Source of the DNA: Aradus depressus
Lineage: Eukaryota; Arthropoda; Insecta; Hemiptera; Aradidae
NCBI GenBank assembly: GCA_963662175.1
Contig: OY759222.1
Location: 15,696,222-15,760,221, forward strand
DNA: 64,000 bases
Direction: 5' to 3'
Below are positions 1-64,000 of the stretch, piece after piece; the stretch's first letter is position 1, and the number at the start of each line of letters is the position of its first letter. Position numbers and translations under genes: made by a program. The notes beneath the pieces are model-generated. The model saw only the letters and a program-made list of their open reading frames with translations. It ran no database searches and was not told the origin of the DNA.

Positions 1-516
1 ACGAGTGGTTTTTCATCGAAATACCAGTGATTCGTGAAGAGCGGCGAAAATGCCGCCACGCGATCGCTGTTACACCATGCGAGCGCCCGAAGATTAAATT
101 TAATACTTCTTCCAGATAATGGTATCCTATTTATATAAGTTGAACCTTATATATAAAAGTAGAATTACAGACGTGAAGGTTTTTTGCAATAATTTGACAA
201 ATATTTTTTTCCACATGCTGTTAAAAATAAAACAACACACATTGCACCAACTAGGGTCGAGTTAAGGACAACACGAAAACATTCTCAGAAGCCCATTTGA
301 CCTCCCCAGGGACCTAGTTAGTATTGTTGTCACACTGCCAACATAAAAATGTCTACCATCAGTTTGACCAAGATGTCTCTTCTTTTTTTCTTTTCCTGAC
401 AGTACATATTCGAAGAGACACTGATATTAGAGACGAAGGCCGATCAGCGGTAGCTCTTCAGTTCGAATTTTAAAAACAATGAATGGGGTATTATGACTGT
501 CATGTTTCAAGAAGTG
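1..516. other. Tdc intron 9, no feature recognised
   Basis: A+T-rich intron sequence. I saw no exon, tRNA or transposon here on either strand. Confidence 0.5.
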
Positions 517-834
517 AGGTGAGGTCACCCGTAGCACAAAGGTAGAGTGCTAACCTACTAAATTCAAGATCGGAAGTTTGTATCTGTGAGTTAAAAAATC
601 CTTGAGCACGCCGTTCTTCGGATTGTCTTGAGCCTCTACGATGTCAGATACTCGTTAAAGACTTCTTCCCTAGGTGAATAAAAATCTGGGGTAGGCGAAA
701 TTTAGGACTCTCATAGTATAGTAGAGTCGTGCTCATGTCCACCAGATCGACAAAAGAGCGCTTAGTAGTAGGCGATATAACTTCTAAGAAAAGTGGCCTC
801 AAGATCGTGGGTTCGAATCTCGGCCCTTAGGTTT
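517..834 (+). mobile_element. SINE, diverged copy with a second tRNA-like head
   Basis: Matches the window's main SINE from the head to the GTAGTAGGCGATAT box near its 3' end, with many substitutions. At 808-830 a second head fragment (CAAGATCGTGGGTTCGAATC) follows directly, so two SINEs were once adjacent. Confidence 0.7.
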
Positions 835-872
835 TTTTTATGAGGGAAATGTTTAATTTTTAAATAACTCAC

Positions 873-1038
873 CAATGTCTTTGTCTGTAGCGCTCTGTGC
901 AACCACACAAAACCTAATTGTGTACCTGTCGTTGACGTTGGCTGGCACCATATGAAGTTTGCCGCTTCCGTTAATGTTACTCAGTAATTTTTCGTTCAGT
1001 TTGTCAGAACCCTTCATGCGAAAACAGACAAGTCCCAG
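873..1038 (-). CDS. Tdc: Tdc coding exon 9
   Basis: Codons 406-460 plus one base: [20 protein letters not shown] to [14 protein letters not shown]. Acceptor TGTGAAG (poor pyrimidine tract), donor G|GTGAGT at 872. The following exon, expected to continue with the conserved DYAW-type helix, is not found between 872 and 1 and should lie outside the window. Confidence 0.92.
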
Positions 1039-4000
1039 CTTCACACATGAAACAAGCATTAATGCAATTTTCAATGCAAATAAAACATTTTAATTTCAAA
1101 ATTGTTAAAAATATAAATTGTATAGATATATTATTTCTTGGTAAACGTTTTGAAAATATATAGACAATTAAAATAATGACAATGTTTAAAAAAATATTTT
1201 TGTGTGCTCTGCAAAGTAAAAATGAGGGTGTCAGTAGCTTGCTTGCTGAGCTCAAGATCGCTGGTTTGAAACTCGGCCGAGGCAATTAGGTTTTTTGTAT
1301 GGGAGGTAAGAAAAAAACCTTGAGCATGTTAAGCGATGGTCCCGAGCCTGTACGATATCAGGTACTCGTTAAACCTCTACCTTAGGTGAATAAAAATTCA
1401 GGATTCGAGGTAGAGTCGGACTCACGTCCAAAAGAGCAACGAAAGGACGCTCTGATAGTAGGAGATATGACCTCTTAGTTAAAGCCCTGGCATTAGTCAC
1501 AATAACTAAATACATAATTGTTTCTGCATTCTGACTTTTCTCAATGTGCTAATACAAAACATTTTCTGTTGTTAGGATAAAAACAAAGAGCTTGCTCCGT
1601 TCTTGCTGTTAGTTATTATGACTCATGTCCGGGCTTTAACTATGAGTTCATATCTCTTTCGTCATACCACTAACTAAAGTGAAAATAAAAATTTTGAAAA
1701 GCAATGAAAAAAATAATTGGTTAAGTAGCAAAAAAGGAAAAAAAAACAAAAAAAAAGTGTGTGTATTCATTCAATATTCAGCAGAGTAACAATATCAAGT
1801 AGCAGTATAACAGTTCGGTTGGTGTTAGTAACAAGACAGCAGATACCAGGAAAAGAAAGCAGCACAGTAACACGAAAGTATAATAACAGGTTATATTAAC
1901 TGAAAGTTAGTATGTTTTCCTCATATTAAAATCTGTTAATTTTTAATTTAAGCAATCTCCTACTCTGGAAAGAAAATAACAGTTGAAAAATAACATTGCT
2001 ATAGAGCAATACACCACTATCCTTGAGGGCGCTGGTAGTTCAGTGGTATGCGTGCTTGTCTTCTGAGCTCAAGATCGCGGGTTCGAAACCCGGCCAAGAC
2101 CCTTAGTTTATTTTATCTGGGAGGTAAAATAAACTTAAACACGCCGTCCTTCGGATGGGACGTTAAGCGATGGTCCCGAGCCTGTACGATGTCAGGTACT
2201 CGTTAAAGACCCCTGCGCTAGGTGAATAAAAATTTAGGGTAGGCAAAATTTAGGACTCCCACAGTAGAGTCGGACTCATGTCCACCAGAGTGACGAAAGA
2301 GCGCTCTGGTAGTAGGCGATATGACCTCGTAGTTAATGCCCGGGTATAAGTCATAAAACCTAACCTAACCACTACCCTTGACCCCTCGAAAAGATGATAA
2401 CAGGTTATATTAACTGAAAGTTAGTATGTTATCTATCCTCCTATTAAAATCTGTTAATTTTTAATTTAAGCAATCACCTAGTCTGGAAAGAAAATAACAG
2501 TTGAAAAATAACATATTGCTATAGAGCAGAATACCACTATCCTTGCCCCTCGGTTTAAAATGAATATACATATGCTGCAGATACCTTACCTTTACATCGT
2601 TGCAAACGACGAACCGTTTATCCTTTCTGACCAAGGACTCAAACTTTTTGGCCAAATTGCAATGGTGCCGAAGATAGTTGCAGATCCCATCAATTCCGTA
2701 GCTTCGGAGGACGAACCACAGTTTGAGGGAGCGAAACCTCCGACTCAGCGGAACTCCCCAATGTCTGCGATCAGAAATGCAAATCAGAAGATTCGTATTA
2801 GAACATTACATTAAACTATGAAGACATCTAGGAAATGATAGTAAGACATTTTTGTGAAATTAAGAAAAAAGTTGCCGGTATTAACGTATACTTCTCCAGA
2901 GAGAACTAACCAATTAAGTTTTTGCTTCCTTCCAAACCCAATCAAATTTTTGACTGAAAATCATTAGTTGGCATATGGGCTTCTGAATCCTCGTACTAAA
3001 TTATGTGTCGCTATATTCATTACATCGGCGGTTATAAGTGATTTTGAGTTGATCTTCCTCTGAAACTGACCAGTATCTGAACTCCTTAAATATTGCTATT
3101 TCAATGTAACAGGTCTCTCGGCCAGCTTTATTTAAAATAATCTCACAAGTAATGTGATTTAATTAATGGAATTTAAAATAGTCTCACAAGTAATGTAATT
3201 TAAGATAATCTCACAAGTAATGTACTTTAATTAATGGAATTTAAAATAATCTCACAAGTAATGTAATTTAAGATAATCTCACAAGATTAAAAAATAGAAG
3301 AGTGTATCAACAATTGCTCTTAAGACATTGGATACGCTTGATGTTAATGGAAATGTATCAATATTGTAAAAAAGTAAAGATATATCGATAGTAATGTAAT
3401 CGAATACCTGTAATCGATAGTTGAGTGGGAGTAACCGTGCTGAAGATACAGAGGGTCCACGACCAGAGCTGAGGTCAATTTGACTCTGTCCCGAACCCAC
3501 ATCGTAGAACAGTCAAAGTTGACCAACAGCCACTGTTGGTTAGAGAACAGTCAAAGTTAACCAACAGCCACGTTAGTTAGTTAGTATTAACCAATAGGAA
3601 CGGTAAACAAGTTAGGTAGTAGTTAAAAAAGTTAACTACTGTTAAACAGACACTGGCAAACATATTATTATTAACCAACAACCATTGACAAACAAGTTAT
3701 TATTAACCCACATCCAGCAAAGAGGTTAGTATTAACCAGTAGGCACTGGCAAGCTTAATAGTACTGATCAACAGCCACTGGCAAACCATTTAGTAATAAC
3801 TAGAGCCCGGCTTCCCATGCAATTGTATTTTTTTTTTTTTCGCTTGCTTGAGATCATTACATAACAATTTATTTTTACGAATTAAGCCATCCTGATTAAC
3901 ATACATAAATGTTATGTTGCATGAAATTGCACGTTTTTAACTTTTTTGGCAACTTTGCACCATTTTTTGTTCTTACTACAATACATTTGTTAGTCGACAA

Positions 4001-7000
4001 ATTTACAACAGTTTTGAGAGAAAATCCCGGACATGACCAACTCAAAAAGTACAATGCAGCCATAAATGGTAAAGATATTGAATTGGATCTACAACCTGAC
4101 ATTATAAGCAGCTACAAAAAAAAGCCCCACAAGCGTCAGCGTCGAGAGGTCGTTTTCCCAGCTAAAACACATATGCACTTAGCGACAGGTGACACAGTTT
4201 TTTTTATGTATTTAGTAGTAAATTTTAACGCATCAAATGCTTAAGTAAAAAAATATATCAATTTAACTGAAGTGAAATTCTCGGCCTCGAGTAATGTGAT
4301 GAACTGTTTTGTATTTTACATATCTCTAGAATGTTTTTAAATAAAAAATGCATGTATGCTTTTATAATTAAAACATGAAGAAAAAAAAATTGTGTTAACA
4401 TTAAATATTTTTTATAAATAAATTCCTTTAGGCTTTTTATTTTATAGATTTATTTTTAAACCCTACCTAATTTTATGCTGAAAAAAGTGTTATTCAATTA
4501 ACAAATTAGATCCAATTTGTTTTTCGCATGGCAGAAATGTATTTTTTGTTGCACATTTTTGCATGTTTTGGTCTTTTTATTGTACGTTTTTTAATTTTTT
4601 TACTGCACGAAATCCTGGCTCTAGTAATAACCAAACATTATAAATAAAATTGTAACTATGTTGAGTATTTTTTTTTCTTTTTAATATAAGCTCCTTATTC
4701 TTTGTTAGGATATCGTACATAATTAGCTTCAGATAAGGTAATATAAAGCAAAATAACGCTAAGGGCAACACCGGGTGACCAGTTAGTAAATAAATAAATA
4801 AGTAAGTAGGTGAATAAATAAAAGGTAGGTAATAATGTTACCTTATTTGAATTAGTATTGAAAGAATCGGCATATTCGATGCCCTTGAGAAGGTACTTAA
4901 GCTCAGGAAGTATGAAGGCATTTCCGGCGTAGGCAGCGTCAACATGGAGCCAAACTGTTGAGAAAAGTCGACAGATTGGACCGATTTCACTCAAAACGTC
5001 AAAACTACAGCAGGAAGTGGTCCCAAGTGTGGTGGAGACGAAGAAAGGTATCAGGCCCATAGCTTCATCTTCTTCCATCGCCTTAAAAGTTGAAATATCC
5101 ATTGAGAATTGTTAAACAGAAAAATATGAATTAATAAGATCAAAATTTATATTCTCGATAAAGTTTTTTGTAGGTAAGAACAAAGTAACAATCTGCCTAA
5201 GAACTAAACAACAAAAGTAACTGATACTGCTTTTTGTCAATTAATACTGATTTGGAACATATTCGTTTTCAACATTGATGAACAGGTCGTGTATTTCAGG
5301 GGGTCAACATTCTTTCCCAAATGTTCAAACAATATTTTTATTTTGAATGGGAAAAAATCGTAATAATAAGAATACTGTAATAAGAATACACTTATATCTA
5401 TTGTTTTTATTATATTGACAATATATATATTTTTAAATTATTTGTATTTTCTATAATTAAAACAACATTAATGTAAACATATAATTGAAAAAATACAAAA
5501 ATAATATGAAAATTAAATGAAAAATAATCTTTATACTGAGACTAAGAATTAAATAAAGAAACATTAATTGTCAATTGTTAGTAATGATTAGAACCATGAA
5601 AATAATCAAATAACAATAAAATTAATAAAAAAACAACGTAAAAATAATAAAGTAAAAAATAAATAATAATAATGAGTAATTATAAAGGAAAACAGAGGTC
5701 AGTACGTCGTCCTTCGGATGGGATTTTAGGCAATATTCCCGAGCCTTTTCGAATGTCAGGTACTCGTTAATGAGTCGTATCTTATATAACTAAACCTGGG
5801 AAGGCAAAATTTCGGTCTCCCGCTGTAGAGCTAACAGGGAAGGGATAAGAGCATTCGATGCTTAGGTCCCTGGGTGTACACAACAACCCTCCCAATATAT
5901 CTAAATCTGTTTATGGTTGATTATCATCGTTTCTGATTGCTATCTACCTACCGACATTGCTGCCTTAACGTGTTGTTCAGAACATATGTGAAAACGGGAC
6001 CAGAGAGCCAACATATTTTATATTTCATTCTTGACAATTTTAGTTTGAACTAAACGGAAACTTATTTTATCTTTACATGTGGTGTCTATTGAACTCAGGA
6101 TCGCGAGTTGGAAATCCAGTCGGGGCCCTTAATTGTTTTAACTGGGGATTGAAAAAAAAAAACCTTGAGCACGTCGTCCTTCGGACAGGACCTTAAGTGA
6201 GGGTGACGACTTTGTTAGACGTTATGTACTCGTTAAAGCCCCTTAGGGAAGGAAAAGGAAAAAACGATGAGCACGCTCACCCTCGTAGTTGAAACCCGGG
6301 CATAAGTCAAAATAACTAAGTAACTAACTTATGGTTAACTATCATCGTTTTTAGTCGATACCTATATATAGACATACATCATTGTTTTTAAGATAATATT
6401 TGGAAACGGTACCGCAAAGCCCATCTATTTTCTATATTTCTTCCTCGACAATTTTTGTTAATTCAACCAGAATCTTTATTTTATCTTTCATATGATGTCT
6501 AATGATCGCGAATTGGAAATCTTGCCGAAGCCTTTAGGTTTTTTTTACTGGAAAGGGAAAAAAAAACAGGAGCACTGTTCGGACGATTTCGATAAGAAGA
6601 AAATAGTGTATGGTCACTTGATTGACAGACAGACATCGCGAAAATCCGTTAAAACTCGATCTCTGATTTTCGCACGATTACAATAGTTCTATGAATCAAT
6701 GATATAAGAAAGTAAAAAAGACCATCATTGATTAAAATAGAGGATAAAAATTCTAAATAGAAATGCCAAATTTTAACGTTTATTTCTGAAAATTTTAAAA
6801 AGTTAATATGACCTGTTTATACTCATATAACGTTATTTAGTTACAGATTATAGTTATTGATATACAATCGTCTACAAAAAAACTTGGACCTTACCATTGT
6901 CATACATTACACTTACATATTTCAAAATTAAAGACTAAGAATGTTGCCTTTCGTACCAGTGATGGAGTGTTTACACATTGTTGTTGTTTACAATGAGGTT

Positions 7001-10000
7001 GACCCTAAACGTCTTAATCCTTTGAAGTGATGTCAGAGGATTATCAAAACAAACCATAATTCAGGTTACCAATGTGTCTCTTCTGGTTAAGATATTGTGC
7101 ATAGTTTTTCTTTTCTAAGTCTGATTCTTTTTTATTTGCTTTGTTATCCATTTTAAATATTCTAAATTAATTAATTACTTTTGCTCTAATTGAAGATGGG
7201 CGGAGTGTGAGATATGCAGCAGAATCTTTGGGGGTATATCGCTCATCACTCCATCGAGCAGTTGTACTGTACAGGGAGACTGGGCAATATGGGCGCAGGC
7301 CCGCAAGTGGCCGTACAAGGGCTACCAGCGAGCGTGATGACACGGTTCCTGGCAGCTTCAGAAGTTCGAGCTGCACTGTTAGTTGCCCGGGGAGTCGCTG
7401 TATCTGCTGAGATTGTTAGAAGACGGTTCATAGAACAACATTTACATGGAAGAAGACCGACTACAGGGCCACAGCTTACCAGGGAGCATCGTGTAAGCAG
7501 GACTACATTTGCTAATCCGACACATCCATTGGACTGTACAACAATGGGGAGCTGTACTGTTCACAGATGAGTCTCGTTTTGGTCTGTATAGTTCAGAGGG
7601 CCGCATTTACGTGAGAAGACAGAATGAGCGCTTCTGTCAATGTACCATGACGGGAACTGCTTCTTTTTATAGACAGTGGGGTGGGATAAGTTTGGACGCC
7701 CGCACGGAGTTAACGATCATTGAAAATGGAACTATGACCGCTGAAAGGTACATTGCGAGGTTCTTATAGAGGCAGTCATACCGTTTGCACCATTTATTGA
7801 GAATGATTTCATATTAATGCATGACAACGCCAGGCCTCACGTTGCTAGAGTCATAAACCAGTACTTGGAGGGTGTAAGTATTAATGTTATTGATTGGCCT
7901 GCGCGTTCTCCAGACGTGAACCCAATAGAACATCTATGGGACATAATAAAGAGGCGTGTCAGGAACCACCTGCAGCCTCCAAATACTGTGCAACAGCTTC
8001 GCATTGCGTTACAACAAGAATGGGATGCTATTCCACAAAGAACCATCCAAAATTTCTTCCATGCCCCAGCGAGTTATGGCTCTTAAGATGGCGCGAGGAT
8101 TAAATACTCGCTACTAAATTGCAATTAAGATATGAGAAGAACTTTTTTTTTTACAAAGTTGCAAAACCAGTATTTTACATTTATTATTATTATTTCTTTA
8201 TTTCTATTACATATAATTTGTATTTTTTTTGACAAAATGTACATCATAACTATATTATCTTATTGTAATACTAAGAAAAAAATGTATTGGTAAAATGAAT
8301 ATTTTTTATTGCTGTAAAATCTGGGTGTCCCAGTTTTTTTGTGGACGAGTGTATATAATTGGGTGAAATCTAACGAACCTGGTGTCATAGGTTTCACAGC
8401 TCTCAGACCGAAAAAAGTGTTAAGTGTGTAGTCGAAATTATGATTATAATAGAAAGTTTGTTCAAAAGTTTGTATCAATTCTAAAGACTTAGGACTAAAC
8501 TACTCAATACTTTTGTGAAGCCGTTCAAGGTTCAATTCTGTGGTATTAATCACACTTTAAATAACTTCTTAACTTTGAAACGAACTTCTTAAGTCCAAAA
8601 GCTTCAGTTAAAATTATGTCTTTAATTCACAAAGTATTAAGCCTTTCTTTGAACGCTATCAATATCAGGTCTGTTCTATTTAATAATAATTCTTCAGTAT
8701 AAGTGAAACACATAAAATTCTACCTGTCTGAGTGTGGCACCACGAAGTTCACATTTTTCATCAGGTTCCAAAATCCTCAATTTTACAAAACAAATCATGG
8801 CGGCTTTTTCAACACAAGAATGCGCTTCCTTCGAACAGTAGGCCATAAGTTTAGAGAGAAGAATGCCCTCTTCGACGAACGGATGAAGCTGTTTTAGCCG
8901 TTTGATCGCCTGCGCCCGAGCTGCCAACATCGTCACTAGAACGCACTCGCTTGCTGAGGTCTGTAATTAGATAAAAAATAAATAAAATAAATGAGAAAAT
9001 AGTTGATGTCACTAGAAGAGGGAATTTAGTTAAATTTACTGACATAAATTTCCAATCGCGCAGATTGGAGGTAAGGAAAGGACAAAAGGGAAATTTTATG
9101 AAAAATCTACATAAAACAGAAAACTTTGATATTTATCATTGTGTTCAGAAGTAAATTATTATTTTTAATCTATATATTATATATTTTTTATAGCTTTATA
9201 ATTCTCCCATTAATGTTTGGTTTTTACAACTTCAACTTCGCAATTATAGACGTTTCAGGAGGGACGTGTCAACCTTCAGCTTCAGCCAAGACTGACAGCG
9301 GTCAGCTCAACAAGTAGATTTTGTAAGAAAAATATTATGATATGAGAGAAGGATTGTTTACAATAAATAAAGATCTGTAAATAAATAATGGATACTGACG
9401 ATGGGAGTCCTTCCTGAAACGTCTATAATTGCTACGTTGTAAAAACCAAAATATAAATAGAAGAATTATAAAGCTGTGAAGAAATATATAATATATAAAT
9501 TCATAATCTCCTTACACAACCCAAAAATGTTATTTTTAACCCCCGATGCAAAAGGAGGGGTGTTATAAGTTTGAAGCCTTTGTCTGTGCGTGGCATCGTA
9601 GCTCCAAGAAGGCTGAACCGATTTCAAAGCGGTTTTTCTGCTTTGAAAACTGGAATTTGCGAAATGGTTCTTAGCCATGTTTGGTGGAAATCGGGTATGC
9701 CTTTTCCAAGATCTTCAGGTTTCATCAGAGCCTGTGTAGGGATCTCGGCCTCTATTACAGCTAGAGACTTGGAGTTTAAGCTCAAATGTTTATAAGGCCA
9801 AGCCTCCCCCCTAAGCCTTTCAAGCCTCCCCCCTAAGCCCTTCAAGCCCCCCCCTCCCCCCCAAAAAAAAACTTTCCCCAGCAAGGTTTCAATTTAAAAA
9901 AATTATGAACAGAAAATTTTTTTTTTTGTGTTGGTTTTTTTAAATTTAACTTATTTAATAGTGTGTAGAATAGACATTTATTAATTTATTTTCCTGTGTT

Positions 10001-13000
10001 GAACTTGTCAATTTAAAATAGCCATAGTGGAGGTTACATGTTTATTTAGTTAGTTACTGTTTACAGTGGCTCAAGCCCGGGCTTTTAACTACAAGGTCAT
10101 ATCGCCTACTACCAGAGCGCTCTTTCGTCACTCTGGTGGACATGAGCCCGACTTTACTGTGGGAGTCCTGAGTGTTGTCTTGAATATGTATAAATATTTG
10201 TCTCACAATATTGTAAATCTAAACTTATGTTAATGTCAATATGGGACCAAGTTAACGTTAATTTCTTATGGAACAACATGATTGACCTATTATTATTGAG
10301 GGCGCCGATAGCTAAGAGGTAGCCTACTGAGCTCGAGATCCTGAGTTTTCTACCCTAAGGTTTCTTACCTGGGAAGTGAAAATATCTTGAGCATGCCGTC
10401 CTTCGGATGAGACGATGATTTCGAGCCTGTACGTTAAATACCACTATCCTAGGAGAATAAACCTAGGAGGCTAGATTTAGGATTCCCAAAGTAGAGTCGG
10501 GCTCATGTCCACCAGACCGACGAAGAGCGTTTCTGTAGGAGGCGATATGACCTCTTAGTTAAAGCCCGGGCATGAGTCACAATAACTATTATTATTAAAG
10601 GACTTACTTGAATAACGCCACCACCTTTGCTTCCTGGTGCAAATGCAAGAAATTCGTCCGGCAATCCGATAGCTTTACCTATAATAAAAATGTATGGTAT
10701 AAAAATAATTTATAGAGTTTTTGACTTACCACCAAGGTAAAGAAAGGTATTGTAAACAAAATAGGTTACCTAACCAATCCAAGACTATAGTTTCTAGTTC
10801 TGTTAGAGCTGGACTGGCTGCCTGTTGAAGTAATAGAAAACATATAAGTAAAACGCAAGTAAATGGTAATGTCTGGCCATGTTTGGAAGGCGCGTGGCCG
10901 TAAAGGGGTGAAATGAGGGATGGCGTTTCTTGAAAATAAATAAATAAAAATATTGATCCAACGCACATAAATAAATATGGAGAAATAACGAAAACGTAAA
11001 TGTAAACGAACATAAAACGAATACAGATATTTCAGTCCAAGACTCTCCGCCTGATCACACAATGCCCACCATACGTTAGCAACTTAACACACTTGTTATA
11101 TCCACAGACAAAACCATCGAACAAAATCTAACTCGTACTAATAATGATACTTAACATTTTTTGCAGAGATACTGTGAAACATTTTAAAAAAATATTGTCT
11201 ATTTCACAAAATATAATATATTTTGAATAGACAATATTTATTATATATTATACTAGCAGTAATACCCGGCGTTGCCCGGGGAACTTTGACTTTTCTCCCA
11301 ATATCTCCTATAAGGCTATTCAGTTCCTCGACAGTACATTCATGATATTATAATTTTCAATTATTCATACGGAATAAGGCTTATAGTCCTTCAACTGTAG
11401 TAACGCTAGCTTTGGAGCTAAAACTAATTTATTCAAAAAGATTAATCGTTGCAATGGTTTTCGAGTTACAAAGATTGCGTGAGTGGATGCTGGGATGGAC
11501 CAGGGGATGATTAAAAAATAGACCTTAACCTTCCGGTAGATAAAATTTATCTATTCAAAAAGATTCCTCACTAATCATTGCAGTGGTTTTTGAGTTACAA
11601 AGATTGCGTGGGTGGATGCTGGGATGGACCAGATATTGAGGTACTAATACGCCTATAACCTTCCACATACGATGACGAACAAATTAAAAAAAAAAATTAA
11701 TCAAATCCGTCAAGCCGTTCGTGAGTTATAGCGGTACAACGCACAGACATTTTCAGCTTTATATATATGATATGGGGATACTTTCGATATTGCTTCCATC
11801 TTCAGCCACGACTTCTTCAGAACACAGTATTTGTTAAGTCGTAGCTGAAGATGGTAGCAATACTAAAAGTACTCCCAAGGAACTTCCTGAGCGCTAGAAA
11901 CGATTGTAGCTATAAATTAAAAATGAAGATGTCACATACACTAACTTAGAATGATCTATGCTTATTAATATGAATTTTTTTTTTTTAAAACATACGTTTT
12001 ACTTTTTTTTTCATATTATAAAGCTTAGATCATTCCAAGTTAGTGTATTTGACATCTTCATTTTAACTTTAAAGTTTATAGCTACAATCGTTTCTAGCGC
12101 TCATGAAGTTCCAATCAGATATACACAAACAGACATTATTGCGAAAATGGTCAAAACGTATTCAGAGAACTTTGAAACTGAAAAATCCATTGAAAACTCG
12201 ATCTCGTATTCTTTCATGATTACAATACTTCATTACACTAAAGGTATGAGAAAGTAAGAAAGACCAGCTATAGTGCGTCTTCCAATCATGGACAGACAAT
12301 AATTGTGAAATTAATATACAATATACCTAAATTGTTTTAATGAAATCAACCTTGTTTAAGTATACTGCAATGTCACTCTCATACACTAGTATAGTAGACA
12401 GGCTCAGTGTTTAGGAATCGTATCACACATGTATAAACTTAGGTGTAGAGTGGAGATATTCTGTATAAACAGCTCCCTTCAGGGGCGTAGCCAGGATTTT
12501 GAGCAGGGGGGGGGGGGGCAAAGTTAGGCTACAGGGGTGGGGGGTATAGACTCCCGGGGCACAGCCCGCAGTTTCCATGGTTAGCGCTGCATACTTTTTG
12601 TTAATAATTTGGTAGACTCGGACCCCTAGAAGCTCCCCCTGAGGTAACCACTGACTGTAAAACTTAAGTTGACTTTACATGAGCAGCAAAAATGTAAAGC
12701 GCAGCAGCAGCAAATGCACGCTGTAGTTTCTGTGCTTATACAATTAAATGACTCATACCCAATAGCGTGCATTTGCTGCTACTGTGCTTTGCATTTTTAC
12801 TGCGTATTTAAAATCAGCTTTAAAAGTATAAAGTATAACATAAATGAAGATTTTGAGTGATCGAATTCATGTATATTTAAATAAATGTAATATGACTTGT
12901 TTTGTACATGTACTGTGATGTACACTACGGAACATTTTTTTAATGAATATTTTAATGAAAAGAGGTAATTTTTTTTATTATAATCTAATATCATATATAT

Positions 13001-16000
13001 ATTAGATATATATCAAGGTGTTTAAAAAAACAGAACAAGAAAACATATAAAACAGCTGTAAAAATAGTGTTAAAATGTAATGAAGTCGTGAGCTAGCTCT
13101 TAAACGGTGCAATGTGGTTTGATATGTTTTAAATAAAAATGAAGTTTAACAATTAGATGAAAGTTGACTGGGGTGGAATTAAAGTGTGAAGAGTTGACGG
13201 GGTCTGGTTTTTTGTGGTAGAGGCGTCGAGAAGGTACAATTAATAATATATATTTTTCAATATGCCCAAATAAAAAAAAGAAATAGTTTTTTAAGTATTA
13301 ATTTAATGTTTTTGTGCCATTGTAAATTTTTGTTTTGTTTGTTCAAATAAGTTTTTTTTAAATTTAAATATGTAAATATAGATAATAACCCAATTATTTG
13401 TCCTCTTCAAATTCTATTCTATTCATCTTCCCTGTTGTCCCAGTAGTATCATTTAAAAAACCTTTGGATTAGAAATTAATATTATTTAAAATTATTAAAA
13501 ATTGGTATCTCTTTGTGAATCCAAGTGTAAAGTTTGTTTAATTGAATTTTTTTCGTTGTATACGTGTACTTTCTTAAAAATTGCACGTCTTAAATTATTG
13601 ATAATATTTTTTTAGGGCAATTTTCGGCAAACTACTGTAGAAATCAAAATTTAAATAAACAAAAGAGATCAAATTTCTACAGGAAATGTGGTAGCAAACA
13701 AGCTTTTTTATCACATTTTTGGCATATCCCTTGTGTGGACGATTTTCGCCACAAAGCCCCATCATATTTTAGCAAAACCTTGATGGGAGAATTTTTTTAT
13801 ATTAATTAAAGTAGGGAAATAGGTTGAAAAAGATGAAAAGGATAGAATAGAGACAAATAAGGGTTACATTTAATTTTGAGAAATAATATTTTTTTTTGCC
13901 AACTTCAAAAGAAGGTTACTATTTTATATAACATTGTTTTTGTTTAGTAATTATATATTTAGTAAAGTAAGAAAATGCCAATTACCAGAGGACAAGCGAG
14001 AAGATTAGAGGAGGAAAGTAGAGAGGAAGGGTCGAGTTTGGAGGAAAGATCCGATATGGAGTTATCGGAAGATAGAGAAAGGGAGACTCCAGCCGCAATG
14101 GAGTCCATGCAGGGTACAGGTGAGGAGTCGCAAGGGGAGGGGGTAAATAAAGAAAAAGAGGGCATTGCTGCTCCTGATATGGAATGGCTCCGTGTTGTGT
14201 TAACAAAGTTAACTGGGGATATGAATCAAAAAATGGAAGAGCAAAGTAATAAATTAGGAAATTTAGTAACAAAGTTAACTGGGGATATGGGGGATATGAA
14301 TCAAAAAATGGAAGAGCAAAGTAATAAATTAGAAAATTTTGTAACAAAGTTAACTGGGGAAATGGGAAATTTAAGGGGGGATATTGGAAATATCAATCAA
14401 AAAATAGAAGAACAGGGTAGAGATTTAAGGAGGAATATGAAAGAGCAAGGAATAGAATTAAGGGGGGATTTGGAAAATATAAATCAGAGAATAGAAGAAC
14501 AGGGAAAAGAATTAAAGGGAGAGATGGGAAATTTAAGAGGCGACATTAAAAATTTGGAAGCGAGATTAGATAAAAAGGTGGACAATTTGATGAACCAATT
14601 AGAGAAAATTCAAATAGAAAATGAAAGAGTTGAAAGTAGGATAAATAAAGCAGGAGAAAACTTAGAAAAGCACTTTATTCAAAAAATTAACAAGTTGGAT
14701 GAAGGGAATTCTGAAGTAGAAAAAGAGGTTCTTATTATTGACAGTCAGTCACAAGTTGATGAGGTAGAAGGAACAGAGAATAACAGTGGGGAGGAACAGA
14801 CCCAAATTTTAGAGAAAGAGGTGGAGGAAGAGAGTCAAAATGTAGAAAAATTAGTATTAAGTGAAATTCAAGAAAATAGGATGAATGTTGATGTGGATGG
14901 ACAGAGTGAAAGGAACATTTGGATGTTATTAGACAAAACAAACGAACAGACTGAGAACAACAAACAAAAGACAAATTTTAATTTTAAAGAAAATATAGTT
15001 AAAACTTACAGACAAACTGGAAATAGAAAGGAGGTTAATAAAATACATAAGAACAATTTTAAAAAAGGAGTAAGAGAATTTAAACAGGTATTAAGGAGAA
15101 AATTAACACTGAATGAATATTTAGAGAAGGGGGAGGGGATTTTTAAAGACATAATTCGCCGGGGCATCCGGAAAAAGATAAAATTAAATTTGGGCTTTGC
15201 AATATAATTGCATTAGCCACTTTTTATAGTGAACCTATTTTTTTTGCAACTCGGATGAGTTTGAGGAAATGACTGACAGACTAACATGACAGAATTAGGA
15301 TTAATTTAAAATATGATGAAGTGACATTGGACTAATATAATAGTATGAATGATACATTTATTTTTGGATGAGAGAATTTTGGTATATGAAGAGTATGGAT
15401 GAATTTTGGTATAGTTCTGCGTTTAAATTAATTAGGATTTAAATTAATTAGGATTTACATTTTTTTTTAGGATTAGATTAGATGTTAGGATCAGTATAAA
15501 ATTATCTGAGAATTATATTTAAGGATTAGTCACCCAAATTTAATATGTGAAAGTTCTTTATTTAGAAGTTACTTATTAATAATGATTATTGAAAATTAAA
15601 ACATATACATATAACTGATTGATTTTGAACGAACATAATATGGAAGAAGATAGATTTTTTTTATTATATTTTTTATTACAAATGTTAGAAAGATAAAATC
15701 AGCAGGCTGAGAGATGCCTAGATCTCTTTGGAGACATGACGAACTTCCTGAGGCCGAGTCAAGGGGACAGATTTTCTGTTTCGGAACTGTTCAGCTAGGA
15801 TACCGGACGTGACTAAATCATAATAATATTATAAATTAGAAAGACGAACGAAAATGTATAGAAGCCTTGAAAGGATAATATATTATATAAATTGTATGTA
15901 TGCATAGGTTAGTAAATTTTTGTTATTATAAATTCTATTATTTAGACAATTTCATTTATTATTCTGAGTAACATGTTTTTCTACGTAAATTTGTTTAATA

Positions 16001-19000
16001 GAGAGAGTAGATGAGAAGAGTTGTAGGAGCACATTATATAACTTTAGGAATAGGAACAAACAAAGGGTATATTAATTAGAGAAGTTAATAGAGAAGTTTG
16101 AAATTAAATTGCTGATGACATTCTTTTAGACGTCGGGATTATATAGATTTGTTTTGGGAGAAATTATTTTTTTTAATCCTAGTAAGAGCTAGTGATTAAT
16201 TGGAGATTTATATTTTTTTTTGATCTGCGAGAGATGATTTTTTTTGTGTCGACTAGAAAGAACTAGCGATATATATAGGAGATTTATGATGTAGTGTTGG
16301 TTGCCTACCTGAGATAGGAGGAACCGTATTTTTGCTACGTCAACGATGAAGTTATTATTATTAGGGAGTTATTAGTAGAGAAGGAAGTTGAAGTAAAAAT
16401 ATATGTGAGATACAATTTTTTTTAGTTAGGAAGTAAGAAGGACGTCTCAAAGAATTTAATACCTCAAAAGACAAGTACTATATATATTAAATAAATTAAA
16501 TTTGTATTCCTTATTACCCGGCGTGAGACCTAATTTTGATTGCTATGTGATATTTCGGAAATGTGAAGAAAAAAATACAGAAGGGTTTATTTAATTTTTA
16601 TTTCAAGTAAATTTTTTTATATACAATCTTTTTATATAATTATTTTGAATACATACAAATGTTATATTGATGGTAAAGGCGGAAAGTAAAATAATTGGCA
16701 ATTTCTTAAATCTGCATCCAACTTGATTATTTCCAAACTTGATTTCATGACTATGACTGATCCTGTAAATATGTAAAAATTTAGTATTATATTTTTATGT
16801 TCAATTAGTTCAAATTTTTATAAATTTAAGTTAACATTTTCTTTAGGTTAAGGATTAATTGTAAATTTTTAGATTAATATTTGTTTTTGTTTATTAGAAA
16901 TTAGGTACGTATATATATAAGTTTAATAATTGTAAATAGTTATAAAAAAATAAAAAATGGGCATATATGTATAAAAAGAGCGTCGAATTGGGCATATAAA
17001 AAATAAAAATAAATCAGTGAGTGTAAGTGAGAGAGAGACTTCGATACATCGTTGAGCAATGAGTTGAAGACACCAAGGAGCCAGCCAACATGTGCGTTAT
17101 AGGAGGAAGCTAATCTACCTGTGTATTGGAGGAAGACGTTAATCCATCTGTGTATTGAAGGAGGAAGCTTATCATGTGGATTCGAGGAAGAAGCTAAATC
17201 AACCTGTGTATTGGAAGAAATTAAATCTGAAAGAACTTATAAAAAAAAAAAAAAAAAAAAAAAATGTTGTGAACAAACATTTTTTTTTTTAAAAGAAGGA
17301 AAAGGCAAATGTGATGTACACTACGGAACATTTTTTTAATGAATATTTTAATGAAAAGAGGTAATTTTTTTTATTATAATCTAATATCATATATATATTA
17401 GATATATATCAAGGTGTTTAAAAAAACAGAACAAGAAAACATATAAAACAGCTGTAAAAATAGTGTTAAAATGTAATGAAGTCGTGAGCTAGCTCTTAAA
17501 CGGTGCAATGTGGTTTGATATGTTTTAAATAAAAATGAAGTTTAACAATTAGATGAAAGTTGACTGGGGTGGAATTAAAGTGTGAAGAGTTGACGGGGTC
17601 TGGTTTTTTGTGGTAGAGGCGTCGAGAAGGTACAATTAATAATATATATTTTTCAATATGCCCAAATAAAAAAAAGAAATAGTTTTTTTAAGTATTAATT
17701 TAATGTTTTTGTGCTATTATAAATTTTTGTTTTGTTTGTTCAAATAAGTTTTTTTTAAATTTAAATATGTAAATATAGATAATAACCCAATTATTTGTCC
17801 TCTTCAAATTCTATTCTATTCATCTTCCCTGTTGTCCCAGTAGTATCATTTAAAAAACCTTTGGATTAGAAATTAATATTATTTAAAATTATTAAAAATT
17901 GGTATCTCTTTGTGAATCCAAGTGTAAAGTTTGTTTAATTGAATTTTTTTCGTTGTATACGTGTACTTTCTTAAAAATTGCACGTCTTAAATTATTGATA
18001 ATATTTTTTTAGGGCAATTTTCGGCAAACTACTGTAGAAATCAAAATTTAAATAAACAAAAGAGATCAAATTTCTACAGGAAATGTGGTAGCAAACAAGC
18101 TTTTTTATCACAGTACATTCATGTAACAGCTGATTGGTGATTTAGAAATAAGAAGCACGGGATAATTGAAGATCCTATTGGTAACTTGCAAGCAATCCAT
18201 TTTTAATAAAAACTAAATAAAATATATATATATAAAATATATAATAATTTTTTTTAGTTTATTTAATTTTTATCTTGGTTTTTTGCTCTGACCCCCCCCC
18301 CCCCCCCCCTGGGCATGCCCCTGTTCCCCAGCATGACTTAATTAGTTATGGTTTCTCTCTCCCTCTCTCTCGCCTCTCTCTCTCCCTCTCCCGCTCTCTC
18401 TCCCTCTCCCTCTCCCCCCTCATTCCCTCTCCCTCACCCCTCTACCTCACTCCCTCTCTTTCCCTCTCCCTCACCCTCTCTCACTCTCTCTCTCTCCCTC
18501 CCTCTCCCTCTCTTTCCCTCTCTCTCTATCTCCCCACTCTCCCCCCTCACTCTCTCTCACTCCCTCTCCCTCTTCCCCTCTTTCTCTCCCTCTTCCCGTC
18601 TCTCTCTCCCTCTCTCTTCCTCTCCCTAACCCTCTCCCTCCCTCTTCCTCTCCCTCACCCTCTCCCTCTTCCCCTCTCTCTTCCTCTCCCCCCCCCTCAC
18701 ACTCTCTCTCACTGCCTCTCCCTATTCCCCTCTCTCTTCCTCTCCCCCCCCCCCCCCTCACACTCTCTCTCTCCCTCTCCCTATTCCCCTCTCTCTCACC
18801 CTCTCTCTTCCTCTCACTCTCTCTTCCTCTCCCTCACCCTCTCTCTCTCCCTCCCTCTCTTCCCCTCTTCTACTCCCTCTCTCTCTCCAAAACCAATCGA
18901 CCGTTCGAGCCTATAAAAATCTATATTTGCCCTTTTGAATCCTCATATTGAATTTTGTGTTGATACCTTCACCCTATGGCTCCCTTTGGAGGCCAAAAGA

Positions 19001-21545
19001 AGTAAATCAGAATCAGTGAATTATTCTGTTGAACGTCAGCATTCTGTCAACTGCCCCCCCCCCCCACCCCCTCCCCAAGCCAAAAAAAGTCATTGTTGAA
19101 TCACCGTCAATGTACTTCCTCTGCTCGAATTAATCAATTTCGGTTTTACTCTCCCTCCTCTACCAATTGCCTCATTTGGCTAAAAATGAATCTTACTCAA
19201 GGACTTAAATCCTTATTTAAAATTTGGATACATTTATTACATTGGGAAATATAAAGAGGTTTTAGTTGAACTCTCTTCTTTGATCTCTGGTCCTGAATCC
19301 ACTTATAATATTTAATTTATTGGGGGATTGAAACTGAGCCCCCCCCCCCCCCCCCCACCCCTAATCCTCCTCTTTTTTGACCGACTTGCTTGAAAATCAT
19401 TAGGTGATGTTCTCATGTGGTTCTGGATATACACTTAAAAATTTCATGACGATATAGAAGTAGAAGAAGAGTTTATTAAAACAGTCCCATTTACAGAGAT
19501 ACAATTATACAATAAGATTCCTTAACCATTACCCTTATACTAAATACAAATCAAAAATAATCAGTTAAATTAAAAATAATGCTCAGTGCCGGCCTGAGGC
19601 AAGTTTTAGGATGGAGCGAGACCCAATTATGGCGCCCCGCTTGCTTGCCCCTAATATATACCAGTTGTGTGTGCAAGCATGGAACTTGCAAGGTCTCGAC
19701 ATCATCTTAAGTCTCTGTCTAATTTGTCGATTGAAAACAGCCATGCTCGTTGGCACTGTACTCTTCACAGTTTTATTTATCACAAAAATTACTTTTATAA
19801 AGAGATCATTCATTTACTAACTAATAAAACAACAGATAAGGTTATTCATATACCATAATAGCCACACGCTCGCAATAAAAATATCGAAAAGCGAAAAAAA
19901 AATGTTCTGCCTTAATTTTTCTTAACCACTGAGGCACCCCCTGGAGCCTGGAGCGGCCGTTCCGTTCACCCTATGGTAGGGCCGGCCCTGTCAATGCTAC
20001 TGCTTAAGAGTAAATTTTAAAAAACTCTTAAAGAAAAAAGAAAAAAAAAATACAAAGTAACTGAAATGAATAGAAAATAAATTAATAAACATTCAAAAAC
20101 AGAGATTATAATTTAAAATCGTGAACGGATATTTTTGTGTTTCCATTCCTGAGTATTCCCTATTTTCTTTACCAAAACGTTTTGATTTGTGTCACACTTA
20201 AGTAAAAAGTTTTTACTGAAATTTGTTATGTAGTCCAGTAGGAGCTCAACATTTAGGCCTTCATGGATTTGGAGGATGGAGGGGTCCTCATACTTCACTT
20301 CCCCAGCTGTACTTAGTATCGATATATTCATTATTACATTGGCTTTTATTAGAGTTATCGATTTGAACTCTTCCCCTCTGTCCTCCCCCCTTCCCTTTGA
20401 CCGATTCTGCTGAAAATTGTGAAAAAAGGTGTTTTGGATTTGCGTATATAATTTCGTATCAATTAATTCATTACATTGGCAGTCGTTAAGTTCTTTTAGT
20501 TAAGCCCTTCCCTCTCTCTTTAGACCGATATAGTTGAAAATCATATCGTTCTTGTGGGGTACTGGATGCACATACAAAATATCGTATCGATATATTCATT
20601 CTGACAAGAACTATCATGCTCACAGACAAAAAAAAAAATTTATTTCAGGGGTTGGGAAAAATGAAATTCCGGTGAAAACTTAACATCGAATTTCTGACCG
20701 ATTAACTTCCCTTTATACCTCGTACAGCTCGAGAATTAAAACCAATAAAGGATAAACTCAAGTGCTGGAGAAGATAATACCGAGGGAAAGAACGGGCCCT
20801 ATTGTAATACCTTCTTATTCTACCCAAAACTCTTGAGCCAAACATCACATTGGCTCTCTTCATAAATATTATAAAGAATTTTTACAGCAATGAAAAATGT
20901 ATACAATAAGAAAACAATTTGTCTATTTCAATCATTTCTAAACTTCAATAAAGTTAACATAATATGTTAGATAAGACAGCAGAACCTGTCAATTGGCCAA
21001 AATACTATCCAAATAGCAAGTCTTCATGCTCAAATACAGCTACCTCCACGAGATGCAAGACGCTGTTTAAGGAAGGTTGTTATGCAGAACTGGCAACAAG
21101 CATACGTTGAAGAATCTACAACCATGGTTCCAGGACATGGGCTTGCGTCGTCGGGAGGTAGTTCAGTTGAGCAGGCTTCGGACGAACCACGGGCGTGTCA
21201 ACAGAAACCTCCATATCATCAAGGTGAGTAACAGTTCTCAGTGCGACCGGTGCGGCAGCACAGAGGATATGGACCATGTGATAATGAGGTGTCTGAAGTA
21301 CGAGGAGACGAGACGAAAGTATCCAGATCTCAACCGGACGGACAGCCTGCAGGTTTGCCTCAACAACCCCGTCAAAGACAAATATAAACAACTAATAGAC
21401 TTTCTTCCGGACATTGAAATAGTCATTTTATTTATTTATTTATTTATTTATTTTTTCTTTACAATTCATTACTGTACTTATAATTTTTACTGTTGATTCC
21501 TTGTTGTTTTCACATGACAGTATAGCTTGTAATTGAGCTGTTGTC

Positions 21546-21576
<31 letters not shown>

Positions 21577-24252
21577 AAAAGTCTTCTCAAACAATTATTT
21601 ATTATTTATTGAATACATTTTTTATCGTTCAAAATAATAAATACAATATATACACAATACTAATATATATGTGTATATGTACAAAAGAGTAATAATAATA
21701 GAGAAAAAAAATCGTCAGTGTATGTACTTCCTCAGAACGAAGTAATCATTTAACTTTTCGCTCCCACTCCGAAACCAGTAGATCGTTCGGGCTGAAAGTC
21801 GATAGTTGACTTACACAGTGGTTTATAAATCCTCATACAAAATATTGGCTCTATAAATCCATTAAATCGGTACTTATTAATGTTTACGAGTAATATAATC
21901 TAAAGTAATGTAATATACTAAAGTAATATAATCTAAAGTAATGTAATATACTAAAGTAATGTAATATACTAAAGTAATATAATCTAAAGTAATGTAATAT
22001 ACTAAAGTAATATAATCTAAAGTAATGTAATATACTAAAGTAATATAATCTAAAGTAATGTAATATACTAAAGTAATATAATCTAAAGTAATGTAATATA
22101 CTAAAGTAATATAATCTAAAGTAATGTAATATACTAAAGTAATATAATCTAAAGTAATGTAATATACTAAAGTAATATAATCTAAAGTAATGTGCTGAAC
22201 GCGAATATGCCATTCATTTTTACAGATGTCGATTCTTATCGATATTTTAACGGTTTCTTAATAATTTAAAATTTACCGCTTTTTCTAGCAATCGTACCTA
22301 GTTGTTCAAACTAATCACCAGTAGATGGCTTTAATGTGGTGTTCCAATTTTATTAATATAAAGCTTGAAATGCTTCAATATATCGACTTCTGTAAGAAAC
22401 CAACAATATGTATCGATATAACATCGATGTTTTTTCATAATATATCTATATTATGTTATTTCTCCTTATCGATTATTATTGTTCAAAAAATTAATTTCTA
22501 TTAATTTTACATAAGATAGTGGAAGTCTCTCGATCCCCCAAATAACTTTGCTTCAAAGTTTAACAAAACAAAAATAACAAACTATTGATTTTGTGCCATA
22601 TTCTGATTCTATACATTATAAAATATATTTTCAGAAAAAAACAGACTGAATTCTGCAATGTAAAGGAAAATTCCCAGAAAAAAAACTTCTATTTTTGTGC
22701 CTATGTTAGGATACTTACCCATGAGAAGCCTATACATCCAATGACGTCAGACAACATATCTCCGAGTATTGAGGGGTAAGAGTTGCCTGAAGGGAAGTAG
22801 GCGTGGAACCTAGGATGTTGCCAGTGGGTCACCTGCAGTAATAAATATTAAATAAAATATATTAGTAATGTATCTGATGTGACCATAACAAGAAATTAAT
22901 TTAAATAAGGGAGAAGGGGAGAGAGATCCGTAAAAATGGGGTCAAGGGTAGTGGTTAGGTTAGGTTTTATGACTCATGCCCGGGCTTTAACTTCAAGGTC
23001 ATATCGCCTACTACCAGAGCGCTCTTTTGTCACTCTGGCGGACATGAGCCCGACTCTATAATGAGAGTCCTAAATTTTGATAACCAAAGGTAGGGTCTCT
23101 AAACGAGTATCTGACACCAGCTCGGGACAATCACAACATACCATTTCAACTATGGCGTGCTTGGTTTTTTTTTGTTTTTTATGTAAAATTACTTCATACT
23201 TAGCTTTAATTTTGTTTTCTTGACAGAATTCAGCCACCAATAATATCCTTATACTATTATCATTATTTTTTTGTTAGTTATTTACAATTTACTTTATTTT
23301 TTAAATTTATTTATTTTATTTCCTTTTGTTCTATATTTTGTATGATAATATCGCCGCTAAATAGAACACTTCTAAATATAAAATATTTATTATTAAAAAT
23401 CAATGAACAAAAAAAATGTAAATTCAATTTTTTTCAAAAAGATATATAATTGTACGGTTTTGTTACAGGAAAATATTTACTAAAGAAATCAGACTTGCTT
23501 CTTTAGAAAACATTAAATAAAAATTTTAAAAACCCCCGACACAAAAAATAAACCTTTAAAAAGAGGGGGGGGGGGGGGGGGCTGAAGGGCTTAGGGCTTG
23601 GCCCTACACAGGCTCTAATGAAACCTGAAGATCTTGGAAACGGTATACCCGATTTCGACCAAACATGGCTTAGAACCATCTAACAAATACCAGCCTTTGA
23701 AACAAAAAACCGCTTTGAAATCGGTTCAGCCGTCTTGGAGTTACGATACCACAGACAGACACACACAAAGGCTTAAACTTATAACACCCCTCCTTTTGCG
23801 TCGAGGGTTAAAAACTGTAACACTTGAATTTATTATTATTATTTATATATTCATTTATTTTCTACTATATATTTATTTTATTTTTAATACCTTTGATATT
23901 ATTAATCTCATTTTTGTCCGACTATAACTGATCTCTGTAATTTTTAAGCTATCTTGATGTATACCTTGTTATGACGTATCCTGATGGATTAACGAAAACA
24001 ACTATTAATATTTAATAGATTAAAGTTGAGTTGTTGAGTAGTTCTACTTACGCCTGGCATAATGTACTTCTCGACGTCGGCCATGATGCTGTCCCAGGAC
24101 TCAGGTTCGTGAGGTGCTTCTGCAGGTAAGAGCGGTCGGAGGTAGCCAGGCTCCACGGACGGTGTGACCCGTCGTTCCTCCAGAGTTCCCATATATTCAC
24201 ACATGTAGTCCACCATCTCCTTACCTCGACGTCGAAACTCATCTCTCTCCAT
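873..24252 (-). CDS. Tdc: Tyrosine decarboxylase (Tdc), nine coding exons, 3' end off window
   Basis: PLP-dependent group II decarboxylase that converts tyrosine to tyramine, the first step of octopamine synthesis in insect neurons. Exons at 24252-24052, 22832-22719, 10821-10770, 10678-10608, 8960-8724, 5081-4842, 3532-3408, 2764-2590 and 1038-873 join in phase with GT-AG borders into 460 codons without a stop. Visible landmarks: [11 protein letters not shown] (residues about 38-48), [13 protein letters not shown] (69-81), [26 protein letters not shown] with the active-site His at about 193, HVDAAYAG with the PLP-binding Asp at about 273, NSNKW with the Schiff-base Lys at 305, and [18 protein letters not shown]. 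The words [16 protein letters not shown]-x-[18 protein letters not shown] and [11 protein letters not shown] are those of insect Tdc1/Tdc2, not Ddc or Hdc. The retained His argues against the aldehyde-synthase branch, which has Asn there. Tdc1 and Tdc2 cannot be told apart. The C-terminus is missing. Confidence 0.93.
1224..1509 (+). mobile_element. SINE copy, tail CACAATAACTAA
   Basis: Carries the SINE body landmarks: GAGCTCAAGATCGCTGG head, GCGATGGTCCCGAGCCTGTA, GTACTCGTTAAA and the AGTAGGAGATATGACC box, ending in the AGTCACAATAACTAA tail. It has internal deletions. It lies in Tdc intron 9/exon 9/intron 8 territory, just upstream of exon 9 in gene sense. Confidence 0.75.
1609..1665 (-). mobile_element. 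SINE 3' fragment
   Basis: Reverse-strand match to the SINE 3' end only (GACTCATGTCCGGGCTTTAA). Confidence 0.65.
1881..2024. repeat. Tandem duplication, copy 1 (Tdc intron 8)
   Basis: The ~145 bp beginning GATAACAGGTTATATTAACT and ending CCACTATCCTTG reappear at 2396-2554 with few changes. The SINE at 2025-2368 sits inside copy 1. Confidence 0.85.
2025..2368 (+). mobile_element. Full-length SINE, tail CCTAACCTAACC
   Basis: tRNA-derived head with box-A-like TAGTTCAGTGG and box B GGTTCGAAACC, then the family body and a 3' tail CATAAAACCTAACCTAACC. Flanked by a 13-bp target duplication with one mismatch: CCACTATCCTTGA at about 2014 and CCACTACCCTTGA at 2369-2381. Confidence 0.85.
2396..2554. 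repeat. Tandem duplication, copy 2 (Tdc intron 8)
   Basis: Second copy of 1881-2024, without the SINE. It extends to within about 36 bp of the exon 8 donor. Confidence 0.85.
2590..2764 (-). CDS. Tdc: Tdc coding exon 8
   Basis: Completes Arg347 and runs to codon 405: [20 protein letters not shown] then [14 protein letters not shown] to RFVVCNDVK. Acceptor GATCGCAG, donor AAG|GTAAGG. Flanked on its 3' side by a tandemly duplicated intron segment. Confidence 0.95.
2885..3120 (+). repeat. Dispersed ~110-bp monomer repeat, fragment
   Basis: Contains the family words GACTGAAAATCATTAG and TATATTCATTACATCGGCGG that recur at 18890-20740, 21722-21890 and 25985-26560. Confidence 0.55.
3125..3288. repeat. 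Tandem repeat in Tdc intron 7
   Basis: The words AATAATCTCACAAGTAATGT and AATTAATGGAATTTAA alternate about five times. Confidence 0.8.
3408..3532 (-). CDS. Tdc: Tdc coding exon 7
   Basis: Codons 306-346 plus two bases of Arg347: [16 protein letters not shown] then [17 protein letters not shown]. Acceptor CCAACAG, donor CAG|GTATTC. The acceptor and first ~9 codons are duplicated immediately upstream, in intron 6 (3544-3580), without the AG. Confidence 0.94.
3506..3790. repeat. Degenerate tandem repeat starting in exon 7
   Basis: 3506-3543 (38 bp, across the exon 7 acceptor) is repeated at 3544-3580. More decayed units then follow, each with a version of AACCAACAGCCACTGGCAAA and TTAGTATTAACC, up to 3790. 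In gene sense these are repeated pseudo-acceptors upstream of the true one. Confidence 0.75.
3801..4623. mobile_element. hAT-like DNA transposon, 823 bp
   Basis: Termini are inverted (TAGAGCCCGGCTTCC and the complement of GGATTTCGTGC-like TCCTGGCTCTA). They are flanked by an exact 8-bp duplication GTAATAAC at 3793-3800 and 4624-4631. TAGAG ends with an 8-bp duplication fit hAT-type elements. It lies in Tdc intron 6. Confidence 0.75.
3909..4244 (+). CDS. 111-codon ORF inside the hAT-like element, unknown
   Basis: Open frame from [14 protein letters not shown] to a stop at 4242, wholly inside the 823-bp element. It has a Lys/Arg-rich patch ([12 protein letters not shown]). I do not recognise a transposase domain in it. 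It may be a remnant of the element's protein or chance. Confidence 0.25.
   Translation: MLCCMKLHVFNFFGNFAPFFVLTTIHLLVDKFTTVLRENPGHDQLKKYNAAINGKDIELDLQPDIISSYKKKPHKRQRREVVFPAKTHMHLATGDTVFFMYLVVNFNASNA
4842..5081 (-). CDS. Tdc: Tdc coding exon 6 (PLP lysine)
   Basis: Codons 226-305, [20 protein letters not shown] through [11 protein letters not shown] to FNTNSNK, ending exactly on the PLP lysine (donor AAG|GTAACA). The acceptor TTTTAAG is unusual in base use but keeps phase 0. NSNK replaces the NPNK expected for Tdc. Confidence 0.94.
5082..5697. other. Tdc intron 5, low-complexity AT-rich stretch
   Basis: Long A/T runs (AATAATAAA-type) from about 5340 to 5690. No exon or named element seen. 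Confidence 0.5.
5698..5880 (+). mobile_element. Second SINE subfamily, 3' part
   Basis: Shares the TCGTCCTTCGGATGGGA and GTCAGGTACTCGTTAA words with the main SINE but ends GCATTCGATGCTTAGGTCCC, as does the copy at 59262-59465. Confidence 0.6.
5905..6600. repeat. Tandem duplication in Tdc intron 5
   Basis: About 5910-6180 and 6328-6600 are old copies of each other. Both run from TTATGGTTGAYTATCATCGT through TATTTTATCTTT to the start of a SINE head (ATCGCGAGTTGGAAATC / ATCGCGAATTGGAAATC). Confidence 0.7.
6085..6325 (+). mobile_element. SINE copy, diverged
   Basis: Head remnant GAACTCAGGATCGCGAG, body GCACGTCGTCCTTCGGAC, tail GGGCATAAGTCAAAATAACT. A further head-only remnant of the duplicated unit lies at about 6495-6590. 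Confidence 0.7.
6863..8352 (+). mobile_element. Tc1-like DNA transposon, 1.5 kb
   Basis: Terminal inverted repeats are visible: ATCGTCTACAAAAAAACTTG at the left and, reversed, CTCGTCCACAAAAAAACTGG at the right, both next to TA. The enclosed broken frame encodes a DD34E transposase. Inserted in Tdc intron 5, antisense to the gene. Confidence 0.87.
7195..8086 (+). pseudogene. Tc1-like DDE transposase, frameshifted
   Basis: An N-terminal helix-turn-helix segment ([18 protein letters not shown]) starts in one frame. A second frame carries [20 protein letters not shown] third carries the first catalytic Asp in [20 protein letters not shown]. After a stop near 7769 a fourth stretch begins [12 protein letters not shown] and ends [12 protein letters not shown]. 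The second Asp (HDN) and the Glu (PIEHLWD) are 34 residues apart, the DD34E spacing of Tc1. At least three frame changes make it inactive. Confidence 0.9.
8724..8960 (-). CDS. Tdc: Tdc coding exon 5
   Basis: Codons 147-225, phase 0 at both ends (ATTACAG| ... CAG|GTAGAA). Encodes SASECVLV (PLP phosphate contacts), [20 protein letters not shown] with the His that stacks on the PLP ring, and [16 protein letters not shown]. The first residue is Thr where relatives have Gly (GGGVIQ-T-SASE). Confidence 0.95.
9160..9508. mobile_element. Foldback element / MITE in Tdc intron 4
   Basis: Two ~100-bp arms in inverted orientation (about 9163-9263 and 9408-9505), e.g. GACGTTTCAGGAGG against CCTTCCTGAAACGTC and TTATAGCTTTATAATTC against GAATTATAAAGCTGTG. 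Confidence 0.75.
9537..9890 (+). repeat. Dispersed repeat starting TTAACCCCCGATGCAAAAGG
   Basis: Matches, in opposite orientation, 23531-23816: shared words include AAAGGAGGGGTGTTATAA, GAACCGATTTCAAAGCGGTT and CCAAGATCTTCAGGTTTCAT. The right end decays into C-rich repeats (CAAGCCTCCCCCCTAAGCC twice). Confidence 0.7.
10069..10171 (-). mobile_element. SINE 3' fragment
   Basis: Reverse-strand SINE 3' end: GCCCGGGCTTTTAACTACAA through CACTCTGGTGGACATGAGCC. Confidence 0.8.
10300..10585 (+). mobile_element. SINE adjacent to Tdc exon 4 donor
   Basis: Antisense to Tdc. Target duplication CTATTATTATTGA (10287-10299) and CTATTATTATTAA (10586-10598). Tail type GAGTCACAATAA. The right duplication ends at intron position +10 after the exon 4 donor. 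Confidence 0.85.
10608..10678 (-). CDS. Tdc: Tdc coding exon 4 (71 nt)
   Basis: Completes Gly123 and runs to codon 146: [20 protein letters not shown] then GVIQ. Acceptor ATTATAG, donor CAA|GTAAGT. Its donor lies only about 10 nt from the edge of an antisense SINE insertion (10300-10598). Confidence 0.92.
10770..10821 (-). CDS. Tdc: Tdc coding exon 3 (52-nt small exon)
   Basis: Codons 106-122 plus the first base of codon 123. Encodes [17 protein letters not shown]. Acceptor CAACAG, donor G|GTAACC. The 11.9-kb intron 2 lies on its 5' side and a 91-bp intron on its 3' side. SPALTEL replaces the usual SPACTEL. Confidence 0.92.
11140..11250. mobile_element. Small AT-rich palindromic MITE
   Basis: Contains the inverted words ATATTGTCTATTTCAC / GAATAGACAATATT, shared with the insertion at 24738-24905. 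Confidence 0.5.
11253..11770 (-). mobile_element. Non-autonomous Helitron, 518 bp
   Basis: Reverse strand reads TCATATATATAAAGCTGAAA at the 5' end (after A) and ends CCCGGGCAACGCCGGGTATT ACTGCTAG followed by T. This is the Helitron signature: 5'-TC, a 3' hairpin and CTAG inserted between A and T. Two internal ~110-bp direct repeats share GGTGGATGCTGGGATGGACC. Confidence 0.88.
11777..12111. mobile_element. Nested foldback MITEs
   Basis: Outer element 11879-12111: GAGCGCTAGAAACGATTGTA against TACAATCGTTTCTAGCGCTC, inner arms ATGAAGATGTCA / TGACATCTTCATT. A second palindrome precedes it at 11777-11873 (CCATCTTCAGCCACGAC against GTCGTAGCTGAAGATGG). Confidence 0.75.
12482..12600 (+). mobile_element. 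hAT-type terminus with G homopolymer
   Basis: CAGGGGCGTAGCCAGGATTT followed by a run of 13 G. This terminus occurs at ends of hAT-like elements in many invertebrates. The other end was not located. Confidence 0.45.
12675..12806. repeat. Foldback hairpin, ~130 bp
   Basis: AATGTAAAGCGCAGCAGCAG and CAAATGCACGCT are mirrored by AGCGTGCATTTGCTGCTACT and GCTTTGCATTTTTACTGC. Confidence 0.7.
12914..13715 (+). repeat. 5' LTR
   Basis: 802 bp, TG...CA ends, near-identical to 17310-18112. Confidence 0.92.
13975..15207 (+). CDS. 410-codon coiled-coil ORF of the LTR element (gag-like?)
   Basis: Intact frame from [14 protein letters not shown] to LGFAI. It is very acidic at first (residues 1-65). Residues about 75-230 are charged and heptad-like with repeated units around [16 protein letters not shown] and [18 protein letters not shown], consistent with a long coiled coil. 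The C-terminal ~80 residues turn basic ([20 protein letters not shown]). Its position behind the 5' LTR and the TRG start suggest a gag-type protein, but I see no zinc knuckle. Lysine, glutamate and asparagine codons are almost all A-ending, like the rest of the element. Confidence 0.7.
   Translation: MPITRGQARRLEEESREEGSSLEERSDMELSEDRERETPAAMESMQGTGEESQGEGVNKEKEGIAAPDMEWLRVVLTKLTGDMNQKMEEQSNKLGNLVTKLTGDMGDMNQKMEEQSNKLENFVTKLTGEMGNLRGDIGNINQKIEEQGRDLRRNMKEQGIELRGDLENINQRIEEQGKELKGEMGNLRGDIKNLEARLDKKVDNLMNQLEKIQIENERVESRINKAGENLEKHFIQKINKLDEGNSEVEKEVLIIDSQSQVDEVEGTENNSGEEQTQILEKEVEEESQNVEKLVLSEIQENRMNVDVDGQSERNIWMLLDKTNEQTENNKQKTNFNFKENIVKTYRQTGNRKEVNKIHKNNFKKGVREFKQVLRRKLTLNEYLEKGEGIFKDIIRRGIRKKIKLNLGFAI
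15208..17309. other. Non-coding interior of the LTR element
   Basis: AT-rich with no frame of note and no pol motif seen. Near the end three related segments (about 17078-17215) carry CTGTGTATTGGAGGAAG-like words, then a ~24-A run and the polypurine tract. Confidence 0.6.
17310..18112 (+). repeat. 3' LTR
   Basis: 803 bp. It differs from the 5' LTR by one T in a T-run and two transitions near 17714-17719 as read by eye. Confidence 0.92.
18293..18892. repeat. C homopolymer and (CT)-rich polypyrimidine tract
   Basis: A 17-C run at 18293-18309 is followed by GGGCATGCCCCTG (a likely hAT-type end). From about 18348 to 18892, ~540 bp is almost purely CTCTCC/CTCCCT. Long open frames here are products of the tract, not genes. 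Confidence 0.92.
18893..20740 (+). repeat. Dispersed ~110-bp monomer repeat array
   Basis: Repeated decayed units contain GACCGATT(T)...CTGAAAAT, a TTCT(C/T)ATGTGGTTCTGGAT-like word and TATATTCATTACATTGGC. The unit ends near CACAGACAAAAAAAAAAA and CTTCCCTTTATACCTCGTAC. A hAT-type MITE (19584-19990) interrupts it. Confidence 0.65.
19584..19990. mobile_element. hAT-type MITE, 407 bp
   Basis: Ends CAGTGCCGGCCTGAGG and GTAGGGCCGGCCCTG (inverted CAGGGCCGGC). Flanks ATAATGCT and TCAATGCT look like an imperfect 8-bp target duplication. Short frames inside show no transposase. Confidence 0.7.
20960..21582 (+). pseudogene. LINE ORF2 3' end with A tail
   Basis: From 21077 the frame reads [20 protein letters not shown] then [12 protein letters not shown] and a zinc motif [17 protein letters not shown] (C-x2-C-x7-H-x4-C) followed by [11 protein letters not shown]. 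This is the carboxy-terminal tail typical of Jockey/I-group non-LTR retrotransposons. The 3' UTR ends AATAAATAAATTAAAAA with an A run to about 21580. 5'-truncated. In Tdc intron 2. Confidence 0.85.
21722..21890 (+). repeat. Dispersed monomer repeat fragment
   Basis: Same family as 18893-20740: CAGTAGATCGTTCGGGCTGA, GATAGTTGACTTACA. Confidence 0.55.
21892..22196. repeat. 33-bp satellite array
   Basis: About nine units of TAAAGTAATATAATCTAAAG + TAATGTAATATAC, itself two related halves. The open reverse frame (repeated [11 protein letters not shown]) results from a unit length divisible by three. Confidence 0.95.
22719..22832 (-). CDS. Tdc: Tdc coding exon 2
   Basis: Codons 68-105. Acceptor CTGCAG, donor TGG|GTAAGT, phase 0 on both sides. 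Encodes [14 protein letters not shown] followed by [15 protein letters not shown], the substrate-pocket segment of group II decarboxylases. Confidence 0.94.
22961..23164 (-). mobile_element. SINE, 5'-truncated, tail CCTAACCTAACC
   Basis: In Tdc intron 1, same sense as the gene. Reads GGTTAGGTTAGGTTTTATGA at its left (its 3' tail) and loses the head after CATACCATTTCAAC. Confidence 0.85.
23531..23816 (-). repeat. Dispersed repeat, inverted partner of 9537-9890
   Basis: Reverse-strand copy beginning TTAACCCTCGACGCAAAAGG. It contains a run of 18 G (23564-23581) where the partner is C-rich. Confidence 0.75.
24052..24252 (-). CDS. Tdc: Tdc coding exon 1
   Basis: Codons 1-67, from [16 protein letters not shown] to EKYIMPG, ending at the donor GTAAGT (24051-24046). 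The start is the ATG at 24252-24250, whose following residues align with known Tdc N-termini. A CAG lies directly upstream (TTGTCAG|G ATG), so a splice acceptor just before the ATG and further 5'UTR exons to the right are possible. No such exon was found. Confidence 0.92.
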
Positions 24253-24303
24253 CCTGACAACACATCGTGCAACACTTATTAAATATCCCAGATGAAAAGT
24301 TTT

Positions 24304-24636
24304 AGGTTTTATGACTCATGCCCGGGCTTTAACTACGAAGTCATATCGCCTACTACCAGAGCACTCTTTCGTCTGGTGGACATGTGTCCGACTCTACGAT
24401 GGGAGTCCTAAATTTTGCCTACCCTAAATTTTTATTCACCTAGGGCAGGAATCTTTAATGAGTACCTGACATCGTACAGGCTCGAAACCATCGCTTAACG
24501 TCCCATCCAAAGGACGGCGTGCTTAAATTTATTTTACCTCCCAGATAAAATAAACTAAGGGCCTCGGTCGGGTTTCAAACCCACGTTCTTGAGCTCAGAT
24601 GGCAAGCACGCATACCACTGAGCTACCGGCGCCCTC
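24304..24636 (-). mobile_element. Full-length SINE just upstream of Tdc exon 1
   Basis: Complete from the head GAGGGCGCCGGTAGCTCAGTG (reverse strand, 24636) to the tail ATAAAACCTAAA. Same sense as Tdc. Its end lies about 50 bp upstream of the Tdc ATG. Confidence 0.9.
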
Positions 24637-24703
24637 TAATTTCATTTATAAATTTTCTTTATATTATTGATTTGTACACTTTTTTGTTAGTTACGTATTT
24701 ATT

Positions 24704-25030
24704 ATAGTTTCAGATGAACAGAAGCTTCATAATATTTTATGATAACATTTTTTGCATAGATATTGTGAAACAATTAATAAAAAATAAAGAAAAACGTACG
24801 TTTTTTAAAGATATTGTCTTTGGTATTGCTACCATATTTTATATATATTATACATTATTTTGTGAAATAGACAATATTTTTAAAAAACATACTTTTCTTT
24901 ATTTTTTCATAATATTTACTTGTTCCGCCAAGTCTGAAGTTAAGGAAAACTCTTTTAGACTAATGTTTACCTACTTTTTATTTTAATTTATATAACTTTT
25001 TTATTAAAATCATTATTGTAATTTTTTTTG
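24704..25030 (+). pseudogene. LINE 3' end interrupted by a MITE
   Basis: AGTTTCAGATGAACAGAAG then, after the insertion, AAGTCTGAAGTTAAGGAAAA match the LINE 3' end at 28450-28530 (GTTTCAGATGAACAGAAG, AAGCTTGAAGTTAAGAAAAA). Confidence 0.75.
24738..24905. mobile_element. AT-rich palindromic MITE inside the LINE fragment
   Basis: Flanked by ATAATATTT on both sides. Arms AAAACGTACGTTTTTTAAAG / TTTAAAAAACATACTTTT and ATATTGTCT / AGACAATATT. Related to 11140-11250. Confidence 0.65.
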
Positions 25031-25044
25031 TTCTTTGTTTTTAG

Positions 25045-25580
25045 AATCAAGTGATACCAACTCTCTTCCCGTGACATTCTCGCACGTGCCGAGAACCAGT
25101 ATAAAAACTTCCCCAATTTAACATGATTGGCCCGTGATGGTAGTTCACCTTTAAGCTACAAGGTGGAACTACCATCACACCACTGTCCCCAAACCTTTTA
25201 GGCCCCTGGCGAGCGCGGGTGCTGTCCGGGGCTGTTGAGCGGTTGGGAATCCGTGCTAGAGGACTCCAGGGGTCAGCTGACGCCTGACCCTACCCCTGAT
25301 CGGCTCCCGCTCCCTCAGCAGCTCTGGATGAAGGGGCCGCTAGTTGGAACCTTTTGATACCATTGGTCCAACTAGTGTGCCCTGCCCAGCTCGCTCGGGG
25401 TTTGACATATATGCAAGAAATAGAAGCAGAAGCAGAGTGGAAGCAAAGCAGTCTACTCTATCCAGCTGAACCCAAGGGAGTCAACTCAACATCCCCCCCC
25501 CCACGCCTTCTGGGGTATTTCTGGGTGGCCGGCTCTGCTGGCCAGTTCATCACTCTACATCCCCCTCCGACTTCACAAGT
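25045..25580. other. GC-rich island of unknown origin
   Basis: A ~500-bp block much richer in G+C than its surroundings (e.g. GGCGAGCGCGGGTGCTGTCC). It contains a perfect-looking hairpin GATGGTAGTTC...GAACTACCATC (25136-25175). It is followed by a LINE-like 3' UTR. No coding frame of note. It may be a LINE 5' UTR fused to the 3' UTR. Confidence 0.45.
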
Positions 25581-25581
25581 T

Positions 25582-25755
25582 ATTATATTTCAGTATGAAG
25601 AAATCACTGCTATTGTTTTGTTAATTAATATTTTTTTATTTATTTTTTTATTTTAGTTTAGTCGTTATTATTTAGAAATTGTATTTATAATTATGTATCG
25701 AACTTCTTGCTGTAAAATAATTCTTTATATGCAATAAAGTTATTCAATTATGTAT
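25582..25755 (+). mobile_element. LINE 3' UTR
   Basis: GTATGAAGAAATCACTGCTA ... GCAATAAAGTTATTCAATTA parallels the 3' UTR at 28590-28730. Confidence 0.65.
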
Positions 25756-25984
25756 ACAATTTTTTGAATAAATAAATGGGAATTCATAAGGGACATAAAT
25801 TCAAGATGTAATGACGCCTACTTTTTACACTGAAGTTAAGTATCAAATATGAGGTAAATTAGTTCCTTATTTTTAGTGTAGAGAACACGACATGTATGCA
25901 CAGACTGACAGTAAATCCGACAAAAACTTGATTTCGGATTGTCGGACATATACGTACATACCTTCTGTTGAGAGTGTAAAAACG

Positions 25985-26560
25985 TCGTCTCGGCAATTTA
26001 CTTTCCCAGAACGAATTATTAAAAATTATTATTTCGCTCTCCCTCCACTACCAGCCGACCGTTTGCGCTAATATTCAATAGTTGACTTACATTGGGGCTC
26101 CTAAAACCTATACATCGGCAGTAATAAGGATTTTTAATTGGGCCCCCCTGAACCGCTGCCTTCCTTCTGTCGATATCGCTGAAATTTGACACGTGTTCTC
26201 ATTAGGTTTTGACTTCAAATATAAATTTTTTTTTCAATTTTTAAGGGGTTTTAAATTTATATAAGAAATTTTGTGTCGATACATTCATTACAACGGCAGT
26301 TATTAGAGTTTTGATTTAAGTCTCCCCCTAATTCTCCCCTTCCCTTAGGTCGATTTGACTGAAAATCAATAAGTGTCTTCGCTAGAGGGTTCTGGATTTA
26401 CATATTAAATTACATGTGGATACATTCATTCTATCGGGAGTTATCGTGTTCACACACACTCAGACATCAATTTTTTTTCATATTTAGAATCTGGAGGTCG
26501 AAAACATGAAATTTCGTTAAAAATATTGACCGATTAGATAACTTCCCCTATACTTCGTAC
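25985..26560 (+). repeat. Dispersed ~110-bp monomer repeat
   Basis: Units with CGATATCGCTGAAATTTGAC, GATACATTCATTACAACGGC and GATTTGACTGAAAATCAATA. Ends AACTTCCCCTATACTTCGTA as in the array at 18893-20740. Confidence 0.7.
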
Positions 26561-26889
26561 AGTTGAGGAGAAAAAAAAAAATTATTGAACCAAAATGACG
26601 ACCTGATAGGTTCATTCCTTGTGGAAGTACCTATCCTTAAACCTCACAATGCTCGTACTGTTGCGCCACCGCGGCCATATTTGTATCTATATTGAAGAAA
26701 CCCGATTGACTGGCTGTCTACACATTAATAAAGGAACATCCCCAAACTTTCGATCGGAGTTTCCCCCTAAACCAATATTTCCTCACCGGCTTTCCTTTGT
26801 GTTGCCCTGTCTATTTTATTCAGTTATATATTCACTTGATGATGGTGGTTTAAAACAAACAACAGATTGGCCTTCAGTCTACAAAATAT

Positions 26890-27335
26890 ATTTATATTAA
26901 TTTTGATAACGTCCAAGTCAAATATCCGCTATCTCGGGTTCTACCTGTACAGTAGACTAACGTGGAACCCACATGCAAGACTTTAGACCTTTAAACGACA
27001 GGAACTAAATTGACGTTACTTGGACCAAAGTCAAAACTTTCCACTGACAACAAACTAATAATTTATAAAACTATAATACGTCCAATACAGCAAAAGAATC
27101 CAATATAAACAGCATCAAAACATTCCAGTCCAATTGTCAATTCTGCTGTCCATATCACCAACAAAGAGCTACCACAAAGATCTCAATAAACCTACCATCC
27201 AAGAACTAATCCAATCCGGATTTTCAACTTTTCATCATAAACCCTCAACCCATCTGCATAAGTCCTACCCTCTCAAGACCATCTTAATAACCCTCCTCGT
27301 CCTCTGAAGAGAAGGTGGCCTCGAGAATTTCTTCC
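26890..27335 (+). pseudogene. Degenerate Jockey-like LINE ORF2 fragment
   Basis: In shifting frames I read TWNPHARL, LTTNKLIIYKTIIRPIQ-like and IQELIQSGFSTFHHKPSTHL words ending REGGLENF. These are the order and words of the C-terminal reverse-transcriptase/tail region of Jockey-type LINEs. Many stops and frame shifts. Confidence 0.65.
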
Positions 27336-27570
27336 GTTATGTAACAATAAAACTATCTATGGAGTGTCAGCTCTGGCTGACTTCTCCCATCAAGTGACTT
27401 TTTTGTTTTATTTTTTTCTTATAACCATAATTTTTGCCTATTTTCCTAATATATTGTACAGATTGCAAATTATAAAAAACTTTCACCATAATTTAGGCAT
27501 TATCTATTGTAACTTTCAAACAAAATAAAACAATTTATAGCCATTATATTATCAACGATAATCAATATTA
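27336..27570. other. No feature recognised
   Basis: AT-rich, nothing recognised. Confidence 0.4.
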
Positions 27571-27573
27571 AAA

Positions 27574-27705
27574 ACTGATCCTGACATCGTACAGGCTCGG
27601 GACCATCGCAAGGTTTTTTTTACCTCGCATATAAAAAATCTAAGAGCCTCGGCCGGTTTTCGAATTACGCAAGCATGCTATCTCTGATCTATCGCCACCC
27701 TCCAA
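27574..27705 (-). mobile_element. SINE head fragment
   Basis: Reverse strand: ACATCGTACAGGCTCGGGAC to the decayed tRNA-like head near 27700. Confidence 0.75.
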
Positions 27706-28265
27706 AATGTGCTCGATTTCGGAAGAACAGGTCGGCTAATTACCTGTTATTCAGCTAACAAAATATTCTATCAATTGTTATTATTATTATTAAGTCTATT
27801 TCTGTATAAATAAAATAACATATACAAATAATTCGAAAATCAAAAATCTTAAGTATACCAAAGACGACCTCTTGATCAGATGACCGTCAGAGTGTAGTCG
27901 TCATAATTTATATATTTTTTAAGAAGAAATTAAGTACAACTCTCACTTAGCGTTCAAGTATAAAACCACAAAATACAATTACAACTTGTTTAAAAATCAA
28001 ACTATATCTTCGTCTAAATACATAATAAATTTTATTTACGAACAAGAAAGGATCTTTTCAATATAAATATATATATATTTGACCTTTAAAATTTATCATA
28101 ATATTCTGGTTCGGTATACTAATATTTAATTATGAATCATAAGATTTGAGACTAGTTATAATAAATGTTATATATAAAATGATAATAAAAATTAATACGA
28201 CTTAGAAAGATTAATAAACAATAATAGGATTGAATATTAATAAGTAATATTACATATAATATTAG
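27706..28265. other. No feature recognised
   Basis: AT-rich, no gene or element I can name. Confidence 0.4.
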
Positions 28266-28729
28266 GTAAACACGAGTTCTCTCCTGAGTTTAGTTGTGGG
28301 TTGTGTTCTCTGGGGGAGAAGGATGACCTGCCCCATTTTCTGATAGACTGCCCCATCTATGCCATGATTAGAGACAAATACCTAACTAACTATTTGGGAG
28401 ATGTTCCGATAGATGTCTCTCGGCAGAGGGCACATCTCCACAACTTACTATTAGTTTCAGATGAACAGAAGATTCATCATATTTATTTGTTTATCCTAAA
28501 AAGCTTGAAGTTAAGAAAAATTCTAAAAGACTAAAGTTACCTGAGGCTTTATTATAATTTAATCTTTTTATTAGTTATATTCTATTTTAGTATTAAGAAA
28601 TCATTGTTTTGCTAGTTAATATTATCTGCTTTGTTTTATTTTATTTTATTCCTTATTATTCAGAAGTTGTATTTATGTTTATGTAAGATAATTCTATATG
28701 AGCAATAAAGTTATTCATTCATTCATTCA
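28266..28729 (+). pseudogene. LINE ORF2 3' end, tail (ATTC)n
   Basis: Frame reads CGLCSLGEKDDLPHFLIDC (C-x2-C-x9-H-x4-C) then PIYAMIRDKYL, ending at KSLKLRKILKD (28531). Then a T-rich 3' UTR, GCAATAAAGTT and (ATTC)4. 5'-truncated. The Helitron array begins directly after it. Confidence 0.8.
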
Positions 28730-28799
28730 TCTATATTAATAAAGCTGAAACGGGGTTTGTTTGTTTGTTTGTATGTATGTATGTGTGTTCCAGCATCAC

Positions 28800-30655
28800 G
28801 CCCAAACCGCTGGACGGATTTTTATGAAACTGCCCATGTAGCATTCTTTTGAGCCCGATTGAATAATAGGCTATGTGGCGTCCCAAAATTTTGATCGGGA
28901 GGGGGGGTTGTAAGGGGGGCCTAAGTATAAAAAAAGTGCTAACTCATTAACTAATGGTCAAATTGTCATGAAATTTCACACGTAGTCTTTTTAAAAACCA
29001 AACAGGAAAAAAGGTGTGTGGCGTCCCAAAGTTTTGAACGGTCCAGCGGTTTGGGCGTGATGCTGGAACACACATACATACATTTCACATGTAGTATTCC
29101 TGAAGACCAAATAAAAAAATAGGCGGTGTGACGGCTCAAAATTTTTTACGGGAGGGGGGGTAGTGGGGGGGCCTAAGTATAAATATAGAGCTAACTCATT
29201 AACTAATGGGCGAATCGTCATGAAATTTCACATGTAGTATTTTTAAAAGCCAAATAGGAAAAAAAGGTGTGTGGCGTCCCAAAGTTTTGAACGGGAGGGG
29301 GGGTTGTGGGGGGGCCTAAGTATAAATATAGAGCTAACTCATTAACTAATGTGCGAATCGTCATGAAATTTCACATGTAGTATTTTTAAAAGCCAAATAG
29401 GAAAAAAAGGTGTGTGGCGTCCTAAAGTTTTGAACGGGAGGGGGGTTGTGGGGGGGCCTAAGTATAAATATAGAGCTAACTCTTTAACAGTTGGTCGCAT
29501 TGTCACGAAGTTTCACATGTAGTATTCCTGAAGACCAAATAAAAAAATAGGCGGTGTGACGGCTCAAAATTTTTTACGGGAGGGGGGGGGGTAGTGGGGG
29601 GGCCTAAGTATAAATATAGAGCTAACTCATTAACTAATGGGCGAATCGTCATGAAATTTCACATGTAGTATTTTTAAAAGCCAAATAGGAAAAAAAGGTG
29701 TGTGGCGTCCCAAAGTTTTGAACGGGAGGGGGGGTTGTGGGGGGGCCTAAGTATAAATATAGAGCTAACTCATTAACTAATGTGCGAATCGTCATGAAAT
29801 TTCACATGTAGTATTTTTAAAAGCCAAATAGGAAAAAAAGGTGTGTGGCGTCCTAAAGTTTTGAACGGGAGGGGGGTTGTGGGGGGGCCTAAGTATAAAT
29901 ATAGAGCTAACTCTTTAACAGTTGGTCGCATTGTCACGAAGTTTCACATGTAGTATTCCTGAAGACCAAATAAAAAAATAGGCGGTGTGACGGCTCAAAA
30001 TTTTTTACGGGAGGGGGGGGTAGTGGGGGGGCCTAAGTATAAATATAGAGCTAACTCATTAACTAATGGGCGAATCGTCATGAAATTTCACATGTAGTAT
30101 TTTTAAAAGCCAAATAGGAAAAAAAGGTGTGTGGCGTCCCAAAGTTTTGAACGAGAGGGGGGGTTGTGGGGGGGCCTAAATATAAATATAGAGCTAACTC
30201 TTTAACGGTTGGTCGGATTGTCACGAAATTTCACATGGAGTATTCCTGAAGACCAAATAGAAAATTAGGCGGTGTGACGGCTCAAAATTTTTTACGGGAG
30301 GGGGGGGTAGTTGGGGGGCCTAAGTATAAATATAGAGCTAACTCATTAACTAATGGTCGAATTGTCATGAAATTTCACATGTAGTATTCCTAAAGGTCAA
30401 ATAGAAATATTAGGTGTGTGACGGCCCAAAATTTTGAACAGGAAGGAGGGTTGTGGGGGGGGGGCTAAATATACATATAGAGTTAGCTCATTAACGGTTG
30501 GTCGTATTGTCACGAAATTTCGCATATATTATTCCTGAAGGCCAGATAGAAAAATAAGGAGTGTGGCGTCCCGAAGTTTGGAACGGGTGGCGGGGTTGAG
30601 GGGGGGGGGGGGACTAAGTATAAATATAGAGCTAGCTCATTAACGGTTGATCGTA
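28800..30655 (+). repeat. ~143-bp G-rich array, module 1
   Basis: About 13 units of CCTAAGTATAAATATAGAGC ... GAAATTTCACATGTAGTATT ... TGTGGCGTCCCAAAGTTTTG, each ending in G-tracts such as GGGAGGGGGGGTTGTGGGGG. The first unit is the Helitron 5' head itself (CGGATTTTTATGAAACTGCC). Confidence 0.92.
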
Positions 30656-30669
30656 TTGTCATGAATCGG

Positions 30670-31695
30670 ATTGTCATGAATTTCACATGTAGTAGTAGTA
30701 ACTATGTATTCGCTGTGGGGTTCACTGTTGCAAGACATTTACTAGCTGTGATGTCCAGCGTTCCTAATATCGTACTAGCTGTGGGGTCCGCTGTTGCAAG
30801 GTACTTACTAGCTGTAGTGCTCAGCCCCAGCGTTCCTAACTATGTACTGGCTGTGGGGTTCGCTGTTGCAAGGCACCTATAAGACATTTACTAGCTGTAA
30901 TGCCCAGCGTTTCTAATTACGTACTAGCTGTGGGGTCAGCTGTTGCAAGGCGCTAGCAGTGTGGCCCAGCGTATTTCACTCGTAGGTACTAGCTGTGGGG
31001 TCCGCCGTTGCAAAACTCATACTAGCTGTGATGCCCTGTTGTTCTAACTACATACTATCTGTGGGGTTCGCAGTTGCAAGGCACCTACTACCTGTAGGGC
31101 CCAGCGTTCCTAAAAACGTACTAGCTGTGGGGTCCGTCGTTGCAAAAGCATACTAGCTGTGATGCCCAGGGTTCCTAATATCGTACTAGCTGTGGGGTCC
31201 GTTCTTGCAAGGCATTTACTAGCTGTAGTGCCCAGCATTCCTAACTTCGTACTAGCTGTGGGGTCCGTTGTTGCAAGGCATTTACTAGCTGTAGTGCCCA
31301 GCGTTCCTAACTATGTACCAGCTGTGAAGTTCGCTGTTGCAAAGCACTTACTAACTGTAATGCCCAGCGTATTTAACTACATACTAGCTGTGGGGTCCGC
31401 TGTTGCAAGGCACTTAATAGCTGTGGTGACCAGCGTTCCTAACTACGTACTAGCTGTTGGGTCCGCCGTCGCTAGGCACATACTAGCTATGATGCCCAGC
31501 ATTCCCAACTACGTACTAGCTGTGGTGCTCAGCGTTGCAAGCCACATACTAGCTGTGGTCACAAACGTTCTTAAGTACGCACTGACTAGGACGTCCAGCG
31601 ATGCTAAGTATTCACTAGGTGTGGCTTCCGCCGTTGAAAGGCGCATACTAGCTGTGGTGCCCAGGGGTCCTAAAAACTTACTAGCGTTACAACAG
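30670..31695 (+). repeat. 66-bp array, module 1
   Basis: Units of two 33-bp halves: TACTAGCTGTGGGGTCCGCT-GTTGCAAGGCACA and TACTAGCTGTGGTGCCCAGC-GTTCCTAACTACG. Partly open frame, repeating VLAVGSAVARHLLAVVPSVP. The last three units are diverged (CACTGACTAGGACGTCCAGC). Confidence 0.92.
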
Positions 31696-31836
31696 CTGAA
31701 GGACTATAAGCCTTATTCCGTATGAATAATTGAAAATTATAACATCATGAATGTACTGTCGAGGAACTGAATAGCGTTATAGAAGATATTGGGAGAAAAA
31801 TCAAAGTTCCCCGGGCAACGCCGGGTATAACTGCTA

Positions 31837-34800
31837 TAGATTTAATATTTGTTAAAACTGATAGAGAACGACCGGATTATCTGAATCCTACACAAAAATC
31901 AAAATAAATATGTTTTTCAAAACATTCCCGCTATTTAACGGTTTATAGGCTTAATAATTGTTAAAACTGATACGACAGAATCAGATATATCCGAAAAGTC
32001 CCATCCGACGGACGACGTGCTCAAGGCTATTTTCAACCTAAGTGAAATTTCACCTAACCAGGTTTATTTACATAACATACGTCTCATTATCGAGTACCTC
32101 ACATTCGAAAAAGCCCTGGATCATCGCTTAAAGTCCCATCCGAAGGACGACGTGCTCAAAGTGTTTTTTAACTTCCCGATTGAAACATCTGACCTAAGTG
32201 CCTCAGCTAGATTTCTAAGTGGCGATCCTGAGCTCGGTAGACTCCATTCTTGAAATTTCTCGCTTTTTAACGGTTTATAGAGTTAATATTTGTTAAAACT
32301 GATAGAGAACGACCGGATTATCTGAATCCTACACAAAAATCAAAATAAAAATGTTTTTCAAAAAATTTGCGCTATTTAACGGTTTATAGGCTTAATAATT
32401 GTTAAAACTGATACGAGAGATTCAGATTTATCCGGAAAGTCCCATCCGAAGGACGACGTGCTCAAGGCTATTTTCAACCTAAGTGATATTTCACCTACCC
32501 AGGTTTATTTACATAACATACGTCTCATTATCGAGTACCTCACATTCGAAAAAGCCCTGGATCATCGCTTAAAGTCCCATCCGAAGGACGACGTGCTCAA
32601 AGTGTTTTTTAACTTCCCGATTGAAACACCTGACCTAAGTGCCTCAACTAGATTTCTAAGTGGCGATCCTGAGCTCGGTAGACTCCATTCTTGAAATTTC
32701 TCGCTTTTTAACGGTTTATAGATTTAATATTTGTTAAAACTGATAGAGAACGACCGGATTATCTGAATCCTACACAAAAATCAAAATAAAAATGTTTTTC
32801 AAAAAATTTGCGCTATTTAACGGTTTATAGGCTTAATAATTGTTAAAACTGATACGACAGATTCAGATTTATCCGGAAAGTCCCATCCGAAGGACGACGT
32901 GCTCAAGGCTTTCAACCTAAGTAGAAATTGACCTACCCAGGTTTATTTACATAACATACGTCTCATTATCGAGTACCTCACATTCGAAAAAGCCCTGGAT
33001 CATTGCTTAATGTCTCATCCGAAGGACGACGTGCTCAAAGTTATTTTTAGCTTCCCGATTAAAACATCTGACCTAAGTGCCTCAACTAGATTTCTAAGTG
33101 GCGATCCTGAGCTCGGTAGACTCCATTCTTGAAATTTCTCGCTTTTTAACGGTTTATAGATTAAATATTTGTTAAAACTGATAGAGAACGACCGGATTAT
33201 CTGAACCCCACACAAAAATCAAAATGAAAACGTTTTTCAAAAAATTCGCGCTATTTAACGGTTTATAGGCTTAATAATTGTTAAAACTGATACGACAGAA
33301 TCAGATATATCCGAAAAGTCCCATCCGACGGACGACGTGCTCAAGGCTATTTTCAACCTAAGTGAAATTTCACCTAACCAGGTTTATTTACATAACATAC
33401 GTCTCATTATCGAGTACCTCACATTCGAAAAAGCCCTGGATCATCGCTTAAAGTCCCATCCGAAGGACGACGTGCTCAAAGTGTTTTTTAACTTCCCGAT
33501 TGAAACATCTTACCTAAGTGCCTCAGCTAGATTTCTAAGTGGCGATCCTGAGCTCGGTAGACTCCATTCTTCAAATTTCTCGCTTTTTAACGGTTTATAG
33601 ATTTAATATTTGTTAAAACTGATAGAGAACGACCGGATTATCTGAATCCTACACAAAAATCAAAATAAAAATGTTTTCAAAAAATTTGCGCTATTTAACG
33701 GTTTATAGGCTTAATAATTGTTAAAACTGATACGAGAGATTCAGATTTATCCGGAAAGTTCCATCCGAAGGACGACGTGCTCAAGGCTATTTTCAACCTA
33801 AGTGATATTTCACCTACCCAGGTTTATTTACATAACATACGTCTCATTATCGAGTACCTCACATTCGAAAAAGCCCTGGATCATCGCTTAAAGTCCCATC
33901 CGAAGGACGACGTGCTCAAAGTGTTTTTAACTTCCCGATTGAAACATCTGACCTAAGTGCCTCAACTAGATTTCTAAGTGGCGATCCTGAGCTCGGTAGA
34001 CTCCATTCTTCAAATTTCTCGCTTTTTAACGGTTTATAGATTTAATATTTGTTAAAACTGATAGAGAACGACCGGATTATCTGAATCCTACACAAAAATC
34101 AAAATAAAAATGTTTTTCAAAAAATTTGCGCTATTTAACGGTTTATAGGCTTAATAATTGTTAAAACTGATACGACAGACTCAGATTTATCCGGAAAGTC
34201 CCATCCGAAGGACGACGTGCTCAAGGCTATTTTCAACCTAAGTGAAATTTCACCTACCCAGGTTTATTTACATAACATACGTCTCATTATCGAGTACCTC
34301 ACATTCGAAAAAGTCCTGGAACATCGCTTAAAGTCCCATCCGAAGGACGACGTGCTCAATGTTATTTTTTACTTCCCGATTAAAACATCTGACCTAAGTG
34401 CCTCAGCTAGATTTGTAAGTGGCGATCCTGAGCTCGGTAGATTCCATTCTTCAAATTTCTCGCTTTTTAACGGTTTATAGATTAAATATTTGTTAAAACT
34501 GATAGAGAACGACCGGATTATCTGAACCCCACACAAAAATCAAAATGAAAACGTTTTTCAAAAAATTCGCGCTATTTAACGGTTTATAGGCTTAATAATT
34601 GTTAAAACTGATACGACAGATTCAGATATATCCGGAAAGTCCCATCCGAAGGACGACGTGCTCAAGGCTTTCAACCTAAGTGGAAATTGACCTACCCAGG
34701 TTTATTTACATAAAATACGTCTCATTATCGAGTACCTCACATTCGAAAAAGCCCTGGATCATCGCTTAATGTCCCATCCGAAGGACGACGTGCTCAAAGT

Positions 34801-34936
34801 GTTTTTTAACATCCCGATTAAAACATCTGACCTAAGTGCCTCAACTAGATTTCTAAGTGGCGATCCTGAGCTCGGTAGACTCCATTCTTCAAATATCTTG
34901 CTTTTAAACGGTTTATAGATTTAATATTTGTTAACT
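31837..34936 (+). repeat. 440-bp satellite, block A (7 units)
   Basis: Unit boundaries at about 31835, 32277, 32718, 33156, 33597, 34036, 34477 and 34915, each at TATAGATTTAATATTTGTTA. Each unit contains two stretches resembling the reverse strand of the SINE: GTCCCATCCGAAGGACGACG twice, then ATCGAGTACCTCACATTCG and CGATCCTGAGCTCGGTAGAC. Repeated 78-87-codon frames ([16 protein letters not shown]) are translations of that SINE-like DNA. Confidence 0.93.
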
Positions 34937-35105
34937 GACAGAGCCATAGAGTGTGCTGGTTTCGGATTATGCCAACGTCAGCACAACGTTCAGACTGACT
35001 TTAAATATGGTGACACCGATCCACTATGGAAGAAAAATGCCAAAAAAAAAAAGATGTATGTATAGATATGAACACAAATTAAAACTTGTGTACATTGTGA
35101 TATAA
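34937..35105 (+). other. Spacer A between satellite and next module
   Basis: About 170 bp (GACAGAGCCATAGAGTGTGC to GTACATTGTGATATAA), nearly identical to 46706-46874. No gene. Confidence 0.85.
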
Positions 35106-35214
35106 TCTATATTAATAAAGATGAAACGGGGTTTGTTTGTGTGTTTGTTTGTTTGTATGTATGTATGTATGTATGTATGTATGTATGTATGTTCCAGCAT
35201 CACGCCCAAACCGC

Positions 35215-38040
35215 TGTACGGATTTTTATGAAACTGCCCATGTAGCATTCTTTTGAGCCCGATTGAATAATAGGCTATGTGGCGTCCCAACATTTTGATC
35301 GGGAGGGGGGGTTGTGGGGGGGCCTAAGTATAAATATAGAGCTAACTCATTAACTAATGGGCGAATCGTCATGAAATTTCACATGTAGTATTTTTAAAAG
35401 CCAAGTAGGAAAAAAAGGTGTGTGGCGTCCCAACGTTTTGTACGGGAGGGGGGGGGGGGGGGGGTTGTGGGGGGGCCTAAGTATAAATATAGAGCTAACT
35501 CATTAACTAATGGGCGAATCGTCATGAAATTTCACATGTAGTATTTTTAAAAGCCAAATAGGAAAAAGAGGTGTGTGGCGTCCCAAAGTTTTGATCGGGA
35601 GGGGGGGTTGTAAGGGGGGCCTAAGTATATAAATAGTGCCAACACATTAACTAATGGTCGAATTGTCATGAAATTTCACGTAGTATTTTTAAAAGCCAAA
35701 TAGGAAAAAAAGGTGTGTGGCGTCCCAAAGTTTTGAACGGGAGGGGGGGTTGTGGGGGGGCCTAAGCATAAATATAGAGCTAATTCTTTAACGGTTGGTC
35801 GGATTGTCACGAAATTTCACATGGAGTATTCCTGAAGGCCAAATAGAAAAATAAGGTGTGTGGCGTCCCAAAGTTTTGATCGGGAGGGGGGGTTGTAAGG
35901 GGGGCCTAAGTATATAAATAGTGCTAACACATTAACTAATGGTCGAATTGTCATGAAATTTCACGTAGTATTTTTAAAAGCCAAATAGGAAAAAAAGGTG
36001 TGTGGCGTCCCAAAGTTTTGAACGGGAGGGGGGGTTGTGGGGGGGCCTAAGTATAAATATAGAGCTAATTCTTTAACGGTTGGTCGGATTGTCACGAAAT
36101 TTCACATGGAGTATTCCTGAAGGCCAAATAGAAAAATAAGGTGTGTGGCGTCCCAAAGTTTTGAACGGGAGGGGGGGTTGTGGGGGGGCCTAAGTATAAA
36201 TATAGAGCTAGCTCATTAACGGTTGATCGAATTGTCACAAAGTTTCACATGTAGTATTCCTGAAGACCAAATAAAAAAATAGGCGGTGTAACGGCTCAAA
36301 AGTTTGTACGGGAGGGGGGGTAGTGGCGGGGGGACCTAAGTATAAATATGGTGCTAGCTCAATAACGGTTGGTCGTATTGTCATGGAATTTCACATGTAG
36401 TATTCTTAAAAGCCAAATAGAAATATAGGGTGTATATGTCACAAAATTTTGAACGGGAGGGTGGGTTGATGGGGGCCTAAGTATAAGTATAGTGATAAGT
36501 CATTAACGGATGATCGGATTGTCACGAAATTTCACGTGTAGTATTCCTGGACGCCAAATAGAAAAATAGGCGGTGTGACGGCTCAAAATTGTTTACGGGA
36601 GGGGGGGTTGTGGCGGGGGGGCCTAAGTATAAATATAGTGCTAGCTCAATAACGGTTGGTCGTATTGTCATGGAATTTCACATGTAGTATTCTTAAAAGC
36701 CAAATAGAAATATAGGGTGTGTGGCGTCCCAAAGTTTTGAACGGGAGGGGGGGTTGTGGGGGGGCCTAAGTATAAATATAGAGCTAGCTCATTAACGGAT
36801 GATCGCATTGTCAAAAGTTTCACATGTAGTATTCCTGAAGACCAAATAAAAAAATAGGCGGTGTAACGGCTCAAAATTTTGTACGGGAGGGGGGGTTGTG
36901 GCGGGGGGGCCTAAGTATAAATATGGTGCTAGCTCTTAAACGGTTGGTCGTATTGTCATGGAATTTCACATGTAGTATTCTTAAAAGCCAAATAGAAATA
37001 TAGGGTGTATATGTCACAAAATTTTGAACGGGAGGGTGGGTTGATGGGGGCCTAAGTATAAGTATAGTGATAAGTCATTAACGGATGATCGGATTGTCAC
37101 GAAATTTCACGTGTAGTATTCCTGGACGCCAAATAGAAAAATAGGGTGTATATAACACAAAATTTTGAACGGGAGGGTGGGTTGATGGGGGCCTAAGTAT
37201 AAGTATAGTGATAAGTCATTAACGGATGATCGGATTGTCACGAAATTTCACGTGTTGTATTCCTGGAGGCCAAATAGAAAAATAGGCGGTGTGACGGCTC
37301 AAAATTGTTTACGGGAGGGGGGGTTGTGGCGGGGGGGCCTAAGTATAAATATAGTGCTAGCTCAATAACGGTTGGTCGTATTGTCATGGAATTTCATATG
37401 TAGTATTCTTAAAAGCCAAATAGAAATATAGGGTGTATATAACACAAAATTTTGAACGGGAGGGTGGGTTGATGGGGGCCTAAGTATAAGTATAGTGATA
37501 AGTCATTAACGGATGATCGGATTGTCACGAAATTTCACGTGTTGTATTCCTGGAGGCCAAATAGAAAAATAGGCGGTGTGACGGCTCAAAATTGTTTACG
37601 GGAGGGGGGGTTGTGGCGGGGGGGCCTAAGTATAAATATAGTGCTAGCTCATTAACGGTTGGTCGTATTGTCATGGAATTTCACATGTAGTATTCTTAAA
37701 AGCCAAATAGAAATATAGAGTGTATATGTCACAAAATTTTGAACGGGAGGGTGGGTTGATGGGGGCCTAAGTATAAGTATAGTGATAAGTCATTAACGGA
37801 TGATCGGATTGTCACGAAATTTCACATGAAGTATTCATAAAGGCCAAATAGAAAAATAGGGTGTGTGACGTCAAAAAATTGTGAACGGGAGGGGGGTTAT
37901 GGGGGTAGGCCTAAATTTGAAGATAGTGATAGGTCATTAACGGATGATCGGATTGTCACGAAATTTCACATGTAGTATTCTTGATGGTCAAATAAAAAAA
38001 TACACTATGTGACATTTTAAAAATTTGGCAGGGGGGCTAA
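35215..38040 (+). repeat. ~143-bp G-rich array, module 2
   Basis: The longest G-rich array, with several sub-types alternating (GTGTATATGTCACAAAATTT units and GGCGGTGTGACGGCTCAAAA units), so higher-order repeats are present. Confidence 0.9.
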
Positions 38041-38084
38041 GCATAAAAATAATGCTGAATCATTGAAGGGTAATCGGATTGTCA

Positions 38085-39130
38085 TGAATTTCACATGTAG
38101 TAGTAGTAACTATGTATTCGCTGTGGGGTTCACTGTTGCAAGACATTTACTAGCTGTGATGCCCAGCATTCCTAATATCGTACTAGCTGTGGGGTCCGCT
38201 GTTGCAAGGCACTTACTAACTGTAGTGCTCAGCCCCAGCGTTCCTAACTATGTACTGGCTGTGGGGTTCGCTGTTGCAAGGCACCTACAAGACATTTACT
38301 AGATGTGATGCCCAGCGTTCCTAATTACGTACTAGCTGTGGGGTCTGCTGTTGCAAGGCGCTAGCAGTGTGGCCCAGCGTATTTAACTACGTAGGTACTA
38401 GCTGTGGGGTCCGCCGTTGCAAAACTCATACTAGCTATGATGCCCTGTTGTTCTAACTACATACTATCTGGGGTCCGCAGTTGCAAGGCACCTACTACCT
38501 GAAGGGCCCAGCGTTCCTAACTTCGTACTAGCTGTGGGGTCCGCTCTTGCGAGGCACATACTAGCTGCGGTGACCAGCGTTCTAACTACGTACTAGCTGT
38601 GGGATCCGCCGTTGCAAGGCACATACTACCTCTGGTGCCCAGCGTTCCTAACTACGTACTAGCTGTGGTGCCCAGCGTTGCAAGGCATATATTAGCTGTG
38701 GTCACAAACGCACTGGCACTGGCTAGGACGTCCAGCGAAGCTAAATCTTCACTAGCTGTGGTTTCCGCCGTTGAAAGGCGCATACTAGCTGTGGTGCCCA
38801 GGGGTCCTAAAAACTTACTAGCGTTGCTATAGTTGAAGGACTATAAGCCTTATTCCGTATGAATAATTGAAAATTATAACATCATGAATGTACTGTTAAA
38901 GGGTAAGCGGATTGGCATGAATTTCACAAGTAGTAGTAGTAACTATGTATTCGCTGTGGGGTCCGCTGTTGCAAGGCATTTACTAGCTGCGGTCAATAGC
39001 GTTCTTAAGTACGCACTGGCTAGGATGTCCAGCGATGCTAAGTATTCACTATCTGTGGTTTCCGCCGTTGAAAGACGCATACTAGCTGTGATGCCCAGGG
39101 GTCCTAAAAACTTACTAGTTGGGGTGTTTG
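38085..39130 (+). repeat. 66-bp array, module 2, with a partial second copy
   Basis: Same 33-bp dimers as module 1. The sequence from GAAGGACTATAAGCCTTATT to the array start is duplicated at 38825-38940. Confidence 0.88.
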
Positions 39131-39275
39131 ACGTTGAAGGACTATAAGCCTTATTCCGTATGAATAATTGAAAATTATAACATCATGAATGTACTGTTGA
39201 AGAATTTAAAAGACTTATAGGAGATAATAGTAGAGAAGTCAAAGTTCCCCGGGCAACGCCGGGTATTACTGCTAG

Positions 39276-41692
39276 TCTATATTAATAAAGCTGAAACGGG
39301 GTTTGTTTGTTTGTTTGTATGTTTGTTCCAGCATCACGCCCAAACCGCTGGACGGATTTTTATGAAACTGCCCATGTAGCATTCTTTTGAGCCCGATTGA
39401 ATAATAGGCTGTGTGGCGTCCCAAAATTTTGATCGGGAGGGGGGGTTGTAAGGGGGGCCTAAGTATATAAATAGTGCTAACTCATTAACTAATGGTCAAA
39501 TTGTCATGAAATTTCACACGTAGTCTTTTTAAAAGCTAAACAGGAAAAAAAGGTGTGTGGCGTCCCAAAGTATTGAACGGGAGGGGGGGTTGTGGGGGGG
39601 CCTAAGTATAAATATAGAGCTAACTCATTAACTAATGGGCGAATCGTCATGAAATTTCACATGTAGTATTTTTAAAAGCCAAATAGGAAAAAAAGGTGTG
39701 TGGCGTCCCAAAGTTTTGAATGGGAGGGAAGGTTGTGGGGGGGCCAAAGTATAAATATAGAGCTAACTCTTTAACAGTTGGTCGCATTGTCACGAAGTTT
39801 CACATGTAGTATTCCTGAAGACCAAATAAAAAAATAGGCGGTGTGACGGCTCAAAATTTTTTACGGGAGGGGGGGTAGTGGGGGGGCCTATGTATAAATA
39901 TAGAGCTAACTCATTAACTAATGGGCGAATCGTCATGAAATTTCACATGTAGTATTTTTAAAAGCCAAATACGAAAAAAAGGTGTGTGGCGTCCCAAAGT
40001 TTTGAACGGGAGGGGGGGGTATTGGGTGGGCCTAAGTATAAATATAGAGCTAACTCTTTAACGGTTGGTCGGATGGTCACGAAATTTCACATGGAGTATT
40101 CCTGAAGACCAAATAGAAAAATAGGCGGTGTGACGGCTCAAAATTTTTTACGGGAGGGGGGGGGGTAGTTGGGGGGCCTAAGTATAAATATAGAGCTAAC
40201 TCATTAACTAATGGTCGAATTGTCATGAAATTTCACATGTAGTATTCCTAAAGGTCAAATAGAAATATTAGGTGTGTGACGGCCCAAAATTTTGAACAGG
40301 AAGGAGGGTTGTGGGGGGGGCTAAATATACATATAGAGTTAGCTCATTAACGGTGGGTCGTATTGTCACGAAATTTCGCATATATTATTCCTGAAGGCCA
40401 AATAGAAAAATAAGGAGTGTGGCGTCCCGAAGTTTGGAACGGGTGGCGGGGTTGAGGGGGGGTGGGGACTAAGTATAAATATAGAGCTAGCTCATTAACG
40501 GTTAATCGTATTGTCATGAATCGGATTGTCATGAATTTCACATGTAGTAATAGTAACTATGTATTCGCTGTGGGGTTCACTGTTGCAAGACATTTACTAG
40601 CTTTGATGTCCAGCGTTCCTAATATCGTACTAGCTGTGGGGTCCGCTGTTGCAAGGTATTTACTAGCTGTAGTGCTCAGCCCCAGCGTTCCTAACTATGT
40701 ACTGGCTGTGGGGTTCGCTGTTGCAAGGCACCTATAAGACATTTACTAGCTGTAATGCCCAGCGTTTCTAATTACGTACTAGCTGTGGGGTCTGCTGTTG
40801 CAAGGCGCTAGCAGTGTGGCCCAGCGTATTTCACTCGTAGGTACTAGCTGTGGGGTCCGCCGTTGCAAAACTCATACTAGCTGTGATGCCCTGTGGTTAT
40901 AACTACATACTATCTGTGGGGTTCGCAGTTGCAAGGCACCTACTACCTGTAGGGCCCAGCGTTCCTAAAAACGTACTAGCTGTGGGGTCCGTCGTTGCAA
41001 AAGCATACTAGCTGTGATGCCCAGGGTTCCTAATATCGTACTAGCTGTGGGGTCCGTTGTTGCAAGGCACTTACTAGATGTAGTGCCCAGCGTTCCTAAC
41101 TATGTACTAGCTGTGAAGTTCGCTGTTGCAAAGCACTTACTAACTGTAATGCCCAGCGTATTTAACTACATACTAGCTGTGGGGTCCGCTGTTGCAAGGC
41201 ACTTAATAGCTGTGATGCCCAGCGTTCCTAACTTCGTACTAGCTGTGGGGTCCGCTGTTGCGAGGCACATACTAGCTGTGGTGACCAGCGTTCCTAACTA
41301 CGTACTAGCTGTTGGGTCCGCCGTCGCAAGGCACATACTAGCTATGATGCCCAGCATTCCCAACTACGTACTAGCTGTGGTGCTCAGCGTTGCAAGCCAC
41401 ATACTAGCTGTGGTCACAAACGTTCTTAAGTACGCACTGACTAGGACGTCCAGCGAAGCTAAGTATTCACTAGGTGTGGCTTCCGCCGCTGAAAGGCGCA
41501 TACTAGCTGTGGTGCCCAGGGGTCCTAAAAACTTACTAGCGTTTCAACAGCTGAAGGACTATAAGCCTTATTCCGTATGAATAATTGAAAATTATAACAT
41601 CATGAATGTACTGTCGAGGAACTTAATAGCGTTATAGAAGATATTGGGAGAAAAATCAAAGTTCCCCGGGCAACGCCGGGTATAACTGCTAT
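39276..41692 (+). mobile_element. Helitron module 3
   Basis: Starts TCTATATTAATAAAGCTGAA directly after the CTAG of module 2 with no intervening base. Shorter ~143-bp array (about 39345-40500), 66-bp array (40535-41560), degenerate 3' end CTGCTATAG as in module 1. Confidence 0.88.
39345..41560 (+). repeat. ~143-bp and 66-bp arrays, module 3
   Basis: Same two arrays in the same order. The transition (TCGGATTGTCATGAATTTCA then AACTATGTATTCGCTGTGGG) is the same in modules 1-4. Confidence 0.88.
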
Positions 41693-41730
41693 AGATTTAA
41701 TATTTGTTAAAACTGATAGAGAACGACCGG

Positions 41731-43638
41731 TGTTAAGTCGCGAGTGGGTGAATTCGGGAACACGCCGAGACAATCGATAGGAGTCGGCGGGACTCTTGAA
41801 CTACATGAGTCAGTAAGCAGTTGGGCACCACGCGGGGTGGACTGAGTTGGTTGAGTTGGCTGTTACCACGCGGGTATAAAGTGAGTCGTCTCTTAACAAC
41901 GAGAGGGACCAGTTGGTCGCCACGCAGGGTGGACTGAGAGTCTGGGTCGAGCCAGCACGCGGTGTGCGGAATGGATTCGTCCTTATTACCACGCGGGTAT
42001 AAGGTGAGTCGTTAGTTACCATGCGGAAGTGAGTTGCTTATTACCACGCGGGTATAAGGTGAGTCGTTAGTTACCATGCGGAAGTGAGTTGGTTATTGCC
42101 ACGCGGGTATAAAGTGAGTCGTCTGTTACCAGGCATAGTAAGTGAGTGACTTGTGTAGTTCCCACGCGGTATGGGACTTATTATTGAACAACTGACTTTG
42201 TGTTCGTTACCACGCGGTTTTGTAATAAGGGTGTTGACCAAATAAATATATCTGTTGCTCTACTCTAAGTTCTCATTAACCTGTACCCAAATCCAACATG
42301 GTTTTTGCCGGGCCGGATTAAAGTAAGTAATACAGTCCATCTTATTTTATTATTTTCATTTGAAAAATGTCGCGAAGAAAGTCAAATTAGTCGACTTAGA
42401 AAAAACAAGACCCCGCGGCACCAGCACCGACGCCGTAGATCTTCTGCTGCTGAGAAGACTGCACCTCCCGCTACCGCGAACGAATCCACCTGCGACGCCT
42501 CTTCTGCGCAAACTGAGCCGAGACCCGCGACTTCAGCGCCTCCAGCCTCTTTGGATGAAGCCTGCAACCCACGACCTCAACGCACCAATTGGCCTACTCA
42601 TCGTATGCCTGGACGCAAAAGTCGGCTCGGACAGCCGCCTTCCATTCCACGCGGCACTGAGATCACCACTCGCACACCATTCGCTACACTGATGCATGTC
42701 GCCTCCGCTCCGTTCATGGACGACTTTCGCGCCTTTTCTCGCGATTCGCACGCTGCATGAGCTGGCTGATCGGGAGCTGCAGCGGTACCAGCTCGCGTCA
42801 GAAGTGCTCTTGAAGGAGACCTACGGAGACGACAACGCTCCGCCGCAATCCTGGAAGCTGGGACGGATCACCCAGCTCTACCCGGGGCAAGACGCGTTCA
42901 CGCGAGTCGCGGATGTCGCAACGACCACCGGGGTTGTGCGCAGACCCCTTTCGCGACTATGCCCGCTCCCAACCCAATAATGAAGCCGAGCCTTCATGGG
43001 GGGCGGGATGTTAAGTCGCGAGTTGAGTGTGGGTGAATTCGGGAACACGCCGAGACAATCGATAGGAGTCGGCGGGACTCTTGAACTACATGAGTGAGTA
43101 AGCAGTTGGGCACCACGCGGGGTGGACTGAGTTGGTTGAGTTGGCTGTTACCACGCGGGTATAAAGTGAGTCGTCTCTTAACAACGAGAGGGACCAGTTG
43201 GTCGCCACGCGGGGTGGACTGAGAGTCTGGGTCGAGCCAGCACGCGGTGTGCGCAATGGATTCGTCCTTATTACCACGCGGGTATAAGGTGAGTCGTTAG
43301 TTACCATGCGGAAGAGAGTTGCTTATTACCACGCGGGTATAAGGTGAGTCGTTAGTTACCATGCGGAAGTGAGTTGCTTATTACCACGCGGGTATAAGGT
43401 GAGTCGTTAGTTACCATGCGGAAGTGAGTTGGTTATTGCCACGCGGGTATAAAGTGAGTCGTCTGTTACCAAGCACAGTAAGTGAGTGACTTGTGTAGTT
43501 CCCACGCGGTATGGGACTTATTATTGAACAACTGACTTTGTGTTCGTTACCACGCGGTTTTGTAATAAGGGTGTTGACCAAATAAATATATCTGTTGCTC
43601 TACTCTAAGTTCTCATTAACCTGTACCCAAATCCAACA
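41731..43638 (+). mobile_element. BEL/Pao-type miniature LTR element
   Basis: LTRs 41731-42298 (568 bp) and 43009-43638 (630 bp) start TGTTAAGTCGCGAG and end CCAAATCCAACA. The target duplication ACCGG (41726-41730, 43639-43643) is exact, and removing the element restores a normal satellite unit. A purine tract GGGGGGCGGGA precedes the 3' LTR. The 710-bp interior keeps only a short 5' coding remnant and the end of pol. LTRs contain ~54-bp repeats (ACCACGCGGGTATAAGGTGA) that account for most of the length difference. Confidence 0.9.
42360..42980 (+). pseudogene. Remnant BEL/Pao polyprotein: N-terminal scrap joined to pol C-terminus
   Basis: After a short basic stretch, the frame ending at 42980 reads ELADRELQRYQLASEVLLKE and SWKLGRITQLYPGQDAFTRV then GVVRRPLSRLCPLPTQ-stop. 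W-x-LGR-x8-PG-x9-V with RP...L..LP is the known C-terminal tail of BEL/Pao pol, after the integrase. Protease, reverse transcriptase, RNase H and the integrase core are absent, so this is a large internal deletion. The 5' part (G+C-rich, Arg/Pro/Ser-rich in the alternative frame) could be the gag start but is not recognisable. Confidence 0.7.
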
Positions 43639-46600
43639 ACCGGATTATCTGAATCCTACACAAAAATCAAAATAAAAATGTTTTTCAAAAAATTTGCGCT
43701 ATTTAACGGTTTATAGGCATAATAATTGTTAAAACTGATACGAGAGATTCAGATTTATCCGGAAAGTCCCATCCGAAGTACGACGTGCTCAAGGCTTTCA
43801 ACCTAAGTAGAAATTGACCTACCCAGGTTTATTTACATAACATACGTCTCATTATCGAGTACCTCACATTCGAAAAAGCCCTGGATCATTGCTTAATGTC
43901 CCATCCGAAGGACAACGTGCTCAAAGTGTTTTTTAACTTCCCGATTGAAACATCTGACCTAAGTGCCTCAGCTAGATTTCTAAGTGGCGATCCTGAGCTC
44001 GGTAGAGTCCATTCTTGAAATTTCTCGCTTTTTAACGGTTTATAGATTTAATATTTGTTAAAACTGATAGAGAACGACCGGATTATCTGAATCCTACACA
44101 AAAATCAAAATAAAAATGTTTTTCAAAAAATTTGCGCTATTTAACGGTTTATAGGCTTAATAATTGTTAAAACTGATACGACAGATTCAGATTTATCCGG
44201 AAAGTCCCATCCGAAGGACGACGTGCTCAAGGCTATTTTCAACCTAAGTTAAATTTCACCTACCCAGGTTTATTTACATAACATACGTCTCATTATCGAG
44301 TACCTCACATTCGAAAAAGCCCTGGATCATTGCTTAATGTCCCATCCGAAGGACGACGTGCTCAAAGTTATTTTTAGCTTCCCGATTAAAACATCTGACC
44401 TAAGTGCCTCAACTAGATTTCTAAGTGGCGATCCTGAGCTCGGTAGACTCCATTCTTGAAATTTCTCGCTTTTTAACGGTTTATAGATTTAATATTTGTT
44501 AAAACTGATAGAGAACGACCGGATTATCTGAATCCTACACAAAAATCAAAATAAAAATGTTTTTCAAAAAATTCACGCTATTTAACGGTTTATAGGCTTA
44601 ATAATTGTTAAAACTGATACGACAGAATCAGATATATCCGAAAAGTCCCATCCGACGGACGACGTGCTCAAGGCTATTTTCAACCTAAGTGGAATTTCAC
44701 CTAACCAGGTTTATTTACATAACATACGTCTCATTATCGAGGACCTCACATTCGAAAAAGCCCTGGATCATCGCTTAAAGTCCCATCCGAAGGACGACGT
44801 GCTCAAAGTGTTTTTTAACTTCCCGATTGAAACATCTGACCTAAGTGCCTCAGCTAGATTTCTAAGAGGCGATCCTGAGCTCGGTAGACTCCATTCTTCA
44901 AATTTCTCGCTTTTTAACGGTTTATAGATTTAATATTTGTTAAAACTGATAGAGAACGACCGGATTATCTGAATCCTACACAAAAATCAAAATAAAAATG
45001 TTTTTCAAAAAATTTGCGCTATTTAACGGTTTATAGGCTTAATAATTGTTAAAACTGATACGAGAGATTCAGATTTATCCGGAACGTCCCATCCGAAGGA
45101 CGACGTGCTCAAGGCTATTTTCAACCTAAGTGATATTTCACCTACCCAGGTTTATTTACATAACATACGTCTCATTATCGAGTACCTCACATTCGAAAAA
45201 GCCCTGGATCATTGCTTAATGTCCCATCCGAAGGACGACGTGCTCAAAGTGTTTTTTAACTTCCCGATTGAAACATCTGACCTAAGTGCCTCAACTAGAT
45301 TTCTAAGTGGCGATCCTGAGCTCGGTAGACTCCATTCTTGAAATTTCTCGCTTTTTAACGGTTTATAGATTTAATATTTGTTAAAACTGATAGAGAACGA
45401 CCGGATTATCTGAATCCTACACAAAAATCGAAATAAAAATGTTTTTCAAAAAATTTGCGCTATTTAACGGTTTATAGGCTTAATAATTGTTAAAACTGAT
45501 ACGACAGATTCAGATTTATCCGGAAAGTCCCATCCGAAGGACGACGTGCTCAAGTCTATTTTCAACCTAAGTGAAATTTCACCTACCCAGGTTTATTTAC
45601 ATAACATACGTCTCATTATCGAGTACCTCACATTCGAAAAAGTCCTGGAACATCGCTTAAAGTCCCATCCGAAGGACGACGTGCTCATAGTTATTTTTCA
45701 CTTCCCGATTTAAACATCTGACCTAAGTTCCTCAGCTAGATTTGTAAGTGGCGATCCTGAGCTCGGTAGACTCCATTCTTCAAATTTCTCGCTTTTTAAC
45801 GGTTTATAGATTAAATATTTGTTAAAACTGATAGAGAACGACCGGATTATCTGAACCCCACACAAAAATCAAAATGAAAACGTTTTTCAAAAAATTCGCG
45901 CTATTTAACGGTTTATAGGCTTAATAATTGTTAAAACTGATACTACAGATTCAGATATATCCGGAAAGTCCCATCCGAAGGACGACGTGCTCAAGGCTTT
46001 CAACCTAAGTGGAAATTGACCTACCCAGGTTTATTTACATAACATACGTCTCATTATCGAGTACCTCACATTCGAAAAAGCCCTGGATCATTGCTTAATG
46101 TCCCATCCGAAGGACGACGTGCTCAAAGTTATTTTTAGCTTCCCGATTAAAACATCTGACCTAAGTGCCTCAACTAGATTTCTAAGTGGCGATCCTGAGC
46201 TCGGTAGACTCCATTCTTCAAATTTCTCGCTTTTTAACGGTTTATAGATTTAATATTTGTTAAAACTGATAGAGAACGACCGGATTATCTGAATCCTACA
46301 CAAAAATCAAAATAAAAATGTTTTCAAAAAATTTGCGCTATTTAACGGTTTATAGGCTTAATAATTGTTAAAACTGATACGAGAGATTCAGATTTATCCG
46401 GAAAGTCCCATCCGAAGGACGACGTGCTCAAGGCTATTTTCAACCTAAGTGAAATTTCACCTACCCAGGTTTATTTACATAACATACGTCTCATTATCGA
46501 GTACCTCACATTCGAAAAAGTCCTGGAACATCGCTTAAAGTCCCATCCGAAGGACGACGTGCTCATAGTTATTTTTCACTTCCCGATTAAAACATCTGAC

Positions 46601-46705
46601 CTAAGTGCCTCAGCTAGATTTCTAAGTGGCGATCCTGAGCTCGGTAGACTCCATTCTTCAAATATCTTGCTTTTTAACGGTTTATAGATTTAATATTTGT
46701 TAACT

Positions 46706-46874
46706 GACAGAGCCATAGAGTGTGCTGGTTTCGGATTATGCCAACGTCAGCACAACGTTCAGACTGACTTTAAATATGGTGACACCGATCCACTATGGAA
46801 GAAAAATGCCAAAAAAAAAAAGATGTATGTATAGATATGAACACAAATTAAAACTTGTGTACATTGTGATATAA
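46706..46874 (+). other. Spacer B between satellite and next module
   Basis: Near-identical to spacer A (34937-35105), including the run of A before GATGTATGTATAGATATGAA. Confidence 0.85.
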
Positions 46875-46984
46875 TCTATATTAATAAAGCTGAAACGGGG
46901 TTTGTTTGTTTGTTTGTATGTTTGTTTGTATGTATGTATGTATGTATGTATGTATGTATGTTTGTTCCAGCATCACGCCCAAAC

Positions 46985-49080
46985 GGCTGGACGGATTTTT
47001 ATGAAACTACCCATGTAGCATCCTTTTGAGCCCGATTGAATAATAGGCTATGTGGCGTCCCAAAATTTTGATCGGGAGGGGGGGTTGTAAGGGGGGCCTA
47101 AGTATATAAATAGTGCTAACACATTAACTAATGGTCGAATTGTCATGAAATTTCACACGTAGTCTCTTAAAAGCCAAACAAGAAAAAAAGGTGTGTGGCG
47201 TCCCAAAGTTTTGAACGGGAGGGGGGGGGGGGGGTTGTGGGGGGGCCTAAGTATAAATATAGAGCTAACTCATTAACTAATGGGCGAATCGTCATGAAAT
47301 TTCACATGTAGTATTTTTAAAAGCCAAATAGGAAAAAAAGGTGTGTGGCGTCCTAAAGTTTTGATCGGGAGGGGGGGTTGTAAGGCGGGCCTAAGTATAT
47401 AAATAGTGCTAACACATTAACTAATGGTCGAATTGTCATGAAATTTCACACGTAGTCTTTTTAAAAGCCAAACAGGAAAAAAAGGTGTGTGGCGTCCCAA
47501 AGTTTTTAACGGGAGGGGGGGTTGTGGGGGGGCCTAAGTATAAATATAGAGCTAATTCTTTAACGGTTGGTCGGATTATCACGAAATTTCACATGGAGTA
47601 TTCCTGAAGGCCAAATAGAAAAATAAGGTGTGTGGCGTCCCAAAGTTTTGATCGGGAGGGGGGGTTGTAAGGGGGGCCTAAGTATATAAATAGTGCTAAC
47701 ACATTAACTAATGGTCGAATTGTCATGAAATTTCACATGTAGTATTCCTAAAGGCCAAATAGAAAAATAAGGTGTGTGGCGTCCCAAAGTTTTGATCGGG
47801 AGGGGGGGTTGTAAGGGGGGCCTAAGTATATAAATAGTGCTAACACATTAACTAATGGTCGAATTGTCATGAAATTTCACACGTAGTCTTTGTTTGAGCC
47901 AAACAGGAAAAAAAGGTGTGTGGCGTCCCAAAGTTTTGAACGGGAGGGGGGGTTGTGGGGGGGCCTAAGTATAAATATAGAGCTAACTCATTAACTAATG
48001 GGCGAATCGTCATGAAATTTCACGTAGTATTTTTAAAAGCCAAATAGGGAAAAAAGGTGTGTGGCGTCCCAAGGGGGGGTTGTGGGGGGGCCTAAGTATA
48101 AATATAGAGCTAATTCTTTAACGGTTGGTCGGATTGTCACGAAATTTCACATGGAGTATTCCTGAAGGCCAAATAGAAAAATAAGGTGTGTGGCGTCCCA
48201 AAGTTTTGAACGGGAGGGGGGGTTGTGGGGGGGCCTAAGTATAAATATAGAGCTAGCTCATTAACGGTTGGTCGAATTGTCACAAAGTTTCACATGTAGT
48301 ATTCCTGAAGACCAAATAAAAAAATAGGCGGTGTAACGGCTCAAAATTTTGTACGGGAGGGGGGGTAGTGGCGGGGGGGCCTAAGTATAAATATGGTGCT
48401 TGCTCAATAACGGTTGGTCGTATTGTCATGGAATTTCACATGTAGTATTCTTAAAAGCCAAATAGAAATATAGAGTGTATATGTCACAAAATTTTGAACG
48501 GGAGAGTGGGTTGATGGGGGCCTAAGTATAAGTGTAGTGATAAGTCATTAACGGATGATCGGATTGTCACGACATTTCACATGTAGTATTCCTGGAGGCC
48601 AATTAAAAAAATAGGCGGTGTGACGGCTCAAAATTGTTTACGGGAGGGGGGGTTGTGGCGGGGAGGCCTAAGTATAAATATAGTGCTAGCTCATTAACGG
48701 TTGGTCGTATTGTCATGGAATTTCACATGTAGTATTCTTAAAAGCCAAATAGAAATATAGAGTGTATATGTCACAAAAATTTGAACGGGAGAGTGGGTTG
48801 ATGGGGGCCTAAGTATAAGTATAGTGATAAGTCATTAACGGATGATCGGATTGTCACGAAATTTCACATGAAGTATTCATAAAGGCCAAATAGAAAAATA
48901 GGGTGACGTCAAAAAATTGTGAACGGGAGGGGGGTTATGGGGGTAGGCCTAAATTTGAAGATAGTGATAGGTCATTAACGGATGATTGGATTGTCACGAA
49001 ATTTCACATGTAGTATTCTTGATGGTCAAATAAAAAAATACACTATGTGACATTTTAAAAATTTGGGAGGGGGGGCTAAG
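46985..49080 (+). repeat. ~143-bp G-rich array, module 4
   Basis: About 15 units, same sub-type order as module 2. Confidence 0.9.
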
Positions 49081-49114
49081 CATAAAAATAATGCTGAATC
49101 ATTGAAGGGTAATC

Positions 49115-51199
49115 GGATTGTCATGAATTTCACATGTAGTAGTAGTAACTATGTATTCGCTGTGGGGTTCACTGTTGCAAGACATTTACTAGCTGTGATG
49201 TCCAGCGTTCCTAATATCGTACTAGCTGTCGGGTCCGCTGTTGCAAGGCACTTACTAGCTGTAGTGCTCAGCCCCAGCGTTCCTAACTATGTACTGGCTG
49301 TGGGGTTCGCTGTTGCAAGGCACCTACAAGACATTTACTAGCTGTGATGCCCAGCGTTTCTAATTACGTACTAGCTGTGGGGTCTGCTGTTGCAAGGCGC
49401 TAGCAGTGTGGCCCAGCGTATTTCACTACGTAGGTACTAGCTGTGGGGTCCGCCGTTGCAAAACTCATACTAGCTGTGATGCCCTGTGGTTCTAACTACA
49501 TACTATCGTGGGGTTCGCAGTTGCAAGGCACCTACTACCTGTAGGGTCCAGCGTTCCTAAAAACGTACTAGCTGTGGGGTCCGTCGTTGCAAAAGCATAC
49601 TAGCTGTGATGCCCAGGGTTCCTAATATCGTACTAGCTGTGGGGTCCGTTGTTGCAAGGCATTTACTAGCTGTAGTACCCAGCGTTTCTAACTTCGTACT
49701 AGCTGTGGGGTCCGCTGTTGCGAGGCACATACTAGCTGTGGTGACCAGCGTTCCTAACTACGTACTAGCTGTTGGGTCCGCCGTCGAAAGGCACATACTA
49801 GCTATGATGCCCAGCATTCCCAACTACGTACTAGCTGTGGTGCTCAGCGGGTAATCGGATTGTCATGAATTTCACATGTAGTAGTAGTAACTATGTATTC
49901 ACTGTGGGGTTCACTGTTGCAAGACATTTACTAGCTGTGATGCCCAGTGTTCCTAACTATGTAGTATCTATGGGGTCCGCTGTTACAAAACACTTACTAG
50001 CTGTGTTGCCCAGCGTTCCGAAGTTCGTACTAGCTGTGGGGTCCGCTGTTGCAAGGCACAAACTAGATGTGGTGCCCAGGGTTCCTAACTTCGTACTAGC
50101 TGTGGTGTCCGCTGTTGCGAGGCACAAACTAGATGTGGTGCTCAGCGTTCCTAACTTCGTACTAGCTGTGGGGTCCGCTGTTGCAAGGCACATACTAGAT
50201 GTGGTGCCCAGGGTTCCTAACTTCGTACTAGCTGTGGTGTCCGCTGTTACAAAACACTTACTAGCTGTGTTGCCCAGCGTTCCGAACTTCGTACTAGCTG
50301 TGGGGTCCGCTGTTACAAAACACTTACTAGCTGTGTTGCCCAGCGTTCCGAACTTCGTACTAGCTGTGGGGTCGGCTGTTGCAAGGCACATACTAGATGT
50401 AGTGCCCAGGGTTCCTAACTTCGTACTAGCTGTGGTGTCCGCTGTTGCAAGGCACAAACTAGATGTGGTGCTCAGCGTTCCTAACTTCGTACTAGCTGTG
50501 GGGTCCGCTGTTGCAAGGCACATACTAGATGTGGTGCTCAGGGTTCCTAACTTCGTACTAGCTGTGGTGTCCGCTGTTACAAAACACTTACTAGCTGTGT
50601 TGCCCAGCGTTCCGAACTTCGTACTAGCTGTGGGGTCGGCTGTTGCAAGGCACATACTAGATGTGGTGCCCAGGGTTCCTAACTTCGTACTAGCTGTGGT
50701 GTCCGCTGTTGCAAGGCACAAACTAGATGTGGTGCTCAGCGTTCCTAACTTCGTACTAGCTGTGGGGTCCGCTGTTGCAAGGCACATACTAGCTATGGTG
50801 CTCAGCGTTCCTATTTTCGTACTAGCTGTGGGGTCCGCTGTTGCAAGGCACTTACTAGCTGTGATGCCCCGCGTTTCTAACTACGTACTAGCTGTGGGGT
50901 CCGCCGTTGCAAAACACATACTAGATGTGATGCCCAGTGGTTCTAACTATGTACTAGCTGTGGGGTCCGCTGATGCAAGGCACTTACTAGCTGTGGGGCC
51001 CAGCGTTCCTAACTACGTACTAGCTGTGGGGTCCGCCGTCGCAAGGCACATACTAGCTGTGGTCACAAACGATCTTAAGTACGCACTGGCTAGGATGTCC
51101 AGCGATGCTAAGTATTCACTAGCTGCGGTTTCCGCCGTTGAAAGGCGCATACTAGCTGTGGTGCCCAAGGGTCCTAAAAACTTACTAGCGTTACTATAG
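49115..51199 (+). repeat. 66-bp array, module 4, with long open frames on both strands
   Basis: Restarts at 49850 after GGGTAATCGGATTGTCATGA. From 49865 to 51199 the + strand is open for 444 codons (repeating FVLAVGSAVARHILDVVPRV). The minus strand is open for 276 codons across 49957-50787 (repeating CLATADPTASTKLGTL). Units 50000-50780 are almost uniform and fall into a higher-order pattern. Openness follows from a stop-free unit of 66 bp, so I do not call a gene. Confidence 0.9.
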
Positions 51200-51341
51200 C
51201 TGAAGGACTATTAGCCTTATTCCGTATGAATAATTGAAAATTATAACATCACGAATGTACTGTCGAAAAATTGAATAGACATATAGGAGATATTGGGAGT
51301 AAAGTCAAAGTTCCCCTGGCAACGCCGGGTATTACTGCTAG

Positions 51342-54300
51342 TCTATATAAATAAAGCTGAAACGGGGTTTGTGTGTGTTTGTTTGTATGTGTGTTTGTTT
51401 GTATGTTTGTTCCAGCATCACGCCCAAACGGCTGGACGGATCTTCATGAAACTTAACATGTAGCATTTTTTTGAGCTCGATTGAATAATAGGCTATGTGG
51501 CGTCCCAGAATTTTGAACGGTAGGGAGGGTTGTAAGGGGGGCCTAAGTATATAAATAGTCCTACCTCATTACGGTTGGTCGGATTGCCACGACATTTCAC
51601 ATGTAGTATTCTTAAAGACCAAATAGAAATATGAGGTGTGTGGCGTACCAAAATTTTGAACGGGAGGGGGGGTTGTGGGGGGGCCTAAGTATAAATATAG
51701 AGCAAACTCTTTAACGGTTGGTCGGATTGTCACGAAATTTCACATGTAGTATTTTTAAAAGCCAAATAGGAAAAAAAGGTGTGTGGCGTCCCAAAGTTTT
51801 GAACGGGAGGGGGGGTTGTGGGGGGGCCTAAGTATAAATATAGAGCTAACTCTTTAACGGTTGGTCGGATTGTCACGAAATTTCACATGTAGTATTCTTA
51901 AAGGCCAAATAGAAAAATAAGGTGTTTGGCGTCCCAAAGTTTTGAACGGGAGGGGGTTGTGGGGGGCCTAAGTATAAATATAGAGCTAGCTCATTAACTA
52001 ATGGTCGGATTGTCACGAAATTTCACATGTAGTATTTTTAAAAGCCAAATAGGAAAAAAAGGTGTGTGGCGTCCCAAAGTTTTGAACGGGAGGGGGGTTT
52101 GTGGGGGGGCCTAAGTATAAATATAGAGCTAACTCTTTAACGGTTGGTCGGATTGTCACGAAATTTCACATGGAGTATTCCTGAAGGCCAAATAGAAAAA
52201 TAAGGTGTGTGGCGTTCTAAAGTTTTGAACGGGAGGGGGGGTTGAGGGGGGCCTAAGTATAAATATAGAGCTAGCTCATTAACGGTTGGTCGCATTGTCA
52301 CGAAGTTTCACATGTAGTATTCCTGAAGACCAAATAAAAAAAAAGGTGTGTGGCGTCCCAAAAATTTGAACGGGGGGAGGGGGGGGGGGGGTAGGCCTAA
52401 GTATAAATATAGTGTTAACTCTTCAAAGATTGGTCGGATTGTCACAAAATTTCACATGTAGTATTTTTAAAATCCAAATAGAAATATAAGATGTGTGGCG
52501 ACCCAAAGTTTTCAACAGGAGGGGAGGTTGTGGGGATAGGCCTAAGTATAAATATAGTGCTGGCTCATTAACGGTTGGTCAGATTGTCACGAAATTTCAC
52601 ATGTAGTATTTCTGAAAGTCAAATAGAAAAATAGGCGGTGTGACGGCTCAAAATTTTGTACGGGAGGGGGGGTAGTGGCGGGGGGGCCTAAGTATAAATA
52701 TAGTGCTAGCTCAATAACGGTTGGTCGTATTGTCATGGAATTTCACATGTAGTATTCTTAAAAGCCAAATAGAAATATAGGGTGTATATGTCACAAAATT
52801 TTGAACGGGAGGGTGGGTTGATGGGGGCCTAAGTATAAGTATAGTGATGTCATTAACGGATTATCGGATTGTCACGAAATTTCACATGTAGTATTCATAA
52901 AGGTCAAATAGAAATATAGGGTGTATATGTCACAACATTTTGTACGGGAGGGGGGGTTGATGGGGGCCTAAGTATAAGTATAGTGATGTCATTAACGGAT
53001 GATCGGATTGTCACGAAATTTCACATGTAGTATTCATAAAGGTCAAATAGAAAAATAGGGTGTGACGTCAAAAAATTGTGAACGGGAGGGGGGGTATGGG
53101 GGTAGGCCTAAATTTGAAGATAGTGATAGGTCATTAACGGATGATCGGATTGTTATGGAATTTCACATGTACTATTATTGATGGCCAAATAGAAAAATAC
53201 ACTAGCTGTGATGACCAGTGGTTCTAACTACGTACTAGCTGTGGGGTCCGCCGTTACAAAAACATACTAGCTGTGATGCCCAGCGTTTCTAACTAGGTAC
53301 TAGCGGTGGGGTCCGCCGTTGCAGAACACATACTAGCTGTGATGCTGAGCGTTTCTAACTACGTACTAGCTGTGGGGTCCGCCGTTGCAAAACACATACT
53401 AGCTGTGATGCCCAGTGGTTCTAACTACATACTAACTGTGGGGTCCGCTGTTGCAAAGCACTTAATAGCTGTAGGGCCCAGCGTTCCTAAAAACGTACTA
53501 TCTGTGGGGTCCGCTGTTGCAAGGCACTTACTAGCTGTGATGCCCAGCGTTCCTAATTACGTACTAGCTGTGGGGTCCGCTGTTGCGAGGCACATACTAG
53601 CTGTGATGCCCTGTGGTTCTAACTACATACTATCTGTGGGCTCCGCAGTTGCAAGGCACCTACTAGCTGTAGGGCCCAGCGTTCCTAAAAACGTACTAGC
53701 TGTGGGGTCCGCCGTTGCAAAAACATACTAGCGGTGATGCCCAGCGTTTCTAATTAGGTACTAGCGGTGGGGTCCGCCATTGCAGAACACATACTAGCTG
53801 TGATGCTGAGCGTTTCTAACTACGTACTAGCTGTGGGGTCCGCCGTTGCAAAAACATACTAGCGGTGATGCCCAGCGTTTCTAATTAGGTACTAGCGGTG
53901 GGGTCCGCCGTTGCAGAAGACATACTAGCTGTGATGCTGAGCGTTTCTAACTACGTACTAGCTGTGGGGTCCGCCGTTGCAAAAACATACTAGCTGTGAT
54001 GCCCAGCGTTTCTAATTAGGTACTAGCGGTGGGGTCCGCCGTTGCAGAACACATACTAGCTGTGATGCTGAGCGTTTCTAAGTACGTACTAGCTGTGGAG
54101 TCCGCTGTTGCAAGGCACTTACTAGCTGTGATGCCCAGCGTTCCTAATTTCGTACTAGATGTGGGGTCCGCTGTTGCGAGGCTCATACTAGCTGTGGTGA
54201 CCAGCGTTCCTAACTACGTACCTGCTGTGGGGTCCGCCGTCGCAAGGCACATACTAGCTGTGATGCCCAGCGTTTCTAACTAGGTACTAGCGGTGGGGTC

Positions 54301-54650
54301 CGCCGTTGCAAGGCATATACTACCTGTGGTGCCCAGCGTTCCTAACTACGTACTAGCTGCGGTGCCCAGCGTTGCAAGGCACATACTAGCTGTGGTCAAA
54401 ACGTTCTTATGTACGCACTGGCTAGGACGTCCTGCGATGCTAAGTATTCACTAGCTGTCGTTTCCGCAGTTGAAAGGCGCATACTAGCTGTGGTGCCCAG
54501 GGATCCTAAAAAATTACTAGCGTTACTACAGTTGAATTCCGTATGAATAATTAAAAATTATAACATCACTGTCGAGGAACTGAATAGCCTTATAGGAGAT
54601 ATTGGGAGAAAAGTCAAAGTTCCCCGGGCAACGCCGGGTATTACTGCAAG
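51342..54650 (+). mobile_element. Helitron module 5
   Basis: TCTATATAAATAAAGCTGAA directly after the CTAG of module 4. ~143-bp array about 51430-53195, 66-bp array 53195-54515, hairpin CCCGGGCAACGCCGGG, end CTGCAAG followed by T (CTAG mutated to CAAG). Confidence 0.88.
51430..54515 (+). repeat. ~143-bp and 66-bp arrays, module 5
   Basis: Here the 66-bp array contains a distinct local expansion (GTACTAGCGGTGGGGTCCGC with GATGCTGAGCGTTTCTAA) repeated at 53290, 53760, 53890 and 54025. Confidence 0.88.
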
Positions 54651-54659
54651 TATATAATA

Positions 54660-55125
54660 TTAGGAAAAATAGAATAGCATTAGATGACAATAATGATTTA
54701 AATTGTATTCTGGTTAAACTATGATATATTTGGCACGTCTACAATAATTAGCAAGAGAGGTCCAACATTTTCCATTCAAGTACCTCATCATTTCATCCCC
54801 GGTTAGTTGTTCTCTTGCAAACCATTTCAACCTAATATCACTGAGTCTTGGGCAAATAGAGAGACAATGGTATGTACTGTCCATTACTTGCAGATCACAC
54901 ATCTGACAATATTCATTATCATCATCACAGAATGGCTTCTTTTTAAGGTTTATTACCCCTGCACGCGCTCTCATTATCCATTTTTGTAACTCCTGAGAGA
55001 TATTCCTGCTGACGTAGAGACTCTCACTTGATTCAAACAACTCTCTGTAAACAGGGTATCGTTCACATTCCTCAATACTTCTACTATACTTTATTCTAGC
55101 AATTGAAAAGTATTTCATTTCGTGA
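54660..55125 (-). pseudogene. LINE ORF2 3' end
   Basis: Reverse frame carries NISQELQKWIMRARAGVINL and CQMCDLQVMDSTYHCLSIC (C-x2-C-x9-H-x4-C) followed by PRLSDIRLKWF, the tail of a Jockey/I-group LINE. Open for 134 codons. 5' part missing or rearranged at the inverted repeat. Confidence 0.75.
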
Positions 55126-55192
55126 AGAGGCGCGCGTTGTCCAGAGTCTCAAAAGAAGCTACAATTTATTTGCTAATTTCATTAATTATTTC

Positions 55193-56265
55193 TTATTTTT
55201 ATGTAGGTATTTCAATAATTACCGTCTTATAGCCCTTTGTTGGTCTCATTTAATCTTTTTCTTTATTTTTTCTTCATTACCATACAACAAAAACAATATT
55301 TCGTCCTACCAGGACATTTTCAAGTACATCACTTAAAAAATATTACATCCACATTCACTTTCACAATCTAAACCAGTTAGCCATATCATAAAATTCTTTG
55401 TATCTTTTACTTACATTTTTATTTGTTCATTACATATATGTTAAACTCCTTTTTTTGTCCTTATAATATATTCTAATATATCGTGTCATTTTTGTAACTA
55501 TTGTGCATCTGGAAAAAAAAATATAGTGAGATTAATTGAGGAGTTTGGAGCCAGAGCGGACCAACCCACAATTTTTCGGAAAATGAGTTATTACCATCCT
55601 GATGTTGGCATAGATTCCCTTTTTTCAAAACCAGTGTGGATCACTTAGTTTCTTCACTTCAGTGATAGATAGCAGCACTTTAAGTTTAGTCCACAAATAT
55701 TTTGTGCATATATTTTCAAAGTCACAATGGATCATACGGCCTTCAAAAACTTTATAGAACACAAAAACGGATCACTCATCCAATACTATTCTAAAATTTC
55801 AAATATAAATAAATATTTGGGGCTCATTTATGGAGATAAACAAAATGTACTCAATTTTCAATTGCCATTTTCTTCCTGTTCAGTTTCAACCAGTTGGTCC
55901 GCTCTGGCTCCAAACTCCTCAATTAAGAATTGCTTTTTCCAGATGCACAATAGTTACAAAAATGACACGATATATTAGAATATATTATAAGGAAAAAAAA
56001 GGAGTTTAACATATATGTAATGAAAAAATAAAAATGTAAGTAAAAGATACAAAGAATTTTATGATATGGCTAACTTGTTTAGATTGTGAAAGTAAATGTG
56101 GATGTAATATTTTTTCAGTGATGTACTTGAAAATGTCCTGGAAGGACGAAATATTGTTTTTGGTTGTATGGTAATGAAGAAAAAATAAAGAAAAAGATCA
56201 AATGAGACCAAAAAAGGGCTATAAGATGGTAATTATTGAAATACCTACTTAAAAATAAAAACTTA
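55193..56265. repeat. Long inverted repeat, ~370-bp arms
   Basis: Left arm about 55193-55567, right arm about 55895-56265. Mirrored words include GGTATTTCAATAATTACC / GGTAATTATTGAAATACC, GAGGAGTTTGGAGCCAGAGC / GCTCTGGCTCCAAACTCCTC and TCCACATTCACTTTCACAAT / ATTGTGAAAGTAAATGTGGA. The ~330-bp loop has no recognisable gene. An 83-codon frame (55727-55978, MDHTAFKNFIEHKNG) begins in the loop and enters the right arm, with no family match. Confidence 0.85.
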
Positions 56266-56630
56266 ATAGGTCTCAAACAATCGTATATATGATACGAAAT
56301 TGAAGATTAATTATTTCCTTCAAATGTTAAATTAAATTGCTGGTCAAATCGATCCAATGAAATGCTCTTACATATAATCGGCCAATCCACTTTTGGAGGC
56401 AGTTAGATTAATTGTTTTCTTACATCTAGAGTGGTACAACACTTTCCAAATTGAGTCAGCTAATAATTCCCAGAGTTTGAAGATAATTTCAAAATGGGTT
56501 AAGGAACTATGGAATAAGCGGAGAACTGCAGTCATGATGCACACAGATTAGCTTGGAGTCTGTAATATGCAGATTTGGCAGATATTACGTAAGTTTTACA
56601 TAATAACGTTAATATTTGGATTGTTATTTA

Positions 56631-56874
56631 TTGTGACTCATGCTTGGGCTTTAACTACGTGGTCATATCGCCTAGAACGCTCTACTGTGAGAGTCCTCGT
56701 CTTTAACGAATACCTGAGATCGTAGGCTCGGGGCCATAATTTAAGTTCCCATCCGAAGGATGGTGTGCTCAAGGTTTTTTACTTCCTAAGTAAAAACGTT
56801 AGGGGCCTAGGCCGGGTTTCAAACCCGCGATCTTAATGTAGTAGACTAGCACTGCTCTGAACTACCAGTGCCCT
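56631..56874 (-). mobile_element. SINE copy
   Basis: Reverse strand from a decayed head (near 56874) to the TTGTGACTCATGCTTGGGCT tail. Internal deletions. Confidence 0.82.
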
Positions 56875-56920
56875 CAATATTTAGTTAGTCTTAATAATTT
56901 CGCTCATATATCTTTTTATA

Positions 56921-57258
56921 GAGGGCGCCGGTAGCTCAGTGGTATGCGGGCTTGTCTTCTAAGCACAAGAACGTGGGTTCGAAACCCAACCGAGGCCTTT
57001 AGTTTATTTTATCTGGAAGGTAAAATAAACTTAAGCATGCCGTACTTCGGATGGGACGTTAAGCCATGGTCCCCAGTCTGTACGATGTCAGGTACTCATT
57101 AAAGACCCCCTACCCTAGGTGAATAAAAATTTAAGGTAGGCAAAATTTAGGACTTCCACAGTAGAGTCGAGCTCATGTCCACCAGAGTGACGAAAGAGCT
57201 CTCTGGTAGTAGGCGATATATCATAGTTAAAGCCCGGACATGAGTCACAATAACTAAC
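56921..57258 (+). mobile_element. Full-length SINE
   Basis: Box A TAGCTCAGTGG (about 56932) and box B GGTTCGAAACC (56976-56986) of the tRNA-derived polymerase III promoter are intact. Body and CACAATAACTAAC tail complete. Confidence 0.9.
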
Positions 57259-57633
57259 ATATTTACACGTAACCTTTAGAAGACAACAACCTTCAACAGT
57301 TTAGTCTATTTAGGAGGCACGCCTTGAGATATTCACAATAATAGAACAAAGGAAACAATATAAACATTGACGCTTTACATTGTCACAAATAAACTGGGAA
57401 AATAAAGTTGAACATGAGGTGTGAGGGTCGACGATGGCGCGACCTGGCAGGCATCTATGCAAACAGTTCATATAAATTTGTAAACTCAGTTTATACATTT
57501 ATATAATATATGTACGTACGTAAAGATCTTTAATATTTTTCCTGAAGTGAAGGTAATGAAATAGTAGCTAATGGTGAAAGCAATAATTTAAAAGCTCTAC
57601 AACATCTAATTATAGAGACACACTGAAAATGTC

Positions 57634-57654
57634 ACTTCTCGACTTCATTTTCTT
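57634..57654 (+). promoter_or_regulatory. Candidate PSEA of the U2 gene
   Basis: TTCTCGACTTCATTTT lies in the -61 to -41 interval relative to the U2 start, where insect snRNA genes carry their proximal sequence element, and resembles the TTCTCAACTG-type core. Recognition is from memory and position only. Confidence 0.4.
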
Positions 57655-57694
57655 CACATTCAAGTATAATCAGTCAAGTGAAAATTGTTATGGT

Positions 57695-57888
57695 ATCGCT
57701 TCTCGGCATTTTGGCTAAGGTCAAAGTGTAGTATCTGTTCTTATTAGCTTAATCTCAGGTACGGATCCTATATGGATCCCTCTTCCGTGATTAAACTTCT
57801 TTTGGAAATCCGATGGGGTTCATGTGAGCTTGCTCACTCCCCATCACGGGTTGACCTGGCATTGCAGTATCGCCAGGACCGGCCCACT
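57695..57888 (+). ncRNA. U2: U2 spliceosomal snRNA (variant or pseudogene)
   Basis: U2 pairs with the intron branch point in the spliceosome. The 5' end ATCGCTTCTCGGC, the branch-point recognition word GTAGTA (57728-57733) within AGTGTAGTATCTGTTCTTA, and the 3' CCTGGCATTGCAGTATCGCC stem-loop IV identify it. Length ~194 nt is right for U2. Stem IIb (GGATCC-TATAT-GGATCC, 57763-57779), stem III (GATGGGG...CCCCATC around GTGAG-CTTG-CTCAC) and stem IV are fully paired although the sequence differs from textbook U2, which suggests selection. Weak points: CGGCATTTTGG in stem I, an altered stem IIa, and an Sm site reading TTCTTTTGG rather than ATTTTTGG. Confidence 0.85.
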
Positions 57889-57910
57889 GTAACTACCATG
57901 ATTGTTTCTA

Positions 57911-58072
57911 TTATCCTAGATGAATAAAAATTTAGGGTAGGCAAAACATAGGACTCCAACAGTAGACTCGGGGGCTCATGTCCACCAGAGTTACGAAAGA
58001 GCGCTCTGGTAGTAGGCGATATGACCTCGTAGTTAAAGCCCAGGCATGAGTCATAAAACCTAACCTAACCTA
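57911..58072 (+). mobile_element. SINE, 5'-truncated, tail CCTAACCTAACCTAA
   Basis: Starts within the TAGATGAATAAAAATTTAGG body and ends CATAAAACCTAACCTAACCT. Followed by a duplicated AATGAATAAATAAAACAATA. Confidence 0.88.
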
Positions 58073-58134
58073 ATGAATAAATAAAACAATAAAAAAAAAC
58101 CTAATGAATAAATAAAACAATAACGTACATTCGA

Positions 58135-58292
58135 CTGATCAGAGGTAATATGCTTGTTTACAGAGCATAAGATCGCGGGTTCGAAACCCGGCCGAGGCTC
58201 ATAGACTATTTATCTGGGAGGTGAAAAAATCATGTACATAAAAAAAGCGCTCTGGTAGTAGGCGATATGACATAATAGTTAAATCTGGGCAT
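58135..58292 (+). mobile_element. SINE with large internal deletion
   Basis: Head with box B GGTTCGAAACC, then a jump to AGCGCTCTGGTAGTAGGCGA near the 3' end. Confidence 0.8.
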
Positions 58293-58299
58293 GTGCAAC

Positions 58300-59185
58300 T
58301 AATTAACTCAATCATTTTTTCAGCCAAATCGGCCAAAGGGAAATCAGAGGAGGAGGCCTAACTAATATCTCAACGCGAAATTAAGTATTAAGATTCTGAA
58401 ATGTATTGAAGAAGTGGATTATTCGCGCTGACGAAGTACCTACATTGTCTCTGATTCACCGACATATTTTTTGTCTGTACATGAATTATTGAAGAGAGGG
58501 GTAGACTTTCTTCATATCGGGGATCCGAGCTGCGCACCATTTACTAAAATTACCGAGGACAAAGGGCTAAAAATATTGTTTCAGAAAAACCTTATTTTTT
58601 TTTTTGTGGTTCTGAGTCTAATATCGTTTTATTGGCTTTGGTCGATTCAAGCTTTTTCTAAAACAGAAAAAAAAAAAGTTCTTTATGAAGTTTATGAAAT
58701 TTTTCTAGAGGACTTATCTCATTTTGAGGGTCCAGCTGATTTAGTTTATTGTCCAATCTCTCAAGACAACGTTGGCTTATTAAATCAATGGGCCCCCAAT
58801 TGATTTTTTTTTTTTTTGTTCTTGTTTGTTGCGAAAAAAACAGCAATTACTTATTATGTAATAATTTTATTTTCATGGGAAACACGGATTACATATTTTA
58901 CAATAAGAACCTTCAGGTTTTTGGTAGCGACTTTTCGGGGCCCCATTTTACCTAATGGACACTATTTTGCCTAATTTTACAGCCCCAAATCGTACAATCC
59001 ATCATTTGTTTTTAAAAACATACCTAGACAAAGAAATAGAACATGGCGGACTTGAGTATTTTGTCCATAGAGAACAAGGTTACCAACTCCTTGAAAGCGA
59101 ATCTGGTCGAAATTATCGATGCATTCGTTTTTAAGTAGAATAAGTAAACTGTAAATAACTGTAACTGTAAAGACAGCGTTCGCAC

Positions 59186-59189
<4 letters not shown>
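58300..59189. other. No recognised gene
   Basis: A 110-codon frame at 58471-58803 (hydrophobic stretch IFFFVVLSLISFYWLWSI) matches no family I know and lacks supporting signals. Could be chance or a transposon remnant. Ends near the ~29-T run at 59190-59218. Confidence 0.4.
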
Positions 59190-59222
<33 letters not shown>

Positions 59223-59261
59223 GTGGAGGCCCCCGACACCCACCATGCACCGGGGCCCCGG

Positions 59262-59465
59262 GAGGGATCGTTACACTGGTTAGCGTGCTAGTCTTCTAAG
59301 TTCAAGATTGGGTTTGAACCCATCTGGCTCAGTCTTTGTTAACTGGGAGGCAAAAACCAACAACGTTGAGCATGCTGTCCTTCGGAGGGGAAGTTGAATG
59401 TGTGATGTTAGGTACTCATTAAGGACATTGAATGCTTAGGTCCCTAGAAGTACACCCCACCTGAG
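59262..59465 (+). mobile_element. Second SINE subfamily copy
   Basis: tRNA-like head (GTTAGCGTGCTAGTCTTCTA, GGGTTTGAACCC), body with TGTCCTTCGGAGGGG, end GAATGCTTAGGTCCCTAGAA as in 5698-5880. Confidence 0.7.
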
Positions 59466-59821
59466 ATGTATGTTAAGCCTCACGCTATGAAATGCTACTA
59501 CCTAATCCCTAGGTCTCCTCGATTGCCTTTATGAGATGTATGTTAAGCCTCACGCTATGAAACGCCACTACCTAAACCCTAGGCCTCCTTGATTGCCTTT
59601 ATGAGATGTATGTTAAGCCTCACGCTATGAAACGCCACTACCTAAACCCTAGGCCTCCTTGATTGCCTTTATGAGATGTATGTTAAGCCTCACGCTATGA
59701 AACGCCACTACCTAAACCCTAGGCCTCCCTGATTGCCTTTATGAGATGTATGTTAAGCCTCACGCTATGAAACGCCACTACCTAATCCCTAGACCTCCTT
59801 GATTGCCTTTATGAGATGTAT
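59460..59821. repeat. 70-bp satellite array
   Basis: Five units of GATTGCCTTTATGAGATGTA + TGTTAAGCCTCACGCTATGA + AACGCCACTACCTAAACCCT + AGGCCTCCTT at exact 70-bp spacing (59521, 59591, 59661, 59731, 59801). Confidence 0.95.
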
Positions 59822-59960
59822 GTTATAAGGGATAAGGGACCCTGTATGGTATAAGGGATTAGGATCTGAATAGGGTTCAAAGATTGCCTTTATGAGATGT
59901 ATGTTATAAGGGATAAGGGACCCTGTATGGTATAAGGGATTAGGATCTGAATAGGGTTCA
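59801..59960. repeat. 81-bp tandem duplication joining satellite and transposon end
   Basis: Two copies (59801-59881, 59882-59962) of GATTGCCTTTATGAGATGTA plus TATAAGGGATTAGGATCTGA, i.e. satellite start fused to the transposon terminus. Confidence 0.9.
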
Positions 59961-60559
59961 AAGTTCAATACCATTCATGTAGCCTCATCTGTCCATAAGA
60001 TGTTACCAAAGTGATGATTGGATGCTAAACGACGAAGATACCAGTTACAGAATTGCATCCTTGCTTCACCATCACCCTGTACTAAATAATGTACTGAATT
60101 AAAATGATAGGGGTACATACGTTCGCTCCTTAGGGTTCTGTACACTTCCATATGCGAAACCTGCATTTGAAGCCCGGTTCGACGTGTGCTTGTCGTCGGA
60201 TTTACTTCAAAAGCTCTGATGATATTTTCACTTCGATTTACATTGACTCGTGAATTAATTATTCTGGTAGGCAGCTCTGTAACACGGCCAGTTTCTCTTA
60301 TTCGTTGATAAGTAGCCTGGAAAACCCTTCGATGGGGGATCCGTCGAAGAGGGAAACGTCTTCGGTACTCAACAGCTGCATCACTGTTCCCGTTACAAAA
60401 CTCGTACACAAATAGAATATCTGCATATTCCGCATTCTTGAACATTCGCGGCATTTTATGCAAAACTGATTCACAATAAATGAGAATAGTTGCATTGAAA
60501 TAGAACCTAACATGAATGGTATTGAACTTTAAACCCTATTCAGATCCTAATCCCTTATA
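59931..60559 (-). mobile_element. Internally deleted DNA transposon, 629 bp
   Basis: 49-bp terminal inverted repeats at 59931-59979 (ending AATACCATTCATG) and 60511-60559 (starting CATGAATGGTATT). Between them only the N-terminal part of a transposase remains, cut off directly by the left repeat. Confidence 0.88.
59975..60463 (-). pseudogene. Transposase N-terminus (DUF4817-type), truncated
   Basis: About 160 codons: MPRMFKNAEYADILFVYEFC then RRIPHRRVFQATYQRIRETG, PTTSTRRTGLQMQV and ILWTDEA. The MPRMF-x-NAEYAD start and the STRR helix-turn-helix match the DUF4817-type proteins common in insect genomes. TDEA is where the first catalytic Asp of the DDE domain would sit. The DDE core is missing because the frame runs into the terminal repeat. 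The Met at 60454 may be the natural start. Confidence 0.8.
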
Positions 60560-60918
60560 CCAATTGCAGGTATTTCTTTCTTTGCCCTGCAGTTTTTTGA
60601 TTATAACTTTTAAACAAAGCATTTTCAGACCTACGTTTATAGGAACTTTTTTGTTCAGAATTAAGTTTACTATAAGATCCCTAAGTATCGCCCTCTCGAC
60701 TTGTTACACCCTGTATAACAGCGCTACAATGAAATTTAACATTTAAAAGTCTAATAGCATTTTATGGAGACTTTAATATTTTGTCTTGAATCACTCATCA
60801 TGCGTTTTATAACCTCCCCACCCATGCCCTGTGATAATTAATAAAGGATGTTAAATTAAATAAATATATAAATCATAATTGAATTATTACAATTAATAAT
60901 AAATAAACAAATAATAAA
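60560..60918. other. No feature recognised
   Basis: AT-rich. A 76-codon frame enters from the transposon end and has no family match. Confidence 0.4.
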
Positions 60919-60921
60919 AAT

Positions 60922-61120
60922 TACCACATTTCCTGTAGAAATTGTAACTGATCTACTAAATTTTGATTTCTACAGTAGTTTCCGAAAAGGGCCCTAATAA
61001 AAATTATCGAAGTTTAAGACGTGTAATTTTGAATGAAGTGCTTTAAAAAAATTTAATTAATAATTATTTCAATTGAATTTCTTCTCCACTCTTTAATATT
61101 TTTTATTGGGCATATATATT
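60922..61120 (-). mobile_element. Diverged LTR fragment related to 12914-18112
   Basis: Reverse strand matches the last ~200 bp of that LTR: ACCACATTTCCTGTAGAAAT, TTTTGATTTCTACAGTAGTT, and a GGGCATAT near the far end. Much older than the intron 2 copy. Confidence 0.75.
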
Positions 61121-61343
61121 AATACATAATAAATAAAAAGCCCCTTCTTTAGTAGCTCACTGGTTTGTTTGTCGTTGGCCCATCTCCATACTTCAACTGT
61201 GTTAACCCTAAACAATGCTGAAACTTCTTATTTTAGGACATTACGAACCATCCCCGATTTCTTTCTGGATAAAATTTACTTATCATGTAATTCCTGACTT
61301 GAACTAATTTCTACTGAGTAAAACTGCAGGTCATAAGATATAC

Positions 61344-61480
61344 TGGGAGCCATGGTGGCCATTCGGGCTAGAGCATAGGGCTTTGGTCGCATGGTCTCAC
61401 CTTGGTTTGCGGGTTCGAATCCCGTCTGGGAGTGAGTTTTATTTCGTAGATAGAATTCCTCCCGGGGCCATGGATGTCAT
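61344..61480 (+). mobile_element. Another tRNA-derived SINE head
   Basis: GGGAGCCATGGTGGCCATTC ... box B GGTTCGAATCC ... CCCGTCTGGGAG. Different tRNA ancestry from the main SINE. Could alternatively be a decayed tRNA gene. Confidence 0.55.
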
Positions 61481-61483
61481 AAA

Positions 61484-62160
61484 TCATATATATAAAGCTG
61501 AAAATGTCTGTGCGTTGTACCGCTATAACTCACGAACGGCTTGATGGATTTGATTAATTTTTTTTTTTTATTTGTTCGTCATCGTCTGTGGAAGGTTATA
61601 GGCGTATTAGTACCTTAATATCTGGTCCATCCCAGCATCCACCCACGCAATCTTTGTAACTCAAAAACCACTGCAATGATTAATGAGGAATCTTTTTGAA
61701 TAGATAAGTTTTATCTACCGGAAGGTTAAGGTCTATTTTTTAATCAACCCCTGGTCCATCCCAGCATCCACTCACGCAATCTTTGTAACTCGAAAACAAT
61801 TGCAACGATTAATGAGAAATCTTTTTGAATAAATTAGTTTTAGCTCCAGGATGGTTGAAGTCTATGTTTTAATCAACCTGGTGGTCACAAACGTTCTCAA
61901 GTACGCACTGGCTAGGACGTCCACTGATGCTAAGTATTCACTAGCTGTGGTTTCCGCCGTTGAATGGCGCGTACTAGCCATGGTGCAAACAACTTACTAG
62001 CTGGGATGTCTGCCGTTGAAGGACTATAAGCGTTATTCCGTATGAATAATTGAAAATTATAACATCATGAATGTACTATTGAAGAATTGAAATGGATTCG
62101 AACGAGAGATATTAGGAGAAAAGTCAAAGTTCCTCGGGCAACGCCGGGTATTACTGCTAG
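61484..62160 (+). mobile_element. Short Helitron carrying the 66-bp array seed
   Basis: TCATATATATAAAGCTGAAA after A, 3' hairpin CGGGCAACGCCGGG then ATTACTGCTAG before T (62161). Positions 61875-62010 match only the diverged last units of the 66-bp arrays (GCACTGGCTAGGACGTCCAC, GAATGGCGCGTACTAG). Confidence 0.88.
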
Positions 62161-62397
62161 TAATTAGATAACACAGAGTGACATGGCTAATATGCATCGA
62201 ACATAAGGCCAAAAAAACCCTAACATTCCTCACTCCCCACTTGACTGTTAACACTTGAACTGCTCGCTTCATCTCTCTCACTTAGACTGTGCTTGACTAT
62301 TAAGACAGCTGATCGCTGGCATTTATTTGTTCTTTATTTATTAGTTGCTTACCATTCGTTTTTAAACAAAAGCGAATGGTCCAGTCTTTGTATATTT

Positions 62398-62743
62398 AGG
62401 TTAGGTTAGGTTTTATGACTCATGCTTGGGCTTTAACTACGAGGTCATATCTTCTACTACCAGAGCGCTCTTTCGTCACTCTGGTGGACATGAGCCACAC
62501 TCTATTGTGGGAGTCCTAAATTTTGCCTACCCTAAATTTTTATTCACCTAGGATAGGGGTCTTTAACGAGTACCTGACATCGTACAGGCTCGGGACCATG
62601 CTTAACGTCCCATCCGAAGGACGGCGTGCTTAATTTTATTTTACCTCTCAGATAAAATAAACTAAGGGCCTCGGTCGGGTTTCGAACCCACGACCTTGAG
62701 CTCAGAAAACAAGCACGCATACCACTGAGCTAACGGCGCCCTC
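62398..62743 (-). mobile_element. Full-length SINE, tail CCTAACCTAACCTAA
   Basis: Complete reverse-strand copy. Left edge TTAGGTTAGGTTAGGTTTTA. Confidence 0.92.
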
Positions 62744-63470
62744 TTTTGTATAGTTATATTTACTAACTAATTTTATTACTTAACTCCTAACAGCTGTATT
62801 CATACAAAATTCAACATGTTTAGTCAACAACGTTCATAATGTAAACACACGGCTAATCCCTCTCTGAGTCTGATACTCAGTCCCATTCTATAGTTGCCCG
62901 AGAGTGAACGTATTATAAGTTTTCATTTATTATTGCAGTATTTTATTACGGCCCTCCTTCCAAACTTCTTTTTGGACTTGCTATCTGCCAGTGTCCCTGT
63001 TCAGCCTTGTCTTCCTTCTTCGGGTGACATCATCCTTTGAAGATCATCATTTTTGTTTGTATTTTAATAGTTAGTTTCACCAAACTGTGGTTGTCAACAA
63101 ATAGATTTATCATTTTATTTTTATTTTCATCATGAGCTCACTTTAATATTTTCAGTTTTAATTATATATGGGGCATTCAAACATTGTTTCTTACGGAACT
63201 ACTTTCGTTGTACTTAGTCCATAGTCGATTATATTTTTTATTATATTACTTTCAGTGATTATTTTTTAACAATATAAATGTATTGTTTTAAGAATTGATA
63301 TTCTGTTTGTTTTTATTATAGATCCGATATGTCCGATAATATATAATAATTATTTACCCAATCTTTTTGACATAGTTTGATAAGAATTTCTTTTTATACT
63401 CAAGTTAATTTTTAATTTTAATTTCATTAACAAGATTTATTCTTTTTTGCGCCATTGAATATACATATAT
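62744..63470. other. No feature recognised
   Basis: AT-rich, no coding frame, repeat or RNA gene recognised on either strand. Confidence 0.4.
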
Positions 63471-63471
63471 A

Positions 63472-63619
63472 GGTTAGGTTTTATGACTCATGCCCGGGCT
63501 TTAACTACAAGGTCATATCGCCTACTACCAGAGCGCTCTTTCGTCACTCTGGTGGACATGAGCCCGACTCTACTGTGGGAGTCCTAAATTTTGCCTACCC
63601 TAAATTTTTATTCATCTAG
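63472..63619 (-). mobile_element. SINE, 5'-truncated
   Basis: Tail AACCTAACCT at its left, loses the head after ATTTTTATTCATCTAGA. Confidence 0.88.
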
Positions 63620-63769
63620 ACTTTGACGTTGTCTTCCTAGTGTTTTATTTTTGACCAGAACTGATTTTCAACGGGACAGCTCCATCATCAGTGGCACATC
63701 CTACCAGTAGTACTTTAGGCTCTACACAACAAGTGGGATGTGTCACTGATGATGACGCTGTCGCTCTAA

Positions 63770-63901
63770 TTTTCTTTAATAGTATATCTTATGTGATATC
63801 AGTTCCTGGAAATGAAGACCATGTTGTTGAAGGATGGGATCCTGAACCTCAAAAGGATCGAGCTTCGGCAACTAACTGGAGTTCTCACAGGACATGGTCC
63901 G

Positions 63902-63902
<1 letters not shown>
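63770..63902 (+). pseudogene. Possible LINE coding scrap
   Basis: One frame reads IELRQLTGVLTGHGP, similar to the R-x-LTGH motif in non-LTR element tails. Cut by the SINE. Weak. Confidence 0.3.
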
Positions 63903-63933
<31 letters not shown>

Positions 63934-64000
63934 ACTCATGCCCGGGCTTTAACTACGAGGTCATATCGCCTACTACCAGAGCGCTCTTTCGTCACTCTGG
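63901..64000 (-). mobile_element. SINE 3' end with ~30-A tail, runs off window
   Basis: Reverse strand SINE followed by a T-run (63903-63931 on +). This copy has a pure A tail instead of CCTAA repeats. Confidence 0.88.

Follow-up and report, generated by a model that had tools for sequence, protein, structure and literature searches.

Positions 28730..54650 of the window, the stretch of 64,000 nucleotides from Aradus depressus analysed here, hold one array of a rolling-circle transposon family that is present in about 1000 copies genome-wide and is no local curiosity. The array consists of five head-to-tail Helitron modules of two kinds, S, which end in CTAG, and L, which do not, and has the formula L-S1, L-S2, S2, with an LTR element inside the second satellite. 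It was most likely assembled from different members of the family and not by duplication of one block. Units of the L type seem to be joined to another copy in nearly all cases, the final copy of the series providing the missing end. We consider it probable that a non-autonomous Helitron family captured a satellite by reading through its 3′ end, after which L-S composites and L(n)S arrays spread.

Anatomy of the array

The order of parts in a sequence-only reading of this region is confirmed, the ends, the tandem arrays (TRF) and the satellites of all five modules having been located (Table 1; joints are marked by a slash). Each of the five modules contains a ~143-bp and a 66-bp array. S modules terminate in a hairpin and CTAG; L modules lack CTAG, having the terminus ...CTGCTA/TAGATTT in modules 1 and 3, and continue through a satellite of 441-bp units, then a 117-bp segment that contains an A-run, and finally a 53-bp flank. 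The satellites, previously read as seven units of 440 bp with spacers of ~170 bp, were found as seven copies of 441 bp (31835-34934 and 43635-46703 by TRF) with spacers of 171 bp.

Table 1. Features of the Helitron array, in window coordinates
Feature	Position	Strand	Description
Module 1, L type	28730..31836	+	5′ TC, 143-bp array, 66-bp array, hairpin tail, CTGCTA end without CTAG
441-bp satellite, block A	31837..34934	+	seven units; putatively captured portion of L
L spacer, block A	34935..35105	+	~117-bp segment with A-run, 53-bp flank; terminus GTGATATAA
Module 2, S1 type	35106..39275	+	5′ TC to CTAG; two copies of tail motif (38817-38896, 39135-39226)
Module 3, L type	39276..41691	+	head-to-tail joint with CTAG of module 2
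441-bp satellite, block B	41692..46703	+	seven units, split by LTR element
LTR element in block B satellite	41731..43638	+	TG..CA; 5-bp duplication ACCGG
L spacer, block B	46704..46874	+	171/171 identity with block A spacer
Module 4, S2 type	46875..51341	+	5′ TC to CTAG; 66-bp array resumes near 49848
Module 5, S type	51342..54650	+	5′ TC to CAAG, then host T

S modules and L-S composites have the 5′ TC end of Helitrons (five in the window) and the 3′ CTRR motif, here CTAG, with a hairpin ~12 nt upstream, module 5 having CAAG instead, while an L module alone lacks a CTRR terminus of its own against host DNA (CTA/TAGATTT). The hairpins at 39275 and 54650 have a 5-bp stem followed by 12 nt and the one at 51341 is weaker; all are weak structures (z -1.03 to +0.17), none being clearly better folded than shuffles, which counts against the explanation favoured below. 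The LTR element, the LTRs of which differ at 5/568 aligned bases, is a later passenger outside the composite. It makes block B longer than block A; without it and one copy of its duplication, B measures 10153 bp against 10546 bp for A.

The array does not encode the Rep/helicase of an autonomous Helitron. Its stop-to-stop open reading frames of at least 120 codons are frames of tandem repeats or of the LTR element, and a Pfam search with eight window ORFs, only one of which (LTR internal) lies inside the array, gave no match. RepHel is located elsewhere in the genome and could be the source of mobility: Helitron_like_N occurs 93 times, in many cases in open frames of 1484 codons. Among the 100 listed of 2429 5′-end matches, no copy was found a short distance upstream of the RepHel at C1:3110605, which counts against the explanation favoured below.

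Fixed junctions and mobility of the composite

Modules 1 and 3 share a 3′ end that had been taken as degenerate but is in fact a fixed family junction: the passage from L end to satellite was found in 1003 genome copies at no more than two mismatches. CTAG/TC joints number 801, and one Helitron 5′ pattern has 2429 copies. The 3′ boundary of L, i.e., the spacer end, occurs 1068 times, directly abutting a Helitron 5′ end (TCTATA) in 1031 cases, with 37 lacking an exact TCTATA, which count against the favoured explanation. Chance is excluded, since reversed patterns used as controls gave no match for the L junction, CTAG/TC, the spacer end or the spacer end with TCTATA. Among the retrieved loci (L matches on C1 and the window), a 5′ end follows the spacer in 28/29 cases, comprising 23/23 in the main locus set plus L030, L031 and L036-L038; a further spacer, truncated where L038 ends, lies outside this count. 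The exception, L029, terminates in the A-run, followed by unrelated DNA, which counts against the favoured explanation. The spacer end can form a 6-bp hairpin; a self-made terminator at this position was nevertheless rejected, as host DNA could adjoin no more than 37 of the 1068.

The flank appears to have been captured once, because GAT comes directly after the A-rich run in 71/71 rows with letters, and GATGTA in 67/71 (100 rows listed, of 959 copies). Two observations count against the favoured explanation: a second spacer joint, GATA/TC, is found six times among 100 matches listed, and two L units (C1:6376502 and 6395088) meet the satellite at a different point. The length of the satellite varies widely among L units. 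Spacer sequences from other loci agree to 98-100% as well, so the identity of the spacers of blocks A and B is no mark of local copying. An array at C1:106969437-106935255 holds four L and then three S units; its 5′ ends number seven and its CTAG ends three.

The L-S composite moves as one TC...CTAG unit, as two other loci, C1:11781466-11788810 and C1:66988696-66995236, hold it between host flanks, and its right end meets host DNA at two more (C1:24471478 and C1:35357456). The earlier proposal that the composite moved or was amplified as a unit to give both blocks therefore holds with respect to movement, and the objection that composites might be present only here, with identical flanks, falls away. 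The copy at C1:11781466-11788810 comprises 7345 bp, with two 5′ ends and one CTAG, and lies within an inverted-repeat element, in the 70-bp centre between two arms of 278 bp that are 91.7% alike. The search for empty sites suggested in that reading yielded insert-free copies of this target crossing the joint, although most of the best begin only 17 bases left of it and few extend far both ways. Non-family 5′ flanks end in A in 62/65 cases among the 100 listed of 2429 matches (one flank being present five times and two flanks twice), and host right flanks begin with T in 8/8. S modules and L-S composites thus enter A/T sites, and no target duplication arises, as is also seen against the insert-free copies of one target.

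Proposed capture of the satellite and growth of the arrays

In the explanation that we favour, an ancestral Helitron would have resided in the 441-bp satellite. With its 3′ end altered and devoid of CTAG, transposition would have passed through the satellite, the A-tailed segment and the 53-bp flank, and stopped at the CTAG of a second, downstream Helitron. The L-S composite would then have been mobilised as a single TC...CTAG unit and spread, L persisting fused to the following module because it is without the usual terminator. L and S have homologous 143/66-bp arrays, and recombination between these, whether on a circular intermediate or on the chromosome, could have generated L units devoid of a terminator as well as L(n)S arrays; the CTAG/TC joints may derive from circles closed end to end or from elements that inserted into A/T regenerated at the 5′ border. 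A related satellite at C1:99411256-99415599, up to 91% alike, supports this explanation; the failure to find the ancestral satellite locus counts against it. An S unit with an L-like body at C1:107503557, 2.0% from the nearest L, is a possible ancestor of L. More tentatively, L may be an obligate-partner mobile satellite that has a start and no stop and moves only when fused to S, whole L(n)S arrays being inserted and seeding the satellite genome-wide.

Relationships among units were assessed from distances between 34 units and from a tree of 22 of these, which retained a single S unit and omitted three L units that are rearranged; loci L001-L008 and later-retrieved loci stand outside both. 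Plain MAFFT alignment of long arrays is unreliable inside tandem repeats, and no claims there rest on it. In the tree, every one of the four loci that contribute more than one L unit has such units on either side of the main branch, a pattern that would reflect whole-array transposition if the obligate-partner reading were true.

The tandem array may have grown by rolling circles, though recombination or repeated insertion could have produced it too. A serious, if less probable, competitor is that L-S dispersed by transposition while tandem growth and the mixing of L, S1 and S2 proceeded by unequal crossing-over and gene conversion in the chromosome, with no rolling-circle concatemers. It would explain the mosaic arrays, including those four loci, as well as the wide variation in satellite length and the mixture of neighbours, some identical (C1:6384974 and 6388211, at 0.0%, which counts against the favoured explanation) and others closer to distant loci than to each other. 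However, the 801 precise CTAG/TC joints need no homology, and the 31 same-strand against two opposite-strand neighbours on C1 fit either model. Somewhat less likely still is repeated insertion, in which the A/TC border regenerates A/T 5′ of a resident Helitron and the newcomer gives CTAG/TC. The strong use of A/T targets, the adjoining of modules of different subtypes and an insertion-site preference described for Drosophila TE dimers in PMC12628747 agree with it, but it leaves unexplained the joints between L and the next 5′ end, where one captured flank is common to ~1000 copies.

Local segmental duplication, in which block B was copied in place from block A, is very improbable, and the duplicated composite unit of the sequence-only reading is not supported as far as B would be a copy of A. 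The shared order, the identical spacers and the seven units of both satellites speak for it, but the order is the usual layout of the family and recurs at other loci. Modules 1 and 3 are 4.0% apart, with nearer relatives on C1 (1.6% for module 1 and 1.0% for module 3); they lie across a branch with 100/100 support and were united in 0% of 200 bootstrap trees. Modules 2 and 4 belong to different S subtypes, their ends being 84.9% alike over 172 columns and their sequences 21.8% apart over 1.1 kb, and the satellites are out of register, each of the six A monomers having its closest match, among the five B monomers compared, at an offset of +2 (two) or -1 (four). Distances and tree contradict duplication of one 10.5-kb block, which only large gene conversion afterwards could rescue.

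That L is an SVA-like retroposon with tandem repeats and an A-tail, as the A-run closing the 117-bp segment and the end of L029 in unrelated DNA could suggest, is hardly to be believed: an A-tail would meet varying host DNA, but here tail and flank are fixed, GAT following in all 71 rows, with L029 the one exception, and the composite borders are A/TC...CTAG/T. Assembly error is just as remote, for although the region is highly repetitive, the same junctions recur ~1000 times in a 74-contig, 698-Mb assembly and the modules of the window differ from one another.

Significance and relation to known systems

The mechanism is known and the satellite-bearing L-S form appears to be new; no earlier description of a satellite-bearing L-S composite was found in open-licence papers. 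The family would be a natural record, on the scale of a whole genome, of Helitron 3′ read-through, which has so far been best shown with a reconstructed bat element, and a single capture event can be traced in it through ~1000 copies by means of the fixed 53-bp flank. It also offers a concrete path for the dispersal of a satellite over many contigs. As terminator-less and terminator-bearing units adjoin, tandem growth by rolling circles, repeated insertion or recombination can be tested between individuals.

Tandem Helitron arrays having a single 3′ end for many 5′ ends have been reported (Xiong et al., 2016, as described in PMC12628747), and in that description they share with the present array the head-to-tail modules, the inner units without 3′ terminator and the later unit that provides it. 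In contrast, truncation does not suffice to describe the inner unit here: it bears a captured satellite plus flank, and a single fixed junction recurs in ~1000 copies; several S units may follow, e.g., in the array with three S units mentioned above. Helentron/HINE elements, such as those of Crassostrea gigas, carry satellite-like repeats (PMC7492417) and are likewise non-autonomous rolling-circle elements that disperse tandem repeats, whereas the present family has three arrays of different units, the third beyond the original 3′ end, and canonical TC...CTAG ends. For Helraiser/Helibat, PMC4778049 and PMC5876387 describe 3′-end bypass and transduction and mention tandem Helitron arrays for plants and bats. 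Both systems have TC/CTAG ends and a hairpin before the 3′ end, and read-through into flanking DNA as far as another terminator and precise CTAG-TC circle junctions would likewise be common to both; unlike in Helraiser/Helibat, an entire second Helitron would here act as the alternative terminator, and what resulted is a family of high copy number.

Anatomy of the window array

Five Helitron modules lie head to tail in the window (C8:15696222-15760221, where C1, C8 and C14 denote contigs of the 698-Mb, 74-contig assembly), as the sequence-only reading had described, and their 5' ends, arrays, satellites and spacers were all located there. Each module carries a ~143-bp array and a 66-bp array. 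Modules 2, 4 and 5 are S modules, with a terminator of their own, and close with a GC hairpin followed by CTAG (CAAG in module 5); modules 1 and 3 are L modules, which reach a CTGCTA end and run on without a gap through seven 441-bp satellite units and a 171-bp spacer into the next 5' end. The window order is L-S1, L-S2, S2.

Features of the window and loci of the shorter spacer joint (a slash marks a joint)
Feature	Location	Strand	Details
5' TC ends of modules 1-5	window 28730, 35106, 39276, 46875, 51342		same TC end in all five
LTR element	window 41731-43638		short, in second satellite; 5-bp duplication; 5 differences between the LTRs in 568 aligned bases
U2 snRNA match	window 57695-57892		full-length; 144.9 bits
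S-type 3' end	window 11253-11320	-	CTAG/T, tail present
S-type 3' end	window 62106-62160	+	CTAG/T, tail present
GATA/TC joint	C1:766012, 1956236, 1965120, 1977835, 1997083, 2035654		

No arrays or 5' end were detected beside the two outlying S-type 3' ends. In the LTR element, a 55-bp internal repeat is present in 3.7 copies in one LTR vs 2.7 in the other. Module 1 alone among the five contains, at 29041-29083, a 43-bp exact inverted copy of 28773-28815, which looks like a replication template switch. The satellite (31835-34934 and 43635-46703) shares stretches of 71-87% identity with interspersed repeats in other parts of the window, some of which appear SINE-like by eye.

Relationship of the two blocks and family size

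The sequence-only reading had also proposed a duplicated composite; a copying in place of block A (modules 1 and 2) to give block B (modules 3 and 4, with the LTR element in its satellite) is not borne out. Across 1.1 kb comprising the 66-bp array and the tail, modules 1 and 3 differ by 4.0%, module 1 and a unit at C1:6376502 by 1.6%, and module 3 and a unit at C1:107454482 by 1.0%; modules 2 and 4 are 21.8% apart, and module 2 is 7.0% from an S unit at C1:24471435. In a tree of 22 units, in which trust is limited by tandem-repeat recombination, a branch with 100/100 support separates modules 1 and 3, which are united in 0% of the 200 bootstrap trees. The two satellites do not run in step: each A monomer has its best match in B at an offset of +2 or -1. 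In-place duplication of one block was rejected on these distances, the tree split and the satellite register. That the A and B spacers are identical does not point to local copying, because 98-100% identity is also seen between spacers at other loci. Each of the four multi-L loci in the tree holds L units from both sides of the branch, and the four loci with a single L in the fetched stretch represent one side only.

The junction of L end and satellite has 1003 genome copies (<=2 mismatches; 0 genome-wide for its reversed control on the same terms), and the CTAG/TC joint has 801 (<=2 mismatches; reversed control none). Among the 93 exact L junctions that were listed for C1, 31 same-strand and 2 opposite-strand neighbour pairs lie within 25 kb, where random placement gives 1.0 same-strand pairs (maximum 5 in 2000 trials). 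At C1:6374202 to 6403342, consecutive L units (5' end, 143-bp array, 66-bp array, tail, satellite, spacer) have two S units interspersed, and the L units at C1:6376502 and C1:6395088 pass from tail to satellite at a different point and phase. Comparable arrays occur in C1:107448001-107508000 and C1:106940001-106980000, and an array at C1:106935255-106969437 (34183 bp) comprises four L and three S units.

Movement, target use and the L end

The further claim that the composite moves as one unit is supported by L-S composites flanked on both sides by host DNA at two other loci, C1:11781466-11788810 (7345 bp) and C1:66988696-66995236 (6541 bp), and by insert-free copies of a target. The former lies within the central 70 bp of an inverted repeat whose arms are 278 bp long and 91.7% identical. 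When its two flanks were joined (between query bases 78 and 79) and 40 of 251 candidates were scored, insert-free copies spanned the joint, for example at C1:7777440-7777533 (query 62-155, 97%) and C1:61856378-61856520 (query 3-143, 82%); most of the best rows begin at query base 62, which leaves a short left side. Among the first 100 listed of 2429 5' ends, found with a pattern that excludes C at -13 and hence the main spacer joint, 29 are preceded by CTAG or CAAG, 6 by a shorter spacer joint and 65 by other DNA. Flanks of the last class end in A in 62 of 65 cases (one flank occurring five times and two flanks twice), and host right flanks begin with T in 8/8. This A on the left and T on the right is Helitron target use.

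The final 19 bases of the spacer have 1068 genome copies, followed immediately by TCTATA in 1031 and not in the other 37. At loci selected, non-randomly, from L hits on C1, the spacer leads to a 5' end in 23/23 of one set and in five further cases; the sole L observed whose spacer stops at the A-run, followed by unrelated DNA, is L029 (C1:105805566). An independent ending of L is thus rare, if it occurs at all. A 117-bp segment within the spacer (959 copies counted) terminates in an A-run; among 100 listed copies, GAT follows in all 71 rows with letters and GATGTA in 67, and the flank beyond the A-run was therefore captured once. The second spacer joint, GATA/TC vs GATATAA/TC, is 3 bp shorter and may stem from a further insertion into the same flank or from imprecise joining.

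RepHel genes and mechanism

RepHel genes, which encode the Rep/helicase of autonomous Helitrons, are present in the genome, with 93 matches to the Helitron_like_N profile, many of which lie in 1484-codon open frames and score the same. Within the first 100 entries of the list of 2429 5' ends, no 5' end is found a short distance upstream of the C1:3110605 copy. Seven matches cluster at C14:2734564-2853228, six of them in open frames of 2343 codons, and constitute a second RepHel family.

Read-through from one Helitron across a satellite into the next would yield an L-S composite, and the observed composites are consistent with it. The genome could already have contained the satellite, since a related one, up to 91% alike, stands at C1:99411256-99415599, adjoining a Helitron but outside it. 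The S unit at C1:107503557 has a body resembling that of L units, and the L closest to it differs by 2.0%. Tandem growth may have proceeded by rolling circle, by repeated insertion at the regenerated A/T or by unequal exchange.

For Helraiser, the hairpin has been described as a terminator whose bypass transduces flanking DNA up to another terminator, and circles with an exact CTAG-to-TC junction have been reported (PMC4778049, PMC5876387); a review describes truncated Helitrons in tandem that have many 5' ends but a single 3' end, together with a terminator-loss model (PMC12628747). The whole is a variant of this known Helitron behaviour, and its notable part is the fixed, high-copy, terminator-less L unit.
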